Assembly (NCBI RefSeq): GCF_008107635.1
Contig: NZ_SDGZ01000015.1
Coordinates: forward strand, 62,001-126,000
DNA: 64,000 nucleotides
DNA from: Weissella muntiaci
GTDB lineage: Bacteria; Bacillota; Bacilli; Lactobacillales; Lactobacillaceae
Direction of reading: 5' to 3'
A program made the translations under genes and the position numbers. How positions within the stretch are numbered: the first letter of the stretch is position 1; every line of letters begins with the position of its first letter. Below the pieces are notes generated by a model that ran no database searches, was not told where the DNA came from, and saw only the letters and a program-made list of their open reading frames with translations. Shown here in pieces: positions 1 to 64,000 of the stretch.

Positions 1-730
1 GTTGAACCTCTGCCAACATGTTTGGCGCATCATCATCTGCAACATCCAGCTCCATATCCCGTAGAATATGAAAACTCGAGACCCCCTTAACCGTATGCCC
101 CAAAAATAACTCATCAATAAATGCCTTAATTAACTCTTCCAGCAAAATGAACTGACCCGCTGACTCTGGAATGGCAACCACGCGCGGTAGGATTGCCGGT
201 ACTTGAACAATTGCCAAACGCTCTTGTCCACTCCGCTCCAATCGGACCACTAAATTAATGCTTTCCGATGCCAAAAACGGAAAAGGCCGTGTTTGATCGT
301 CAGCCATCGGCGTTAGAATTGGGAAGACCGACGTATGGAAATATGGTGCTAATTCACTTTTTTGCTGATTTGTTAATTCCTTAGCACTGAGGACGGTCAA
401 CCCATCCTTGTTTAGAGCTGGCAAAATCTCTTTATTAAGTAATTTATACTGAGCCTTAACCTGTTGCTCAGCCAAAGTTAGGACAGCTTTCAGTTGCTCC
501 TCAGGAGTTAAACCAGTTACATCCGCCTTATCCGTCACATGGCGCATTTGATATAATGACGCCACTCGCACTTGAAACCATTCATCCATATTTGACTGCG
601 TAATTGCCAAAAAGCGAGCACGTTCGTACAAAGGATTACTTTCATCCCGTGCCTCTTCCAACACACGTTCGTTGAATGCCAGCCAACTAATTTCACGATT
701 TGTATAGTATTCTGCCTTGATTTCTTCCAT
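1..730 (-). CDS. ppk: Polyphosphate kinase PPK1, N-terminal part (runs off the window)
   Basis: This gene would make the enzyme that polymerises the gamma-phosphate of ATP into inorganic polyphosphate. The translation begins MEEIKAEYYTNREISWLAFN and continues with NERVLEEARD, the typical start of the PPK1 N-terminal domain. About 243 codons are present; the phospholipase-D-like catalytic half with the autophosphorylated histidine lies outside the window. The ATG at 730 follows a purine-rich stretch (GGAAGGCGG) inside the end of ppx, four bases after the ppx stop, so the two genes form one operon and are probably translationally coupled. Synthesis (ppk) and breakdown (ppx) of polyphosphate are thus co-expressed. 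The family call is firm; completeness cannot be judged. Confidence 0.9.
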   Translation of the reverse strand, partial: MEEIKAEYYTNREISWLAFNERVLEEARDESNPLYERARFLAITQSNMDEWFQVRVASLYQMRHVTDKADVTGLTPEEQLKAVLTLAEQQVKAQYKLLNKEILPALNKDGLTVLSAKELTNQQKSELAPYFHTSVFPILTPMADDQTRPFPFLASESINLVVRLERSGQERLAIVQVPAILPRVVAIPESAGQFILLEELIKAFIDELFLGHTVKGVSSFHILRDMELDVADDDAPNMLAEVQ

Positions 731-734
731 TTTT

Positions 735-2219
735 TTAGACCGCCTTCCGTTTTAAGATAATTTGTCGGCCAAATATCTTCTCAAACAGATTCGCTTTCTC
801 TTCAAAAGTCCACTGCTCTAAATATAACTTTTCATGACTGTAACCAGTTAATTCAATCTCTTCATTCTTCATCGACACTGTAATCTTTGATATTTTTTGC
901 AAGCGACTATCATCCAATGCATCTGCCAGCCGTAATAATGCAGCTAATTTTATTACCTTAATCTGTGCCGATTCAGTCAAGCCTGTAACATTCTCCAGTG
1001 CAGCACCTGGCGTTTCGTAGGAATGATAGTGCGCAATCAGCGCCACCATGCGCATCTCCAGTGGTGTCAATCCATCAATCTCATCCGCTAGAATAATTGT
1101 TTCTGAGTTCTCATAGTGATGATATGAATTCAAATATGATCCCACATCATGCACCAAAGCAGCCACCTGTAACAATAATCGTGAACGTTTATCAAGTCCA
1201 TGGACCGCCTTCATTCGATCAAATAACTGTTCCGAAAAGTGTAGAACGGCCGCCTGATGTTTTGGCTCCACCTGAAAACGCCGACTCAATTCAAAGGCAT
1301 GTACCAATACCTCATCACCTGTTAACTGTCCCGTTTCATCTAATACAATTCCTGGCAAAATATGTTGCTGACTAATCCCAATCTGTCGAGCCTTGGTTGC
1401 TTTGACAAAACTTTCCATTAGAAGTAATTCCATCATGATGGTATCGGTTTGTACAGCAGTAAAATGATACTCGTTTACCCACTTCTGGCGCGGGTCATTC
1501 AAAATTCTTTGATTACTCTTCAAGAAATCTGCCGTATCAACAATCGGCATTGTAAGTGTTCGCTCCAAAGTCAATGATCCACTAACCAATAAAAGATCTG
1601 CTGCATCGAAGATCGGTAACAAATAATTGTAATCGGCTAACTTACTATTGATAAATTCACGGACAAGTCCTTCCAAATCTACGACTTCGTCTTCTAATTC
1701 CTCTAACTGACTTGCCAAACGAATTGGCCCCAAATTAATATTGCGGGTAAACTGAAGTTTTCCAGCAATATAATATCCCAGCGATAGACGCCCTGAACTC
1801 ATTGACATCAGAAATACTTTTTCATCAGCCTTTGGAAAGTTTTGATCACCGTACCGCATTGATGCTTGACCATAATACGCTTCCTGACTTGCACTAAGCC
1901 ACTCAACCTTCAATCCTGTTGCCTGCTGAATCCGCGCCGAAATATACATTGCATTTTGGGCGCTCGCTAATGAATATGCTCCCCAAACGTGAAAATGTTC
2001 TACATTATAATCTGCCAGTAATTGCTGAAAACGTAAGAGCATTTTGATCAAATAATTGATTTGCTCGTCCGCCGCATACCCAGCAACATAAATATCATTA
2101 TCCAGTGATATGGAATGATGCACCTTTTCGAGAACCTTACCAGACTTTTTATTTACGATCTGTAAATCAACACTCGTTGACCCAATTAATGCTACTCCCA
2201 GTAATACACTTTTAGCCAT
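735..2219 (-). CDS. ppx: Exopolyphosphatase, Ppx/GppA family with C-terminal HD domain
   Basis: The predicted enzyme releases terminal phosphate from polyphosphate or acts on pppGpp. The 494-residue protein opens with an actin-like Ppx/GppA domain (VALIGSTSVDLQIV near the start, MSMSSGRLSLGYY around residue 140). It ends in an HD-type domain whose LVHDVGSYLNS and IAHYHSYE stretches carry the metal-binding His/Asp residues. I chose the ATG at 2219 because GGAGGTG stands just before it; an upstream in-frame ATG at 2243 lacks such a site. It is the first gene of the ppx-ppk operon and has its own promoter. PPX and GppA activities cannot be separated by sequence alone. Confidence 0.85.
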   Translation of the reverse strand: MAKSVLLGVALIGSTSVDLQIVNKKSGKVLEKVHHSISLDNDIYVAGYAADEQINYLIKMLLRFQQLLADYNVEHFHVWGAYSLASAQNAMYISARIQQATGLKVEWLSASQEAYYGQASMRYGDQNFPKADEKVFLMSMSSGRLSLGYYIAGKLQFTRNINLGPIRLASQLEELEDEVVDLEGLVREFINSKLADYNYLLPIFDAADLLLVSGSLTLERTLTMPIVDTADFLKSNQRILNDPRQKWVNEYHFTAVQTDTIMMELLLMESFVKATKARQIGISQQHILPGIVLDETGQLTGDEVLVHAFELSRRFQVEPKHQAAVLHFSEQLFDRMKAVHGLDKRSRLLLQVAALVHDVGSYLNSYHHYENSETIILADEIDGLTPLEMRMVALIAHYHSYETPGAALENVTGLTESAQIKVIKLAALLRLADALDDSRLQKISKITVSMKNEEIELTGYSHEKLYLEQWTFEEKANLFEKIFGRQIILKRKAV

Positions 2220-2262
2220 CAAACCCACCTCCGTCCCGAACAATCGGATGCTTTTGTTGAAA

Positions 2263-2291
2263 ATTATACATGATTAAAGCGCTTTAGTTAA
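2263..2291 (-). promoter_or_regulatory. ppx-ppk promoter with palindrome in the spacer
   Basis: On the minus strand TTAACT (2286-2291) and TATAAT (2263-2268) are separated by exactly 17 bases, and TG stands just before the -10 box. The spacer holds the perfect 12-base palindrome TAAAGCGCTTTA (2275-2286), which resembles the core of a CcpA cre site. The promoter reads into ppx. Confidence 0.7.
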
Positions 2292-2353
2292 AAAATTAAT
2301 TGATGATCTTGGTTCAAGTCTAATTTACCACGTTGGCAGCATAAAATTTTTCA

Positions 2354-2390
2354 AATAAAAAACACCCATAGCATCAAATGCTACAGGTGT
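2354..2390 (-). terminator. rpoBC intrinsic terminator
   Basis: Just after the rpoC stop the minus strand forms ACACCTGTAGCAT-TTG-ATGCTATGGGTGT, a 13-bp stem with a mismatch and a wobble, followed by a T-rich run. It ends the rpoB-rpoC transcript before the ppx promoter. Confidence 0.85.
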
Positions 2391-2403
2391 TTCTTGATAA
2401 GTC

Positions 2404-5400
2404 TTACAAATTCATTGAACTTTCAATATCAGCAATTGATGGAATCTTTGTTCCTTCGTCAGCTGACGTTACAACGGGATCTGCAACAACTTTATCCATG
2501 ATTTGTTGATATTCCTTCATACCAGTTCCGGCAGGAATCAACTTACCAATGATAACGTTCTCCTTCAATCCAACCAGTGGATCGTGCTTTCCACGAATTG
2601 CTGCATCAGTCAAGACACGAGTAGTCTCTTGGAACGATGCGGCTGATAGGAATGAAGATGTTTCAAGTGAGGCCTTTGTAATTCCAAGCAAAACTGGACG
2701 AGCAGTTGCTGGCAAATTACCAGCAAGCAAAGTCTTAGCATTAGCTTCACGGAATTCAGCAATATCCATCAAAGCACCTGGAAGTAATTCAGTTTCACCT
2801 GGATCCATCACACGCACCTTACGGAGCATTTGACGAGCCATTACTTCAATATGCTTATCTGAAATATCGATACCTTGCAAACGATAAACTTGTTGTACAG
2901 AACGTACGATATAGTTTTCAGTTGCCAAAGTATCACGAACTTGAATCAATTCCTTTGGATCAATTGAACCATCATTCAAAGCTTCACCACGGTGAATCTG
3001 CTCACCTTCACCAACTGTCATACGAGCAGCGATTGGCAAAGTATAAGTTCGCGTATCCGTCTCACCTTGAATAGTAACTTCCTTAGTACGATCGGCTGGA
3101 TTTTCTTCGATTGCTGTAATCTCACCAGTAACCTCAGTAATATCAGCGCGACCCTTAGGGTTACGAGCTTCAAAGATTTCTTGAACACGAGGAAGTCCCA
3201 TTGTGATATCGTTACCACCGGCAACTCCACCCGTGTGGAAGTTACGCATAGTCAATTGTGTTCCGGGCTCACCGATTGATTGTGCAGCAACTGTACCAAC
3301 TGCTTCACCAACTTCGACAACATCACCAGTTGCCAAGTTACGACCGTAATCCATCACACAAACACCGTGCTCAGTGTTACAAGTAAATACTGAACGGATG
3401 TTAACTGTCTCGACACCGGCATTAACAATCGCCTTTGCCTTATCTTCATCGATCATTTCGTTATGAGCAACAATTACTTCACCGGTTTGTGGGTCAAGAA
3501 CTGACTTTTGTGCATAACGACCAAGAATACGATCATAAAGCTTTTCAACGACTTCGTTACCGTTCATGATTGCAGAAACATCCAAACCACGATCAGTTCC
3601 ACAGTCGATCTCACGAATGATAACATCTTGCGCAACGTCGACCAAACGACGAGTCAAGTAACCAGAATCGGCCGTCTTCAAGGCCGTATCAGTCATACCC
3701 TTACGAGCTCCGTGAGTTGAGAAGAACATTTCCAACACTGACAATCCTTCACGGAAGTTCGCGATGATTGGCAATTCCATGATCTTACCATTAGGTGCGG
3801 CCATCAAACCACGCATACCGGCAAGTTGGGTGAAGTTAGAGATATTACCACGCGCTCCTGAATCCGACATCATGAAGATATTGTTATCGGGCTCGAAGTG
3901 GCTAATCAATTCAGCAGTGATATCATCCTTGGCTTTGTTCCAAATATCAATAACACGCTCATAACGTTCAGCATCTGTAATCAATCCACGACGGAATTGC
4001 TTTGTAACCGTTGCAACTTGCTTGTGAGCTGCTTCAACGATTTCTGGCTTTTCCTTCAAGTCGGTAACATCAGACACACCAACCGTCAAACCTGACTTAG
4101 TTGACTCATCATAACCAAGATCTTTCATTCGATCTAGTAGCAATGATGTCTCAGTAACCTTATAGATCTTGTAGACAGCTGCAATGATATCTGACAAGTA
4201 ACCCTTCTTGAATGGTGGCAAAATTGCTGTATCAGCGAAGTAACCCTTGATATCAGTACCAGGCTCCATAAAGAAGCGGTCATCAATCTCACGCAAGTTT
4301 GCTTCTGTTGGCTCATTCAAGTATGGGAAGTCAACTGGCAAAATATCATTAAAGAATAACTTACCAACCGTAGTTGTCATGATTCTTGAACGTTGCTCAG
4401 CTGTAAATGGCTTCTCTGCAGGGAATGAAGAAGTTTGAATTCCAATTCGTGTGTGCAAGTGCACATACTTGTTTTGGAAGGCAGTTCTTGCTTCATTGAT
4501 ATCCTTGAAGACCATTCCTTCACCTTCACGACCAACTTCTTCAGTCGTTAGGTAGTAATTACCGATAACCATGTCTTGTGAAGGCGCAACGATCGGCTTA
4601 CCATCCTTAGGTGCCAAGATATGACCAGCGGCCAACATCAAAAGACGAGCTTCAGCTTGCGCTTCATCTGACAAAGGCAAGTGAATGGCCATTTGGTCAC
4701 CATCGAAATCGGCGTTATATGCTTCTGTAACCAATGGGTGCAGACGCATTGCTTTACCTGAAACCAAAACCGGCTCAAAGGCTTGAATTCCCAAACGGTG
4801 CAAGGTAGGTGCGCGATTCAAAAGAACTGGGTGTTCCTTAATTACATCTTCCAAGACATCCATTACGTCATCGTCACGACGATCAATCTTACGCTTTGCG
4901 GCACGAATGTTACCAGCAAAATCACGTGCAACCAGCTCCTTCATGATAAATGGACGGAACAATTCCATTGCCATCTGACGAGGCAATCCCATTTGATTCA
5001 TCTTCAAGAATGGTCCAACATCAATAACTGAACGACCAGAATAATCAACACGCTTTCCAAGCAAGTTCTGACGGAAACGTCCTTGCTTACCCTTTAGCAT
5101 GTGTGACAAAGACTTTAGTGGACGGTTACCAGGACCGGTAACTGGACGACCACGACGACCATTGTCAACCAAAGCATCAACGGCTTCTTGCAGCATCCGC
5201 TTTTCGTTTTGCACGATAATTCCAGGTGCATTCAATTCCAACAAACGCTTCAAACGGTTGTTACGGTTGATAACACGACGATACAAATCATTCAAATCGG
5301 ATGTGGCGAAACGACCACCTTCCAGTTGAACCATTGGACGCAAGTCAGGTGGAATAATTGGAATAACATCCATCACCATCCATGCTGGCTTGTTCCCAGA

Positions 5401-6063
5401 CTTAACGAAAGCCTCAATAATATCCAAACGACGTACGGCACGAACACGCTTTTGACCAGTAGCTTCGCGGAGCTCAGCCTTCAGCTCGTCAACTTGCTTT
5501 TCCAAGTCAACGTTTGCCAACAAAGCTTTAACTGCTTCCGCTCCCATACCGGCCTCGAACTTTGAACCGTGCTCAGCCTTCAACTCGCGATATTCGCGCT
5601 CTGAAAGGAGTTGTTTCTCAACTAATGACAAACCAGCTTCAGGCTCAACGTAAGTTACGACGTAAGAAGCAAAATAGATAATCTCTTCAAGTGATCGTGG
5701 TGACATGTCCAAGACCAATCCCATACGTGATGGAATTCCCTTGAAGTACCAGATATGTGAAACTGGTGCAGCCAATTCGATGTGTCCCATCCGCTCACGG
5801 CGAACTTTAGCTGAAGTAACTTCAACTCCACAACGGTCACAAACAATCCCCTTATAACGGATCCGCTTGTACTTTCCACAAGCACATTCGTAATCCTTGG
5901 TAGGACCAAAGATACGTTCATCAAATAGTCCGTCCTTCTCAGGCTTTAAAGTACGGTAATTGATAGTCTCAGGCTTTTTAACTTCACCATAAGACCAAGA
6001 GCGAATCTTGTCTGGACTTGCTAGACCGATTTGCATGCTTTCAAACTTATTGACATCAATCAA
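2404..6063 (-). CDS. rpoC: DNA-directed RNA polymerase subunit beta-prime
   Basis: This is the large catalytic subunit of RNA polymerase, about 1219 residues. Counting from the chosen start (M)[19 protein letters not shown], the first zinc site is intact (C60, C62, C75, C78) and the catalytic NADFDGD motif is near residue 450. I favour the TTG at 6063 because AAAGGGG precedes it by 8 bases and family members start with MIDVNKF; a GTG at 6102 would add 13 residues. The second zinc site is odd: three cysteines are present but the last one of the Cx6CxxC part is Asp ([13 protein letters not shown]905). It follows rpoB after a 126-base gap holding a long inverted repeat. Confidence 0.97.
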
Positions 6064-6106
6064 CGGCTTGACCCCTTTCGTTCTTCCTCTATGTTCAACC
6101 ACTGAC

Positions 6107-6165
6107 GCCTAAACGGGTGTTGATTAGCCATGATTCATTCCTGTCCAATCAACACCCGCCTAGGC
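6107..6165 (-). repeat. Inverted repeat in the rpoB-rpoC intergenic region
   Basis: Arms 6107-6125 and 6147-6165 match over 19 bp with two adjacent mismatches; the inner 12 bp (CGGGTGTTGATT and its complement) pair perfectly around a 21-base loop. No T-run follows on either strand, so it is not an intrinsic terminator. It may be a processing or stability element between the two cistrons. Confidence 0.75.
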
Positions 6166-6189
6166 GAGCGTGGTATTTACTACTTTTTA

Positions 6190-9100
6190 TTAATCTTCAA
6201 TCTTAATAACTGGTTCAGTTGAAGGCTTTGGCGTCTCATCTGAATTGTTAAATGATTCTGCTAGGCGTTCCGCACCGGCTTGAGCATTTTCAATATTTTC
6301 AACTGAATCATCCTCATCCATATCACGTAACTCGATTTCGCGTTCTTCAACATCAAGAACCTTCATATCTAATCCTAGCGCTTGTAGTTCCTTGACCAAA
6401 ACACGGAATGATTCTGGCACTCCTGGCTTTGGAATTTGTTCACCCTTAACGATAGCCTCGTAGGTCTTTACACGTCCGACAACATCATCTGACTTATAAG
6501 TCAAAATTTCTTGCAAGGTATGTGCAGCTCCATAAGCTTCAAGGGCCCAAACTTCCATTTCACCGAAACGTTGTCCACCGAACTGAGCTTTACCACCCAA
6601 AGGTTGTTGTGTAACCAATGAGTAAGGTCCGATTGAACGGGCGTGAATCTTGTCATCAACCATGTGGGCTAGCTTCATATAGTGCATGATTCCAACCGCA
6701 ACACGCTTGTCAAAGGCTTCACCAGTTCGACCATCATACAAAACAGACTTACCATCAGCTGGCAATCCGGCTTCGTTAATTGCTTCCCAGATATCAGTAT
6801 CACGCGCCCCATCAAAGACAGGTGAAGCGATGTGAATACCAAGCTCACGAGCAGCCATTCCCAAATGCAATTCAAGCACTTGACCGATATTCATACGAGA
6901 AGGCACACCCATTGGTGACAACATAATGTCAATTGGCGTTCCATCAGGCATAAATGGCATGTCTTCTGAAGGTACAATCACTGAAACCGTACCCTTGTTA
7001 CCATGACGACCGGCCATCTTATCACCAACTTGAATCTTACGACGTTGAGCGATATAGACACGAACCATCATGTTCACACCTGGTGACAATTCATCCCCGT
7101 TCTCACGAGTAAAGATCCGTACGTCTTGAACAACTCCGCCACCACCGTGTGGTACACGAAGTGAAGTATCACGAACTTCACGGGCCTTCTCACCAAAGAT
7201 GGCATGTAGCAAACGCTCTTCAGCTGAAAGCTCAGTCACACCCTTAGGCGTAACTTTACCAACTAAGATGTCACCATCATCAACTTCAGCACCAATGCGG
7301 ATAATTCCACGTTCATCCAAGTTCTTCAACTGATCTTCACCAGTATTTGGAATCTCACGAGTAAACTCTTCAGGGCCAAGTTTTGTATCACGCGCCTCAG
7401 TTTCGTATTCCTCAATATGAATTGAAGTATAAACATCTTCGCGGATCAAACGTTCATTAATGATAATGGCATCTTCGAAGTTATATCCTTGCCAAGTCAT
7501 GAAGGCAACCAATGGGTTTTGACCCAAGGCCAATTCACCTTGTTCCATTGAAGGACCATCAGCCAAAACTTCATCAGCATCAACTTGATCCCCAACACTG
7601 ACGATTGGACGTTGGTTATAATTCTTACCAGCATTTGAACGACGGAACTTCATTAGATTGTACTTATCTAGTGAACCATCCTCACGACGAACGCGAATTT
7701 GACGGCCATCAACATATTCAACTGTACCAGGATAGGCAGCGATAATTGCCACACCAGCATCATGGGCAGCCTTATATTCAATTCCCGTACCAATCAATGG
7801 TGCGTGTGGATCAATCAAAGGAACCGCTTGACGTTGCATGTTGGCTCCCATCAAGGCACGATTAGAATCATCGTTTTCCAAGAAAGGAATTGCAGCCGTG
7901 GCAACGGCAACCATTTGCTTAGGTGAAACATCCATGTAATCAACTTGATCAATTGTTACTTCGATGTTGTCATCACCCTTACGAGCCAAAACAGTCTCAG
8001 TAGCAAACGATCCGTCTTCATTTAACACAGAATTACCTTGCGCCACGATGTAGTTATCTTCTTCATCGGCAGTTAAGTAATCGATCTTATCAGTAACCTT
8101 ATGAGTATCCCAATCAACACGTCGGTATGGTGTCTCAATGAAACCATACTTGTTAACGCGACCATATGTGGCCAATGAATTAATCAATCCAATATTAGGT
8201 CCTTCAGGTGTTTCGATTGGATCCATACGACCATAGTGTGTATAGTGAACGTCTCGGACTTCATATCCGGCACGGTCACGAGTCAAACCACCAGGTCCAA
8301 GGGCTGAAAGACGACGCTTATTAGTCAACTCACCCAATGGGTTGGTTTGATCCATGAACTGTGAAAGTTGTGATGAACCAAAGAATTCTTTAACAGCCGC
8401 CACGATTGGACGAATGTTAATCAATTGTTGTGGTGTCACAGTTTCAGCATCCTGAATTGACATCCGTTCGCGAACAACACGTTCCATCCGGCTCAAACCG
8501 ATTCGGAAAGTATTTTGTAGTAATTCACCAACACGACGAATACGACGGTTACCCAAATGATCGATATCATCTGTTGAACCAAGTCCCAATTGTAGATTCA
8601 AGAAATAATTCAAACCTGCAATAATATCAGCCGGCTTAACCGTCCGAGTTGTTGCTGGAATATGACCATTACCAATTACTGGCAAAGTCTTCTCAGGATC
8701 TTCGGGGCTTTCAACCAAGATTGTTTGAAGCACCATTGGCTCTGTTACAACTGCTTGGTCGTTTGGTGTATATGTCATCGTCTTGAAGTCTTCGCGATCC
8801 AAGTATGGTGCCAAATCGCCCATGACCTTCTTATCAATCACAGTTCCCTTAGCAGCAATGACTTCACCAGTCTCAGGATCAGCCAATGTCTCGCCCAAAG
8901 TCAAACCAAGCAAACGCGTCTTCAACGACAACTTCTTGTTGATCTTATAACGACCAACTGGTGCCAAATCGTAACGCTTTGGATCGAAGAAACGTGCCGT
9001 CAACAAGGCACGTGATGAATCCGCCGTCTTAGGTTCTCCTGGACGCAGACGCTCATAAATATCCTTCAAGGCTTCTTCTGTTCGTGAATCAGTTGGATCC

Positions 9101-9783
9101 TTATGAACATCCTTTTCCAAAGTTAGCATCAATGAGTCATAGTTCTCACCCAAGATTTGCAATACTTCTGAATCAGATTCGTAACCCAAGGCACGAACAA
9201 GTTCCGTTACAGGAAGCTTACGCGTACGATCAATTCGTACGTAGCTTAGGCCTTTAGCATCCGTTTCGAATTCTAGCCAAGCTCCCCGATTAGGAATAAA
9301 AGTTGTTCCATATGAAGGGCGACCATTCTTATCTAGTTCTTCACTGTAGTAAACCCCTGGTGAACGAACAAGTTGTGAAACAATTACTCGTTCCGCTCCA
9401 TTAATAATGAAGGTTCCTGATGGTGTCATTAATGGGAAATCGCCAAAAAAGACATCTTGAGACTTGATTTCACCAGTTTCCTGGTTCGTCAAGCGCAAAG
9501 TAACGTGCAATGGTGCTGAGAAGTTAGCATCGTGATTCCGCGCTTCTTCAACACTGTACTTAGGCTCTTGCAACTTATAGTCAACAAATTCTAAAGATAA
9601 CTTCCCCTGGAAATCTTCAATTGGCAAGATGTCCATGAACACCTCACGCAATCCTTCATCCAAAAAGCCATTGTATGAGTCCGTTTGGATCTCAATCAAA
9701 TTAGGCAAATCAAGGACTTCCTTGATGCGTGCATAACTGCGACGAGTACGGTGCTTACCGTATTTAACTAGCGTACCTACCAA
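6190..9783 (-). CDS. rpoB: DNA-directed RNA polymerase subunit beta
   Basis: This is the second large RNA polymerase subunit, about 1197 residues. Characteristic blocks include [20 protein letters not shown] at the start, the rifampicin-pocket cluster [20 protein letters not shown] around residues 470-490, and [12 protein letters not shown] near residue 930. The TTG at 9783 is preferred: GAGGTG lies six bases upstream and homologues begin at this position, whereas the GTG three codons earlier overlaps that ribosome binding site. The pocket has Asn (residue 488) where E. coli has His526. The gene is preceded by a structured leader RNA and followed by rpoC. Confidence 0.97.
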
Positions 9784-9886
9784 GTTTTCCACCTCACTTT
9801 GATTTGGCGCAAACTGTGCATCCCGATATATTACAATTCTCTAACAATTACGTTACAAAGCACTATAATTACCGGTTTTTACGTGC

Positions 9887-9976
9887 AAAAAAGACAACAG
9901 CACTTCCTTGAAGAAAATCCCGTCGTCCTTCTATGCAGGCTTTCAGGGACAATATTTCCTGTCTGCCGTTGTCTTA
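9887..9976 (-). ncRNA. rpoB leader RNA, probably the Lacto-rpoB motif
   Basis: About 100 bases upstream of rpoB the minus strand holds a 90-base element. Its outer arms AAGACAACGGCA (9964-9975) and TGCTGTTGTCTT pair over 12 bases with one mismatch, enclosing GACAGG and GGACGACGGG stretches, and the element ends in TTTTTT. A structured RNA of this kind, always 5' of rpoB, is known from lactic acid bacteria as the Lacto-rpoB motif. The T-run after the closing stem would also let it work as an attenuator. The family assignment rests on position and form only. Confidence 0.65.
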
Positions 9977-10005
9977 TACACAATTAAACTAATTTCCAGT
10001 ATATT

Positions 10006-10050
10006 ATAAAAACCCGTGATAAGCAAGTGTTTTTCACTTTAATATCACGG
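10006..10050 (-). terminator. clpC intrinsic terminator
   Basis: The minus strand reads CCGTGATA, an inner AAAGTG/CACTT pairing, then TATCACGG and GTTTTTAT. It lies immediately after the clpC stop and separates the ctsR-clpC operon from the rpoB leader. Confidence 0.85.
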
Positions 10051-10058
10051 ATCATCTA

Positions 10059-12551
10059 TTAATCTACTCCGACGCCGCTAGCCGCCTTAGTAACTTTTGG
10101 TTTTACCGAAACTGTAATCTCGCCACCCTTGGCTCCAATGGTCACGACATCGTTAGTCGTAATCTTACCTTCAAGTAATTCCTCACTCAAGCGATCTTCA
10201 ATCTTAGTCTGCAAAGCACGTCGAATTGGTCGTGCTCCGTATTCTGGATCGAAACCAGCCTCTGCCACGACATCAATTGCTGCTGCCGTGATCTTTACAG
10301 TAAAGCCTTGATCACCAATCCGGCTCAAAACTGCCTTCGCCATCAACTTTACAATTTGATGCAATTCCGGCTTTGTCAAACTACGGAAGACCACAATCTC
10401 ATCAATTCGGTTAATGAACTCAGGGCGGAAAGTATCCTTCAATGTTTTGCGAACAACCGAGTTCATTGCATCATAATTATCAGCATTATTACTTGCACCG
10501 AATCCAACAGACTTTTCATCGCGTAAGCGCGTTGCACCCAAGTTAGAAGTCATAATGATAATCGTATTCCGAAAATCAATCTTGCGTCCTTTAGCATCTG
10601 TTAGATAACCATCATCGAAAACTTGTAACAGTAAATTGAATACATCTGGATGAGCTTTTTCAGCTTCATCCAGCAAAATTACTGAGTACGGATTACGGCG
10701 GACCTTTTCTGTTAATTGACCACCTTCATCGTAACCAACGTAGCCCGGCGCTGATCCAATTAAACGACTTGTCGAATATGATTCCATAAACTCTGACATA
10801 TCAACTCGAATCATGTTCTCTTCAGAACCAAAGACTGATTCCGCCAGTGCCTTTGCTAACTCCGTCTTTCCAACTCCAGTTGGTCCAAGGAACATAAACG
10901 TTCCAATTGGTCGCTTAGGGTCTTTCAATCCTGACCGTGCTCGTCGAATTGAGCGCGCAATTGCCGAGATTGCTTCTTCTTGACCAACAACTCGCTTGTG
11001 CAAAGTATCTTCTAGCTTCAACAAACGTTCTTGTTCATTCTTTTCAAGTTGCGTTAGCGGGATTCCTGTCTGTTCTGCCACCACTTCATCAATATCTTGT
11101 GGCGTAACTGATAGTTCGTAAGTCATCGTACTATCGGCTTGTTCCGCTTGATCTGCTAGATACTTATCAAGCTTCTTCTTTTGACTCAATTCCTTCTTGC
11201 GTAATTGCGCCGCCAGCTCAAAATCAAGTTGCTCAATCGCAGCATCCTTTTCAGCACGCAAACTAGCCAATTTTTCTTCTAACTTTCCAATTGGCGTCGG
11301 CTTACCAGACTTATCAATACGGATTCGTGCAGCAGTCTCATCCATGATATCAATTGCCTTATCTGGCAAGAAACGATCTGTGATATAGCGCACTGATAAT
11401 TTAACTGCTTCAACAACTGCCTCGTCTGTAATCGCAACATGGTGATGTTGTTCATAGCGCCCTTTTAGACCCTTTAGAATTTCAATTGCATCGGCCTCGT
11501 TCGGTTCATCAACTTGCACTTGGGCAAAACGACGCTCTAAAGCTGCATCAGTTTCGATATACTTTTGATACTCGTCCAAGGTTGTTGCACCGATTGTTTG
11601 CAATTCACCACGTGCCAAGGCTGGCTTTAGAATATTCGATGCATCAATTGCACCTTCCGCACCACCAGCACCAATCAAGGTATGCAATTCATCGATGAAC
11701 AAAATTACATTTCCATCATTATAAATTTCATCGATCACCTTTTTCAAACGATCTTCAAATTCACCACGATACTTAGTCCCAGCCACCAATGAACCCATGT
11801 CCAACATCATTAGTCGCTTTTGGGTTAAGTCTGCTGGAACATCACCAGCAACAATCTTTTGCGCCAAGCCTTCAGCAATTGCAGTTTTACCAACACCTGG
11901 CTCACCAATCAAAACTGGATTATTCTTTGTCCGTCGTGACAAAATCTGAATAACCCGCTTCACTTCCGCTGAGCGTCCAATCACTGGATCCATTCTTTGC
12001 TCACGAGCCTGTTGCGTTAAGTCGCGAGCCAAACTATCCAAGGTTGGTGTTCCTTCAACATTATCCTGCTTCTTACTACGACGATCTTCTTTACGTCGCT
12101 GTTGCTCACTGATTCCCAATTTGCGCATAATGCGCACACGGACATCACGTGGATTTACATCCAAGGCATTCAAGATTCGACCCGCAAGAATATTTTCATC
12201 ATTCAACAATGCCATCAAGATATGCTCAGTTCCTACAGATGATACTTGCATCCGGCGTGCTTCCTCACTGGCATTATTCAACACTTCGGCGGCCTTTGGT
12301 GAATATGGCAGATAAGCTGAACGTTCGCTTCGCGATAAGGTTCCAAAACCGGTAAAGCGAATAATCTCATCTCGAATTGCTTCGGCAGTCAAATTAAACT
12401 CTGCCAATGTCTTACTTGCAATTCCGTCATTCTCCATCATCAATGCACTTAGCAAATGCTCCGTGCCAACCGCTTGATGTTGGAAATACTTCGCTTGCTC
12501 CTGTGCTAACATCAAAACATTTTTTCCACTTGGGGTGTATTGGTTATCCAT
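10059..12551 (-). CDS. clpC: ATP-dependent Clp protease ATP-binding subunit ClpC
   Basis: ClpC is a Hsp100 unfoldase that feeds damaged or regulated proteins to ClpP. The 830-residue protein has a double Clp N-domain ([19 protein letters not shown] repeated in form as [12 protein letters not shown]), a first AAA module with Walker [10 protein letters not shown], a UVR-type middle region ([14 protein letters not shown]) and a second AAA module with GPTGVGKTE. The ATG at 12551 follows AAGGAG by six bases; an upstream ATG at 12566 lies inside ctsR. It sits one base after the ctsR stop, so the two are coupled. The adaptor genes mcsA and mcsB, which lie between ctsR and clpC in Bacillus, are absent. 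Confidence 0.96.
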
Positions 12552-12552
12552 A

Positions 12553-13029
12553 TTATTCTCCTTCATGCTCTAGGCGGAGTCGATGTAAAAGTTGCCGCAT
12601 AATCTGACTGCGCAATTGGTTTTCAATCGTCAAATTCCCCAGCATTAGTGATTCACGTGCAACCATCGCTGACAATAGCACTGCTTCACGCTGTGATAGC
12701 AACTTTTCTCGATATAGGGTTTCTAAAATATCATTGGCCATCCGCTCGGTCAGCGTGACATCGAAGCAATTTAACATTTGCTCCAGCACAAGTACATCCT
12801 GCCGAACGCTAAAGCGTCCAATCCGGATATACCCGCCACCGCCACGCTTTGATTCAACTAAATAACCCTTTTGAATCGTGAAACGGGTCTTAATTACATA
12901 ATTTATCTGCGAAGGTACCACATTAAAGCGCTCCGCAATCTCCGTCCGACGAATTTCAATTTGCTGGTTCGAAGCTAAGATTTGCTTCAAATACGCCTCA
13001 ATGTCATCGGACATGTTCTTTTCTGCCAT
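12553..13029 (-). CDS. ctsR: Transcriptional repressor CtsR
   Basis: CtsR represses class III heat-shock genes such as clpC by binding a heptad direct repeat at their promoters. The 158-residue protein starts MAEKNMSDDIEAYLKQIL. It holds the helix-turn-helix region RRTEIAERFNVVPSQINYVI with the glycine-rich wing ESKRGGGGYIRIGR around residues 60-75, which reads DNA and senses temperature. The ATG at 13029 is preceded by AAAGGGGG; the longer reading frame to 13092 starts upstream of the -10 box and cannot be expressed from the promoter seen here. A CtsR operator just upstream shows autoregulation. No mcsA/mcsB follow. Confidence 0.95.
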   Translation of the reverse strand: MAEKNMSDDIEAYLKQILASNQQIEIRRTEIAERFNVVPSQINYVIKTRFTIQKGYLVESKRGGGGYIRIGRFSVRQDVLVLEQMLNCFDVTLTERMANDILETLYREKLLSQREAVLLSAMVARESLMLGNLTIENQLRSQIMRQLLHRLRLEHEGE

Positions 13030-13041
13030 CAGAGTACCCCC

Positions 13042-13058
13042 TTTGACCAATGTTGACT
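13042..13058 (-). promoter_or_regulatory. CtsR operator
   Basis: The sequence AGTCAACATTGGTCAAA fits the CtsR heptad direct repeat (A/GGTCAAA, three bases, A/GGTCAAA) with one deviation in the first heptad. It covers the expected transcription start, so bound CtsR would block initiation. Confidence 0.88.
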
Positions 13059-13060
13059 TA

Positions 13061-13089
13061 ATTATATAGATATTGTCCAAACTTGCCAA
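13061..13089 (-). promoter_or_regulatory. ctsR-clpC promoter
   Basis: TTGGCA (13084-13089) and TATAAT (13061-13066) stand 17 bases apart on the minus strand, a near-consensus vegetative promoter immediately before the CtsR box and ctsR. Confidence 0.88.
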
Positions 13090-13135
13090 CATTTTGCCCG
13101 AATAACTTTTATTTCAAGTTTTCTAAAAAATAGGA

Positions 13136-13171
13136 CAAAAAATGCCATTAAGCATTAAGCTTAATAGCATT
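13136..13171 (-). terminator. tRNA operon terminator
   Basis: The minus strand reads AATGCTATTAAGC-TTAAT-GCTTAATGGCATT followed by TTTTTG, a 13-bp stem with one wobble, just after the tRNA-Arg gene. Confidence 0.85.
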
Positions 13172-13180
13172 TCTATAAGA

Positions 13181-13254
13181 TGCACCTAGCAGGACTCGAA
13201 CCTGCAACCTTCTGATTCGTAGTCAGACACTCTATCCAATTGCGCTATAGGTGC
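13181..13254 (-). tRNA. tRNA-Arg (anticodon ACG)
   Basis: The 74-base gene has acceptor arms GCACCTA/TAGGTGC, discriminator A, a T-arm with GGTTCGAGTCC and the anticodon arm CTGACTACGAATCAG. CCA is not encoded. It is the last of three tRNA genes in one transcript. Confidence 0.95.
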
Positions 13255-13298
13255 ATATTTAATTCTGATTGTTAAGATTATAAAACCTTATCAACCAA

Positions 13299-13371
13299 TG
13301 CCGTTTACTGGATTCGAACCAGCGACCCCTTCATTACTAGTGAAGTGCTCTGCCAACTGAGCTAAAACGGC
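13299..13371 (-). tRNA. tRNA-Thr (anticodon AGT)
   Basis: Acceptor arms GCCGTTT/AAACGGC, T-arm GGTTCGAATCC and anticodon arm CTTCACTAGTAATGAAG give a standard 73-base tRNA with anticodon AGT reading ACN threonine codons. CCA is not encoded. Confidence 0.95.
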
Positions 13372-13375
13372 ATCA

Positions 13376-13457
13376 TGCAGATGACAGGAATCGAACCTGC
13401 ACGCCCGAAGGCACTGGAACCTAAATCCAGCGCGTCTGCCAGTTCCGCCACATCTGC
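13376..13457 (-). tRNA. tRNA-Leu (anticodon TAG)
   Basis: The 82-base gene has acceptor arms GCAGATG/CATCTGC, anticodon arm CTGGATTTAGGTTCCAG (anticodon TAG) and the long variable arm TGCCTTCGGGCGT typical of tRNA-Leu. It is the first tRNA after the promoter at 13496-13524. Confidence 0.95.
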
Positions 13458-13495
13458 ATCTATTTCTAAACGTTTCCGTCTGAAACAACTTTTTT

Positions 13496-13524
13496 ATAAT
13501 ATCAAGTACAGCCCACACTGTCAA
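13496..13524 (-). promoter_or_regulatory. tRNA operon promoter
   Basis: A consensus TTGACA (13519-13524) is followed after 17 bases by TATTAT (13496-13501) on the minus strand, about 40 bases before tRNA-Leu. It is one of the strongest-looking promoters in the window. Confidence 0.9.
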
Positions 13525-13591
13525 CACTTTTAATAGAAAATCTTTCGTGACTACATGATTAAAGCTAAATTTCCTAAATAATTCGCCCAAC

Positions 13592-15043
13592 CTACATAAT
13601 TGGAGCCAACAACCGCGAGAAATTCTGTTTAATTTTCATCCAGCTTGATTGGTTATCAAAGTACTCTTTTGTTAACAAGGTCGACACTTCCAGATCCTGC
13701 GCAAAAATCGCTTCGAGTTGTTCCGCAATCTTTAGGTCATACATAAAGGAACTAACCTCAAAATTCAATGTGAATGATCGGAAATCCATATTAGCCGTTC
13801 CAACGGCCGCAATCTTACCATCTATTACCATCGTCTTCGCATGAATGAAGCCATTATCATATGTGTAGACTTCGGCTCCCACTTCGACCATCTCGCGGGC
13901 AAAATGCTGGGTTGCTCGATAGACAAAGGCGTGATCTGGCATATCCGGAATCATTATCTGAACCTTGATACCAGAGCGCACTGCCACTCTCAGCGCATCA
14001 ATAATTGATTGATTTGGAATAAAGTAAGGCGATTGAATAACAATTCGCTCACGCGCCATACTAATCATACGAAGATAACCCTCAAAGATCTGATTATCTT
14101 CCGTATCAGGACCTGATGAAACAATCTGCATTGCACTAGCACCGTTTTTAGTTGCACTTGGAAAGAACTCACTACTGAAATTAAGCTTCTCGTGGCGAAT
14201 TGTCGCATTCCAATCCATAAAGAAACGACTTTGCATTGCCAAAACGGCATCCCCTTCAACTCGTAGGTGCGTATCACGCCAGTAACCAAATTTCTTGCTG
14301 TTACCCAAATATTGATCGCCAATGTTAAAGCCGCCAATATAGCCAATGTTTCCGTCGATAATAACTAACTTACGATGATCATGATTGTTCACATTCAACG
14401 AAATTAATTGCCATCTTGGAATCAAAAAGGCCTCTACCTGCCCACCAGCGTGTCGCAAACGACGATAGAGCTTATTATTTCGACCACCTGATCCACTCAA
14501 ATCGTAAACCACTCGTACTTGGACACCTTCTCGTGCCTTAATTGTCAATAAATCAACTAATTCATTCCCCAATTTGTCATCATAAATTGTGTAATATTCA
14601 ATATTAATATGATGTTTGGCAGCTCGAATATCATCAAATAAACGCGCAAATTTTTCATGCCCATCGGTAAATATCTCGACTTCATTATGCAAAGTCACAA
14701 TTGCCTCATCATTATTCAAGAAGAGTTTTACGAATGGTGCAATGTCATCGGTCAGCTCATTGCCATTTTCATATTCTTCAGCTTGGCGTGCCTGATTACT
14801 AACAATCTGTTCAATTCCAAAGGCCTCTTGAGTCTTCAAATCAAAGATGCGTCGGTTTGTCAGCTTTCGTCCAAAAAAGAAATAGACCGCGAAACCGATT
14901 ACCGGAAATAGAATTAATACTAATAACCACGCCCAAACCGTTGCAATCTCACGCGTCTTGTCACGAAAAACCGTAACAACTGCCCCAATTGTATTAACAA
15001 CCACTAATACAATCAAGAATCCCCAAAATAGATGTAACGACAT
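13592..15043 (-). CDS. cls: Cardiolipin synthase
   Basis: The enzyme joins two phosphatidylglycerol molecules to cardiolipin in the cell membrane. The 483-residue protein has two N-terminal membrane segments (residues about 3-25 and 38-58, the latter ending in FFFGRKLTNRR). Two phospholipase-D catalytic motifs follow: HDHRKLVIIDGNIGYIGGFN near residue 220 and HAKTMVIDGKIAAVGTANMD near residue 398. Length and layout match bacterial ClsA-type enzymes of Firmicutes. The ATG at 15043 follows GGGGG by nine bases; a TTG two codons earlier is too close to it. The gene stands alone between the serS terminator and the tRNA promoter. Confidence 0.93.
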   Translation of the reverse strand: MSLHLFWGFLIVLVVVNTIGAVVTVFRDKTREIATVWAWLLVLILFPVIGFAVYFFFGRKLTNRRIFDLKTQEAFGIEQIVSNQARQAEEYENGNELTDDIAPFVKLFLNNDEAIVTLHNEVEIFTDGHEKFARLFDDIRAAKHHINIEYYTIYDDKLGNELVDLLTIKAREGVQVRVVYDLSGSGGRNNKLYRRLRHAGGQVEAFLIPRWQLISLNVNNHDHRKLVIIDGNIGYIGGFNIGDQYLGNSKKFGYWRDTHLRVEGDAVLAMQSRFFMDWNATIRHEKLNFSSEFFPSATKNGASAMQIVSSGPDTEDNQIFEGYLRMISMARERIVIQSPYFIPNQSIIDALRVAVRSGIKVQIMIPDMPDHAFVYRATQHFAREMVEVGAEVYTYDNGFIHAKTMVIDGKIAAVGTANMDFRSFTLNFEVSSFMYDLKIAEQLEAIFAQDLEVSTLLTKEYFDNQSSWMKIKQNFSRLLAPIM

Positions 15044-15236
15044 ATTCAAATTCCCCCATGTTTGTCACCCGCGAGCAACTTCATAAAATCAATTCTAGCA
15101 GGCAACCCGCCGTTCTGGCAATAACACTATCTAGTGAATAGCTATTTTTGCGCATACCTTAACCTTATAAAAAAATGAATATCGTATTGGTTATTAATTA
15201 ATCAATTTGAAAAATCATTTCCTCGTCACATGGTCC

Positions 15237-15271
15237 AAAATAAAAAGTCATCAGCTTAAACTGATGACTTT
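15237..15271 (-). terminator. dNK-serS terminator
   Basis: An 11-bp perfect stem AAAGTCATCAG/CTGATGACTTT with a six-base loop is followed by TTATTTT on the minus strand, shortly after the serS stop. Confidence 0.88.
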
Positions 15272-15280
15272 CTCATAAAA

Positions 15281-16564
15281 CTATATTGTATCTTCCGGAA
15301 CAATCTTGTCTGCTCCAAAATATGATCGTAGCACTTCTGGAATCGTAACGGTTCCATCTTCATTTTGATAATTTTCCAAAATTGCAGCAACCGTCCGACC
15401 AACAGCCAGACCTGAGCCATTCAATGTATGGATAAATTGAAGCTTACCTGCATCATCACGATATTGAATCCGTGCGCGGCGCGCTTGGAAACTTTCAGTA
15501 TTTGAAACTGATGAAATCTCGCGATAGATATTTTGCTCTGGCATCCAAACTTCAAGATCATACGTCTTTGCTGCGGAGAAGCCCATATCTCCTGTCGACA
15601 ATGTAATCACATGATATGGCAAATTCAATTTTTGCAAAATATTCTCAGCATTCGCCGTCATCTCTTCCAACGCTGCATAAGATTGCTCTGGCTTAGTAAA
15701 CTTAACCATTTCAACCTTATTAAATTGGTGCATCCGAATCAATCCACGTGTGTCACGTCCTGCTGATCCGGCTTCTTGACGGAACGAAGGTGAAATCGCC
15801 GTAACCGAATAAGGCAACTTATCAGCATCAATCACTTCTTCACGGAAGTAATTAGTCAATGGTACCTCTGCTGTTGGAATTAAAGTCATCGCTTCATCAG
15901 TTCCAACACGATAAGCATCGTCCATGAACTTTGGATATTGGCCAGTCCCAAACATTGCCGCGTCCTTAACCATATATGGTGTGATCATTTCCTTATAACC
16001 TTCTTTTTGATGCTCATCGAGCATAAAGTTATAAACGGCCCGTTCTAGGCGAGCACCTTGACCAACATAATAAACAAAACGAGCACCAGCAACCTTTGCA
16101 CCGCGTTCCCAATCCAAAATCCCTAATGCTTCACCAATTTCATAATGAGCTTTAGGTTGAAAGGCAAAGGCAGGTACGTCACCCCATGTACGTTCCTCAT
16201 GGTTTGAAGCCTCATCCGGTCCAACTGGAATTGAGGGATTTGGAAGATTGGGCAAATGCAATTGTAAGTCCAACAGATCAGTATCAATCTTGGCAACCGC
16301 CTCATCCAACTTTTTAATCTCTGCTGAAACAGCCTGCATTTGTGCAATCACGTCCGTTGCATCTTCTTTTGCACGCTTTTTAAGTCCAATTTCATCAGAA
16401 ACTTGGTTTCTTTTAGCCTTCAATTCTTCAACTGTAACCAACTGTTCGCGTCGCTTAACATCAAGGTCAACAATCGCATCAATCTTCTCTGCTGCCACAC
16501 CACGTCCTGCTAGACGTTCCTTCACTGATTCAGTCTCAGTTCGGATTAATTTCATATCAATCAT
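15281..16564 (-). CDS. serS: Serine--tRNA ligase
   Basis: SerRS charges tRNA-Ser with serine. The 427-residue protein has the N-terminal helical arm that grips the long variable loop of tRNA-Ser (residues about 1-110, rich in K/E heptads). A class II catalytic domain follows, with motif 2 ([17 protein letters not shown]) and motif 3 ([17 protein letters not shown]) both intact. The ATG at 16564 follows GGAGAG by six bases. The gene starts 24 bases after the deoxynucleoside kinase stop, so both are one transcript. No T-box leader lies between the genes. Confidence 0.96.
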
Positions 16565-16588
16565 ATTGCACTCTCCAAAATCTACGCT

Positions 16589-17236
16589 CTATTTCAAGCC
16601 CAGGTCTGCAACCTTTTGGTCGATCAACGCTAATACGCTGTCCGCAGCATTAACATCTTCCACAAAGTCAAATTCATCACCATCAATCATCAACTTTGGT
16701 GAACGATCATAAGCCTCAAACCATTGGCTATAGTGTTCATTTAACATCTTATAGTAGTCATACAAGCCGGCGTCGTGCTCGATTTGCTCGAAATCACGAC
16801 CGCGCTTTTGAATCCGTGCCAACATTGTGTCAAAGCTAACATGGATGAAAACCAATAAATCTGGTGTCTTAACTACCGCTTGATCTGAGAAATCAACTTG
16901 CTCCATCATGTTGTCCAGCAAATCACGATAGATATCAACCTCAACATCGGTTGCTCTACCTTGTGCTGCCACCGTTTGGAAAAGTAGGAGATCTTCATAA
17001 ATCGAGCGATCAATCACATTTAATTGACTCCCCTGCGCGTCACGAATGTTATCCATACGCTTATTCAAAAAATAATTTTGCAACAAAAAGCCATACTTTT
17101 TTTGATCTTCATAGAAGAGCGGCAAAATGGGATTATCATCTACAGATTCATAGTAGGCGTTACTTCCAAAGTGGTCTGCTAGTAAATCTGTAAGGCTGGT
17201 TTTTCCAGCGCCAATTGTCCCCGACAAAACAATCAT
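16589..17236 (-). CDS. Deoxynucleoside kinase (deoxyadenosine/deoxyguanosine kinase family)
   Basis: The enzyme phosphorylates deoxynucleosides for dNTP salvage. The 215-residue protein starts with the P-loop SGTIGAGKTS, followed by the substrate-binding E (YYESVDDNP) and the DRSIYED motif typical of the dCK/dGK family, and has a lid region KRGRDFEQ. The ATG at 17236 follows GGGCGGAAAA. Its promoter may be the extended -10 TGCTAAAAT about 45 bases upstream, but no clear -35 box is seen. It pairs with serS in an operon. Preference between deoxyadenosine and deoxyguanosine cannot be read from the sequence. Confidence 0.88.
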   Translation of the reverse strand: MIVLSGTIGAGKTSLTDLLADHFGSNAYYESVDDNPILPLFYEDQKKYGFLLQNYFLNKRMDNIRDAQGSQLNVIDRSIYEDLLLFQTVAAQGRATDVEVDIYRDLLDNMMEQVDFSDQAVVKTPDLLVFIHVSFDTMLARIQKRGRDFEQIEHDAGLYDYYKMLNEHYSQWFEAYDRSPKLMIDGDEFDFVEDVNAADSVLALIDQKVADLGLK

Positions 17237-17523
17237 TTTATTTTCCGCCCTTTTTTTAATTTCATAATTTTATTTTAGCAAAAATAACGCTAAGTTACAC
17301 TGCTAATTATTATGAAAATCTTTTCAAGTCATTTTCACTCATATCAAGGTTCAATCAAGACTAAAGTTTAACCTACTAATCTTAACAACAATCCCGCACC
17401 TTTCGGATTACCAGCCTAACCAGCCTAACGACTAGCAAAAAAATGCCAATAAAATTGTGGTTCAAGCACCAGCGGTAATCTTATTTACTGGATTTACAGA
17501 TATGACGCTTCGATTATCTCTAC
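17237..17523 (-). other. Intergenic region before the deoxynucleoside kinase gene
   Basis: This interval separates the glycosyltransferase terminator from the kinase gene. Apart from a possible extended -10 box (TGCTAAAAT near 17278) and a nine-base direct repeat CCAGCCTAA near 17413-17429, I see no gene or strong secondary structure in it. Confidence 0.4.
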
Positions 17524-17566
17524 AAAAAAACACCCATATTTCATCATTTATGATGAGCTACGGGTG
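17524..17566 (-). terminator. Glycosyltransferase operon terminator
   Basis: The minus strand reads CACCCGTAGCTCATCAT, AA, ATGATGAAATATGGGTG and then TTTTTTTG. The stem has a few internal mismatches but a strong T-run, 54 bases after the glycosyltransferase stop. Confidence 0.8.
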
Positions 17567-17620
17567 AATTCCAACCAGCAAACCAAGGCGCTGAATGTCC
17601 TCCAACAGCTTCGTCGACTA

Positions 17621-19219
17621 CTAATCTAAACCTTTGGTAATTCGTGTCGGATAAACTAGCTTCTTTTTCTTTGCATCATTCAGCAAATGTTCCCAAGCCT
17701 TCCAGACGCTCTCTTCGGAAAAGCGTTCCGAAAGCGTATAAGACGCATTCGACATTGTCTGAAGTTTCTTATCATTGCTAAAAAGTTCGACCAATTTCGC
17801 AGCCATCGCCTCAATGTCACCAAATGGCACTACATAGCCATTCTTACCATCAACCGTCAGCTCATTCGGTCCATAATTCACATCATAAGTTAGCCCAACC
17901 ATTCCATGACTATAAGCCTCCATCATTGCCAAATTGAAACCTTCCATCATAGAAGCCAAACCATAAACTTGATGCTCTCGCTGAACCTTCGCTACCAATT
18001 CAGCGTCAGCATACTCGTGATGGGTAACCGCATCTTTTAAATCATATTCCGCAATCGCTTCATCAATTGCCTTTTGTGCGGCGTTATCTTGGCTATGATC
18101 AACGTAACCATAGTAATCTAACGTAATGTCAGGAATCGTTTCTCTAGCAATCCCAATCGAGCGAATAATATTATGAATTCGCTTATCATGGGCCACACGT
18201 GCGGTGACCAATACCGAGTGACGTTTACGATCCTTGATTGCGACATGTTCTTCTGTCAGATAAGCCTCAGGCACAACTCCAACCGGAATCGTAAAGAGCT
18301 TTGCCTTTGGCTCAAAACGCGCTTTAACGTCCTTCGTCTGCTTTTTAGTTGCCGAAATAATCGCATCATAGGTATTCGCATTCGTTAAACCGTACTCATA
18401 AAAGTTATTCATTATCGAGTGCATCGTATCTTGGGCATCACCTGCATGTGAATTATGCAGATGTAATACCGTATACGCAGGTCGCTCCAGATTTTGCAAA
18501 GCCCAGTCACCAACATGAGTCCGATCCATAATGAAGATGTTCGCCTTGTGATCGTCCCAATATTGGGCATTAATTCGATTAAAGAAATGTAGTGTCAACT
18601 CATCAATTGTCGCAAAAACATAAACAGCACCACTATCTTCTGTCAAACGCCATCCCATTTTACGGTACACACCTTGAGCATCATAGCGATTAAAAGTCTC
18701 TAACACCGGTCGGCCATTAATGTCGTGCCAAACTTCAGTCCCGACTTTATTATCTGGCGTATACCATTGCACGAGACTCAAAAAACCTCTAAAATCGTAA
18801 AATTCAACGCTGTACAGGTTTCCAAATCCATCGAATAACTCAACCGAACTAACTCGTTCGGCCTTATCGTCAGGATAATACCTCACACGACCAATCAGGG
18901 CATTATCGCGAAAAACCAAATAACGTGATTGCTCAGCCTCTTTCTCATACCGTAGGCCAGTCACACCAAAGTCGATGTCTTGGACGTGAATAATCTTTGT
19001 TCTGACCTTCTCAGTTTTTTGGAAATAATCAAACATTACCAAAGTCTCATCAGCAGAGACACCATTGGCCTTCAAGAAAGTATGAATATGTGGATTCCAC
19101 TCACGGAAGACTAGTTTAAATGGTTCTTGATGTTTTCTAAAAAGTTGAGCACGTTTCAATTGAGCATGCTCAATTCCAGAGTTCTTTTCATTAAAGCTTG
19201 AATTGATAAAAAATAACAT
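17621..19219 (-). CDS. Glycosyltransferase, GtfA/GtfB (TagE-like) family, second of a pair
   Basis: The 532-residue protein is a cytoplasmic GT-B-fold glycosyltransferase of family GT4. Its N-terminus (MLFFINSSFNEKNSGIEHAQ, then LKRAQLFRKH) is typical of the Lactobacillus proteins annotated as poly(glycerol-phosphate) glucosyltransferase/TagE, some of which glycosylate proteins as GtfA/GtfB pairs. The retaining-enzyme EX7E motif is present (MEGFNLAMMEAYSHG, about residue 440), followed by DVNYGPNEL. The start is the ATG of a TAATG overlap with the upstream partner, after GGGAGAGGAAG, so the pair is translationally coupled. It is last in the coiled-coil/GT/GT operon. Acceptor choice (surface protein or teichoic acid) is inferred from context: a giant Ser-rich adhesin is encoded nearby. 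Confidence 0.8.
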   Translation of the reverse strand: MLFFINSSFNEKNSGIEHAQLKRAQLFRKHQEPFKLVFREWNPHIHTFLKANGVSADETLVMFDYFQKTEKVRTKIIHVQDIDFGVTGLRYEKEAEQSRYLVFRDNALIGRVRYYPDDKAERVSSVELFDGFGNLYSVEFYDFRGFLSLVQWYTPDNKVGTEVWHDINGRPVLETFNRYDAQGVYRKMGWRLTEDSGAVYVFATIDELTLHFFNRINAQYWDDHKANIFIMDRTHVGDWALQNLERPAYTVLHLHNSHAGDAQDTMHSIMNNFYEYGLTNANTYDAIISATKKQTKDVKARFEPKAKLFTIPVGVVPEAYLTEEHVAIKDRKRHSVLVTARVAHDKRIHNIIRSIGIARETIPDITLDYYGYVDHSQDNAAQKAIDEAIAEYDLKDAVTHHEYADAELVAKVQREHQVYGLASMMEGFNLAMMEAYSHGMVGLTYDVNYGPNELTVDGKNGYVVPFGDIEAMAAKLVELFSNDKKLQTMSNASYTLSERFSEESVWKAWEHLLNDAKKKKLVYPTRITKGLD

Positions 19220-20742
19220 TAGACTTCCTCTCCCACGATCAGGTTTTTCACTTGCTCTTGAGCCGCAGTAAATCGCTCCCACGCATGTACCATGTTAAAT
19301 GACTGCGCCTTTTGATAAGCCGCCTCAGTCATCTTCGAAACTAAGACATTCGCAAGCACTTGCGCTGCTGGACCAAGTTGACCATAAGGAACTAACATCC
19401 CAGTTCGTTCGGGATCAATCAATTCACGCGGACCATAATTAACGTCATAGGCAACCACAGGCACACCATGATTGAGGGCCTCCAACATTTGCATCCCAAA
19501 GGCTTCGCTCTCCGAAGTAACTAAAAGCGCACTCGCCTCATCCAATGCCTCAGCGATGACCTCTGCAGGCTGATACTCTTTAAATGTAACTGTCTCCTCT
19601 AATTGCAAATCTTTAATTCGCTGATCCAGTTTTTCTTTAATCTCTGTTGGTGAGAAATAACCATAAAAGTCGAGCGTCACATCTGGCAAAACCGTCTTAA
19701 CCTTTGCAATAATCTCCAAAGCATCCATCGGCTTCTTTTCGCCAGAAATCCGGCCTAGAACAATAACCTTATGTGCCCGTTCTTCCTTGTTCAACACGAC
19801 CTCATCTGCATAGGTATCTGGCAAACTCAAAACACGTTTAAATGAATAAATCCGCTCAATATCCTGCTTCTGAGCCTCAGTTGGTACGATAATCCCGTCA
19901 AAAGCATCTTTATGAATTTCAAACATTGGCTTTAGGTAGTCTGGCAAAGCATGTGCAGATGTTTGACTCTTTTGCAATCTGTAATGAATATTATGCAGAT
20001 AATTCCATTTCCCTTTAGCACCAGTTACGTTTGCAACTGCCGTAACCAACGAAGGACGATCATTGATTAGAACAACCTCATCTTGTTTAGCCAACTCATC
20101 TAAGAAGAAAGTAAACATCTCGTCTTCCGAGTTAAAACGATATGCCTTACCTTGGTAATCAAGCAGCTTGTACATTGTCGGTGCAAGCTTCTCTTTGATA
20201 TTCATATGCGTTATTTCAATCTTAGGTTTCCCGGCCCGATCGAAGAATACCTGCGTACCGACTTCTGCTCCTAAATGGAAGTATTGCGTACTAGATTTAA
20301 AGCCACGTCGATCCCAAACATCCTTAGCAACAGTAGAAAATGCGTCGTTATAATATTCGATTGATCCCACTAACCCAACCGTCGAAGGTGCTATCAAAAC
20401 CTTACCAACCATTTTGCCGGCATGGCGAATCTCCGAGACATTCGCATCAATCCCCTCGATATGATAAGTCGTCTTATCGATTGCGTTCACAAACCGAGCA
20501 CTCACATCTTTTTCATCAGTTGCTGTAAGCTCTTGGAAATAATCGTACATATTAACAACATCGGCATGTGATAAATCTAAACGTTCCAAGTCGGCTGAAA
20601 GATTCGCATTATAATTACGAGTTACAATCTTAGCTGGACGTTGATGTGCACGAAAAAGTCGTAACCGTTTGAGAGCTGAAAACTCTGTTCCTGAATTAAA
20701 CGTAAAAACATTCTCATTGATAAAATAATTCATTGCTGACAT
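19219..20742 (-). CDS. Glycosyltransferase, GtfA/GtfB (TagE-like) family, first of a pair
   Basis: The 507-residue protein is a paralogue of the following gene. It shares the N-terminal block (NYFINENVFTFNSGTEFSAL, then KRLRLFRAHQRPAKIVTRNY) and MYDYFQ near residue 70. A GT4 C-terminal half follows, with VLGRISGEKKPMDALEII and the EX7E motif in SESEAFGMQMLEALNHG, then DVNYGPRELI. It has no signal peptide or membrane segment, so it acts in the cytoplasm. AAGGAAA precedes the ATG at 20742. It begins 15 bases after the coiled-coil gene and overlaps the next gene by one base. Both members keep EX7E, whereas in streptococcal GtfA/GtfB complexes only one subunit is thought to be catalytic. Confidence 0.8.
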   Translation of the reverse strand: MSAMNYFINENVFTFNSGTEFSALKRLRLFRAHQRPAKIVTRNYNANLSADLERLDLSHADVVNMYDYFQELTATDEKDVSARFVNAIDKTTYHIEGIDANVSEIRHAGKMVGKVLIAPSTVGLVGSIEYYNDAFSTVAKDVWDRRGFKSSTQYFHLGAEVGTQVFFDRAGKPKIEITHMNIKEKLAPTMYKLLDYQGKAYRFNSEDEMFTFFLDELAKQDEVVLINDRPSLVTAVANVTGAKGKWNYLHNIHYRLQKSQTSAHALPDYLKPMFEIHKDAFDGIIVPTEAQKQDIERIYSFKRVLSLPDTYADEVVLNKEERAHKVIVLGRISGEKKPMDALEIIAKVKTVLPDVTLDFYGYFSPTEIKEKLDQRIKDLQLEETVTFKEYQPAEVIAEALDEASALLVTSESEAFGMQMLEALNHGVPVVAYDVNYGPRELIDPERTGMLVPYGQLGPAAQVLANVLVSKMTEAAYQKAQSFNMVHAWERFTAAQEQVKNLIVGEEV

Positions 20743-20757
20743 AAAAATTTCCTTTTC

Positions 20758-23700
20758 TTAGACAATCGGTTGAATCTGTTTCTCTTCAACAGCCTTTGGT
20801 TGATGAAGTTGTGGAGTGTATGCTTGCACCAAGCTGGGTTGATCGATTTGTTCAGGTAATTCACCTAAAACATCAATTTTTTCGGGAGCTTCTGGAGCCT
20901 CAATCATCATAAATTCGCCAATAAAAATTGATACATCCAACTGACTGTCATCAAAAGTAAGGTCAACATCCGAGAATGCCAAGACATTATCCCAATCATC
21001 CAGAATGAGCGGATTCGCAATCCGTTCAAAGTTTTGCACCCGTCGGATAACATCAATCAACGAACTATCCTCTGATAGAACCGATCGCAGTAACTCAACA
21101 TTCTTTTCCAGCGCCTTTTGGTAATGTGCCTTTACCTTTTCACCATCAAAAGAGAAGTCCTCCATTTTAACGGCGGAAACTCCAATCTTTGTAACCTCGC
21201 CCATCGCTTTAAGCTCATCCTTCAATTTCGCAATGCTAGTGTTGTAATCATGAATAGCACCAGCGAAGTCTTGGCTGATTTGATCAACTTGACTATCAAT
21301 TAAGGCATTGATCCGGTCGAAATATGCTGTTTGAATCTTTTCCTGAAGCCATCCAAGCGTTTGAGGCTTTTTAAGCTCAGTTACTGAAAGTCCGGTGTAT
21401 TGTGAGATAGGTGAAATATTGCGGAAATTGCTATTGTAGATGTCACTATAATTTGCTAACGAATTAATTGAGTCAATAATTGTACCCAAACCTTCTTTTC
21501 CTGATAATTCCAAAGCAATCTTACGTTTGAGGGCGTTATTATTTTGCATGGTCGTCTGATAACTTTGAACCACGTTGGCAAACAGGGTTTCGCGTTTACG
21601 GTACTCTGTTTGCCACTGTTCAACCTGGCCCTCTAATCCCAGATGGAACAATTTAATCTCCGTACCGAGATGTGGTACAACACCTTCATTCAGCTGTGCA
21701 ATTCGGTCGCCACCGGCTTTAAGGAATGCATTGGCCTTTTCTTCGTATTTCGCCAGACGTTGCTCTAACTCCTGCACGTTTCCTTTCAGATTCTCATTAA
21801 TTGTTTGAAAATCAGCCAACCAATCCGAAACTTTAGGGGTACTCTTCAATTTGAAACCTTCATCGCCAACTGCAAGTAATTCGGGGATATTAAATTCATC
21901 GACGTAGTTATCCCCTGTGGCCTCGTTAATTGGAAAACTCAACTGACCACTTGGATAGATAAATTTCTTCATCTCATCCAACGTTTGATTGAAACTCAAA
22001 CGATAATCCGTCAATTCTTTATAAGCAACTTGAGCATCCAAATAAAAAACATTTACCCGATCGTAGTATGTCTTCTCTGCTTGGTAATGCTCCAGATCAA
22101 GCTTAAATTTATTGCCATATTCTGCGTCAAAACCAGTCAACGCACTATATTGCTCCATTAATGGACTAAAGGCTGCAGCAACTTTCTCATATTTTTCAAT
22201 CAGTTGTTGTTGGAGTTCTACCGTTTGTTCATGTAATGGTCGATGTTCATCAAAATAAGCCTCAATCCCTTCATACTTACCCTGCAAGGACTGATACTTA
22301 CTTTGATTTTCTTGATAAGTAGCGTGAATCTCGTTGAATAGGTTCTGTGACTTAATTTGAGTGCTTTGTAGCAAATCCGTCGTCGTCGTAATCTTTTGTG
22401 CAACGCCGTCAATTGATTCCTCTACCTTTCCTTTCTCCTGTTCAGCCGCATCAAGCCAACCTTTGAGCTGATCCAACTCAACCTTAGTGGCATCAGCCAA
22501 CTTTGTCTTTTCATCAAAATTGCCTTGTGCAGCTTTCCACACCGTCTCCGCCTCTAAGTAGCGGTTTTTAACTTGGAAATGTTCTCCTTTAAGTGGATCA
22601 AAGTCTGCCTTAATTGCTAGATAATCATCTTTTAGTTGTACAAAATTAACCTTAGCTTGTTCGGCCTGTTGCTCATCCAAGGATTGCGTTGCAAGTAATT
22701 GGTCATAACGCTCATTCAAATGTTGAATTGCCGCTGTTACTTTTTCCTTAGCAAGCTGCACCTTCTTGAGTTGCTCATCACTGCTAGTAAAAGTCGCATA
22801 TTTATTGTCAAAAAGTGCTTTCATTGCAATGAAACTTTGCGTAACTTCTTGGAAAATTTGATCATCAAGTTGATATTCTTGCTCAACTGGTAATAAATTC
22901 TTGCGTGCGGCTTCTTTTTGAACCGCTACATCCTCGACGCCCGTTCTAAGCAGTTCAAGTAAGTGTTGTTGCTTGGTATCCTTTAGTTCGCTCGCCTCAT
23001 CATAGCTTTTCTTGATTTCATTATATTGAATATCCGCTTCGTCATACGCATGTCTTAAACCGATATATTCGCCCTTGGTCTCTTGGAATTTTTTTAAAAA
23101 CTCCTCATATTGTGCAACCACCATTTTAAAATTCGGTGCCACAAAGTCGTAACTGGCCTGATTAATATCGACCTGCTGTTGTTGCGCAGTCACGAGTTCC
23201 TCAATATTTTCAAGTTCCGCCTCTTTGCTTTGTTTTGACGACCTTGTCTTCGTCAAGGATTGGTTTAAACGATGCCAACGGGTGATCCGTTGATCTGCAT
23301 CTAAATATTCAATTTTGGCACTATTAAAGGCTTGCTCTTCAGCCAAGTAACGTTGATGGAGAGCTTCATAGACAGCCGAAAGTTGTAGATAGGCCGCATG
23401 TGTTTGCTCAAGCGATTGTGCGAGCTCTTCATTCCCATTTTTTAATTGATGATACTCGGCATCCTTTTGTACATAACTCTGCATAAGCCCTTGAACTTGA
23501 GACTCTTGTTGAACCAACAATTCCTTTTTAATCTCGAGCTCAGTTTGTGCATCATATTGATCCACCTTACCCTCAGCAAAAATCTTCGCAAGTTTTTGAT
23601 AATCACGATACTGATCTTGATAGACAGCTTCACTCGTCTCAAAAGCAGCCAGCTCATCGCGATAGTCAGTTCGTTTCTTATTTAGGGTCGCTAGTATCGC

Positions 23701-24219
23701 ATCAAACTGCTCCAATAAAGCCTGATAACTCTTGAAATCAGCATTATATTCATCCACCTGAGTAAGATATTGTTGCTTTTCTGCAAAATAAGCGTCCAAA
23801 TCCCTTTGATAAGCTTCCTTGCTTTCTGCGACTTTAGCTTCCTCCAGCTCAGCTGTCATTGTGATATCTTCAGACGACTGCTCAACTTCCGTGACTGGTT
23901 CTTCAACGGGTGCCATCATCTTTTCCTGATCGGCTACGTTTTCCGACTGCGCTGCATTCGCCCAATCAGTATCATAGGCCACCGTCATTTGGTCTTTTTC
24001 GACCAAAGTGGCTTCCAAGGTTTCTGGCATATTCGTTCCCTCAGACTTAGAATCAGCTTGTTCAACTATCAAATCATCACTGGTCGTTTGTTCCATCTGC
24101 ACCGATTGCTCCGAATCAGTTTTTTCTGTTTTAACTGAAAGTGATGCTTCTTTTCCTTCAGCTGTCGGCAAGGACACGGGATCTCTAAAATTTGAAAAAA
24201 TTTCTCTGAATTTTGACAT
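20758..24219 (-). CDS. Large cytoplasmic coiled-coil protein of unknown function
   Basis: I do not recognise a family. The 1153-residue protein has no signal peptide, membrane segment or anchor. Residues 1-130 are acidic and probably disordered, starting MSKFREIFSNFRDP, a short amphipathic piece. From about 130 to 760 runs an almost unbroken coiled coil rich in Gln, Glu, Lys and regularly spaced Tyr (for example AYEDLx-like repeats such as KYQSLQGKYEGIEAYFDEH). A short globular break around 760-810 (IYPSGQLSFPINEATGDNY) is followed by more helix and a Pro/Gln-rich tail. No good ribosome binding site precedes the ATG at 24219. It is the first gene of an operon with two glycosyltransferases and lies next to the giant adhesin, so a chaperone, scaffold or export-related role is possible but unproven. 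Confidence 0.7.
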   Translation of the reverse strand: MSKFREIFSNFRDPVSLPTAEGKEASLSVKTEKTDSEQSVQMEQTTSDDLIVEQADSKSEGTNMPETLEATLVEKDQMTVAYDTDWANAAQSENVADQEKMMAPVEEPVTEVEQSSEDITMTAELEEAKVAESKEAYQRDLDAYFAEKQQYLTQVDEYNADFKSYQALLEQFDAILATLNKKRTDYRDELAAFETSEAVYQDQYRDYQKLAKIFAEGKVDQYDAQTELEIKKELLVQQESQVQGLMQSYVQKDAEYHQLKNGNEELAQSLEQTHAAYLQLSAVYEALHQRYLAEEQAFNSAKIEYLDADQRITRWHRLNQSLTKTRSSKQSKEAELENIEELVTAQQQQVDINQASYDFVAPNFKMVVAQYEEFLKKFQETKGEYIGLRHAYDEADIQYNEIKKSYDEASELKDTKQQHLLELLRTGVEDVAVQKEAARKNLLPVEQEYQLDDQIFQEVTQSFIAMKALFDNKYATFTSSDEQLKKVQLAKEKVTAAIQHLNERYDQLLATQSLDEQQAEQAKVNFVQLKDDYLAIKADFDPLKGEHFQVKNRYLEAETVWKAAQGNFDEKTKLADATKVELDQLKGWLDAAEQEKGKVEESIDGVAQKITTTTDLLQSTQIKSQNLFNEIHATYQENQSKYQSLQGKYEGIEAYFDEHRPLHEQTVELQQQLIEKYEKVAAAFSPLMEQYSALTGFDAEYGNKFKLDLEHYQAEKTYYDRVNVFYLDAQVAYKELTDYRLSFNQTLDEMKKFIYPSGQLSFPINEATGDNYVDEFNIPELLAVGDEGFKLKSTPKVSDWLADFQTINENLKGNVQELEQRLAKYEEKANAFLKAGGDRIAQLNEGVVPHLGTEIKLFHLGLEGQVEQWQTEYRKRETLFANVVQSYQTTMQNNNALKRKIALELSGKEGLGTIIDSINSLANYSDIYNSNFRNISPISQYTGLSVTELKKPQTLGWLQEKIQTAYFDRINALIDSQVDQISQDFAGAIHDYNTSIAKLKDELKAMGEVTKIGVSAVKMEDFSFDGEKVKAHYQKALEKNVELLRSVLSEDSSLIDVIRRVQNFERIANPLILDDWDNVLAFSDVDLTFDDSQLDVSIFIGEFMMIEAPEAPEKIDVLGELPEQIDQPSLVQAYTPQLHQPKAVEEKQIQPIV

Positions 24220-24512
24220 TTTGTTCTGATATTCATCTTATCGTTACCGTAAAATAAATATTCTACTCCTACTCATATATTTAAAATTTTTCATTACCGA
24301 GGAAAATCTTATGAACCATCAACCCTTAATTACATCAAGCATGCAACTCAATCCGATTGCCTTCATCGAGGTGACCCTCGCTATTCAAATCCACCCTTTC
24401 TCAATCAAGACAAATTAGGCTAAGCGTAAGTTCACATTTCCATATAGAGGATGCTCCAGCTTCCCAGCCAAATAATCTCCATCACATTGAACTTATGGCA
24501 AACATTCAGGAC
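24220..24512 (-). other. Intergenic region upstream of the coiled-coil gene
   Basis: This AT-rich stretch must contain the promoter of the coiled-coil/glycosyltransferase operon unless it is read from the adhesin gene. I find only weak -10-like boxes (TAGAAT near 24280) without a convincing -35 partner, and no open reading frame with a ribosome binding site. Confidence 0.4.
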
Positions 24513-24666
24513 TCTGTATCTATATTGTCATTTCGAAAGATGTCAAAAGCTAATCGCTAGATACAGTACCCCTAGCTATCGGCTCTTACTTTAAAAACCG
24601 ATAGCTAGAGGTACTCTATTTTTCAATAAAGTATCTCTATATTCAAAGTACTAGCTACTTTGAATA
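24513..24666 (-). repeat. Three consecutive stem-loops after the giant adhesin gene
   Basis: Immediately after the adhesin stop come three inverted repeats. The first (24640-24666) has an 11-bp perfect stem around CTAGC. The second (24565-24615) has 18-base arms with one wobble or mismatch. The third (24514-24566) has nine-base outer arms (CTGTATCTA/TAGATACAG) and an inner TTGACAT-type stem. No clean T-run follows on the minus strand. They probably stop or stabilise the very long adhesin mRNA. Confidence 0.65.
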
Positions 24667-24669
24667 AAA

Positions 24670-27600
24670 CTAATTTTCACGACGCTTTTCATAACCAAGA
24701 GCCAAAGCTAGTGAGAGCAAAGCTGCCCCAGCAGCCGCAATCTCAGCACTTTCGGCATCATCAGTTGTTCCTGTAGCAGGAAGCACAGCGGCAAAGCCAC
24801 TTTGAAGAGTCGCTTTACCAGCTCCCGTGCTCAAATTTGCAACCGTTGCACTCGTTGTCGAGTTAGCTACATTTTGACTAGCACCTTCACTAGTTACGAC
24901 GTTATTTGAAACATTACTATTATCCATTGCACCACCATTACCCGATGCACCCATTGAGATATTACTGTTTGCAATGCTACTTGCAACACTTAGTGCATCA
25001 TTTGCAGCACTCTGTGCTTTAGCGGCTTCTGTAGCGGCCAGGTTTGCCTCTACTTGAGCCTTGGCAGTCGCACTATCACCTAAGGTAGTGTTCCCGTTCT
25101 TGTAATAATCAGCGGCAGCCTTTGCATCAGCTGCGGCTTCTGCAGCAGCTTGATTAGCAGCGGCATTTGCTGATTGAGCGATCACATTATCCGAAGCAAT
25201 TTGTGAATTATCTGGATATTGTGATACTAGGCTAGCCGTTACATCAGCAGCGGTTGAAGCATTTCGTGCATCCTCTGAAGCTGTCGTAGCGAGCAAGTCA
25301 GCTACAGAACTATTACTTGCTGTTGCTCCCGACTTTCCAGCCAGACTATCCGCAACACTCTGAGCATCATTTTCAGCGCTAGCCGCTTTAGCAGCTTGTG
25401 TAGCAGCGTCAGCAGCTTCACTCTGTGCTTTAGCAGTTGCACTATTAGCACTTGCCAAATTACCAGCAGCAAGGAAATCGCTGGCAGCCTTTGCATCAGA
25501 AGCGGCGGCGACCGCATCAGAGTTAGCAGCAACACTCGCTGACTGAGCAATCACATTATCTGAAGCAATTTGTGAGTTGCTTGGATATTGCTTAGCTAGG
25601 CTTGAAGTAACAATGGCAGCGCCACTCGCAATCTTAGCAGCTTGGCTGGCCTCATTCGCAGCAGTGCTTGCAGCAGCGTTGCTTGATGGCGTGTAACTGT
25701 CATTCGGATCTGTTGTCGTGGTTCCTCCGTTATTTGGATCCGTTGTTCCACCATTGTTTGATGAAGTGGCTCCATCCTTAACGAGACTATCCGCAACGCT
25801 CAACGCATCATTAGCAGCACTTTGCGCCTTAATTGCTTCACTAGCGGCTGAATTAGCTTCCGTTTGTGCCTGAGCAGTTGCACTGTTTCCTGAAGCAACG
25901 TTTCCGTCCTTGTAATAAGAAGCAGCGGCGGTCGCATCAGAGGCGGCATCAGTTGCATCCTTAGCAGCAGCGGTACTTGCTGACTGGGCAACTACGTTGT
26001 CCGAAGCAATTGCTGAGTTAGTTGGGTATTGCGTTACCAAGCTCTCAGTCACTCCGGCGGCGTTACTTGCAGTCGTTGAAGCATCGGCAGCAGTTGAAGC
26101 AGCCAAATCGGCGGCTGAATTATCACTTGGTGTTGCACCAGGCGTTCCAGCTAGGCTATCCGCAACTCCTTGCGCATCATTCTGAGCACTAGTGGCCTTA
26201 GCAGCTTGAGCCGCCGCATCAGCAGCTTCACTTTGCGCTTGGGCAGTTGCGCTATTCGCACTTGCCAAGTTACCAGCAGCTAAGAAGTTACTTGCAGCAA
26301 CCGCATCTGAGTTAGCCGCAATCGCGTCATTTGAGGCGGCGACTGAGGCAGACTTAGCGATCACGTTGTCGGAAGCAATGCTTGAGTTAGTTGGATATTG
26401 TGAAGCCAAGTTCGACGTCACAACCGCGGCTTGACTAGCAATCTTAGCGGCAGCATCGGCTTCGTCAGCAGCATTACTTGCGGCCGCATTCTTAGCAGCG
26501 ACACTCGTTGAGATACTATCCGCCACGCTCAAGGCATCATTGGCGGCACTTTGAGCAATCACAGCTTCACTAGCAGCAGAATCAGCTTCCTTTTGTGCCT
26601 GAGCAGTCGCACTGTTTCCTGAAGCGACGTTTCCGTCCTTGTAGTAAGAAGCAGCGGCCGTCGCATCAGAGGCAGCATCGGTCGCATCCTTAGCAGCAGC
26701 GGTACTTGCTGACTGGGCAACTACGTTGTCCGAAGCAATTTCTGAGTTAGTTGGGTATTGCGTTACCAAGCTCTCAGTTACTCCGGCGGCGTTGCTTGCA
26801 GTCGTTGAAGCATCGGCGGCAGTTGAAGCAGCCAAATCGGCGGCTGAATTATTACTTGGCGTTGCACCAGGCTTTCCAGCTAGGCTATCCGCAACTCCTT
26901 GCGCGTCATTCTGAGCACTAGTGGCCTTAGCAGCTTGAGCAGCTGCATCGGCAGCTTCACTTTGTGCTTGGGCAGTCGCGCTATTCGCACTTGCTAAGTT
27001 ACCAGCAGCTAAGAAGTTACTTGCGGCAACCGCGTCTGAGTTGGCCGCAATCGCGTCATTTGAGGCAGCGACTGAGGCAGACTTAGCAATCACGTTGTCA
27101 GCAGCGATACTTGAGTTAGTTGGGTATTGTGAAGCCAAGTTCGATGTCACAACCGCGGCTTGACTAGCAATCTTAGCGGCAGCGTTGGCTTCGTCAGCGG
27201 CATTACTTGCGGCCGCGTTCTTAGCAGCGACACTCGTTGAGATACTATCTGCCACACTCAAGGCATCATTGGCAGCACTTTGGGCAAGCACAGCTTCACT
27301 AGCAGCGGAGTTCGCTTCCGTTTGTGCCTGAGCAGTCGCACTGTTTCCTGAAGCAACGTTTCCGTCCTTGTAATAAGAAGCAGCGGCGGTCGCATCAGAG
27401 GCGGCATCATTTGCATCCTTAGCAGCAGCGGTACTTGCCGACTGGGCAACTACGTTGTCCGAAGCAATTGCTGAGTTAGTTGGATATTGCGTTACCAAGC
27501 TCTCAGTCACTCCGGCGGCGTTACTTGCAGTCGTTGAAGCGTCAGCAGCAGTTGAAGCAGCCAAATCTGCGGCTGAATTATCACTTGGCGTTGCACCTGG

Positions 27601-30600
27601 CGTTCCAGCTAGGCTGTCCGCAACTCCTTGCGCGTCATTCTGAGCACTAGTGGCCTTAGCAGCTTGAGCCGCCGCATCAGCAGCTTCACTTTGCGCTTGA
27701 ACAGTCGCGCTATTCGCACTTGCTAAGTTACCAGCAGCTAAGAAGTTACTTGCGGCAACAGCGTCTGAGTTAGCGGCAATCGCGTCATTTGAGGCGGCGA
27801 CTGAGGCAGACTTAGCGATCACGTTGTCAGCAGCGATACTTGAGTTAGTTGGGTATTGTGAAGCCAAGTTCGATGTCACAACTGCAGCTTGACTAGCGAT
27901 CTTAGCGGCAGCGTTGGCTTCGTCAGCGGCATTACTTGCGGCCGCATTCTTAGCAGCGACACTCGTTGAGATACTATCTGCCACACTCAAGGCATCATTG
28001 GCAGCACTTTGAGCAATCACAGCTTCACTAGCAGCGGAATTCGCTTCCGTTTGTGCCTGAGCAGTCGCACTGTTTCCTGAAGCAACGTTTCCGTCCTTGT
28101 AGTAAGAAGCAGCGGCAGTCGCATCAGAGGCAGCATCAGTTGCATCCTTAGCAGCAGCGGTACTTGCCGACTGGGCAACTACGTTGTCCGAAGCAATTGC
28201 TGAGTTAGTTGGATATTGTGTTACCAAGCTCTCAGTCACTCCGGCGGCGTTACTTGCAGTCGTTGAAGCGTCAGCAGCAGTTGAAGCAGCCAAATCTGCG
28301 GCTGAATTATCACTTGGTGTTGCACCTGGCGTTCCAGCTAGACTGTCCGCAACTCCCTGCGCGTCATTCTGAGCACTCGTGGCCTTAGCAGCTTGAGCCG
28401 CCGCATCGGCAGCTTCACTTTGTGCTTGAACAGTCGCACTATTCGCACTTGCCAAGTTACCAGCAGCTAAGAAGTTACTTGCAGCAACCGCGTCTGAGTT
28501 AGCGGCAATCGCGTCATTTGAGGCGGCGACTGAGGCAGACTTAGCGATCACGTTGTCGGCAGCAATACTTGAATTAGTTGGATATTGTGAAGCCAAGTTT
28601 GATGTCACAACCGCAGCTTGACTAGCAATCTTAGCAGCAGCGTCGGCTTCGTCAGCAGCATTACTTGCTGCATCATTTGATGGCTTACCGCTATTAGTAA
28701 GACTACTTGCAACACTCTGAGCATCAGTTGCGGCACTGACTGCAATATCAGCTTCATTACTTGCTGCATTAGCGGCACTAACAGCAGAGTCAGTGTTGCC
28801 TGAGGCAAGATATGAGTTTGCATCAGCAGCATAGCTTGAAGCAGCAATCGCAGCTGATTGAGCGATCGTATTATCGCTCGCAATCTCACTATTTGATGGA
28901 TACTTAGAAGCCAAGCTATCAGTAATCACGGCAGCTGAACTAGCACGATCCTTCGAACTAGCTGCAACTGGACCGGCACCCATCAAGCTAATCGCCTCAA
29001 GTTGTGCCTCACTAGCAGCAGAGCTGGCGTCAGCCGCAGCCGAACTAGCACTATTCAATTGAATTGCTGCATCACTGACCGCATTTGAAGCATTCACAAT
29101 ATCTTGCGCAGCGGCGGCGCTATTACCAGCAGCAATATCTTTTGCAAGTGCATTTGAAGCACTCACTGCTACACTGGCATCAGATGATGCTAGGCTAGCG
29201 GCTTTACTTGCAAGGATTTGAGCATTGCTAGTAACAACTGCATCAGAAGCAATTGTCGAATCAGCTGGGAAGCTCGAAGCAAATCCTGAAGTCTTTGTGT
29301 TGTCTGATGTTGCAATTGAAGCGTATGAACTTGCAGCACTAGCGTCCGATACGGCCTGAGATGTTAACACAGTTGCCTCAGTTACTGCATCAGGAGCAAC
29401 CGTAATCGTCAAAGTCGCTGTTGTAGCGTAGTTCGCCGTCACATCATTTTGCGCAATGAATTGGTAGGTAATGACATAAGTTCCAGCCTGAGTTGGCGTG
29501 AAGCTCGTACCAGGTGTAACCGATGTTCCAACTAATGCAGCATCAGCACTTGGTGCAGCAGTAACTTTAATCGTCACCGCATTTGGTCCGGTTGCCGGTG
29601 GCGTTGTCTCCGTCACTGGATCGGTTGCATTAAAGTTTGGCAACGTTACGGCTTGACCAACCCTAGTGGTTGTAGCATAAACCTGCGGATCAGTTGTGCC
29701 AAAGGCATCCAAACCGATTCCACCAACCTTAATCATCCCAGAACCAGGACCTCCACCAGTGATTGGGTCAGCGACAGAAACATCTGCATAGAGGCTATAT
29801 CCGTTCAGACCAGTTCCGTTAACATTAAAGCTCAAAGTTGTAAGACCGTAACCATTGTTGTCAACGGAGATCATGCCCTTAACAGTGCCAATTGCCTTGG
29901 TTGTTCCATTAGCTGCCACAGCGTACAAGGTTGCCGTTGCTGGAGTATTTGAGCCCGCGTCAATAACATCCTTGCTGACCATCACTGGTACATAGACGAA
30001 TTGATTACCAGTCGCGATTACTCTTGCAGGGGCAAAGACTGTTACGGTTGTCGTAGCATTTTGTTGGGCAGTCGCCATACTTGCAGCAACTGACGCAGCT
30101 GAACTAGCAATCAAAGCTACCGAATTTGCAACTGAAGTTGCTGATGCCAAGATTGAGTTTTGCAATTGTGCGTCAGTAATGTCGCCAGCTGATAAGTCAG
30201 TCTCCATTGCCTTGGCGGCACTAGAAGCATCACTTGCGGCCGAACTAACCACAATTTCAGCACTGCTTGCCGTTGAATTCGCAGCAATCAGTGGCTTGTT
30301 TGTAGCATATTCACTACCAAGCGCTAATACAGATGCGGTCGTTGACGAAGCAACACTAGCATTTGATGAAGCAATTGAAGCAGCGGTTGATGCTGAACTT
30401 GCGGCGCTTGAAAGTGCTGAGGCAACAACACTAGCAGCAACTGAATTATTTGGTAGATTTGATAGCGACTGACCCGTCAAGATAAGGGCAGCACTCATTG
30501 CATCAGTTCCTGATGCAGCAGCGACTGCGGCTGAAGTTGCCAAGGCCGAAGCTGAGTTTGCAGCATTAATTGTATCGGTTACAGCCGAAGTCATCGCAGT

Positions 30601-33600
30601 ACCTGCCGATGCGGCAGTCGAGTTAGCCGAAACAGCCACAGCACTATCAGACTTGAAAGCAGTACTTTGTGAAGCAGCAATCGTCCGCTCAGCAGCGGCA
30701 CTCGAGGCGTTACCCGCCACAGTATAAGATGCTGCTAATGAAGCAGCTGTGCTAGCAGCAACTGATTCTGAAGTTGCCAACTTATAAGCCGAACTAGCGG
30801 CTGAAGTTGCGCTGGTAACAACCGTCTGCAACTTTGTAACGTTAGCCGCGTCGGAAGCGGTTGTTGAACTAGCCGCAACCACGGCAACTTGTAAGCTCGA
30901 CGCTGTACTTGCGGCTGTGCTGGCAGCACTTGCTGTACTCTGCAAGGCCACATTACTTGGATCAGATGCCAGTAGACTGGCGGCCACACTTGATGCAACT
31001 GAAGCAGTATAAACTGCATCATTCGTTGCACTAACAGCGGAGCTCGCTGTTTGCAAAGCATTTGGAATTGCAAAGGTCATATTCGACTGCAAATCAGCCA
31101 AAGCTGAACCTGCTGACATTGCAGCTGTGTGAACGTCCTGCATGGTTGCATCAGATGTTGCAAGGGCAATGTTATTTAGATAGGCCTTCGCTTGATCCGC
31201 TGCTAATGAAGCAGTTGAGTAAGCAACCATCGCATCATTGGCATATGAATTTGCCAAGGTTACATAGCTTGACGCAACTGCGGGCGCGGTTGCTGCTGCG
31301 GCAGCTGATGAGGCCAACTGTACCAACGCGTAATCAGTCGTCAAGTTCATCTGAGCAGATATTGCTTGCTGTTGGTAAACCCCGATCAAGCCAGAATCAG
31401 TTGTAATCTGCGTTACAGCACTATTAGCTACCGCTAGTGCACTGTTGGCTTGGGCGGCCAAGGTTGGGTAAGCTGAAGCAATTGAGTTCAACGCCGAAAC
31501 CTGACTTGCAACTGTTGCAGCATAACTATTCGTTGCCGCGGCGGCTGAAGCAGCTTGTGAGCTAAAGTTCACACCGGCAAGACTGTTCAGATTTGCAACT
31601 TCACTTTCAAACATTGAAGTCTCAACTTGCATCGTGTTCAAAGTGTAACCCTGAACATAGATATCAACACTATTGCTTGCCGCATTCGTGCCGACAGTCG
31701 TTGCCTTGTTCAAAGCATTATTCACATTAACCAATGAGTTATAAACATAACCACTTGGCATATTATTTGCCATGTAGTACGAATTATTGAAATAAATCTG
31801 GTTATTGTAATTAGCGGGTGCCAATGAAGTTCCAGCCGCCTCTGATCCAGCAGTCGTGACTGAATCAGTTGGCACAACTGTTCCAGTTAAGGCATCAATA
31901 TACCGATACGTAACACTTTCAGGAGCACCATATACATAAACCGTATAACTACTGTTCTTTCCAGCAATTGGTACAACTGCAAAGGATGCTTGCGTACCAC
32001 CTGAAGCAACTTCACTACCGACAGCCCACATATAATTACTTGGCATATAAGACACGGCAAATTGTGAAGTCATCAAGTTGATTGTTTGACCAGCCAAGTA
32101 TTCGTTAGCGGCAGCCGAGCTAGCCAACACAACATATGAGGCATACGATGACAAACCATTATTAGCCATATTTTGTGCATTAGTTGATGCTAATGAAGCG
32201 GCTGTTGAATAACTTGTAACGGCTGAACTTGCAGAACCAAGGGCTGCAGCGCGGGCGCTGTAACGAACTTCTTGTGAAACGGCTGCTGAATAAGTTGTAA
32301 AGGCTTGTCCAGCTGAAACGGCTGCAACACTGTAACTTGATGCTGCAGTGCTATAGCTCAACGCAGCCGTTGAATCACTGGCAGCTGAAGTTGACCAGTA
32401 CGTGTATGAGGCTGTATCTGATGCTTGTTGTGCTTGTGCGGCCGTCAAAGCAGCTTGAGCAGCTGCCAAACTATTTTGATAAACTGTCAACGTTGCCGTA
32501 TCAGCAGCCGTTGGCGTGTTACCAGCTGCCGCAATTGCATTCAACAGTTGAGTTTGGAAGTTAACGGCTGAACTCGCCTGGCTAACAGTTGTCGAATCAG
32601 CTGAAACCTGCGCATTATCTGCAATGACTGCATTTGAGTATTGACTAGCTGACGTTGATTCTTGCGAGGCTTGCGTTGATGCAGATGTCTGATTAGCCGT
32701 TTCGGATTGCGCATAAGACGTTAAGCCAGCTGAACCGAGTGTTGCTGCCAGACTTGTGTAGTACGAGGCTGATGCACTGTCAGACAAATATGGATTAATT
32801 GTGTTTGCTGATTGAGCAATTGCCGTATTCAAAACCGCATTTGAACTAGCTTGTACAAAGGTTGTTACCATTGATGCAATCGATGCTACTGCTAGAACGT
32901 AATTTGAAGCCGTCTGCAAATCGGCATAATACGAAGGCGCTGCTGATCCCTCTGACGCTGCTTGCGCATAATATGAAGCCGCCAAACTCGATTGATCCGT
33001 ACCCGAAGCGGTATTGATAATCGCAAAGTAACTTGAAGCAGCTGTACTATATGCCAAATACTGTGGATCGTTCGTGGCTTGGTTATAATAACTAACCGCC
33101 GAAGCCGAATCACTAGCATAATTTGCAGCATAGCTACCTTCTGCCACAGCGACAGATGATGCGCTAGAAGCCAAACTCATGTAGTAACTAAAGCTTGATG
33201 AAGCCGCTGATGAGTTCGTAACTGCTGAGTTATAAGCATCTTCATACGCTGATGACAGATTAGCGAATGAGCCAACATAAAGTGAATTAGCCGAGCCAGT
33301 AACCGGATCAGTTGCGGTTGTCAAGACTGTCGCAACTGAACTCATCGTATCAGTGTTCGACTTAGCAATTCCCGTGTAATAGGCCGAATTCTCTTGATTA
33401 ACATTAGCCGTATAACTAGCCGCTGAAGCTGAATAAGCTAAGCAAGATGCCAACTGCGAACCTTGTGCCAGTGTTGATGCCACTACTGAGGCGCTTGATG
33501 CCATCGAGACATAACTTTGATAAGCATTCTGTGGGAAGTTAGCTGCAAGGCTGGTAAAGGTTGCGGCTGAGGTCAAGTTACCTTGATAAGCCGAAACAAG

Positions 33601-36600
33601 TGCCACTAAGCTACCATAAGAAGCCATCGCAGTTGCGTTACCAGCTGTTGAAGCACTTGAGTAAAGTGACATATAAACTGCCGACTGTGAAGCCGCCTTA
33701 GCAGCATAACTACTTGCCGAGGCACTATCACTAGCATAACTTGCGGCGGTTGATCCTTCTGAGATTGCTAAATTCTGATAACCGTATGCCAATGAAGCAG
33801 CTTGAGTATAAGTGGCAACTTGGTTAGCCAATGATGCATAACTAGCGGCTACACTTGAGGCACTAGCATAAGAAGCATTCGTTGAGCCAAGACTACTTGC
33901 CAACGATGCGGCACTGCTGGCCAAGGTTGTGTATTGCATTGCAAGTGAGGAGGCAGTTGCCAAATCACTTACTGCTGTGTCGCTATAAGTTGCCAAAGAA
34001 TTTGGTAACGCTCCAGCTGCTAATGAACTAGCCTGAGCTGCGTAACTTGAAGCAGCCAATGAGTAGCTGTTATATGAAGCAATCGAGTTCGGATCTGCAC
34101 CTGAAGCGGCTGAATTAGCCAAGGCTTGGTAAGAACTTGCCATACTTGAATTAGCATTGTAATCAACGGTATAGCTTGCCAAGTTTGATCCATTGTTGTC
34201 TGTGTAAGTATAGGTAATTGAACCAACTGGAACAGCAGCAATTGTCAAAGCACGGTATCCATAACCAAGGACATTGCTTGTAGCTGTGCCACCAGCCACT
34301 TGGGTTGTACCGTTATTATAGTAAGTCAAGGTCGTGAAGGTACCTGAGTAGGTTCCATTAGCCTGATTACTAGTCGAATTACCATTTGTCCAAGATTGGA
34401 TTGCACCATTCGTTACATTGAAACGTGAATTTCCATCCACATTAATAACTGGTCCACCAGTATTAGAGTTATTGGCCTGACCGTCCACCAAAGTCACCAA
34501 CTTTGGTGAATTAATGTTCATGATGGCTCCATTACCCCAAGAAGATTGAAGGGTAATTGCCTGGCTGTTATATTGAGCCGTTTGAATATTCAATGTGGCA
34601 CCAGGTGCAAAGTTGGCAATCGCATCACCTTGCAAACGAATTGATCCACCGTTAGTTTGACTATTCGTCAAATTAAGCGTGAAGTTCTGGCCAAAGTTGA
34701 AGCTACGTGCGGCAACCTTTGTTGGACCATTATTGTTATTGTTTGGATCAGCCGTGATGCCCGCCCAATTCCCACTAGCAAGACCATTGTAATCATTTCG
34801 GTTTTGCCAAGTTGAAGAGAAGCCAGGTGTTGATGTTACGTCAGTTGTATCAAAGAAGTGTTGATACCCTGATTGATTCCATGTAACGTTATTACCCATC
34901 GCAATGTTCTTATAAGCGCCACCAATTGCGTCGTTATAAGTGTAATTGGCATTGTTATAGTAACCATTCAAGTTAACAATCGCACCATCACCAACATTGA
35001 AGCTTTGGTTGTACTTTGCGGTTGCATCAACTGGCTTGTTACTTGTATTTTGCCAAGCATACTGTTGCCAGCCATTCCCTTGGAAATCAAAGACTGGTCG
35101 ATTTTGATTTTGAGAAGCTTGAGTATAGTTGATTTGAGCATTGTTAACGATGTTAACAGCACCAACAACACCAATTCCAGCACGGGCCGTTACATTGACG
35201 TTACCGAACAGCGTTAAACCGCCATCCTCGTTATCAACAAGCCGTGTTGCTTGGGTGTTGTTATTAGCATCGTTGGTTCCATCGAGTGTTAAGTTTCCAA
35301 CCTGAACATCCCAGAATCCATAACGCCCAGTTCCATACATCGCATTTGCAGTACCGTTACCAACGGCTGCAATCAACGCATCACCATTGGCTGCATTTCC
35401 CGTATTGTATGCATAGTTGTTAGCTGCTAAGAAAGTTCCATTATTCAACACGAATGTTGCGCCAACAGAAGTTGGCGCGATAAATTCGTAAGACGCCAAG
35501 CTATTAACTAGGGCAATCTGCGAGTTATAGCTCGCCATCGAAGCCGCACCAGTTGTACCATAACTTGCTCGAATCATTGATGAAGCAAGACTATAGGCTG
35601 AACTATATGATGAAGCCATTGCCGAAGCTGTGATTCCAACTTGTGAGTTGTAAGCACCGTTCGTCATTGGCCCATACGATGCACCTGGCAGAGTTACAGC
35701 GCCAGCATTGTTAGTTGAACCACCCAATAGGAATTGGGTATTACCCATATTAACGGTATAGCCACCACCATCAATGATGACGCTAGTTCCACGAACACCA
35801 AAGTCAGATGCAGTTGCATTTGAGGCCGCCGAAATATTTGATCCAATCTGAATAAATTGGATTTGTTGATTTGTATAAGCCGATGCCAAGCCTGACCAAG
35901 TCGTAACATAGGCATAAGCATTCGATTGTGCCGCGGCGGCTGCCGCTGAAGCCTCATTAGTAATAACCGTTGGTGCTGCAATAGTTACAGCGGTTGAATT
36001 GCCGACTGTCGACCCTGCCGAGATAATCGATGAAGTTGTATCAGGTGCTGATGCAACGCTCAAGGATGTCTGATTAGCAGTTGTTGAAGTCGCTGCTGGC
36101 GTTGGATCACCAAACAGCATATTTGCTTGCAACATGTCACCTGACTTTACGGCCGACGAAGCATAACTAAAAAGCAAGCTACCTTGAGCAAGCCCTTGAG
36201 CGTTAACTTGTGCTGTCGACGAGGCTGATGCGACAGTCGTTCCAGTTGTAGTATCAACTAAAGTTCCTGTAACAGGTTGCGTCGTATTGGCCTCATTAGT
36301 GTCACCTGTAACCGTGAAGGTCTCACGACCAGTTGTGGTGGTATCAGCCTCGTATGATGCTGAAACTGTTCCATTTCCTGGTAAGGCACTACTTTGAGCA
36401 ATGTTGCTTGATGCAACAACACTCGCAGATGAGGTGCTTGATGTAGCACTTGGACTTGTCACGCTGCTGGTCGTTGATGTTGCGCTTGAACTCGTTACGC
36501 TACTTGTCGTTGATGTTGACTGAGCACTCGTGCTCGTTGTTGACGTTGAAGTAGCCACTGTGGAGCTACTAGCAGAGGTGCTCGATACAGCACTCTGTGA

Positions 36601-36837
36601 ACTTCCACCACTACTTGCTCCCGACGTAGGCGTTGTTGTGCCTACGGCGGTCACTACTGCACTATCAGCATAGGCTTGCGGAACTTGTAGAGTTTCATAA
36701 GCCCCACCAGCTAGTAATACTAGCGATGAAGCATATAGCCATCTTTTCCCAGATTTCCATGCTCGAAAGTGAGTATTTTTACTAGATCTCTGTGGATGCA
36801 TTTGCTCCATGATCTCTAAAATTCTCTCATCACTCAT
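24670..36837 (-). CDS. Giant Ala/Ser-rich LPATG-anchored surface adhesin with KxYKxGKxW-type signal peptide
   Basis: The 4055-residue protein is exported and wall-anchored. A KxYKxGKxW-type motif (RAWKSGKRW, residues 25-33) precedes a hydrophobic core ending AYA at 57. A Ser/Thr-rich stretch to about 150 follows, then a pectate-lyase-like beta-helix adhesive region (about 310-860) with many Asn/Gly turns, and MucBP-like segments near 870 (SITYTYTDNNG) and 1640 (SVTYRYIDALTG). Between and after these lie long Ala/Ser-rich helical stretches, the first Tyr-rich. An Ig-like region spans about 2260-2480. Twelve modules of about 120 residues with YPxNSxIAxDN run to the C-terminus, where LPATG (4019-4023), a hydrophobic segment and KRREN form a sortase signal. 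The ATG at 36837 follows GAGAGGAAG; a GTG at 36855 lies upstream of that site. Ser-rich composition fits glycosylation by the nearby transferases (inference). Confidence 0.9.
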   Translation of the reverse strand: MSDERILEIMEQMHPQRSSKNTHFRAWKSGKRWLYASSLVLLAGGAYETLQVPQAYADSAVVTAVGTTTPTSGASSGGSSQSAVSSTSASSSTVATSTSTTSTSAQSTSTTSSVTSSSATSTTSSVTSPSATSSTSSASVVASSNIAQSSALPGNGTVSASYEADTTTTGRETFTVTGDTNEANTTQPVTGTLVDTTTGTTVASASSTAQVNAQGLAQGSLLFSYASSAVKSGDMLQANMLFGDPTPAATSTTANQTSLSVASAPDTTSSIISAGSTVGNSTAVTIAAPTVITNEASAAAAAAQSNAYAYVTTWSGLASAYTNQQIQFIQIGSNISAASNATASDFGVRGTSVIIDGGGYTVNMGNTQFLLGGSTNNAGAVTLPGASYGPMTNGAYNSQVGITASAMASSYSSAYSLASSMIRASYGTTGAASMASYNSQIALVNSLASYEFIAPTSVGATFVLNNGTFLAANNYAYNTGNAANGDALIAAVGNGTANAMYGTGRYGFWDVQVGNLTLDGTNDANNNTQATRLVDNEDGGLTLFGNVNVTARAGIGVVGAVNIVNNAQINYTQASQNQNRPVFDFQGNGWQQYAWQNTSNKPVDATAKYNQSFNVGDGAIVNLNGYYNNANYTYNDAIGGAYKNIAMGNNVTWNQSGYQHFFDTTDVTSTPGFSSTWQNRNDYNGLASGNWAGITADPNNNNNGPTKVAARSFNFGQNFTLNLTNSQTNGGSIRLQGDAIANFAPGATLNIQTAQYNSQAITLQSSWGNGAIMNINSPKLVTLVDGQANNSNTGGPVINVDGNSRFNVTNGAIQSWTNGNSTSNQANGTYSGTFTTLTYYNNGTTQVAGGTATSNVLGYGYRALTIAAVPVGSITYTYTDNNGSNLASYTVDYNANSSMASSYQALANSAASGADPNSIASYNSYSLAASSYAAQASSLAAGALPNSLATYSDTAVSDLATASSLAMQYTTLASSAASLASSLGSTNASYASASSVAASYASLANQVATYTQAASLAYGYQNLAISEGSTAASYASDSASASSYAAKAASQSAVYMSLYSSASTAGNATAMASYGSLVALVSAYQGNLTSAATFTSLAANFPQNAYQSYVSMASSASVVASTLAQGSQLASCLAYSASAASYTANVNQENSAYYTGIAKSNTDTMSSVATVLTTATDPVTGSANSLYVGSFANLSSAYEDAYNSAVTNSSAASSSFSYYMSLASSASSVAVAEGSYAANYASDSASAVSYYNQATNDPQYLAYSTAASSYFAIINTASGTDQSSLAASYYAQAASEGSAAPSYYADLQTASNYVLAVASIASMVTTFVQASSNAVLNTAIAQSANTINPYLSDSASASYYTSLAATLGSAGLTSYAQSETANQTSASTQASQESTSASQYSNAVIADNAQVSADSTTVSQASSAVNFQTQLLNAIAAAGNTPTAADTATLTVYQNSLAAAQAALTAAQAQQASDTASYTYWSTSAASDSTAALSYSTAASSYSVAAVSAGQAFTTYSAAVSQEVRYSARAAALGSASSAVTSYSTAASLASTNAQNMANNGLSSYASYVVLASSAAANEYLAGQTINLMTSQFAVSYMPSNYMWAVGSEVASGGTQASFAVVPIAGKNSSYTVYVYGAPESVTYRYIDALTGTVVPTDSVTTAGSEAAGTSLAPANYNNQIYFNNSYYMANNMPSGYVYNSLVNVNNALNKATTVGTNAASNSVDIYVQGYTLNTMQVETSMFESEVANLNSLAGVNFSSQAASAAAATNSYAATVASQVSALNSIASAYPTLAAQANSALAVANSAVTQITTDSGLIGVYQQQAISAQMNLTTDYALVQLASSAAAAATAPAVASSYVTLANSYANDAMVAYSTASLAADQAKAYLNNIALATSDATMQDVHTAAMSAGSALADLQSNMTFAIPNALQTASSAVSATNDAVYTASVASSVAASLLASDPSNVALQSTASAASTAASTASSLQVAVVAASSTTASDAANVTKLQTVVTSATSAASSAYKLATSESVAASTAASLAASYTVAGNASSAAAERTIAASQSTAFKSDSAVAVSANSTAASAGTAMTSAVTDTINAANSASALATSAAVAAASGTDAMSAALILTGQSLSNLPNNSVAASVVASALSSAASSASTAASIASSNASVASSTTASVLALGSEYATNKPLIAANSTASSAEIVVSSAASDASSAAKAMETDLSAGDITDAQLQNSILASATSVANSVALIASSAASVAASMATAQQNATTTVTVFAPARVIATGNQFVYVPVMVSKDVIDAGSNTPATATLYAVAANGTTKAIGTVKGMISVDNNGYGLTTLSFNVNGTGLNGYSLYADVSVADPITGGGPGSGMIKVGGIGLDAFGTTDPQVYATTTRVGQAVTLPNFNATDPVTETTPPATGPNAVTIKVTAAPSADAALVGTSVTPGTSFTPTQAGTYVITYQFIAQNDVTANYATTATLTITVAPDAVTEATVLTSQAVSDASAASSYASIATSDNTKTSGFASSFPADSTIASDAVVTSNAQILASKAASLASSDASVAVSASNALAKDIAAGNSAAAAQDIVNASNAVSDAAIQLNSASSAAADASSAASEAQLEAISLMGAGPVAASSKDRASSAAVITDSLASKYPSNSEIASDNTIAQSAAIAASSYAADANSYLASGNTDSAVSAANAASNEADIAVSAATDAQSVASSLTNSGKPSNDAASNAADEADAAAKIASQAAVVTSNLASQYPTNSSIAADNVIAKSASVAASNDAIAANSDAVAASNFLAAGNLASANSATVQAQSEAADAAAQAAKATSAQNDAQGVADSLAGTPGATPSDNSAADLAASTAADASTTASNAAGVTESLVTQYPTNSAIASDNVVAQSASTAAAKDATDAASDATAAASYYKDGNVASGNSATAQAQTEANSAASEAVIAQSAANDALSVADSISTSVAAKNAAASNAADEANAAAKIASQAAVVTSNLASQYPTNSSIAADNVIAKSASVAASNDAIAANSDAVAASNFLAAGNLASANSATVQAQSEAADAAAQAAKATSAQNDAQGVADSLAGTPGATPSDNSAADLAASTAADASTTASNAAGVTESLVTQYPTNSAIASDNVVAQSASTAAAKDANDAASDATAAASYYKDGNVASGNSATAQAQTEANSAASEAVLAQSAANDALSVADSISTSVAAKNAAASNAADEANAAAKIASQAAVVTSNLASQYPTNSSIAADNVIAKSASVAASNDAIAANSDAVAASNFLAAGNLASANSATAQAQSEAADAAAQAAKATSAQNDAQGVADSLAGKPGATPSNNSAADLAASTAADASTTASNAAGVTESLVTQYPTNSEIASDNVVAQSASTAAAKDATDAASDATAAASYYKDGNVASGNSATAQAQKEADSAASEAVIAQSAANDALSVADSISTSVAAKNAAASNAADEADAAAKIASQAAVVTSNLASQYPTNSSIASDNVIAKSASVAASNDAIAANSDAVAASNFLAAGNLASANSATAQAQSEAADAAAQAAKATSAQNDAQGVADSLAGTPGATPSDNSAADLAASTAADASTTASNAAGVTESLVTQYPTNSAIASDNVVAQSASTAAAKDATDAASDATAAASYYKDGNVASGNSATAQAQTEANSAASEAIKAQSAANDALSVADSLVKDGATSSNNGGTTDPNNGGTTTTDPNDSYTPSSNAAASTAANEASQAAKIASGAAIVTSSLAKQYPSNSQIASDNVIAQSASVAANSDAVAAASDAKAASDFLAAGNLASANSATAKAQSEAADAATQAAKAASAENDAQSVADSLAGKSGATASNSSVADLLATTASEDARNASTAADVTASLVSQYPDNSQIASDNVIAQSANAAANQAAAEAAADAKAAADYYKNGNTTLGDSATAKAQVEANLAATEAAKAQSAANDALSVASSIANSNISMGASGNGGAMDNSNVSNNVVTSEGASQNVANSTTSATVANLSTGAGKATLQSGFAAVLPATGTTDDAESAEIAAAGAALLSLALALGYEKRREN
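25757..28672 (-). repeat. Four tandem 729-bp repeats inside the adhesin gene
   Basis: Nearly identical 729-base units (243 codons) follow each other. For example ACTACGTTGTCCGAAGCAAT starts at 25991, 26720, 27449 and 28178, exactly 729 apart. Each unit encodes two related modules of about 120 residues (QYPTNSSIAADN type and QYPTNSAIASDN type). The outer ends diverge. The high identity implies recent duplication or ongoing recombination, and copy number may vary between strains or be mis-assembled. Confidence 0.93.
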
Positions 36838-36909
36838 TGTTTTTCTTCCTCTCACTCATTCCTATAGACCTATTGATACATTCAATATGATATGTATAGA
36901 ATTAATTAA

Positions 36910-36937
36910 ATTATAGCACGTTGACTAATTTTGTCAT
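36910..36937 (-). promoter_or_regulatory. Promoter of the giant adhesin gene
   Basis: On the minus strand ATGACA (36932-36937) and TATAAT (36910-36915) are 16 bases apart, with TG just before the -10 (extended -10). The leader is about 65 bases and contains a weak ATACAT/ATGTAT inverted repeat. Confidence 0.75.
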
Positions 36938-37011
36938 TAAAAAACCAAGATTTAAGTATTGTTTTGATACTGAAAATTCACTTATCAGTTTTATAATCAG
37001 TCCCTATCAAC

Positions 37012-37050
37012 ATAAAAAGCGCAAACCCCTTTAAAACAAGGCTTTGCGCT
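37012..37050 (-). terminator. Intrinsic terminator upstream of the adhesin promoter
   Basis: The minus strand reads AGCGCAAAGCCTTG, TTTTA, AAGGGGTTTGCGCT and TTTTATG. It insulates the adhesin promoter from upstream transcription but lies more than 300 bases beyond the sortase stop, which has its own terminator. Confidence 0.8.
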
Positions 37051-37315
37051 GAATAATTCATTAAAATAAAGTTCAAAATTTAAAAAATGCTAAAGTTCAC
37101 ACCTACATTTTCAATAAATCCACTATATAGATTTTTAAAAATCATAAGGCACCTAATATCATTGAAGTTAGATCTAATTCTAGGTTAGTAAACACCACAA
37201 ATTCATCCCCAATCCACAACCTTAGTAGATATTCATTCAATACAACATGGCATTAATAAACAATGCTCCTTAATGATTCTCAAAAAAAGATTCCACAATA
37301 CAAGTAATTCCAAGA
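37051..37315 (-). other. AT-rich interval between two terminators
   Basis: No gene is supported here. On the minus strand a run of about 35 codons without stop (around 37247-37142, containing WIGDEFVVFTNLELDL) lacks a ribosome binding site and may be a gene remnant or chance. An AAGGAG near 37266 leads only into very short frames. Confidence 0.35.
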
Positions 37316-37368
37316 TTAAAAAAGCGATGCCGATATTTTAGAAGTTCCCTTCAAAATATCAACACCAC
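37316..37368 (-). terminator. Sortase gene terminator
   Basis: Directly after the sortase stop the minus strand forms a long imperfect stem (GGTGTTGATATTTTGAAG, GGAA, CTTCTAAAATATCGGCATC, with G-U pairs and one bulge) followed by GCTTTTTT. Confidence 0.8.
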
Positions 37369-37376
37369 TTTTCTAG

Positions 37377-38060
37377 TTATTTATTCACAAAATATTGTGC
37401 CGAATGATTATCATACTTTTCAACCTGGTTCAATTCGCCTACAACAATAATCCGCTTAGTTGCCGCCAAGTCCAAACAAGTAATCAAAGTCACTCGATTC
37501 TCACCCGGAACATCGTCAACCACATCCACACTATACTGACTAACGGTATCAATCGAAGTTACCTTATATACATAGACAGATTGCTTATCGGTTAAATAAA
37601 TCGTCTGACCCACCTTGGCTTTGATCAACGGACTAAACAATTTCTTGCCATCCGATTGATTATTATCATCAAAGACATTATGGCTAGCTAACGCATAATT
37701 ACCCTGCCCCATCACTTGATCAGCTTTCATCGTACCGGCGCCAAACATCATCTCCTCATAGCCAACCCCTTTAAAAATCGGCAAATTCAATTTCAAGGCC
37801 GGAATTGAGATACCACCAACCGCTGGATAGGCTTTATTATCAAAAGCCTTCTTAGCAATATCTTCAGCTGTTGCTGGTTTTACACTGGCATAATCAAAAT
37901 TGCCTTTTTTTCGGTTATTTTTGGCATAGTTGCTGGCAGTCTGTCGATTTACACTATAAGCATTCTGCTCATGAGCTGTTACTAAATTACCTAACTGCGA
38001 ATACAGGATTAATCCTAACCCCAGCACCAATAATATCACTGCGCTTATTTTTCTAATCAA
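37377..38060 (-). CDS. srtA: Class A sortase
   Basis: Sortase A cleaves LPXTG proteins between Thr and Gly and links them to peptidoglycan. The 227-residue protein has one N-terminal membrane anchor (residues about 5-22) and the class A catalytic triad: His127 (YALASHN), Cys195 (TLITC) and Arg203 (ATKRIIVVGEL). The start is a TTG at 38060 after an AGAGAGAAGA stretch, a weak site that suggests modest expression. It lies between the WxL cluster, from which a terminator separates it, and the giant LPATG adhesin, its likely substrate. Whether it is the housekeeping sortase or dedicated to this locus cannot be told from one window. Confidence 0.92.
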   Translation of the reverse strand: MIRKISAVILLVLGLGLILYSQLGNLVTAHEQNAYSVNRQTASNYAKNNRKKGNFDYASVKPATAEDIAKKAFDNKAYPAVGGISIPALKLNLPIFKGVGYEEMMFGAGTMKADQVMGQGNYALASHNVFDDNNQSDGKKLFSPLIKAKVGQTIYLTDKQSVYVYKVTSIDTVSQYSVDVVDDVPGENRVTLITCLDLAATKRIIVVGELNQVEKYDNHSAQYFVNK

Positions 38061-38100
38061 TCTTCTCTCTCGACTCTCTACTGATTAATTTCTCAAAACA

Positions 38101-38136
38101 CAAAAATTGAATGATTCTCATTCGAAAATCATCCAA
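38101..38136 (-). terminator. WxL cluster terminator
   Basis: The minus strand reads TTGGATGATT, TTCGAATGAG, AATCATTCAA and TTTTTG: a ten-base stem with one wobble plus a T-run, between the DUF916 gene and the sortase gene. Confidence 0.82.
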
Positions 38137-38168
38137 CTTATCATACATCGTTTATTGAAATTTGGCAC

Positions 38169-39314
38169 CTAATCTTGCGTAGGAACCTCCTCATCTTGAT
38201 CCTTTTTGCGACGCTTCCAAATAATAAAGAACCACCACAATAAAATCAAGACAAGTACCAATATAATCCACCACCAATTATTCTGATGATTAATTGTCAC
38301 ATCCCGCTTATTTAAGTCACCAGCATGTTTAGCAGAAACTGTAAAATCACGTGCAAAGGTCCATCTATAATCGTAATGCACTTGCTTACCTGCAACCGTG
38401 TCCATATATTTACCATTTGAATCTTTTTGTCCATACACAGTCATAGTAAGGTGGTACTTACCTGCTTGCAATGGTTTTGAATACTGTCCTTGGTTCAAGG
38501 AACCTTGATTACTAACCGGAATCGGTAAATCAAAATTCGTATTTGGGGCCATCTGCATCATCGCCTTATCCAAATGATAATGTACACCTTTAACCGTTTT
38601 ACCAGTAACATTTGCATGGACTGACATATTATTCAAATAGCCCGCCCGTGAATTTTGCAAGTTAGCTGTAATCACATTTCGATTATTCAGTTGCGTTGCC
38701 GAGACCTTATGCAAATGCAACGACGGCGCCAAGGTCGTTGTGTTTTGTTGCATTAGCAATGCTACCGCGTATTGATAGGCATTATTAACAGCAAACCCTT
38801 TACCATCCGTCGTTTTCGCTTGATCCAATTGCTTAAAATTAAGCGCACCCGCAATTTGACCACTCAAAGCAACATTTGGCATAGCAACATTTACATCAAT
38901 CGTTGTACTAGCTCCAGGCGCAAGCGTCACAATCTTCGGCGCACTAACCAAATTCTCGAGATTATATTTCAAAGACTGATCTGCTTTGATTTTATTAGGC
39001 GTATATTGCACAATGCCGTTGACATTTGTCTTGGCGCTGACTACCGAAACTTCGATCTTAGCAGTCTTACTACCAGCATTATTCATATTAACCTGTACGG
39101 TTTGAGTTTGCCCAGGATCCATCAGAAGATCAAAATAACTAACATCACCACGAGCCTGATTACTTGGCAGAACTGGGCTAACCGAGTAACTAATCACACC
39201 ATTCGCACTCATTCCGGCACCTGCATTGGCAGATGCTTTCTGAACGTTATTAGCTAAGCTGAATAGTAAAATCAAACCGAGACTCAGCCATTTTAGTTTA
39301 TATCGCCACTTCAT
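38169..39314 (-). CDS. DUF916/DUF3324 WxL-interacting surface protein (CscA-like)
   Basis: The protein is expected to sit on the outer face of the membrane, bind peptidoglycan and present WxL proteins. The 381 residues comprise a signal peptide (core LGLILLFSLANNV, cleavage near KASANA), an N-terminal DUF916-type domain (YSVSPVLPSNQ, DLLMDPGQTQTVQVNMNN) to about residue 165, a DUF3324-type domain (ALLMQQNTTTLAPSLHLHKV onward) to about 335, one membrane helix (WWWIILVLVLILLWWFFIIW) and a basic then acidic cytoplasmic tail. AAGGGAG precedes the ATG at 39314. It follows the small WxL gene by 74 bases and ends the cluster. Confidence 0.9.
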   Translation of the reverse strand: MKWRYKLKWLSLGLILLFSLANNVQKASANAGAGMSANGVISYSVSPVLPSNQARGDVSYFDLLMDPGQTQTVQVNMNNAGSKTAKIEVSVVSAKTNVNGIVQYTPNKIKADQSLKYNLENLVSAPKIVTLAPGASTTIDVNVAMPNVALSGQIAGALNFKQLDQAKTTDGKGFAVNNAYQYAVALLMQQNTTTLAPSLHLHKVSATQLNNRNVITANLQNSRAGYLNNMSVHANVTGKTVKGVHYHLDKAMMQMAPNTNFDLPIPVSNQGSLNQGQYSKPLQAGKYHLTMTVYGQKDSNGKYMDTVAGKQVHYDYRWTFARDFTVSAKHAGDLNKRDVTINHQNNWWWIILVLVLILLWWFFIIWKRRKKDQDEEVPTQD

Positions 39315-39388
39315 GATTTCTCCCTTAAAATTATTTTACAAAAGTATTCCTGATCAACGATTAGTAAACCCCTTTTTGTGAAAAATGA

Positions 39389-40156
39389 TTACCCCATCGC
39401 TGGAGCGTTATACAAGGTCCAGTCCAAAGTCGTTGAGTAACCTGTTCCTGTTGCTGATCCGCCAAGCACATTTAAAGTTACTGCTGGATCAACTGTTTGG
39501 GCCGAATTATCTGGATCTTTAGCTGTATTGGCCGTTGTACCGCCGAAGTCTAAAAGATTTGAGCCAAGCCCTTTGTTAGCACTTGCCGCAAAAACAACTT
39601 GCTCGGCTGTATTAACAACAATTCCTGTTGAAGGTAAATCGGCTGCAATGTTATGCGCGTTGACTACCGCATTAGCACTGTTTCCTAAAGTCAAAGTATT
39701 ACCTGCTAAAGCGCTACCTGAAGCAGAAGTAAAATTACCTTCCTCCTTAACTGACACAGACCAACCTGTGTTAGCAGCCCGATAGTCTGAAACCTGCATG
39801 TATAGTGGCAATGGATTTGTACCATCCGTCAAATTCCAAGCTGAATAAGTCGTTGTTGCCGTTGGTACAACGTGAGTCCCAAAATTAAGATTTGGTACAT
39901 AGTCCAAACTCAAACCTTGTCCATCTGCAACTGTGCCCGGTGTGTTTGTATCACCGGGTGTACTTGGAGTAACTGGATTGGTCCCAGTTCCTGGATCAAG
40001 TGGGGTCAACGGGGTCGTTGGCGTTGTAAACGCGACCTTGGCATCGGACTTCGCAACGCCAACGGACGCCGCGTTGGCGTTTACAACCAGCAAACCGCCC
40101 ATCGTTAAAGCTGTTAGCGCACTTGCTGATAACGTATAAATTAGTGTCTTTTTCAT
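39389..40156 (-). CDS. Small WxL-domain surface protein
   Basis: The 255-residue protein has a signal peptide (MKKTLIYTLSASALTALTMG with cleavage near VNANA) and a Thr/Pro/Gly linker (TPTTPLTPLDPGTG). A WxL domain follows whose two signature regions are YRAANTGWSVSV and STTLDWTLYNAP. WxL domains bind peptidoglycan without covalent linkage. AAGGAAAGAGTT leads into the chosen ATG at 40156. An alternative ATG at 40231 follows a strong GGGGGTGA and would add 25 residues before the signal peptide, which is unlikely. It lies between the large WxL gene and the DUF916 gene, as in csc-type surface clusters. Confidence 0.88.
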   Translation of the reverse strand: MKKTLIYTLSASALTALTMGGLLVVNANAASVGVAKSDAKVAFTTPTTPLTPLDPGTGTNPVTPSTPGDTNTPGTVADGQGLSLDYVPNLNFGTHVVPTATTTYSAWNLTDGTNPLPLYMQVSDYRAANTGWSVSVKEEGNFTSASGSALAGNTLTLGNSANAVVNAHNIAADLPSTGIVVNTAEQVVFAASANKGLGSNLLDFGGTTANTAKDPDNSAQTVDPAVTLNVLGGSATGTGYSTTLDWTLYNAPAMG

Positions 40157-40263
40157 AACTCTTTCCTTCTCTCCTGAATTACTGGTTATTGTGCTCTTAA
40201 AACAATTTTTATTTTCCTTATGTCCCAACATAAGTTAGCGTCACCCCCTTTCCTAAGGTTAGT

Positions 40264-43200
40264 TTAATTTGCTGGCACATCATTCAAGGTCCAAGTTAAG
40301 GAGCCATCATAATTGCCCGGCCATAATTGCCCAGCACCAGCATCTAATTGGAACTGGGCATTGTTAGCCCAAGGCGTCTGTCTTGTGCCTGGCTTGCCAT
40401 TGTCAGTCCCAATATTCCAAGCATTAATTCCGTCGGCATTATCAGTCACAGCTTGACTGTTAGACTCGTTATAGATCAATGCTGTTGTACCCGAGCTAGC
40501 ACTTAGATGTTGCACAGACGAACTTGCTGGTGAACTTTGAACACTCACATCATCAGCAAGATTTTTGTCTGAGTTATTCTCATTGGTCAATGGTGCGGTC
40601 ATTGCTGCCGTCAATGACCAACCTGATTTGGTAGATCGTGTATCAACAACTGAAATATTGCTATCAGATCCACCAATCGTATTGGCAATCCTTCCACTGA
40701 TACTTTGTGCTTGAAGGGTAAACATGTGTTGCTGACCAAAATCAATATAATTCGGCGTACTTCCAAACTGTAATACTTGATCCGCAACGTCTAACTCCAA
40801 CGGCCCCGTTGTTACCACCTGGTTATTATTCGTTGGATCAGTATAGGAGAACACGATGTTTACAAACTTATCGCCATTTTTGGCTGTCTTAACCGCATTC
40901 AAAAAAGTCGTCGCGTCAGTTGTTGTCGTACTGCCATCACTGAACTTGCCTGTACCGAAGGTCGCTGAAACAAAATTAACGTTATAGTGGTTCGTGACGG
41001 TTCCATCACTCTTTGCCGTCATGCCTTCCACCGATAAATAGGTCGAAATCGCGTTTGGTTGCGGACTTGTCAGAGTTGCATCTGTTGGTGCAACGGTCGT
41101 TGTTGCGGCGGCCTGTGCTGATGTAATCACACCCATCGAAGCCGTCAAAACCGAGCTAGGTCCAACGCTAGTTGAATTATTTGAAGCAATTAACAATTGC
41201 GCTGTTTGAGTTGCCCCATCAGTCCCTTGCCATTGTACTGATACAGGCGTATACGCATTAGTTGCTGGCACAGGACTTTCAATTGCATTTTGCACGGCCG
41301 TCAGATTCTGCACGGTGACATTATTCATCAAACCAACCCCGGCAACTTTCATCGCTTTAGCCAAGGCCGATACATTCAACGTACTATCTGCATTGGTTCC
41401 GTCAGTCATAAATTGACTAATTGCGTCTGCACTTCGAACAATAATTGCGTTTGCGCTCAGCACACTAGTTTTGACTGCGTCTGCTCCCGTTGTAACCAAG
41501 TAATTCCCGACTCCACCACTACTAGATCCATTTAAGTTCGCTCCTGGCAAGAAATCATCATCCGTTTTTGAATTTATCGAATCCGTCCCAGCGCTGAAGT
41601 CCATCGCACTTGGCAGACCAGTTTTGGTATATGGCAAAGCCGTATCACCAGAACTATTCACCGCGACTGCCCCACTCGGTGTAGCAAGACCTGCGTAACT
41701 ATCATAGGTTTGCACGCTAATTTTTGACACGTACCGTCCCGAACTAGCGTTATAAGTCACACCACCATTTGGCTGTGTAAAATTTGTCGTGCTTGGATAC
41801 TCTAAAACTAAGTCAGCCGTGGGCGTCTTACTTGCAACATTCGCATATGCAGTCATCAAGGTTGGCTGTCCGCCAGGTACAAAGGGTTGGAGTGGATTTT
41901 TAGCTGTAATACCAGCTGTTAAGCCACTCGTTGTTGATGTGCTAGTGATATTAAACTTGCTAGCATCATATTGCCACGTACTAGTAGTACTGCTGTCACT
42001 CGCAGCATTATTTACATACTCGCGAACAGTCCCCGGCAAGAAATAACCCACATACTGAGCATTCGCTCCAGTCTGTCCATTCGTAACATTTGGTGTGTAA
42101 TCGGCAAGAAAGGCATAGTTTTGCGATGAATCAACTCCGATATTATCTGGTGTGATTTGATTAGGCGCATTGTCACCTTGGCCCCAAGCCGTAGAGGCTT
42201 TACTTGCCCAGCTTCCACCCGTAAATGTCAAAACTGGGAAGCCACTTTGTTGACCCCAAAAGGCTCCCGCATAATTACTGGTTGGCGCAACACTTGCAAC
42301 AGAATTTACCGGTGGCACCCAATGCAAGGTCGGCTGCTGACCCGTCGTACTAGCATCTGTGTACATATCAAGGTATGAAATGTTAATCACGCCTGTACTA
42401 TTCAGATAAGGCGTCTGTAAAGTAGTGTTCAGGTTAATCACCAATTTTCCCAATGCCATTGATAAAGTCGAATTATTGACCGCAATGGTCGAATTTTTAC
42501 CTGTATTGAAAGTTCCAAAGTTTGAATAGGTTGCCCCATGATTAGCAGCCGTCGCACTAAGACCATTCAATATCTGTCCAGAAACATTTAGGACCGTATT
42601 ATCTTGCGTCGTAATTGAAGTAAAGTTAATAATCGAGCCAGTAACAGTCACTGGATTACTTGATGCAGTATCGCCAATATAAATATTCGAGCTATTACCG
42701 CCATTCACACTATTATAGGTATTCAACGCCCCTGAACTAGCAGTTGTTAGACCATTGGTATAATTACTACTTGAGCTACTACCACTAACCGTCCCAGCAA
42801 TCGTTAAACCATCGCCAAGCATCATATTGGTCGTAACTTTCAAAGAACTACCATTTCCCGTGCCAGTCGCATTATTGTAATATGTTCCATAGACCGATCC
42901 AATTGTTCCTGTACCATTTCCATAAGGTGCAACGTACACATTTACCGTACTAAGATTACTTGCACCCCCACTACCGCCACTTGCTGCACCGTCACCGTAA
43001 AATGTATCACTAGCAAAGGCTGTTTTCTGTGCGCTTGTCATATTAGCCGGTAGAATAATTTCAAGGCTACCGGTATCGGTCGACCGCCCCAGACCAGTCT
43101 TCAGACTTGATCCTGGTGGAACGGTTCCCGATAGGATTGCCGATGCTGGCGGAACGAAGGTCGAGCCATTCGCCCCACTTAGATTAACATTCAATGCACT

Positions 43201-43584
43201 AGATCCCTGAACGGTGCCACCATTGTAGCTACCACCGTTCAAAGACTTCGCTGAGGTGAAATTACCACCATAGACGTTTACATTTGAATTACCAGTAATC
43301 GTTGCCCCGCCACTAGCACCATAATTTCCACCTACATAACCGTTGTAACGCCCGTTATAAATATCCACCTGCGCATTTCCAACTAGATTGTCGGTATTCC
43401 AAGATCCACCAGCTAAAAACCATTCAACCGATCCATTATTTGCGATCGACAATGAATTTCCATACTGCGTGTTGGCTTGATAAGATGAACCTTCGAGGGT
43501 ATTAACAATCGCATTATTCATGACTGGAATTGCCCCACTGATACCCTTCATAAATCCCACCATAGGTATAGCCAGCATTATCAT
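40264..43584 (-). CDS. Large WxL surface protein, C-terminal part after a frameshift
   Basis: This frame of up to 1106 codons continues the protein begun at 45853. It has no ribosome binding site at its first ATG and no credible signal peptide; the apparent hydrophobic start is the shifted reading of the upstream coding sequence. From about residue 25 it carries on the same Gly/Asn/Tyr-rich repeats (VDIYNGRYNGYVGGNYG, NVNVYGGNFTSAKSLNGGSY) seen upstream. Thr/Ser-rich beta-type regions follow, and it ends in a WxL domain with SGWSLTAAM and GSLTWTLNDVPAN. It would be surface-attached only if read together with the upstream frame. A single-base change near 43535-43565 would join them into about 1862 residues. 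Confidence 0.8.
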   Translation of the reverse strand: MIMLAIPMVGFMKGISGAIPVMNNAIVNTLEGSSYQANTQYGNSLSIANNGSVEWFLAGGSWNTDNLVGNAQVDIYNGRYNGYVGGNYGASGGATITGNSNVNVYGGNFTSAKSLNGGSYNGGTVQGSSALNVNLSGANGSTFVPPASAILSGTVPPGSSLKTGLGRSTDTGSLEIILPANMTSAQKTAFASDTFYGDGAASGGSGGASNLSTVNVYVAPYGNGTGTIGSVYGTYYNNATGTGNGSSLKVTTNMMLGDGLTIAGTVSGSSSSSNYTNGLTTASSGALNTYNSVNGGNSSNIYIGDTASSNPVTVTGSIINFTSITTQDNTVLNVSGQILNGLSATAANHGATYSNFGTFNTGKNSTIAVNNSTLSMALGKLVINLNTTLQTPYLNSTGVINISYLDMYTDASTTGQQPTLHWVPPVNSVASVAPTSNYAGAFWGQQSGFPVLTFTGGSWASKASTAWGQGDNAPNQITPDNIGVDSSQNYAFLADYTPNVTNGQTGANAQYVGYFLPGTVREYVNNAASDSSTTSTWQYDASKFNITSTSTTSGLTAGITAKNPLQPFVPGGQPTLMTAYANVASKTPTADLVLEYPSTTNFTQPNGGVTYNASSGRYVSKISVQTYDSYAGLATPSGAVAVNSSGDTALPYTKTGLPSAMDFSAGTDSINSKTDDDFLPGANLNGSSSGGVGNYLVTTGADAVKTSVLSANAIIVRSADAISQFMTDGTNADSTLNVSALAKAMKVAGVGLMNNVTVQNLTAVQNAIESPVPATNAYTPVSVQWQGTDGATQTAQLLIASNNSTSVGPSSVLTASMGVITSAQAAATTTVAPTDATLTSPQPNAISTYLSVEGMTAKSDGTVTNHYNVNFVSATFGTGKFSDGSTTTTDATTFLNAVKTAKNGDKFVNIVFSYTDPTNNNQVVTTGPLELDVADQVLQFGSTPNYIDFGQQHMFTLQAQSISGRIANTIGGSDSNISVVDTRSTKSGWSLTAAMTAPLTNENNSDKNLADDVSVQSSPASSSVQHLSASSGTTALIYNESNSQAVTDNADGINAWNIGTDNGKPGTRQTPWANNAQFQLDAGAGQLWPGNYDGSLTWTLNDVPAN

Positions 43585-45853
43585 TATTTTGAATTAAGTT
43601 TGTATCGCCCGTTTGCCAATAATCAGTTGCTGTCCACCCACCAACTACTCCGCCACCGCCGATTACTTCCATCGAGTGATCCGAAATCGTGGCCGAGTTT
43701 GTATTCTGTAGTGGGTTAATTGAATATGTTGACTTAGTTCCCGAAATCGAATTACCAAGATAATCACTGCCACCCATCGATCCGTAGACATATCCAGTAC
43801 CACCCATAAGCCCCTTCGTTCCCGTCTCACCGTTTGTTCCAGCGGCCGTACCGACTTCGAGCGTCGAACTACCGCGAACGTAGCCAGTATAAGAACTACC
43901 ACGATTATAGGATTGATATCCAATATGGGCAGAATCCATATTTCCACCCTTTTCCCAGGTATAGATATCACCATAAACCGCTGAGGCTGACTTACCAGCA
44001 TTGGCCGCCGCTTGGTCGCCACTACTGGCAGCAGCTGTCACTGCACTGCTAGAACTCGTACCGTCAACAACCGTACTGGGAGCGCTCAACCCGCTCAATG
44101 AAGTCGACCCCAAACCATTACCACCAATTACAGATCTAAATCCAGCACCATAGTCGGCAAAACCTGCACGGACATAATTTACAATATTGCCGTAGATCGT
44201 CCCTGTGCTAGAGCCCGTTCCGTTCGTCGCATAACCGTTACCACCACCAAAAATAAATCCATTCGTTGTATATGCAAAGTTTGATGTATCAACATTATTG
44301 AAAATTGCATTGCCTAAGGTCGCCGAATTCCCAACATCTCCCTTATACGATCCACCAAAATAATAATGAGAACCACTCGCGAAGGTACCTGTTCCGGTCA
44401 AATTGTTATAGATTGTACCACCAATATTTCCATAGCTAACACCACCATAGAAGGTTCCATAGTTAACACTTACCGATGTCGAACTTAGGTTAGTCTTAGC
44501 ATTTCCATTGACGGCTACTGGGCTAGCGCTTGTACCAACACCAGCACCATAGACATTTGTAATCGATGCGCTCGCAGACTTCAGATCAAGGTTGGTATTT
44601 CCTTGAATCGTACCACCCGCCTGGTTTCCACCAGATAAATTAACAATTGCATTCGTTCCAGTTCCAGTAATCGTGACGTGGGTGCTACCAGTGATCGTGC
44701 CCCCCGCTTGATTACCACCATAAATATTCCAACCACCACCAAGTCCACCATTAGAAAATCCATTCGCATTCGTGCTGGTATTTGCCACGTAAACATTCGT
44801 ACTAGCAATCGAACTATTTCCACGGCTGTCTGTCCCGGTACTATCGATGCCCCCATAGATCATAGTTGAATAATAATTATCATCCCAACTACCCGGCATA
44901 AATGCTAAGGGATTCCCTTGCGCGTAATAATTCGTCGCTGAGCTAATATATGAATTTTGCTCGGTAAACGGAATATTCCGAAAGGCAGTTGCACTACCAA
45001 AATAAATTCCGTTAGCGGTATTTCCTGATGCCCAACGTAAGAACTTATATGTGCCTGATGCGGGCTGAGCGATACCTGTTAGCGGGTCTGCTGCAGAACC
45101 GGTTAACGTCAAAGAACCAATCGTTCCTGATAAGCTCGCAAAATTCATGTTGCTGGCCGTTGGTGAGCTGATCAATCCCTTAGAAAAGGTGTTTTTAGCA
45201 ACGTAAATATCACTTGTACCACCGATCAACGGTAAATATAGCATCCAATTTGTACTTGTCGTAATACCCAAACTTTTCCCGTAAGTCGAAGTAGCCGCAG
45301 TTGACATATCATAAAGAGCTGCCTCGAGTCCGGTTGCACCAACTAAAGTTGTTCCAGCCGTTCCAGTAGCATCTTGCGGAGTATAATAACCATTCTGTGA
45401 GTTTTTCCCATTCACCGCATTTGCACCGGCATACGGTTGTGCCTGCCCATTACTATCAACGTAGAACAATACTAAATTTATCGAACCACTGGTTACATTC
45501 GCCAATGCCGAATTGATTGATACTGGAGTACCAAACGCTGATAGCGATGCATCGGTTGGCGTAACGGTTCCCGTTGAGCCATCATTACTCCCAGTCGCCG
45601 GATTAATCGCCGGACGACTAGTTCGTTTCGCACTCGTAACAGGGCTACCTACACTAGTCGTGAGATTGTTGCTGGCTGTTCCATAATTTAGCGAACTATC
45701 GGCACTACTAGGTGGTGTCAAAGCGCCAAAGCCAACCACTGCCGCACTCGCATGATCATCCGAGTCCATCCCATTAACCGGTAGTCTAAAACCAATCGGC
45801 ACGAAAAAGAGCATGATTAGCAGCATTTTCAAGGCTTTATTAATTTTGATCAT
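43514..45853 (-). CDS. Large WxL surface protein, N-terminal part ending at a frameshift
   Basis: The 779-codon frame encodes the exported start of a very large surface protein. A signal peptide (core LKMLLIMLFFVPIGF, cleavage near DHASA) leads into Ser/Thr/Gly-rich sequence. Repeats built on GGNQAGGTITGSTHVTITG and related strings follow, probably a right-handed beta-helix or adhesive fold. It stops at a TAA (43514) inside this repeat region, 71 bases after the next frame opens, with no WxL domain. A fused product would resemble csc-cluster WxL adhesins. The gene has a good promoter at 45965-45993 and a weak GAGAGATGATG ribosome site. It may be a recent pseudogene, a phase-variable gene or a sequencing error. 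Confidence 0.8.
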   Translation of the reverse strand: MIKINKALKMLLIMLFFVPIGFRLPVNGMDSDDHASAAVVGFGALTPPSSADSSLNYGTASNNLTTSVGSPVTSAKRTSRPAINPATGSNDGSTGTVTPTDASLSAFGTPVSINSALANVTSGSINLVLFYVDSNGQAQPYAGANAVNGKNSQNGYYTPQDATGTAGTTLVGATGLEAALYDMSTAATSTYGKSLGITTSTNWMLYLPLIGGTSDIYVAKNTFSKGLISSPTASNMNFASLSGTIGSLTLTGSAADPLTGIAQPASGTYKFLRWASGNTANGIYFGSATAFRNIPFTEQNSYISSATNYYAQGNPLAFMPGSWDDNYYSTMIYGGIDSTGTDSRGNSSIASTNVYVANTSTNANGFSNGGLGGGWNIYGGNQAGGTITGSTHVTITGTGTNAIVNLSGGNQAGGTIQGNTNLDLKSASASITNVYGAGVGTSASPVAVNGNAKTNLSSTSVSVNYGTFYGGVSYGNIGGTIYNNLTGTGTFASGSHYYFGGSYKGDVGNSATLGNAIFNNVDTSNFAYTTNGFIFGGGNGYATNGTGSSTGTIYGNIVNYVRAGFADYGAGFRSVIGGNGLGSTSLSGLSAPSTVVDGTSSSSAVTAAASSGDQAAANAGKSASAVYGDIYTWEKGGNMDSAHIGYQSYNRGSSYTGYVRGSSTLEVGTAAGTNGETGTKGLMGGTGYVYGSMGGSDYLGNSISGTKSTYSINPLQNTNSATISDHSMEVIGGGGVVGGWTATDYWQTGDTNLIQNNDNAGYTYGGIYEGYQWGNSSHE

Positions 45854-46170
45854 AGCTCATCATCTCTCTTTCTGGATAATTTCGAACAAAAACATTCCAT
45901 TTTATATATCTATTCTTGAAATATCTCCAAAGATAATCTCTTGATATTTCAATATCTTTTATATATTATGTCTCAAATTAAAGACTATGTCCACTAATTA
46001 ATCTTTTTTTATTCATGAATTAGCAGTAATAAATATATTAAAAATCAATAAACAACATAAATGCTTCCGCTAAAGTCTTTTTGAATGGAATTGCGAATAA
46101 TTATTTATGAAGTATATAATTCATCAAGCATTGCACAAAAAACACGACTATGTCCAAAGAATTGCACACA
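45854..46170 (-). other. Intergenic region with the WxL cluster promoter
   Basis: The AT-rich stretch between the ATP synthase terminator and the large WxL gene holds one clear promoter (entered separately), the direct repeat GGACATAGTC (45984-45993 and again near 46147-46156) and a near-palindrome GATATTGAAATATC around 45938-45951. No gene is seen. Confidence 0.45.
45965..45993 (-). promoter_or_regulatory. WxL cluster promoter
   Basis: TGGACA (45988-45993) and CATAAT (45965-45970) are 17 bases apart on the minus strand, each one base off consensus, about 110 bases before the large WxL gene. Confidence 0.75.
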
Positions 46171-46210
46171 AAAAGCCGCAACCCTAAATCGGGTTACGGC
46201 TTTTACTGAC
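46171..46210 (-). terminator. ATP synthase operon terminator
   Basis: The minus strand reads AAAAGCCGTAACCC, GATTTA, GGGTTGCGGCTTTT and TGTG, a 14-bp stem with one wobble, just beyond the atpC stop. Confidence 0.88.
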
Positions 46211-46229
46211 GCTAAATACGCATCAAAAT

Positions 46230-46655
46230 TTAATTTTGATCTTCACTATGAACAACATTGATTCGGTTTACAGCCCGCATCAACGCTGCTTCAGCACGTA
46301 CCTTATCGCGACTCTCTTGTGCATTCTTCAAATGAAGTTCAGCTCGCTCACGAGCAGACTCGGCACGCTTCAGGTCAATATTCTCTGATAATTCAGCAGT
46401 ATCTACTAAAATCGTCAAAGTATTATCTGAAAACTCTGCAAAGCCACCACTAACTGCAATAACTTCATTGAAGTTATTGTTGTCGTCAACGATATGAACC
46501 TCACTCACTTGCAAGGCCGCTACCAATGGCGAATGATTTGCCATGACTCCGACTACTCCGCCTGTTGTATGCAACATAGCTAAAGTAGCTTTATCATAAG
46601 CAAACACTTCACCTTTTGGTGTAACGACGGTTACTTTTAGGCTGTGTTCATCCAT
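46230..46655 (-). CDS. atpC: F1Fo ATP synthase epsilon subunit
   Basis: Epsilon is a stalk subunit that couples and inhibits F1. The 141 residues form the N-terminal beta-sandwich (LKVTVVTPKGEVF, GGVVGVMANHSPLVAAL) and a C-terminal helical hairpin (ESARERAELHLKNAQ). GAGGT precedes the ATG. It is the last gene of the operon, 12 bases after atpD. Length and motifs are normal. Confidence 0.96.
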   Translation of the reverse strand: MDEHSLKVTVVTPKGEVFAYDKATLAMLHTTGGVVGVMANHSPLVAALQVSEVHIVDDNNNFNEVIAVSGGFAEFSDNTLTILVDTAELSENIDLKRAESARERAELHLKNAQESRDKVRAEAALMRAVNRINVVHSEDQN

Positions 46656-46667
46656 GACGTGACCTCA

Positions 46668-48979
<2,312 letters not shown>

Positions 48980-48994
48980 CAGCCCCTCCTCTTA

Positions 48995-50506
48995 TTATTT
49001 AGCACTTGCAGCAAACGTAGCCTTGAACTCTGAAACCGCTGCGTTCATCGCATCGGCATCAGGCAAGTCCTTCGTGCTTACAATTGTCTCAAACAAATCG
49101 CTATGTGATGCACGAACAGCTTGGATCATTTCGCTTTCAAAGCGTTGGATGTCATCAACATTGATATCATCCATGAATCCACGCGTCAAAGCATACAATG
49201 ACAAAACTTGCTCTTCAACAGGCAAAGGCTTGTGCAAAGGTTGCTTCAACAATTCAACTGTCCGACGTCCACGGGCCAACTTAGCTTGCGTCGCCGCATC
49301 CAAGTCAGAACCGAACTGTGCAAATGATTCCAACTCACGGTATGAGGCCAAATCCAAACGCAAAGTTCCGGCAACCTTCTTCATTGCCTTAATTTGTGCG
49401 TCACCACCAACACGCGAAACAGAAGTTCCGGCATCAATGGCTGGACGAACACCAGCATAGAATGAATCGGCATCCAAGAAGATTTGTCCATCTGTGATTG
49501 AAATAACATTCGTTGGAATATACGCTGAAACGTCACCCGCTTGAGTCTCAATGATTGGCAAAGCCGTCATTGATCCACCACCAAGGTCGTCAGACAACTT
49601 GGCAGCACGCTCGAGCAAACGAGAGTGCAAGTAGAAGACATCACCAGGGTACGCTTCACGTCCAGGCGGACGACGAAGAATCAAAGACAGCTCACGGTAA
49701 GCCGTTGCTTGCTTTGACAAATCATCATAGATGATCAACACATGCTTGCCGTTGAACATAAACTCTTCACCCATGGCTGCACCGGCATAAGGTGCCAAGT
49801 ACAACAATGGAGCTGGTTCAGCCGCACTAGCAGACACGACAATCGTATAATCCAAAGCACCCATTTGACGCAATGTTTCAACTTGTGTACGAACAGTTGA
49901 AGCCTTTTGTCCAATGGCAACATAGATTACGATCATATCTTGATCCTTTTGGTTCAAGATTGTATCAATCGCAACAGAAGTTTTACCCGTCTTACGATCA
50001 CCAATGATCAACTCACGTTGACCACGGCCAATTGGCACAAGGGCGTCAACAGACTTCAAACCAGTTTGCAAAGGTTCGAAGACCGACTTACGCTCCATAA
50101 CACCAGGGGCTTTAACTTCCACTGGGCGAGTATTTGTGGTTTCGATTGGTCCAAGGCCATCAATTGGTTGACCCAAGGCATTAACAACACGTCCAATCAA
50201 TCCCTCACCAACAGGCACTTCCATGATCCGGCCGGTACGCTTAACGATATCACCTTCGTGAATATCATCGTACTCACCCATGATGACGATACCGACATCA
50301 TTAGATTCAAGGTTTTGTGCCATACCATATACGCCATTAGAAAACTCAATCAACTCACCAGCAAGGGCATTGTCCAAGCCAGTTACACGAGCAACTCCAT
50401 CACCAATGTAGGTAACAGAACCGGTCTCTTGTACAGTCAATTCGTCTTGATAATTGGCTAATTGGTTTTTGATGAGAGAACTGATTTCTTCAGCTTTGAT
50501 GCTCAT
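48995..50506 (-). CDS. atpA: F1Fo ATP synthase alpha subunit
   Basis: Alpha forms the non-catalytic nucleotide-binding positions of F1. The 503-residue protein has the P-loop GDRKTGKTS near residue 170 and the catalytic-site arginine region ([19 protein letters not shown]). Its N-terminus ([20 protein letters not shown]) binds delta. AGAGGAACTGCTGAA precedes the ATG. Length is standard for Firmicutes. Confidence 0.98.
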
Positions 50507-50563
50507 TTCAGCAGTTCCTCTTTCATTAGACTGTGTATTTCACACATTTTTCTGGTTTGATTA

Positions 50564-51106
50564 CTAGTGGATGATACTCTGACGAATAGCAGCCAATTTG
50601 GTTGCTAATGATCCATCCAAGATTTGGTTATCGGCATAAGTAATTACACCACCAATAATTGATTCATCAACAGTTTGATTCAACTCGATCTCATTAACTG
50701 CAAAGCGTTGCTTTAATTGTGCTTTCATCCGGTCAACTTGCTCATCACTAAGCGTAATTGCCGTTGTTACATCAACCAAAAGCTTACCTGCAGCCTTGTT
50801 CACGCGCTTCTCATAAGCTGTAATAATGTCAGGCAATAAACTAAAACGACGGTAATCAAACGTCATCTGTACCAAATTTTGAACAACTTGGCTGGTGCCA
50901 TTCTTTAATGTAGCGACCATATCAAGTTTTGACTGTTCAGAAATTCGTTCTGATTCAATTGCCTTAATCAATTCTGGATTATCTTGAAAAACAACCCGCA
51001 AGGCTGATAATTCAGCCAAAGTTGTTTGGTCAAGATCTGAATCATGGGTTAATTCGAACAAAGCTTTAGCATAGCGACCAGCAATCGTTGCTTGGTTTAC
51101 TGCCAT
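50564..51106 (-). CDS. atpH: F1Fo ATP synthase delta subunit
   Basis: Delta joins the peripheral stalk (b) to the top of F1. The 180-residue protein has the helical N-domain (TIAGRYAKALFELT) and the C-terminal DESIIGGVITYADNQILDGS signature. Its ATG overlaps the atpF stop as TAATG, after AGGAG, giving translational coupling. Confidence 0.95.
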   Translation of the reverse strand: MAVNQATIAGRYAKALFELTHDSDLDQTTLAELSALRVVFQDNPELIKAIESERISEQSKLDMVATLKNGTSQVVQNLVQMTFDYRRFSLLPDIITAYEKRVNKAAGKLLVDVTTAITLSDEQVDRMKAQLKQRFAVNEIELNQTVDESIIGGVITYADNQILDGSLATKLAAIRQSIIH

Positions 51107-51621
51107 TACTTGTCTCCTAATCCTGCGACATAGGCATCAATCAATGCCTTTTGATCTTCTAACTTTAGTTCTTTTTGGATAATCTTTTGCGCAATCGTAA
51201 TTGATAACTCAGCGACATCATTCTTAACACCAGCCATGGCCTCAACACGCTCTTGCTCAATTTGAGCCGTTGCAGTTGCCTTCATTGCTTGTGCAGAATC
51301 GTTAGCATCTGACACAATTTGATCACGTTGCAATCCAGCAGCCGTTTGTGCATCTGCAATAATTGCATTTGCATCAGTCCGGGCTGACTGCAATTGTTCT
51401 TGACGCTTTGATTCTAAGTCTTGAGCCTTTTGACGGGCATCTTCTGCTGAATCCAAATCGTGAGCGATTTTGTCGGCACGATCTTGCATCATCTTAGAAA
51501 CAGGTCCCCATGCGAATTTCTTCAATAATAGAAGCAAAACGATCATTGAGACCAACAAGAACAACATGTTACCCAAAGCCAACTGTTCGCTAGCACCAGC
51601 TAGAAATAAATTACTAAACAT
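51106..51621 (-). CDS. atpF: F1Fo ATP synthase b subunit
   Basis: Subunit b is the peripheral stalk anchored in the membrane. The 171 residues comprise one N-terminal membrane helix (MLFLLVSMIVLLLLLKKFAW, residues about 19-38) and a long charged helix rich in Ala, Gln and Asp to the end. GAGGAG lies before the ATG. It is 16 bases after the second atpE. Confidence 0.96.
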   Translation of the reverse strand: MFSNLFLAGASEQLALGNMLFLLVSMIVLLLLLKKFAWGPVSKMMQDRADKIAHDLDSAEDARQKAQDLESKRQEQLQSARTDANAIIADAQTAAGLQRDQIVSDANDSAQAMKATATAQIEQERVEAMAGVKNDVAELSITIAQKIIQKELKLEDQKALIDAYVAGLGDK

Positions 51622-51637
51622 ATGTTGGCTCCTCTTA

Positions 51638-51862
51638 TTACTTATTCAACAACATGAAGGCAATTGCAATTGCGATGATTGGCACGGCCTCAACTAGCCC
51701 GACACCAATAAACATATTACTACGCAACTTTCCTTCTATCTCAGGGTTTTGCGCTGTACCTTCAATCATGGCGTTGATAACAAGTCCATTACCGATTCCA
51801 GCTCCTAGAGCAGCACCGGCAGCGGTAAGTCCTACACCAATAGTTGCTACATCAATCTGCAT
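51638..51862 (-). CDS. atpE: F1Fo ATP synthase c subunit, second copy with altered polar loop
   Basis: Subunit c forms the rotating proton ring. The 74-residue protein has two membrane helices, the glycine-rich [12 protein letters not shown] and the proton-carrying Glu58 in GLVEAVPI. It is nearly identical to the preceding atpE except at the cytoplasmic loop, where the conserved ARQPE is AQNPE, and at neighbouring positions (NAMIEGT for SSMISGM) and the last two residues. The loss of the loop arginine, which normally contacts gamma and epsilon, is notable. GGAGGG precedes the ATG, so it should be translated well. The two copies could form a mixed ring. Confidence 0.93.
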   Translation of the reverse strand: MQIDVATIGVGLTAAGAALGAGIGNGLVINAMIEGTAQNPEIEGKLRSNMFIGVGLVEAVPIIAIAIAFMLLNK

Positions 51863-51911
51863 TGTAAACCCTCCAAATGAGCTGTTGTGCGTAATTTAGC
51901 AGTGGGCTAAA

Positions 51912-52885
<974 letters not shown>

Positions 52886-53163
52886 AAGGCTCACCTCATT
52901 CCTTTCTTATAGAATTGCGGCAGTGCGTCGAAGCACACAAGACCGGCTTTTAATTATTTACTCTCATATACTACTCCTTTTACATATAATTTCAACGATT
53001 AATACTTGGAATTTTGTTCATTTATAACTTATTAAATTGCAGATTTATTCTATGTTCGCTAGGTATTTCCTATGGTTCGTAGTTTTAAGGTTCTTATTTG
53101 AGATAACTTTGTTTTCAATCAGTTTGTTTCTGAACTTTTACCGCTGTTTTGATCAAGTTTGTT
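52886..53163 (-). promoter_or_regulatory. atp operon leader and promoter region
   Basis: The interval between uraA and atpB must hold the ATP synthase promoter. The best candidate on the minus strand is TTGAAA near 52996 followed after 19 bases by TATATG. A small hairpin GTGTGC/GCAC lies near 52930. No terminator is obvious after uraA, so read-through from uraA is possible. Confidence 0.4.
52950..52967 (-). CDS. Possible five-codon leader ORF before atpB
   Basis: On the minus strand AAAAGGAG and a six-base spacer precede ATG-AGA-GTA-AAT-AAT-TAA (MRVNN), about 65 bases upstream of atpB. The ribosome site is strong but the ORF is tiny. It could be a leader peptide or chance. Confidence 0.3.
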   Translation of the reverse strand: MRVNN

Positions 53164-54444
53164 TTATCTTTCTGAAGCTGCCTTCTCCGGCAAGATTAAA
53201 TTTAAGACGATTGCTAGTACCGTAGCAATTGCCACTCCGGAGAATTGGACAATATGATCTCCTGAACCAATTTGCAAAAATGCATCACCAATTCCAATCA
53301 CCATTACGGACGAGGCAATCATCATATTGCGCTTCCGGTCAAAATTAACACGTCGTTCAACCAAAATTCGCAAGCCGGAGGTCGCAATTACTCCGAATAG
53401 TAGGAATGAAACCCCACCAATCACTGCACCCGGAATTGATTGAATCAATGCGGATAATTTACCGACAAAGGAGAAAACCACCGCAAAACTAGCCGCACCG
53501 ATCAACACATACACTGAGTGAACACGTGTGATTGCCATTACACCGATGTTCTCTCCATAAGACGTTACTGAAGGACCACCGACCAAGCCGGCAAATATTG
53601 ATGCCGCTCCATCCCCCGCCAGCGTCCGATGCAAACCAGGATTTTTCATGAAGTCGCGACCGGTCAGCTCGTTTAACACCATCAAATGACCCAAGTGCTC
53701 CGAGATTGTTACCATAGCTAAAGGTGCCATCACGATGACGGCTCCCCAATCCATCCGAGGACGGTAATTAACAAACGGCACATCAAATGCTGGCAGCGCA
53801 AACCATGGTGCTTGCATAACCGGAGTGAAATCTACCAAACCAAAACCGACGGCCGTAATGTAGCCTGCTACGATTCCCAGCAAAATTGGAATCAATCCAA
53901 TGAAGCCGCGCAAAGTCATATTGAATAAAATAGTGAACCCAAGTGTAATCATTGCGACTGCAAACACACGGAGGTCATACTTACCATTTAATAACGTCGC
54001 ACTTTGTGCGGCAGAACCGGCTAATGACAATCCGATAACCATAATAATTGGCCCAACAACAACTGGTGGCAACATCTTTTCAATCCAATCTGTACCAATA
54101 GCTCCGACAATTGCCGCAACAATCATGTAAATCACTCCAACGGACAACACACCGACCGCTACACCAGGGTAACCAGTCGTTTTCATCAAAGCGATCATTG
54201 GAACAATAAAAGCAAAGGATGAGCCCATATATGCTGGGATCTTCCGTTTGGTAATCATAATGTGAAGTAGGGTTCCCACACCTGATGAAAACAAGGCAAT
54301 TCCTGGATTCAAGCCAACTAGTAATGGTACTAAGACCGTTGAACCGAACATCGAAAACATATGTTGTAATGACAGTCCAATCCACTGCCCCAAACTAGGA
54401 CGATCGTCAACATCTAAAACAACATCGCGTTGTAATTGTTCCAT
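53164..54444 (-). CDS. uraA: Uracil permease (NCS2 family)
   Basis: The transporter imports uracil with protons. The 426-residue protein has about 14 hydrophobic segments and family hallmarks: SLGQWIGLSLQHMFSMFGST near residue 17, TISEHLGHLMVLNELTGRDF near 245 with the substrate-binding Glu, and GDGAASIFAGLVGGPSVTSYGENIGVMAITRV near 280. AAGGAG lies ten bases before the ATG at 54444. The leader contains a probable PyrR-responsive attenuator, and upp, which uses the imported uracil, is nearby. Confidence 0.93.
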   Translation of the reverse strand: MEQLQRDVVLDVDDRPSLGQWIGLSLQHMFSMFGSTVLVPLLVGLNPGIALFSSGVGTLLHIMITKRKIPAYMGSSFAFIVPMIALMKTTGYPGVAVGVLSVGVIYMIVAAIVGAIGTDWIEKMLPPVVVGPIIMVIGLSLAGSAAQSATLLNGKYDLRVFAVAMITLGFTILFNMTLRGFIGLIPILLGIVAGYITAVGFGLVDFTPVMQAPWFALPAFDVPFVNYRPRMDWGAVIVMAPLAMVTISEHLGHLMVLNELTGRDFMKNPGLHRTLAGDGAASIFAGLVGGPSVTSYGENIGVMAITRVHSVYVLIGAASFAVVFSFVGKLSALIQSIPGAVIGGVSFLLFGVIATSGLRILVERRVNFDRKRNMMIASSVMVIGIGDAFLQIGSGDHIVQFSGVAIATVLAIVLNLILPEKAASER

Positions 54445-54483
54445 GATATATACACTCCTTCAGTGTGATAAACCATGTAAGAA

Positions 54484-54600
54484 CGAAAAATGGACCGATA
54501 CAGTCGTATCAGCCCATTCACTCAAAGTCAGTATTAATCCAGTCCACCCCTTAAAAGGGTGCTTAGATTTATGATTGCTTTGGGGTCTCACAGGGCCACG
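54484..54600 (-). promoter_or_regulatory. Probable PyrR-type attenuator of uraA
   Basis: The uraA leader has a segment CCCTGTGAGACC (near 54580-54595) close to the PyrR-binding loop consensus CCNGNGAGGYU, a CACCC/GGGTG hairpin, and an intrinsic terminator (stem 54490-54517, GCTGATAC-GACT-GTATCGGT core, then TTTTT). UMP-bound PyrR would favour the terminator. The assignment is from form and gene context. Confidence 0.65.
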
Positions 54601-54617
54601 TTAAAACATTTTATTGT

Positions 54618-54646
54618 ATTATGACCGATCTAAATCAATTACGCAA
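54618..54646 (-). promoter_or_regulatory. uraA promoter
   Basis: TTGCGT (54641-54646) and CATAAT (54618-54623) are 17 bases apart on the minus strand. The -35 box overlaps the end of the upstream gene. Confidence 0.6.
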
Positions 54647-55265
54647 GCTTGTTTTTTAAAGCTACCGCAATTTCTTGATCTCCATCAGCCATTGTAATCA
54701 CCTTACGATAAGTAGCTGGTTCATCCAAACTAGCCACTAATGTTGCGGCAACATTATCAATTGAATTAGCTCCCATCACAGTGGGGTTAATTGTGATCTT
54801 ACCTGTACCGATTTCCTCAGTCAAAAAGCCTGGTTGAAGAATTGTATAATTTAAGTTGGTCTCTTTAATCAGCCAGTTATCGGCGAAGAACTTGGCAATG
54901 TAATAGTCGCGAAGCTGCTCGGGCCACAAACTCGGCTCGGTTGCATTAAAGCTCGATAGCATAATAAACCGGTCAATCCCAAGCTCTTCAGCAGCTTGTT
55001 CAAGCTTAATTGCGCCATAAGCATCTACTTGCAAAAGGTTCTCACCTCTCGAACCAGCAACTTGAAAAATTGCATCTAAATCATGTCCTTTTAAAGCTTC
55101 CTTGATTGTATCCAAATCATCAATCATACTAACTGGTAGTGCTGGAATTTCTAAATCAGCATGTGAATGTTGCGTTCCAGCAAAAACATTATGTCCGCCT
55201 GCCTGCAACAAAGCTACTACCTTCCGACCAACACGACCACTTGCTCCCATAACTAATACATTCAT
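54639..55265 (-). CDS. NAD(P)-binding oxidoreductase, atypical SDR/NmrA-like
   Basis: The 208-residue protein starts MNVLVMGASGRVGRKVVALL, a Rossmann nucleotide-binding motif of the GxxGxxG type used by atypical short-chain dehydrogenases (NAD(P)H-binding, YwnB/NmrA-like). No catalytic YxxxK is evident; DYYIAKFFADNWL near residue 120 has a Y-x-x-x-K in the right region. Substrate is unknown. The ATG at 55265 follows GGAGGGG by five bases. It stands between upp and uraA on the same strand. Confidence 0.8.
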   Translation of the reverse strand: MNVLVMGASGRVGRKVVALLQAGGHNVFAGTQHSHADLEIPALPVSMIDDLDTIKEALKGHDLDAIFQVAGSRGENLLQVDAYGAIKLEQAAEELGIDRFIMLSSFNATEPSLWPEQLRDYYIAKFFADNWLIKETNLNYTILQPGFLTEEIGTGKITINPTVMGANSIDNVAATLVASLDEPATYRKVITMADGDQEIAVALKNKLA

Positions 55266-55317
55266 CTTAACCCCTCCATCATTCACTTTTGATTAACTCT
55301 TCCAGTATACAAGGATA

Positions 55318-55350
55318 TAATTAAACGGAGACAAAATACCTTTGCCTCCG
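55318..55350 (-). terminator. upp terminator
   Basis: The minus strand reads CGGAGGCAAAGG, TA, TTTTGTCTCCG and TTTAATT. One stem mismatch and a modest T-run make it a plausible rho-independent terminator. Confidence 0.7.
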
Positions 55351-55370
55351 CTCCAACCTTACAGATATTC

Positions 55371-56000
55371 TTAATGCGTTCCAAACAAACGATCGCCGGC
55401 ATCTCCCAAACCTGGAATAATGTAGCCATGCTCATTTAGCCCTTCATCCAAACCAGCTGTAAATATATCAACATCATCATGAGCGGCCTGAACTGCAGCA
55501 ACACCCTCAGGAGCTGCCACTAGGGTAATTAACTTAATCTTGGTAGCACCACGCTTTTTAAGCGCGTCAATCGCCATAATTGCAGAACCACCGGTTGCCA
55601 ACATTGGATCGACCACAAAAACATCACGTTGATCAATGTCATCTGGCAATTTAACAAAATACTCGACTGGCTCCAGACTCTCCTCATCGCGATACATACC
55701 AATGTGACCGATTCGAGCGGCAGGGATCAATTTCATCATGCCATCAACCATTCCCAAACCAGCACGAAGAATTGGAACAATTGCCAATTTCTTACCTGCT
55801 AATTGCTTTTGAACTGACTTAGCAACAGGTGTCTCAATTTCAACATCCTCAACTGGTAATGTTCGTGTTACCTCGTAAGCCATTAATGAGGCAATCTCAT
55901 CAACGATCTCACGGAAAACCTTTGTTCCGGTATCTTTTTGACGGATAATCGTCAATTTATGTTGAATCAAGGGGTGATCGAAAACTGTTAAATCGCTCAT
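55371..56000 (-). CDS. upp: Uracil phosphoribosyltransferase
   Basis: UPRT converts uracil and PRPP to UMP. The 209-residue protein has [20 protein letters not shown] at the start, the PRPP motif [15 protein letters not shown] near residue 128 and the uracil-binding end [21 protein letters not shown]. The ATG at 56000 follows AAGGAG by six bases; the longer frame begins in the leader. It has its own promoter (TATAAT at 56054-56059) and acts with UraA in uracil salvage. Confidence 0.97.
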
Positions 56001-56053
56001 ACTTATCTCCTTATTAGCCGCTCGCAGGCGGACATTTAATAACACTTTCTTCC

Positions 56054-56083
56054 ATTATAGAACAAAATGTCCGTTCTTGGAAA
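56054..56083 (-). promoter_or_regulatory. upp promoter
   Basis: TATAAT (56054-56059) is preceded after 18 bases by TTTCCA on the minus strand. The leader has a small CCGC/GCGG hairpin near the ribosome binding site. Confidence 0.6.
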
Positions 56084-56123
56084 TTTTCCCAGTTTTAGAT
56101 TGAAGCAGGCTACCAGTTAACGG

Positions 56124-56519
56124 TCATCTCAACATAAAATGTTGCAAGATCGGCCATACAACGGTTGTTACCACCATTAAAAAGCAAAGCGAACGATAGG
56201 CAAACTTAATCTGACCTTGAAGTACTTTGAAGTTTAAATCGATTTGTGAGATTTGAGCTTCATTTTGATCAAGGTGATCCTTCAAACGATCAACACGTAT
56301 TTCAAGACGACTATCAATTCGATCAACACGTTTCTCGGACAAATCTACTTGCTTTTGCAATGCAACTAACTGCTGACGATCAAGTTCAAATTGTCGACTG
56401 AGCACTTTATTCCCTTGGTCCAGAACTCTGCAGCGTTCATCCATTCGCTTTTCCCAGGCAAAAAGCATATTGCATGTAGTTGAAAGTGTTGAATTTGCCT
56501 CATAGCGATCATTCTGCAT
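56124..56519 (-). CDS. Hypothetical tail-anchored coiled-coil protein
   Basis: I do not recognise a family. The 131-residue product has a helical, charged middle with heptads of Leu, Arg and Asp (KQVDLSEKRVDRIDSRLEIR) and a single C-terminal membrane segment (SLCFLMVVTTVVWPILQHF). It is therefore probably attached to the membrane with most of the protein in the cytoplasm. The form resembles small phage haemolysin XhlA-like proteins, but no phage genes are near. The ATG at 56519 follows AAGGGGG by eight bases. A promoter lies at 56596-56624. Confidence 0.6.
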   Translation of the reverse strand: MQNDRYEANSTLSTTCNMLFAWEKRMDERCRVLDQGNKVLSRQFELDRQQLVALQKQVDLSEKRVDRIDSRLEIRVDRLKDHLDQNEAQISQIDLNFKVLQGQIKFAYRSLCFLMVVTTVVWPILQHFMLR

Positions 56520-56545
56520 TATGGTAACCCCCTTAAAGACTTCCA

Positions 56546-56584
56546 GTAAAATGAAAATTGGCCGGGAACAAGCCCCGACCAATT
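56546..56584 (-). terminator. deo operon terminator
   Basis: The minus strand forms AATTGGTCGGG, GCTTGTT, CCCGGCCAATT followed by TTCATTTT, 11 bp with one wobble, about 50 bases after deoD. Confidence 0.75.
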
Positions 56585-56595
56585 AGTGTTTTTAA

Positions 56596-56624
56596 AGTAT
56601 ATCAAGTTCTGCAAAATCTTACAA
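56596..56624 (-). promoter_or_regulatory. Promoter between deoD and the tail-anchored protein gene
   Basis: TTGTAA (56619-56624) and TATACT (56596-56601) are 17 bases apart on the minus strand. The predicted start lies only a few bases before the terminator hairpin at 56556-56584. Confidence 0.55.
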
Positions 56625-56631
56625 TCTAAAA

Positions 56632-57339
56632 TTATTCTTTAATTGCCGTCTCTAAAGCAACCACCATCATATCCGTGAAACTGGTTTGACGCTTCTCTGC
56701 AGACAGTGCCTCACCACGGAAAATGTGGTCAGAAGCTGAAAGAATATCTAAGGCCTTGAAATGTAACTTTGCCGCCAACAAATATAACCCAGCTACTTCC
56801 ATTTCCGTCCCCAAGACACCGTATTCAGTTAACTTTTTCATATCAATTTCATCGTTATAGAATCGATCTGCCGCAAAGATGTTTCCAACTTTGACTGGAA
56901 TGTCTAAACTCTTAGCCGTTTCATATGCGGCATGTAATAATTCAAAATCAGGAAGGGCCGACCAATAAATACCAGAGCCAAACGTCTGCTGGATTACAGC
57001 CGAATCGGTTGATCCACCTGATGCAAGAACAACATCACCTAATTGAATATCATCAGCCATCGCACCAAATGATCCAACCCGCATAATCGTTTTCACACCG
57101 AAAAACTGTACTAATTCATTGATATAGATCGACATTGATGGGATTCCCATTCCGGAACCTTGTACTGAAACACGATGTCCTTTATATGTTCCAGTGAAGC
57201 CCAACATTCCGCGGACGCTATTAATCTGTTTAACATCATCTAAGAAATTATCAGCAATAAACTTTGCTCGTAATGGATCACCTGGCATCAAAACTACTTC
57301 GGCGTAATCGCCCATCTCAGCGTTAATGTGTGTTGACAT
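56632..57339 (-). CDS. deoD: Purine-nucleoside phosphorylase, DeoD type
   Basis: The enzyme splits purine (deoxy)nucleosides with phosphate into base and (deoxy)ribose-1-phosphate. The 235-residue protein has the N-terminal [20 protein letters not shown] with phosphate-binding [19 protein letters not shown] near residue 87 and the ASDH motif with the catalytic Asp near 205. The ATG at 57339 follows AAGGAG by seven bases and lies 17 bases inside the end of deoB, so the two are coupled. Its sugar product feeds DeoB. Confidence 0.96.
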
Positions 57340-58534
57340 ATCGTTGCTCCTTAATTTCACTTAAAAAACTAGTTCCAACTCCAGCACCGGCAACATTGAA
57401 GTTCTCCAACAAAGTCGCCCCAAAATCTGCAAATGTTGTTCGAGTCGGCAATGCCCCCCCCGCTTGCATACTAGGTGAGTATACTAACAGTGGCACTTCT
57501 TCTCGGGTATGATCAGAGCCCGTAAATCCTGGATCATTTCCATGATCAGCTGTAATGATTAACAAATCATCATCCTGCATTGCCTCAAGAACCTTGCCTA
57601 AGCGAGCATCGAAGTCCATCAATGCCTGCCCCATTCCTTTAGGGTCACGACGATGACCATACATGGTATCAAAATCAACCAAATTGGTGAATGCAAATCC
57701 TTCAAAATCCTCCGCCATCACGTGATCAATGTGGTCCATCCCGTCCATGTTGGATTCATTATGGTAACCCTCATCAATTCCAGTTCCAGAAAAGATGTCG
57801 TTGATCTTACCAATACCAATCACTTTCCTGCCACTAGCTTGCAGACGTTCCATATCTGTCGTTCCCATTGGCTTCAAAGCAAAATCATGTCGATTTGCTG
57901 TTCGAGTGAAATTCTCCGCCTTCGTGCCGATAAATGGCCGTGCAATGATCCGTCCGACCATGTTTGGCGCATCGTTGACTAATGATCGTGCAAACTCACA
58001 AATCTTATACAATTCTTCAAGTGGCACAATCTCTTCATGAGCGGCAATCTGTAAAACTGAATCACCAGAGGTGTACACCATGATGCCACCAACAGCATTG
58101 GCTTCCTCACCATACTCTTTTAACACTTCAGTACCCGACATTGGTTTATTTACTAAAACTGGTCGATGAGCAAAATCACTAATTGCATCAATAATTTCCT
58201 TGGGGAAGCCATTGGGGTAAGTCGAAAGGGCCACCTTTACTGGTAAGCCCATCATCTCCCAATGTCCATCCATTGAATCCTTACCCACCGATTGCTCGCG
58301 CATCTTACCATAATAGCCAATTGGTTGTTCAACCGGCTCAACACCTACAATCGGTTGTTCCTTACGAATGTTACCCAAACCTAATTTCTGTAAATTTGGT
58401 AAAGCCCAATCATGTTGATAAAACTTACCAATATGGCCTAAGGTATCTGAACCTTCATCACCATATTTGGCTGCATCCGGGGCCGCTCCAATTCCAACTG
58501 AATCTATAACAATTCCAAATACACGCTTATACAT
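57323..58534 (-). CDS. deoB: Phosphopentomutase
   Basis: DeoB interconverts (deoxy)ribose-1-phosphate and 5-phosphate. The 403-residue protein is of the alkaline-phosphatase superfamily with metal-binding [13 protein letters not shown] near the start, [13 protein letters not shown] near residue 84 (phospho-acceptor Thr/Ser region) and [22 protein letters not shown] near 325. AGGCAGG precedes the ATG at 58534. It stands between deoC and deoD in the operon. Confidence 0.97.
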
Positions 58535-58549
58535 AATTTGCCTGCCTTT

Positions 58550-59233
58550 TTAGTAGTCGCCTGTAACAGTTGCACCCTCAAGGATTGCAACTGTTGCAGA
58601 AACACCTAAACGTGTCGCACCAGCGGCAATCATCTCTTCTGCCTCCGCAAAATCATGAATTCCACCAGATGCCTTAACACCCAAGTCAGGTCCAACAGTT
58701 TTACGCATTAAGGCAACGTCTTTTGCCTTTGCACCATGTGTTGAAAAACCAGTTGATGTTTTAACAAAATCGGCACCACCATCTAAAGTTGCTTTACTTG
58801 CAGCAACAATCTCATCGTCGGTCAATAAAGCAGTCTCAATAATGACTTTCAAAATAGCCTTACGGGCGTGCGCTGCCTCAGCTAATTGATGGATCTCGTC
58901 AGTAACCATCGCCGTGTTACCAGCTTTCAATTCGCCGATGTTAAGGACCATATCAACTTCATCGGCACCGTTTGCAATTGCGTCAATTGTTTCGGCAACC
59001 TTGATTGCAGTGGTATTAGCACCCAAGGGGAATCCAATCACTGTACAAGTCTTAACATCCGTGCCTGCTAATTCCTTGCTAACCAAGGAAACCCAATAAG
59101 GATTGATACACACTGAAGCAGTGTCATACTGCTTAGCCTCTGAAACAATTGCTAGAATTTGTTCCTTGGTTGCTTCTGGCTTCAATAAAGTATGGTCCAT
59201 CATCTTCGCCAACGCTTGCTTAGTCATAGACAT
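58550..59233 (-). CDS. deoC: Deoxyribose-phosphate aldolase
   Basis: DeoC cleaves deoxyribose-5-phosphate to glyceraldehyde-3-phosphate and acetaldehyde. The 227-residue TIM-barrel protein has [10 protein letters not shown] near the start, [13 protein letters not shown] around residue 97, [10 protein letters not shown] with a catalytic Lys and [10 protein letters not shown] around 157 with the Schiff-base Lys. GAGAGGTG precedes the ATG at 59233. It is first in deoC-deoB-deoD, behind a promoter with a CcpA-like site. Confidence 0.97.
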
Positions 59234-59322
59234 ATTTCTACACCTCTCGTAGTAGACACGGCGCCCTAGCCGTTAAATTTTTACTGGCCTCCCACGCACC
59301 GCCAGTACCCATGAAACTTTCG

Positions 59323-59336
59323 TGAAAACGCTTACC
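59323..59336 (-). promoter_or_regulatory. CcpA cre-like site in the deo promoter
   Basis: GGTAAGCGTTTTCA matches the cre consensus TGNAANCGNWNNCW in all but the first base. It lies just downstream of the -10 box, where CcpA binding represses. Confidence 0.75.
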
Positions 59337-59341
59337 AGTAA

Positions 59342-59370
59342 ATTATAATAGAATTTCTATGACAAGTAAA
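59342..59370 (-). promoter_or_regulatory. deoCBD promoter
   Basis: TTTACT (59365-59370) and TATAAT (59342-59347) are 17 bases apart on the minus strand, about 110 bases before deoC. Confidence 0.7.
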
Positions 59371-59393
59371 TCCTTTTTGCAGTTTCTATTCCA

Positions 59394-59431
59394 GAAAAAA
59401 AGACTGAAACAAATTTACTTTGTCCCAGTCT
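59394..59431 (-). terminator. Terminator of the prfA-glyA gene group
   Basis: The minus strand reads AGACTGGGACAAA, GTAAA, TTTGTTTCAGTCT and TTTTTTCTGG, a 13-bp stem with a wobble and a strong T-run, about 80 bases after glyA. Confidence 0.9.
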
Positions 59432-59512
59432 AGAAGCACTTTCAAAATTGATTTACTTTAAAAGTCGCATATTTATTAGAATTTTTGAAGATGATCAAGC
59501 TATGCACGTTCT

Positions 59513-60763
59513 TTATAAAGCATGCTCAATTTGATCTAACGGAAATTGACTCGTTAATTCCAAGACCTGCACACGAATATCAGCGAGCACTGCCTCATCT
59601 TCATGATTAGCAAAGGCCTTTAGGATTAAATCCGCAACCTTACGTGCGTCCTGCTCTTTAAAGCCGCGTGTTGTAATAGCCGGTGTGCCGATCCGAATTC
59701 CAGAAGTAATAAATGGACTTCTAGGCTCATTTGGAATCGCCTCTTTGTTCGTTGTAATCATCACTGAGTCAAGTAGAATCTGTGCCTCCTTGCCAGTCAA
59801 ACCGGTCGGAGTTACATCAAGATTAAATAAATGATTATCAGTCCCATGTGAAATAACCCGAACTAATTCTGAAGCTTGGAACACTTCAACCATCGCTTTC
59901 GCATTCGCAACAATTTGTTGACCATAAATTTTGAAAGAAGGCTGTAAGGCTTCGTAAAACGCAACTGCTTTCGCGGCGATTACATGTTCTAACGGTCCAC
60001 CTTGTGTACCAGGGAAGATTGCTGAATTCAACTTTTTAGCCAACTCTTCGCGGGCCAAAATCATCCCACCACGTGGACCACGCAATGTTTTGTGAGTTGT
60101 CGTCGTCACAACGTCAGCATAAGGAATTGGCGAAGGGTGAACACCCGCAGCAACTAATCCAGCAATATGCGCCATATCAATCATCAAATAGGCGCCAACA
60201 CGATCCGCAATTGCTCTTAGACGTGGAAAATCAATAAACCTTGAATACGCAGATGCACCAGCAACAATCAATTTAGGTTGATACATTTCTGCCAAACGTT
60301 CAATCTCGTCGTAATCAATTAGTTCCTGATCATCAAGACCATAGGCATGAAAATTATACATCTTCCCTGAGAAATTGACCGGTGAGCCGTGTGTTAAATG
60401 GCCGCCCGCATTCAAGTCCATCCCCAGCACATGATCACCATGCTCCAATAGTGCAGCATAAACGGCAGCATTCGCTTGTGATCCAGAATGTGGTTGAACG
60501 TTGACATAATCGGCACCAAACAGTTCCTTGGCGCGATTAATAGCTAGCAACTCAACTTGATCGACAAATTGAGTTCCACCATAGTAACGTTTACCAGGAT
60601 AACCCTCAGCATACTTATTTGTTAAAACACTACCTTGCGCCATTTGAACACCTTTAGACACGATGTTCTCAGAGGCAATCAATTCAATATTTTGCCCTTG
60701 TCGCTCTGCTTCACGGTCAACCGCTGCCCAAAGCTCTGGATCATATTCACGATAATTTACCAT
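59513..60763 (-). CDS. glyA: Serine hydroxymethyltransferase
   Basis: GlyA transfers a one-carbon unit between serine and tetrahydrofolate, giving glycine. The 416-residue PLP enzyme has [20 protein letters not shown] near residue 35, the PLP-binding [11 protein letters not shown] near 228 with the Schiff-base Lys, and [14 protein letters not shown] near 360. The ATG at 60763 ([12 protein letters not shown]) follows GGAGG by eight bases and matches homologues; an earlier ATG at 60787 overlaps the upstream gene. It ends the tdk-prfA-prmC-sua5-glyA group. Confidence 0.97.
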
Positions 60764-60783
60764 TCCACTGTCCTCCGCGTTAA

Positions 60784-61809
60784 TCACTCAAAAAGTTCAT
60801 TTACTAAATGGTCACCGGCGGCTTTCCCCAGCCGGTTGTTATATGCAGCATTTTCAGCAATATCGGGCAAGGTTGTTACCAGAATTGTATTTACCTCAGG
60901 CCAATCATCAAAGCGTCGTAAACCCGCAAAGAGTTTGGCGGCGGCTGACTCATCATCAGCTCCTAATGACCAAACAAAATCCATCCCACTCAATTGATGC
61001 GCAATGATCTGATCATTAGTCAACATTAGACCAACTGGTTCTAGTTGTCCCTGGGCCCAAACAATTGCTTTTGTCCAGTCAGCATCGTTGACCATATAGA
61101 CATCTTTATCAGGTGCATAATGCCGATATTTCATACCGGGTGCCTTCGGTGCTTCATTTGCATCAACATGTTTCAAAGCCGAATCAACCGGCACACCCAG
61201 TACCATTTCAATCTGTGCCGGTGTAATCTTACCTGGTCGTAGGATCGCAGGCTGATCAGTTGATAAATCAATTACCGTTGACTCTACTCCGATCTTTGTC
61301 GAACCATCATCAAGAACTCCTGCGATCTTACCATGTAAATCATGATACACATGCTGAGCTGTCGTTGGGCTCGGCTTTCCAGAAGTATTCGCTGATGGAC
61401 CAACCAAAGGACTATCAGTTAAACGAATTAGCTCACGCGTCAAATCACTGTCTGGCATCCGAACTGCAACTGTGTCTAGTCCACCTGTAACGGTTGTCGA
61501 TACCGTGTCCGCCTTCACCGGCAAGATCATCGTTAGTGGTCCTGGCCAAAAGGCCGTCATTAACTTGTCTGCCCAATCATTACGCTCTGCAAAACGAGCC
61601 ACCTGGTCCACATCTGCCACGTGGACAATTAAAGGATTATCAGAAGGACGCCCCTTAGCTGCATAGACCTTGCTAACTGCACCTTCATTAAAAGCATCCG
61701 CTCCCAAACCGTAGACCGTTTCGGTTGGAAAAGCAACCAACGCTCCACGCTTGATCGCTTTAACTGCCTGATCAAGCTCATCTTTTTTCCATATCTTAGT
61801 TTGAACCAT
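60784..61809 (-). CDS. L-threonylcarbamoyladenylate synthase, Sua5 type
   Basis: The enzyme makes threonylcarbamoyl-AMP for t6A modification of ANN-decoding tRNAs. The 341-residue protein has the YrdC domain ([43 protein letters not shown]) to about residue 200 and, after the linker [11 protein letters not shown], a C-terminal Sua5 domain. It is thus the long Sua5 form rather than TsaC. GGAGGTAATC precedes the ATG. It begins two bases after prmC. Confidence 0.94.
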
Positions 61810-61811
61810 GA

Positions 61812-62669
61812 TTACCTCCGTGAAACCTTTATCATTCGATCATGACCACTCATGTCCTGTCGTAATTCGACCGTTACATCAGGCAAGTCAGCAAAAAGTT
61901 TCTGGAGTTGTTGTCCCTGTCGGTAACCAATTTCAAAATAAGCATTGCCTTTTGGGGACAGATGCTCTAACAGGCTTTGCGCCATCTTCTTATACAATAC
62001 TAAACCATCATCATCGGCAAAAAGCGCCAAATCTGGTTCATACAATAGAACTGATTCATCCATCTCATCACGCTCATCCTCACTGATGTAAGGTGGATTC
62101 GATACGATCAAATCAAATTGTCCTTCAATTTTTTCAAACAGGTCGGACTGAATTACTTTTACTTGTGGTGCATATTTAGCAATATTTTCTGTCGCTAGAT
62201 CGAGGGCATCCGCTGAAATATCACTCGCCACAATCTGCCAGTTTGTTCGTTCTGCCGCCAAGGACACCGCAATTGCGCCCGAGCCGGTCCCAATATCCAA
62301 AACCGTCAAGGCTTCTGTCATGGAATGATCTTTTAGAATCCAATCTACTAGTTCCTCGGTTTCTTGACGCGGTATTAAAACACGCCGATCAACCTGAAAC
62401 TCACGCCCGTAGAAAGCGGCGTGTCCCAAGGCATACTGAACCGGTAAGCCACCCTTAATTGCTCGTACGGCTACCATAAAACGTAAGCGCTTCTCGTCCT
62501 CTAAAATCGTATATCGATTATTATCAAGCTGGCTATAGTCCCAATCCATCATTCCCGTAAGCAAATAATCAATTTGGGCGCTTCGCTCCTCTTTTTCATG
62601 AATATAAGGTTCAAGTTGCCAATCTCCCCAATCACGAACCGCTTGAATTGTCCATTGCTCATCCATCAT
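61812..62669 (-). CDS. prmC: Peptide chain release factor N5-glutamine methyltransferase
   Basis: PrmC methylates the glutamine of the GGQ motif in release factors, including the product of the preceding gene. The 285-residue protein has an N-terminal helical domain (residues 1-85) and a Rossmann methyltransferase domain with DIGTGSGAIAVSLA near residue 123 and the catalytic NPPYISEDE near 190. Two adjacent ATGs (62669 and 62666) are possible; AGGCAG is better spaced for the second. It is four bases downstream of prfA. Confidence 0.95.
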   Translation of the reverse strand: MMDEQWTIQAVRDWGDWQLEPYIHEKEERSAQIDYLLTGMMDWDYSQLDNNRYTILEDEKRLRFMVAVRAIKGGLPVQYALGHAAFYGREFQVDRRVLIPRQETEELVDWILKDHSMTEALTVLDIGTGSGAIAVSLAAERTNWQIVASDISADALDLATENIAKYAPQVKVIQSDLFEKIEGQFDLIVSNPPYISEDERDEMDESVLLYEPDLALFADDDGLVLYKKMAQSLLEHLSPKGNAYFEIGYRQGQQLQKLFADLPDVTVELRQDMSGHDRMIKVSRR

Positions 62670-62673
62670 CTGC

Positions 62674-63759
62674 CTAAACCTGCTTCAATTCTTCAAGTTT
62701 GGCTGTTTGATCAGCAATCACTAAGGCATCAATCACATCACCCAATTCGCCATTCATAATCCGATCTAGCTTGTTCAGTGACAACCCAATTCGGTGATCT
62801 GTTACTCGATTTTGTGGATAATTATATGTCCGAATTCGCTCAGAACGATCACCAGTACCAACCGCCGTCTTACGTTGTTGCGCATACTCAGCTTCATTTT
62901 GAGAAGCATAATAGTCGTAGACACGGGCCTTCATAATCTCCATTGCTTTAACACGGTTTTGTTGTTGTGAACGTTGATCTTGCATCGCAACCACAATTCC
63001 CGTTGGCAAATGAGTCATTCGTACGGCTGAAGAAGTCTTATTAACGTGCTGTCCACCTGCACCAGATGCGCGATAAACGTCGACTCGCAAATCCTTATCC
63101 TCGATATCAATGTCAACATCCTCATACTCTGGCATAACACCAACTGTAGCGGTTGAGGTGTGTACACGTCCAGCCGACTCCGTCTCGGGAACCCGCTGAA
63201 CACGATGTGCACCATTTTCAAACTTCAGCTTTGAATAGACTGAATTTCCAGTAATCATCAAGACAATTTCTTTATAACCACCAATTTCAGTTTTATTCTC
63301 GTCAATAATCTCAACATTCCAGCCTTGCTTTTCAGCATAACGTTGATACATGTCATATAAATCAGCTGCAAATAAAGCCCCTTCATCACCACCGGCAGCA
63401 CCGTGAATTTCCATGATAATATTCTTATCATCATTTGGATCCTTTGGTAGCAAGAGGATCTTTAGGTCTGCCTCAATGGCTTCCTTTTCGCTCTTGAGCT
63501 CTTTTAATTCTTCCTTGGCTAATTCTTCAAGTTCATCATCGCCCAAGCCCTCATTGAGCATCTCTTCATTGTCGGCGATTCCATTAACTACATCACGATA
63601 GTGCTTGAAAACATCAACGGTCTCACGTAATGAGCCCTCTTCTTTTGACAAGGCCATGAAACGTTGTGTATCAGCAATTACTTCTGGGTCAGAGATTAAC
63701 TCTGAAATTTCATCATATCGATCAACAACTGCCTGGACTTTTTCAAAAATTTCATCCAT
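62674..63759 (-). CDS. prfA: Peptide chain release factor 1
   Basis: RF1 ends translation at UAA and UAG. The 361-residue protein has the codon-reading RVPETES (PxT-type) motif near residue 190 and the peptidyl-tRNA hydrolysing GGQ in [16 protein letters not shown] near 233. N-terminal coiled coil and C-terminal domains are of normal length. GAGGA precedes the ATG at nine bases. It lies in the group tdk-prfA-prmC-sua5-glyA. Confidence 0.97.
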
Positions 63760-63791
63760 TGAATTTGTTCCTCATATTTTCTTGATTATTT

Positions 63792-64000
63792 CTACTTACC
63801 TGAGCGACGAGCTAAAGCTTCTAAGTCAGGGTGATTATAATGCATCCGGCAAACGGGCATATAAGCCTCATCGCCACCGATTTGAATCTGCTCACCTTCA
63901 TAAACCGGCTTTCCATCAACAAAGCGCAAATTCATCACTGCCTTGCGATCGCAAAATGAGCATAACGTTTTCATTTCCTCGATTTTATCAGCATAAATCA
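63792..64000 (-). CDS. tdk: Thymidine kinase, C-terminal part (starts outside the window)
   Basis: Thymidine kinase phosphorylates thymidine for dTMP salvage. About 69 C-terminal codons are present. They include the structural zinc site (CSFCDRKA and a later C in MPVCRMHY) and the lasso-region [17 protein letters not shown] typical of type II (TK1-like) enzymes. The reading continues open to the window edge ([13 protein letters not shown]), so the ATG at 63974 is internal. It is the upstream neighbour of prfA, 32 bases away. Confidence 0.92.

Follow-up and report, generated by a model that had tools for sequence, protein, structure and literature searches.

How do proteins that are very long, presumably glycosylated and equipped with KxYKxGKxW signals get out of the cell when accessory Sec is lacking? 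The question is raised by a locus on contig C7 of the Weissella muntiaci assembly, within a stretch of 64,000 nucleotides referred to here as the window. An earlier note had described the locus as a self-contained unit without visible accessory Sec genes, formed by a giant adhesin, a sortase, a coiled-coil protein and two glycosyltransferases.

The locus and its genes

The five ORFs (adhesin, coiled-coil protein, the glycosyltransferases GT2 and GT1, and sortase) are all open and lie on the minus strand (Table 1). ORF and profile analyses bore out the described gene set, with its 4055-residue adhesin carrying a KxYKxGKxW-type signal and LPATG, the 1153-residue coiled coil, denoted CC-long, and the two transferases.

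Table 1. Positions of the features of the locus within the window
Feature	Positions	Strand	Basis
GT1, GT4 glycosyltransferase, SdgA/SdgB- and GtfA-like	17621..19219	-	profiles, motif
GT2, GT4 glycosyltransferase, SdgA/SdgB-like	19219..20742	-	profiles, motif
CC-long, coiled-coil protein of 1153 aa, no signal peptide	20758..24219	-	ORF, profiles, periodicity, homology
Strong RNA hairpin in the stretch from adhesin stop to coiled-coil start	24561..24620	-	folding against shuffles
Ala/Ser-rich LPXTG surface protein (adhesin/fibril), 4055 aa	24670..36837	-	ORF and composition
LPATG sorting motif near adhesin C-terminus	24769..24783	-	translation
Ala-rich repeats, each about 120 residues long, with approximate borders	24858..28902	-	periodicity
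KxYKxGKxW-type signal motif, RxWKxGKxW subtype, FRAWKSGKRWLYASS	36715..36777	-	TIGR03715 over cut-off
Promoter-like site upstream of adhesin, ATGACA-16-TATAAT, TG before second hexamer	36910..36937	-	11/12 matches
Class A sortase (SrtA-like), beside WxL cluster	37377..38060	-	nearest solved sequences

Read from an upstream GTG instead of the ATG, the adhesin would reach 4061 residues. Its composition in 250-residue windows ranges from 0.10 to 0.34 for Ala and from 0.04 to 0.23 for Ser, the N-terminal 250 residues being Ser/Thr-rich, and the Ala periodicity of its repeats peaks at 3.42, 3.74 and 3.52, as in helices. The signal, with the motif RAWKSGKRW, scored 21.5 bits with TIGR03715 (cut-off 18); in the whole genome, 21 of 22 KxYKxGKxW rows were at or over the family cut-off. 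Between positions 36700 and 38200, 15 promoter-like sites were counted, against 6.3 (sd 2.5) in shuffled sequences.

The sortase had been assigned to class A, and this assignment held, as its nearest solved sequences were mostly named SrtA or class A sortase (best match E 3.6e-45), although the best NCBIfam subfamily was class C with a score under its cut-off. It is the putative anchoring enzyme of the adhesin.

The coiled-coil gene is separated from GT2 by 15 bases, while GT2 and GT1 overlap by stop and start, the likeliest start of GT1 being the ATG at 19219, which gives 532 residues (the listed 553 residues start from an upstream GTG). CC-long showed a hydrophobic periodicity of 3.5 residues, matched no Pfam family at E <= 0.001, and had neither a signal peptide nor a membrane-like segment in a sequence scan. 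The N-termini of the CC-long proteins, tried as amphipathic segments, were not above background: 12%, 20% and 71% of 189 other N-termini scored as high.

Between the adhesin and the coiled-coil gene, the stretch 24540–24670 folded with a z-score of -8.85, and none of 200 shuffles was as stable. RNA folding covered three loci with CC-long, one with a second coiled-coil family (CC-short) and one without a coiled coil; every CC-long locus showed strong structure (z -8.85, -5.62 and -3.09), and no significant structure was seen between the adhesin and the next gene in the CC-short (0.34) and coil-less (-0.69) loci. No known RNA family matched the cassette at the gathering threshold, and PLSDB held no plasmid-borne copies of the coiled coil (E <= 1e-5) or GT1 (E <= 1e-60). 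Three tRNAs lie elsewhere in the window, away from the cassette.

Comparison with described systems

The transferases had been called GtfA/GtfB-like. They are indeed a GT4 pair, but the best NCBIfam models for both were SdgA/SdgB (187–232 bits), far under the cut-off of 800 of these models (NF047880/NF047881). TIGR02918 gave 169.4 and 84.8 bits (cut-off 574.6) and TIGR02919 gave 34.2 bits with GT2 (cut-off 338.3). Both window transferases keep the GT4 motif EX7E, which is absent from the GtfB proteins of contig C16 of the same genome and of a congeneric genome (G025); GT2 thus differs from a GtfB-like second member. One second copy of GT2, on C15, has EX7D in place of EX7E.

Known examples of SRRPs with accessory Sec are GspB, Fap1 and the L. 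reuteri SRRP. With such loci, as far as they are described in the sources seen, the window shares the signal type, here as the RxWKxGKxW subtype, and a wall anchor; SRRPs are glycosylated in the cytosol before export, and the window adhesin putatively so. On the other hand, no secA2, secY2 or asp gene stands beside the adhesin, and in place of short Ser-rich repeats it has Ala-rich ones about 120 residues long.

In S. aureus, SdgA/SdgB glycosylate Sdr adhesins that are not clustered with accessory Sec, and in the parts of that report consulted the pair, located near surface adhesins, is thought to be cytosolic (PMC3794999). The window likewise has a GT4 pair beside a wall-anchored adhesin, with the coiled-coil gene between them, whereas no such gene is described with SdgA/SdgB in those parts; moreover, sdgA and sdgB are divergently transcribed, unlike GT2 and GT1, and the Sdr proteins carry Ser-Asp repeats, the window adhesin Ala/Ser helical ones (PMC3794999). 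According to the portion consulted of a review, O-glycosylation in L. plantarum needs both Gtf1 and Gtf2, which modify several cellular proteins; neither a giant adhesin nor a coiled coil is described there as their neighbour (PMC5796085).

A close counterpart is L. rhamnosus SpcB, an Ala/Ser-rich KxYKxGKxW protein of 3275 residues with LPXTG and 111-residue repeats, possibly a helical fibril, with two GtfA-family transferases downstream in strains GG, Lc 705 and ATCC 8530; a single secA/secYEG was reported and standard Sec expected (PMC3584209). Thus, a giant Ala/Ser-rich KxYKxGKxW protein with a GT pair and without accessory Sec is already in print, and by description the window matches it in size (over 3000 residues), Ala/Ser-rich long repeats, signal, LPXTG and GT pair. 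Unlike in that report, the window's genome has accessory Sec, and where the coiled coil stands in the window, the SpcB locus has the Big-3 proteins SpcC and SpcD and the secreted SpcA between SpcB and the transferases; the word "coiled" is absent from the main text (PMC3584209). The coiled-coil/GT2/GT1 cassette is the new element, little described and recurrent in other lactic acid bacteria.

Accessory Sec and the recurrence of the cassette

Searching the genome for secA2, secY2 and asp1-3, as the earlier note had proposed, located all five together in one run on contig C32 (Asp1–3 over the NCBIfam cut-offs, SecY2 and SecA2 under them). The absence of these genes is therefore true of the window, where none of the genome's SecA2 or Asp2 matches lies, but a self-contained locus without accessory Sec has to be rejected for this genome. 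SecA-like matches were on C13 and C32 and Asp2-like ones on C32 and C29, and the GtfA/GtfB pair of C16 scored 553.6 and 317.3 bits, both just under cut-off.

The gene order of the window, from the adhesin through the coiled coil to GT2 and GT1, is seen again in G025 and in Lactococcus nasutitermitis. The G025 copy is broken: its coiled-coil gene is split over two frames, and its GT2 is cut short near an integrase. CC-long scored 366 bits against the L. nasutitermitis homologue and 204 bits against that of G025, with maxima of 53.5 and 39.3, respectively, in 100 heptad-preserving shuffles, so that the Weissella and Lactococcus proteins are genuine homologues. The window adhesin has only the signal region in common with the adhesins of these two loci, which match each other beyond it. 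CC-long is rare: its C-terminal half is present in 2 of 397 family genomes (its own and G025), and the full query matched 4 of 199 relatives, including weak coil-type matches in G143 and G145. Two families, CC-long and CC-short, occupy the slot upstream of GT2; their union into a single family found no support (HHalign probability 0.4). The CC-short N-terminus was also tried as amphipathic, and 6% and 26% of other N-termini scored as high.

From 61 GT pairs we set aside L031 and L034 (24–31% identity) and left second copies uncounted (L094, L109, L112, L113, L116, L139 and L141), which gave 10 loci of swapped order and 42 unswapped pairs; G025, split over two contigs, entered the count as a single locus, its coiled coil lying on L036. 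The swapped loci group into one clade in the GT1 tree (10 of 58 rows, support 97/99) and likewise in the GT2 tree (9 of 55 rows, support 100/100). Of the 10 swapped loci, 6 have a CC-long or CC-short gene directly upstream of the pair, and none was found beside the unswapped pairs. Since a number of the 42 are closely related to one another, p-values for such contrasts overstate independence. The idea that the coiled coil accompanies GT pairs in general was rejected, as it occurs with one GT clade only.

The idea that adhesin, coiled coil and transferases belong together gains from the recurring order, but four swapped loci have no CC-long or CC-short homologue among 1265 ORFs, two of them (L096/L141 and L098) with the adhesin directly upstream of the pair; the coiled coil is therefore not obligatory. 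The earlier note would be refuted by coiled-coil and transferase genes that occur widely without such an adhesin, and this applies only in part: KxYK-type proteins directly adjoin 7 of the 42 unswapped pairs, and two of 46 genomes examined, G049 and G062, have GT2 matches but no KxYKxGKxW match at E <= 0.001. The coiled coil, by contrast, was never found away from a GT pair. RxWKxGKxW signals were carried by 9 of the 13 swapped-locus proteins of KxYK type and by none of 33 others read, a hand-assembled list from which four motif-less small stretches of 20 (L150, L151, L155 and L162) were left out.

KxYKxGKxW proteins occur in all 27 same-genus genomes and a second SecA in 8; in 19 (one of them 66% complete) these signals go along with just one SecA and without an asp2 above its cut-off. 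A GT2 homologue was found in 19 of the 27, asp2 with a second SecA in 8 and both in 5, without association between GT2 and asp2 (p = 0.66), weak partial asp2 matches in G012, G017, G019 and G022 not being scored. As a search of L. nasutitermitis for SecA and Asp2 returned one SecA and no Asp2, the cassette may exist there without accessory Sec. A Lactococcus lactis control genome likewise yielded no asp2 over cut-off. Some accessory Sec component is present in 5 of 6 genomes with swapped pairs: asp2 is over cut-off in G000, in G025, which has an accessory Sec set, and, together with SecY2 and Asp1, in the UBA11204 MAG (G478), while the Ehx436 MAG (G479) has a sub-threshold Asp2 with GtfA- and GtfB-like proteins, and G075 a SecA2-like protein. 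The glycine count after the signal motif, tried as a marker of the export route, did not separate the likely classes.

Possible roles of the cassette

We favour, at even confidence, a reading in which the adhesin is O-glycosylated in the cytosol in the manner of SdgA/SdgB and the coiled coil serves as a scaffold or holdase. The locus would then yield a single Ala/Ser-rich fibril that is O-glycosylated and anchored to the wall. GT2 and GT1, each of which has the catalytic motif, would act as a cytosolic pair of the SdgA/SdgB or L. plantarum Gtf1/Gtf2 type and attach sugars to Ser/Thr residues of the adhesin prior to export, while the coiled coil, whose gene forms a tightly spaced unit with those of the two transferases, would stay in the cytosol and keep the very long helical precursor open and close to the transferases. 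The adhesin would then exit via a Sec channel, either general Sec or the accessory Sec of C32 in trans, and be anchored by sortase A.

Alternatively, the adhesin could be an ordinary client of accessory Sec encoded elsewhere, with the coiled coil as an extra helper, which we regard as a real though doubtful possibility. There is precedent in S. salivarius, where dispersed SRRPs are clients of accessory Sec and, according to the part of the review consulted, GtfE/GtfF are encoded outside the secA2 locus (PMC5796085). The accessory Sec sets of this genome and G025 also agree with it, and the components in most swapped-pair genomes strengthen it. The full cassette of L. nasutitermitis with its one SecA and no asp2 found, the excess of KxYKxGKxW signals over second SecAs in the genus, the lack of a GT2/asp2 association and the glycine counts argue the other way. 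This alternative overlaps with the favoured reading except for the export route.

That the coiled coil is itself structural, a cytoskeleton-like filament or a surface-reaching protein and a mere operon passenger, seems quite unlikely. Its slot is held by two families without detectable kinship, and HHalign gave 98.7% to the coil of a secreted LPNTG protein (L038 of G143); the BLAST score of this match, 62.8 bits, however, lies within heptad-preserving shuffles (mean 58.8, maximum 76.6), and we rejected L038 as a homologue via the coil. The segment of CC-long around FPINEAT aligned weakly with L038 (score 30.3, with 40 shuffles reaching no more than 20.5; probability only 7.9). The missing signal peptide and membrane-like segment, and the position directly upstream of GT2 in all six loci with a coiled coil, speak against such a role. 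It is very improbable that the coiled coil is a substrate or targeting subunit of the GT pair with the adhesin unrelated: the close coupling of the three genes, and the RNA structure that parts them from the adhesin in the CC-long loci, would fit, but the KxYK-type proteins at swapped loci have a common signal-peptide subtype, and at L098 and L141 the swapped pair stands next to such a protein with no coiled coil present.

A bolder form of the favoured reading, which we consider unlikely, is that the coiled coil replaces Asp1–3 and the GtfB-type chaperone as a holdase for ordinary Sec, two unrelated families having been recruited and the cassette moving between families of lactic acid bacteria. 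If true, a dedicated cytosolic holdase would let a glycosylated giant fibril through the ordinary Sec channel. A Lactococcus in which no accessory Sec marker was found has the compact cassette, coiled coil included, which makes the question of exit testable by simple gene deletions.

Window locus and accessory Sec genes of its genome

The five ORFs described in the earlier note were found open, all on the minus strand. The signal motif of the adhesin scored 21.5 bits against TIGR03715 (cut-off 18), and the protein ends in LPATG. The 1153-residue coiled-coil protein, with a hydrophobic periodicity of 3.5, matched no Pfam family at E <= 0.001, and no membrane-like segment was found in it. Its stop lies 15 bases ahead of the first transferase gene (GT2), within whose stop the start of the second (GT1) falls. 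The sortase is SrtA-like; directly adjoining it is a WxL cluster with a WxL protein, a WxLIP protein and two large proteins without a Pfam match.

The same note had seen no accessory Sec genes in the window; the reading of a self-contained locus does not hold for this genome, where contig C32 carries a SecA gene followed by secY2, asp1, asp2, asp3 and two transferases of the Gtf3-like PRK09814 type (matches below the cut-off). Asp1, Asp2 and Asp3 exceed their family cut-offs, and SecY2 and SecA2 fall under theirs. The only other SecA, on C13, is the housekeeping one (1079 bits to NF009538, cut-off 814). A GtfA/GtfB pair is present on C16 (553.6 bits vs a cut-off of 574.6, and 317.3 vs 338.3). 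A second Asp2-like protein (135.8 bits, below the cut-off of 210.75) is encoded on the short contig C29, past the final part of a Ser/Glu-rich repeat protein and ahead of another KxYKxGKxW-type protein; its two neighbours (412 and 270 aa) matched no NCBIfam family at E <= 1e-10, and the stretch is possibly a diverged accessory Sec locus.

As 21 of the 22 KxYKxGKxW rows at E <= 10 reach the cut-off (18 with E <= 0.001), about 20 proteins of this genome, the window adhesin among them, have such a signal. Elsewhere in it, three consecutive SdgA/B-like transferases adjoin an LPETG protein of NSGDNNTGN-type repeats, and a protein of 822 aa in which an SdgA/B-like transferase is fused to a PRK09814-type transferase domain is encoded downstream of a KxYKxGKxW protein.

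Positions of the examined features (G000, window genome, with the window at C7:62001-126000; G025, same genus; C, contig; L, examined stretch; positions are counted in the first-named place)
Feature	Place	Positions
GT1	window	17621-19219
GT2	window	19219-20742
Coiled-coil protein	window	20758-24219
Adhesin (4055 aa)	window	24670-36837
Sortase	window	37377-38060
WxL cluster	window	38169-45853
Asp2-like gene and neighbours	G000:C29 (L077)	1-8577
Three transferases beside LPETG protein	L034 (G000:C9)	7337-14974
Transferase fusion	L028 (G000:C15)	6431-8899
Paralogous cassette	G000:C15 (L029)	20001-40000
Broken cassette	L036 end (G025:C13), L076 start (G025:C4)	
Secreted coiled-coil protein	L038 (G143:C5)	3640-7941
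SecA2-like gene	L092 (G075:C1)	7907-10978
Giants facing GT pairs	L100-L104	

Swapped transferase pairs and their coiled coils

Genomes were scanned for the GT pair with two peptide patterns, and loci were counted among the matches listed, which are no census: GT1 precedes GT2 in 42 distinct loci, and GT2 precedes GT1 in 10, referred to here as swapped. The swapped loci formed one clade in the GT1 tree (10/58 rows, support 97/99) and one in the GT2 tree (9/55 rows, support 100/100), from which the broken GT2 of G025 was left out. Their hosts, among the matches listed, are the window genome (two loci), G025, G075 from the same family (two), Lactococcus nasutitermitis (two), the Lactobacillus MAG UBA11204 and the Streptococcaceae MAG Ehx436_bin1 (two), a distribution across two families that suggests horizontal transfer. 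In Apilactobacillus and related loci, an unswapped pair faces a convergent giant protein, seen for 1668 to 2802 aa before the stretch end cuts it, with an Ala/Ser/Thr fraction of 0.40-0.44 and few Gly/Pro.

Among the matches listed, a coiled-coil gene lies directly 5′ of GT2 in 6 of the 10 swapped loci, and a homologue of either coiled-coil family stands beside none of the 42 unswapped pairs. The long family (CC-long), with the conserved stretch FPINEATxxNxVDE, is carried by the window, G025 and L. nasutitermitis; the window protein scored 366 bits against that of L. nasutitermitis and 204 bits against the larger G025 piece, with maxima of 53.5 and 39.3, respectively, in 100 heptad-phase-keeping shuffles. 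The short family (CC-short) is carried by a second window-genome copy on C15, UBA11204 and G075, and profile comparison revealed no kinship between the two. As one slot is filled twice by different coiled coils, it is suggested that the cassette needs a long coil.

Besides a number of KxYK-type proteins, the paralogous cassette on C15 encodes a CC-short of 512 aa, GT2 (47%) and GT1 (68%). The G025 cassette is broken, with the coiled coil divided between two frames and GT2 between two contigs; an integrase-like gene adjoins the break. Weak CC-long matches were seen in G143 and G145, and the former was rejected as a homologue through its coil, its score being within those of heptad-phase-keeping shuffles. 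The G143 protein (1433 aa) is a secreted LPNTG coiled-coil protein whose tail shows a weak alignment to the FPINEAT stretch of CC-long; by eye, the neighbouring ORFs resemble type VII secretion genes.

At swapped loci, 9 of the 13 KxYK-type proteins have RxWKxGKxW in place of KxYKxGKxW, against 0 of the 33 others read; as the samples are not independent, this is a lead.

Giant adhesins and accessory Sec in other genomes

Among the matches listed, six genomes carry swapped pairs. The window genome and G025 have SecA2, SecY2 and Asp1-3; in UBA11204, Asp1, Asp2 and SecY2 are present and one SecA was seen, and Ehx436 has sub-threshold Asp2, GtfA-like and GtfB-like proteins and one SecA. In G075, asp2 was not detected, and a 1023-residue SecA2-like protein scored 904.6 bits vs 930 (TIGR03714, residues 9-659); it has a C-terminal extension, and its gene adjoins a PRK09814-type transferase. 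L. nasutitermitis yielded a single SecA, and asp2 was not found in it at E <= 0.1. One of its loci encodes a 2786-aa adhesin (RTWKSGKHW, LPQTG), then CC-long, GT2 and GT1, and the other a 3184-aa adhesin (RMWKRGKQW, LPKTG), then GT2 and GT1 with no coiled coil. Thus, going by this one draft genome, no detectable accessory Sec need accompany the cassette.

It is not unusual for a KxYKxGKxW giant to occur without accessory Sec. KxYKxGKxW proteins were found at E <= 0.001 in all 27 same-genus genomes (G001-G027), asp2 over the cut-off in eight, which are the same eight with two or more SecA, and a GT2 homologue at E <= 1e-40 in 19; GT2 and asp2 showed no association across the 27 (both in 5, p = 0.66). 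G027, with one SecA and no asp2 found, encodes a 4055-residue KMYKSKKRW protein directly after a transferase pair that groups with Weissella confusa in the GT trees, a placement from which the genus name is taken. A published precedent, according to the excerpts available of PMC3584209, is SpcB of L. rhamnosus (3275 residues, Ala/Ser-rich, LPXTG), whose cluster has two GtfA-family transferases in several strains; one secA/secYEG is reported, with standard Sec expected.

Putative activity of the cassette

Strong RNA structure was found 3′ of the adhesin gene in all three CC-long loci; this would be consistent with the adhesin and the coiled coil-GT2-GT1 unit being expressed separately or with attenuation.

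The giant adhesin with a transferase pair is already known. Going by titles and abstract starts, the coiled-coil cassette is not described in the papers listed on KxYKxGKxW with accessory Sec, Weissella, coiled-coil or glycosyltransferase (PMC5815585 is the match for KxYKxGKxW with coiled-coil), and to that extent the cassette is the novel part.

EX7E is kept in GT1 and GT2 of the window and absent from GtfB of C16 and of G025; the C15 GT2 copy has EX7D. The closest solved relatives of the window transferases are group 1 transferases (7ec1, 7ec3, 7ec7), Gtf1 and TarM. Given the precedents of SdgA/SdgB and L. plantarum Gtf1/Gtf2 (excerpts of PMC3794999 and PMC5796085), cytosolic O-glycosylation of the adhesin is their likeliest activity. 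GT2 and GT1 would O-link sugars to the adhesin in the cytosol, and the coiled coil may most simply be a putative cytosolic scaffold or holdase.
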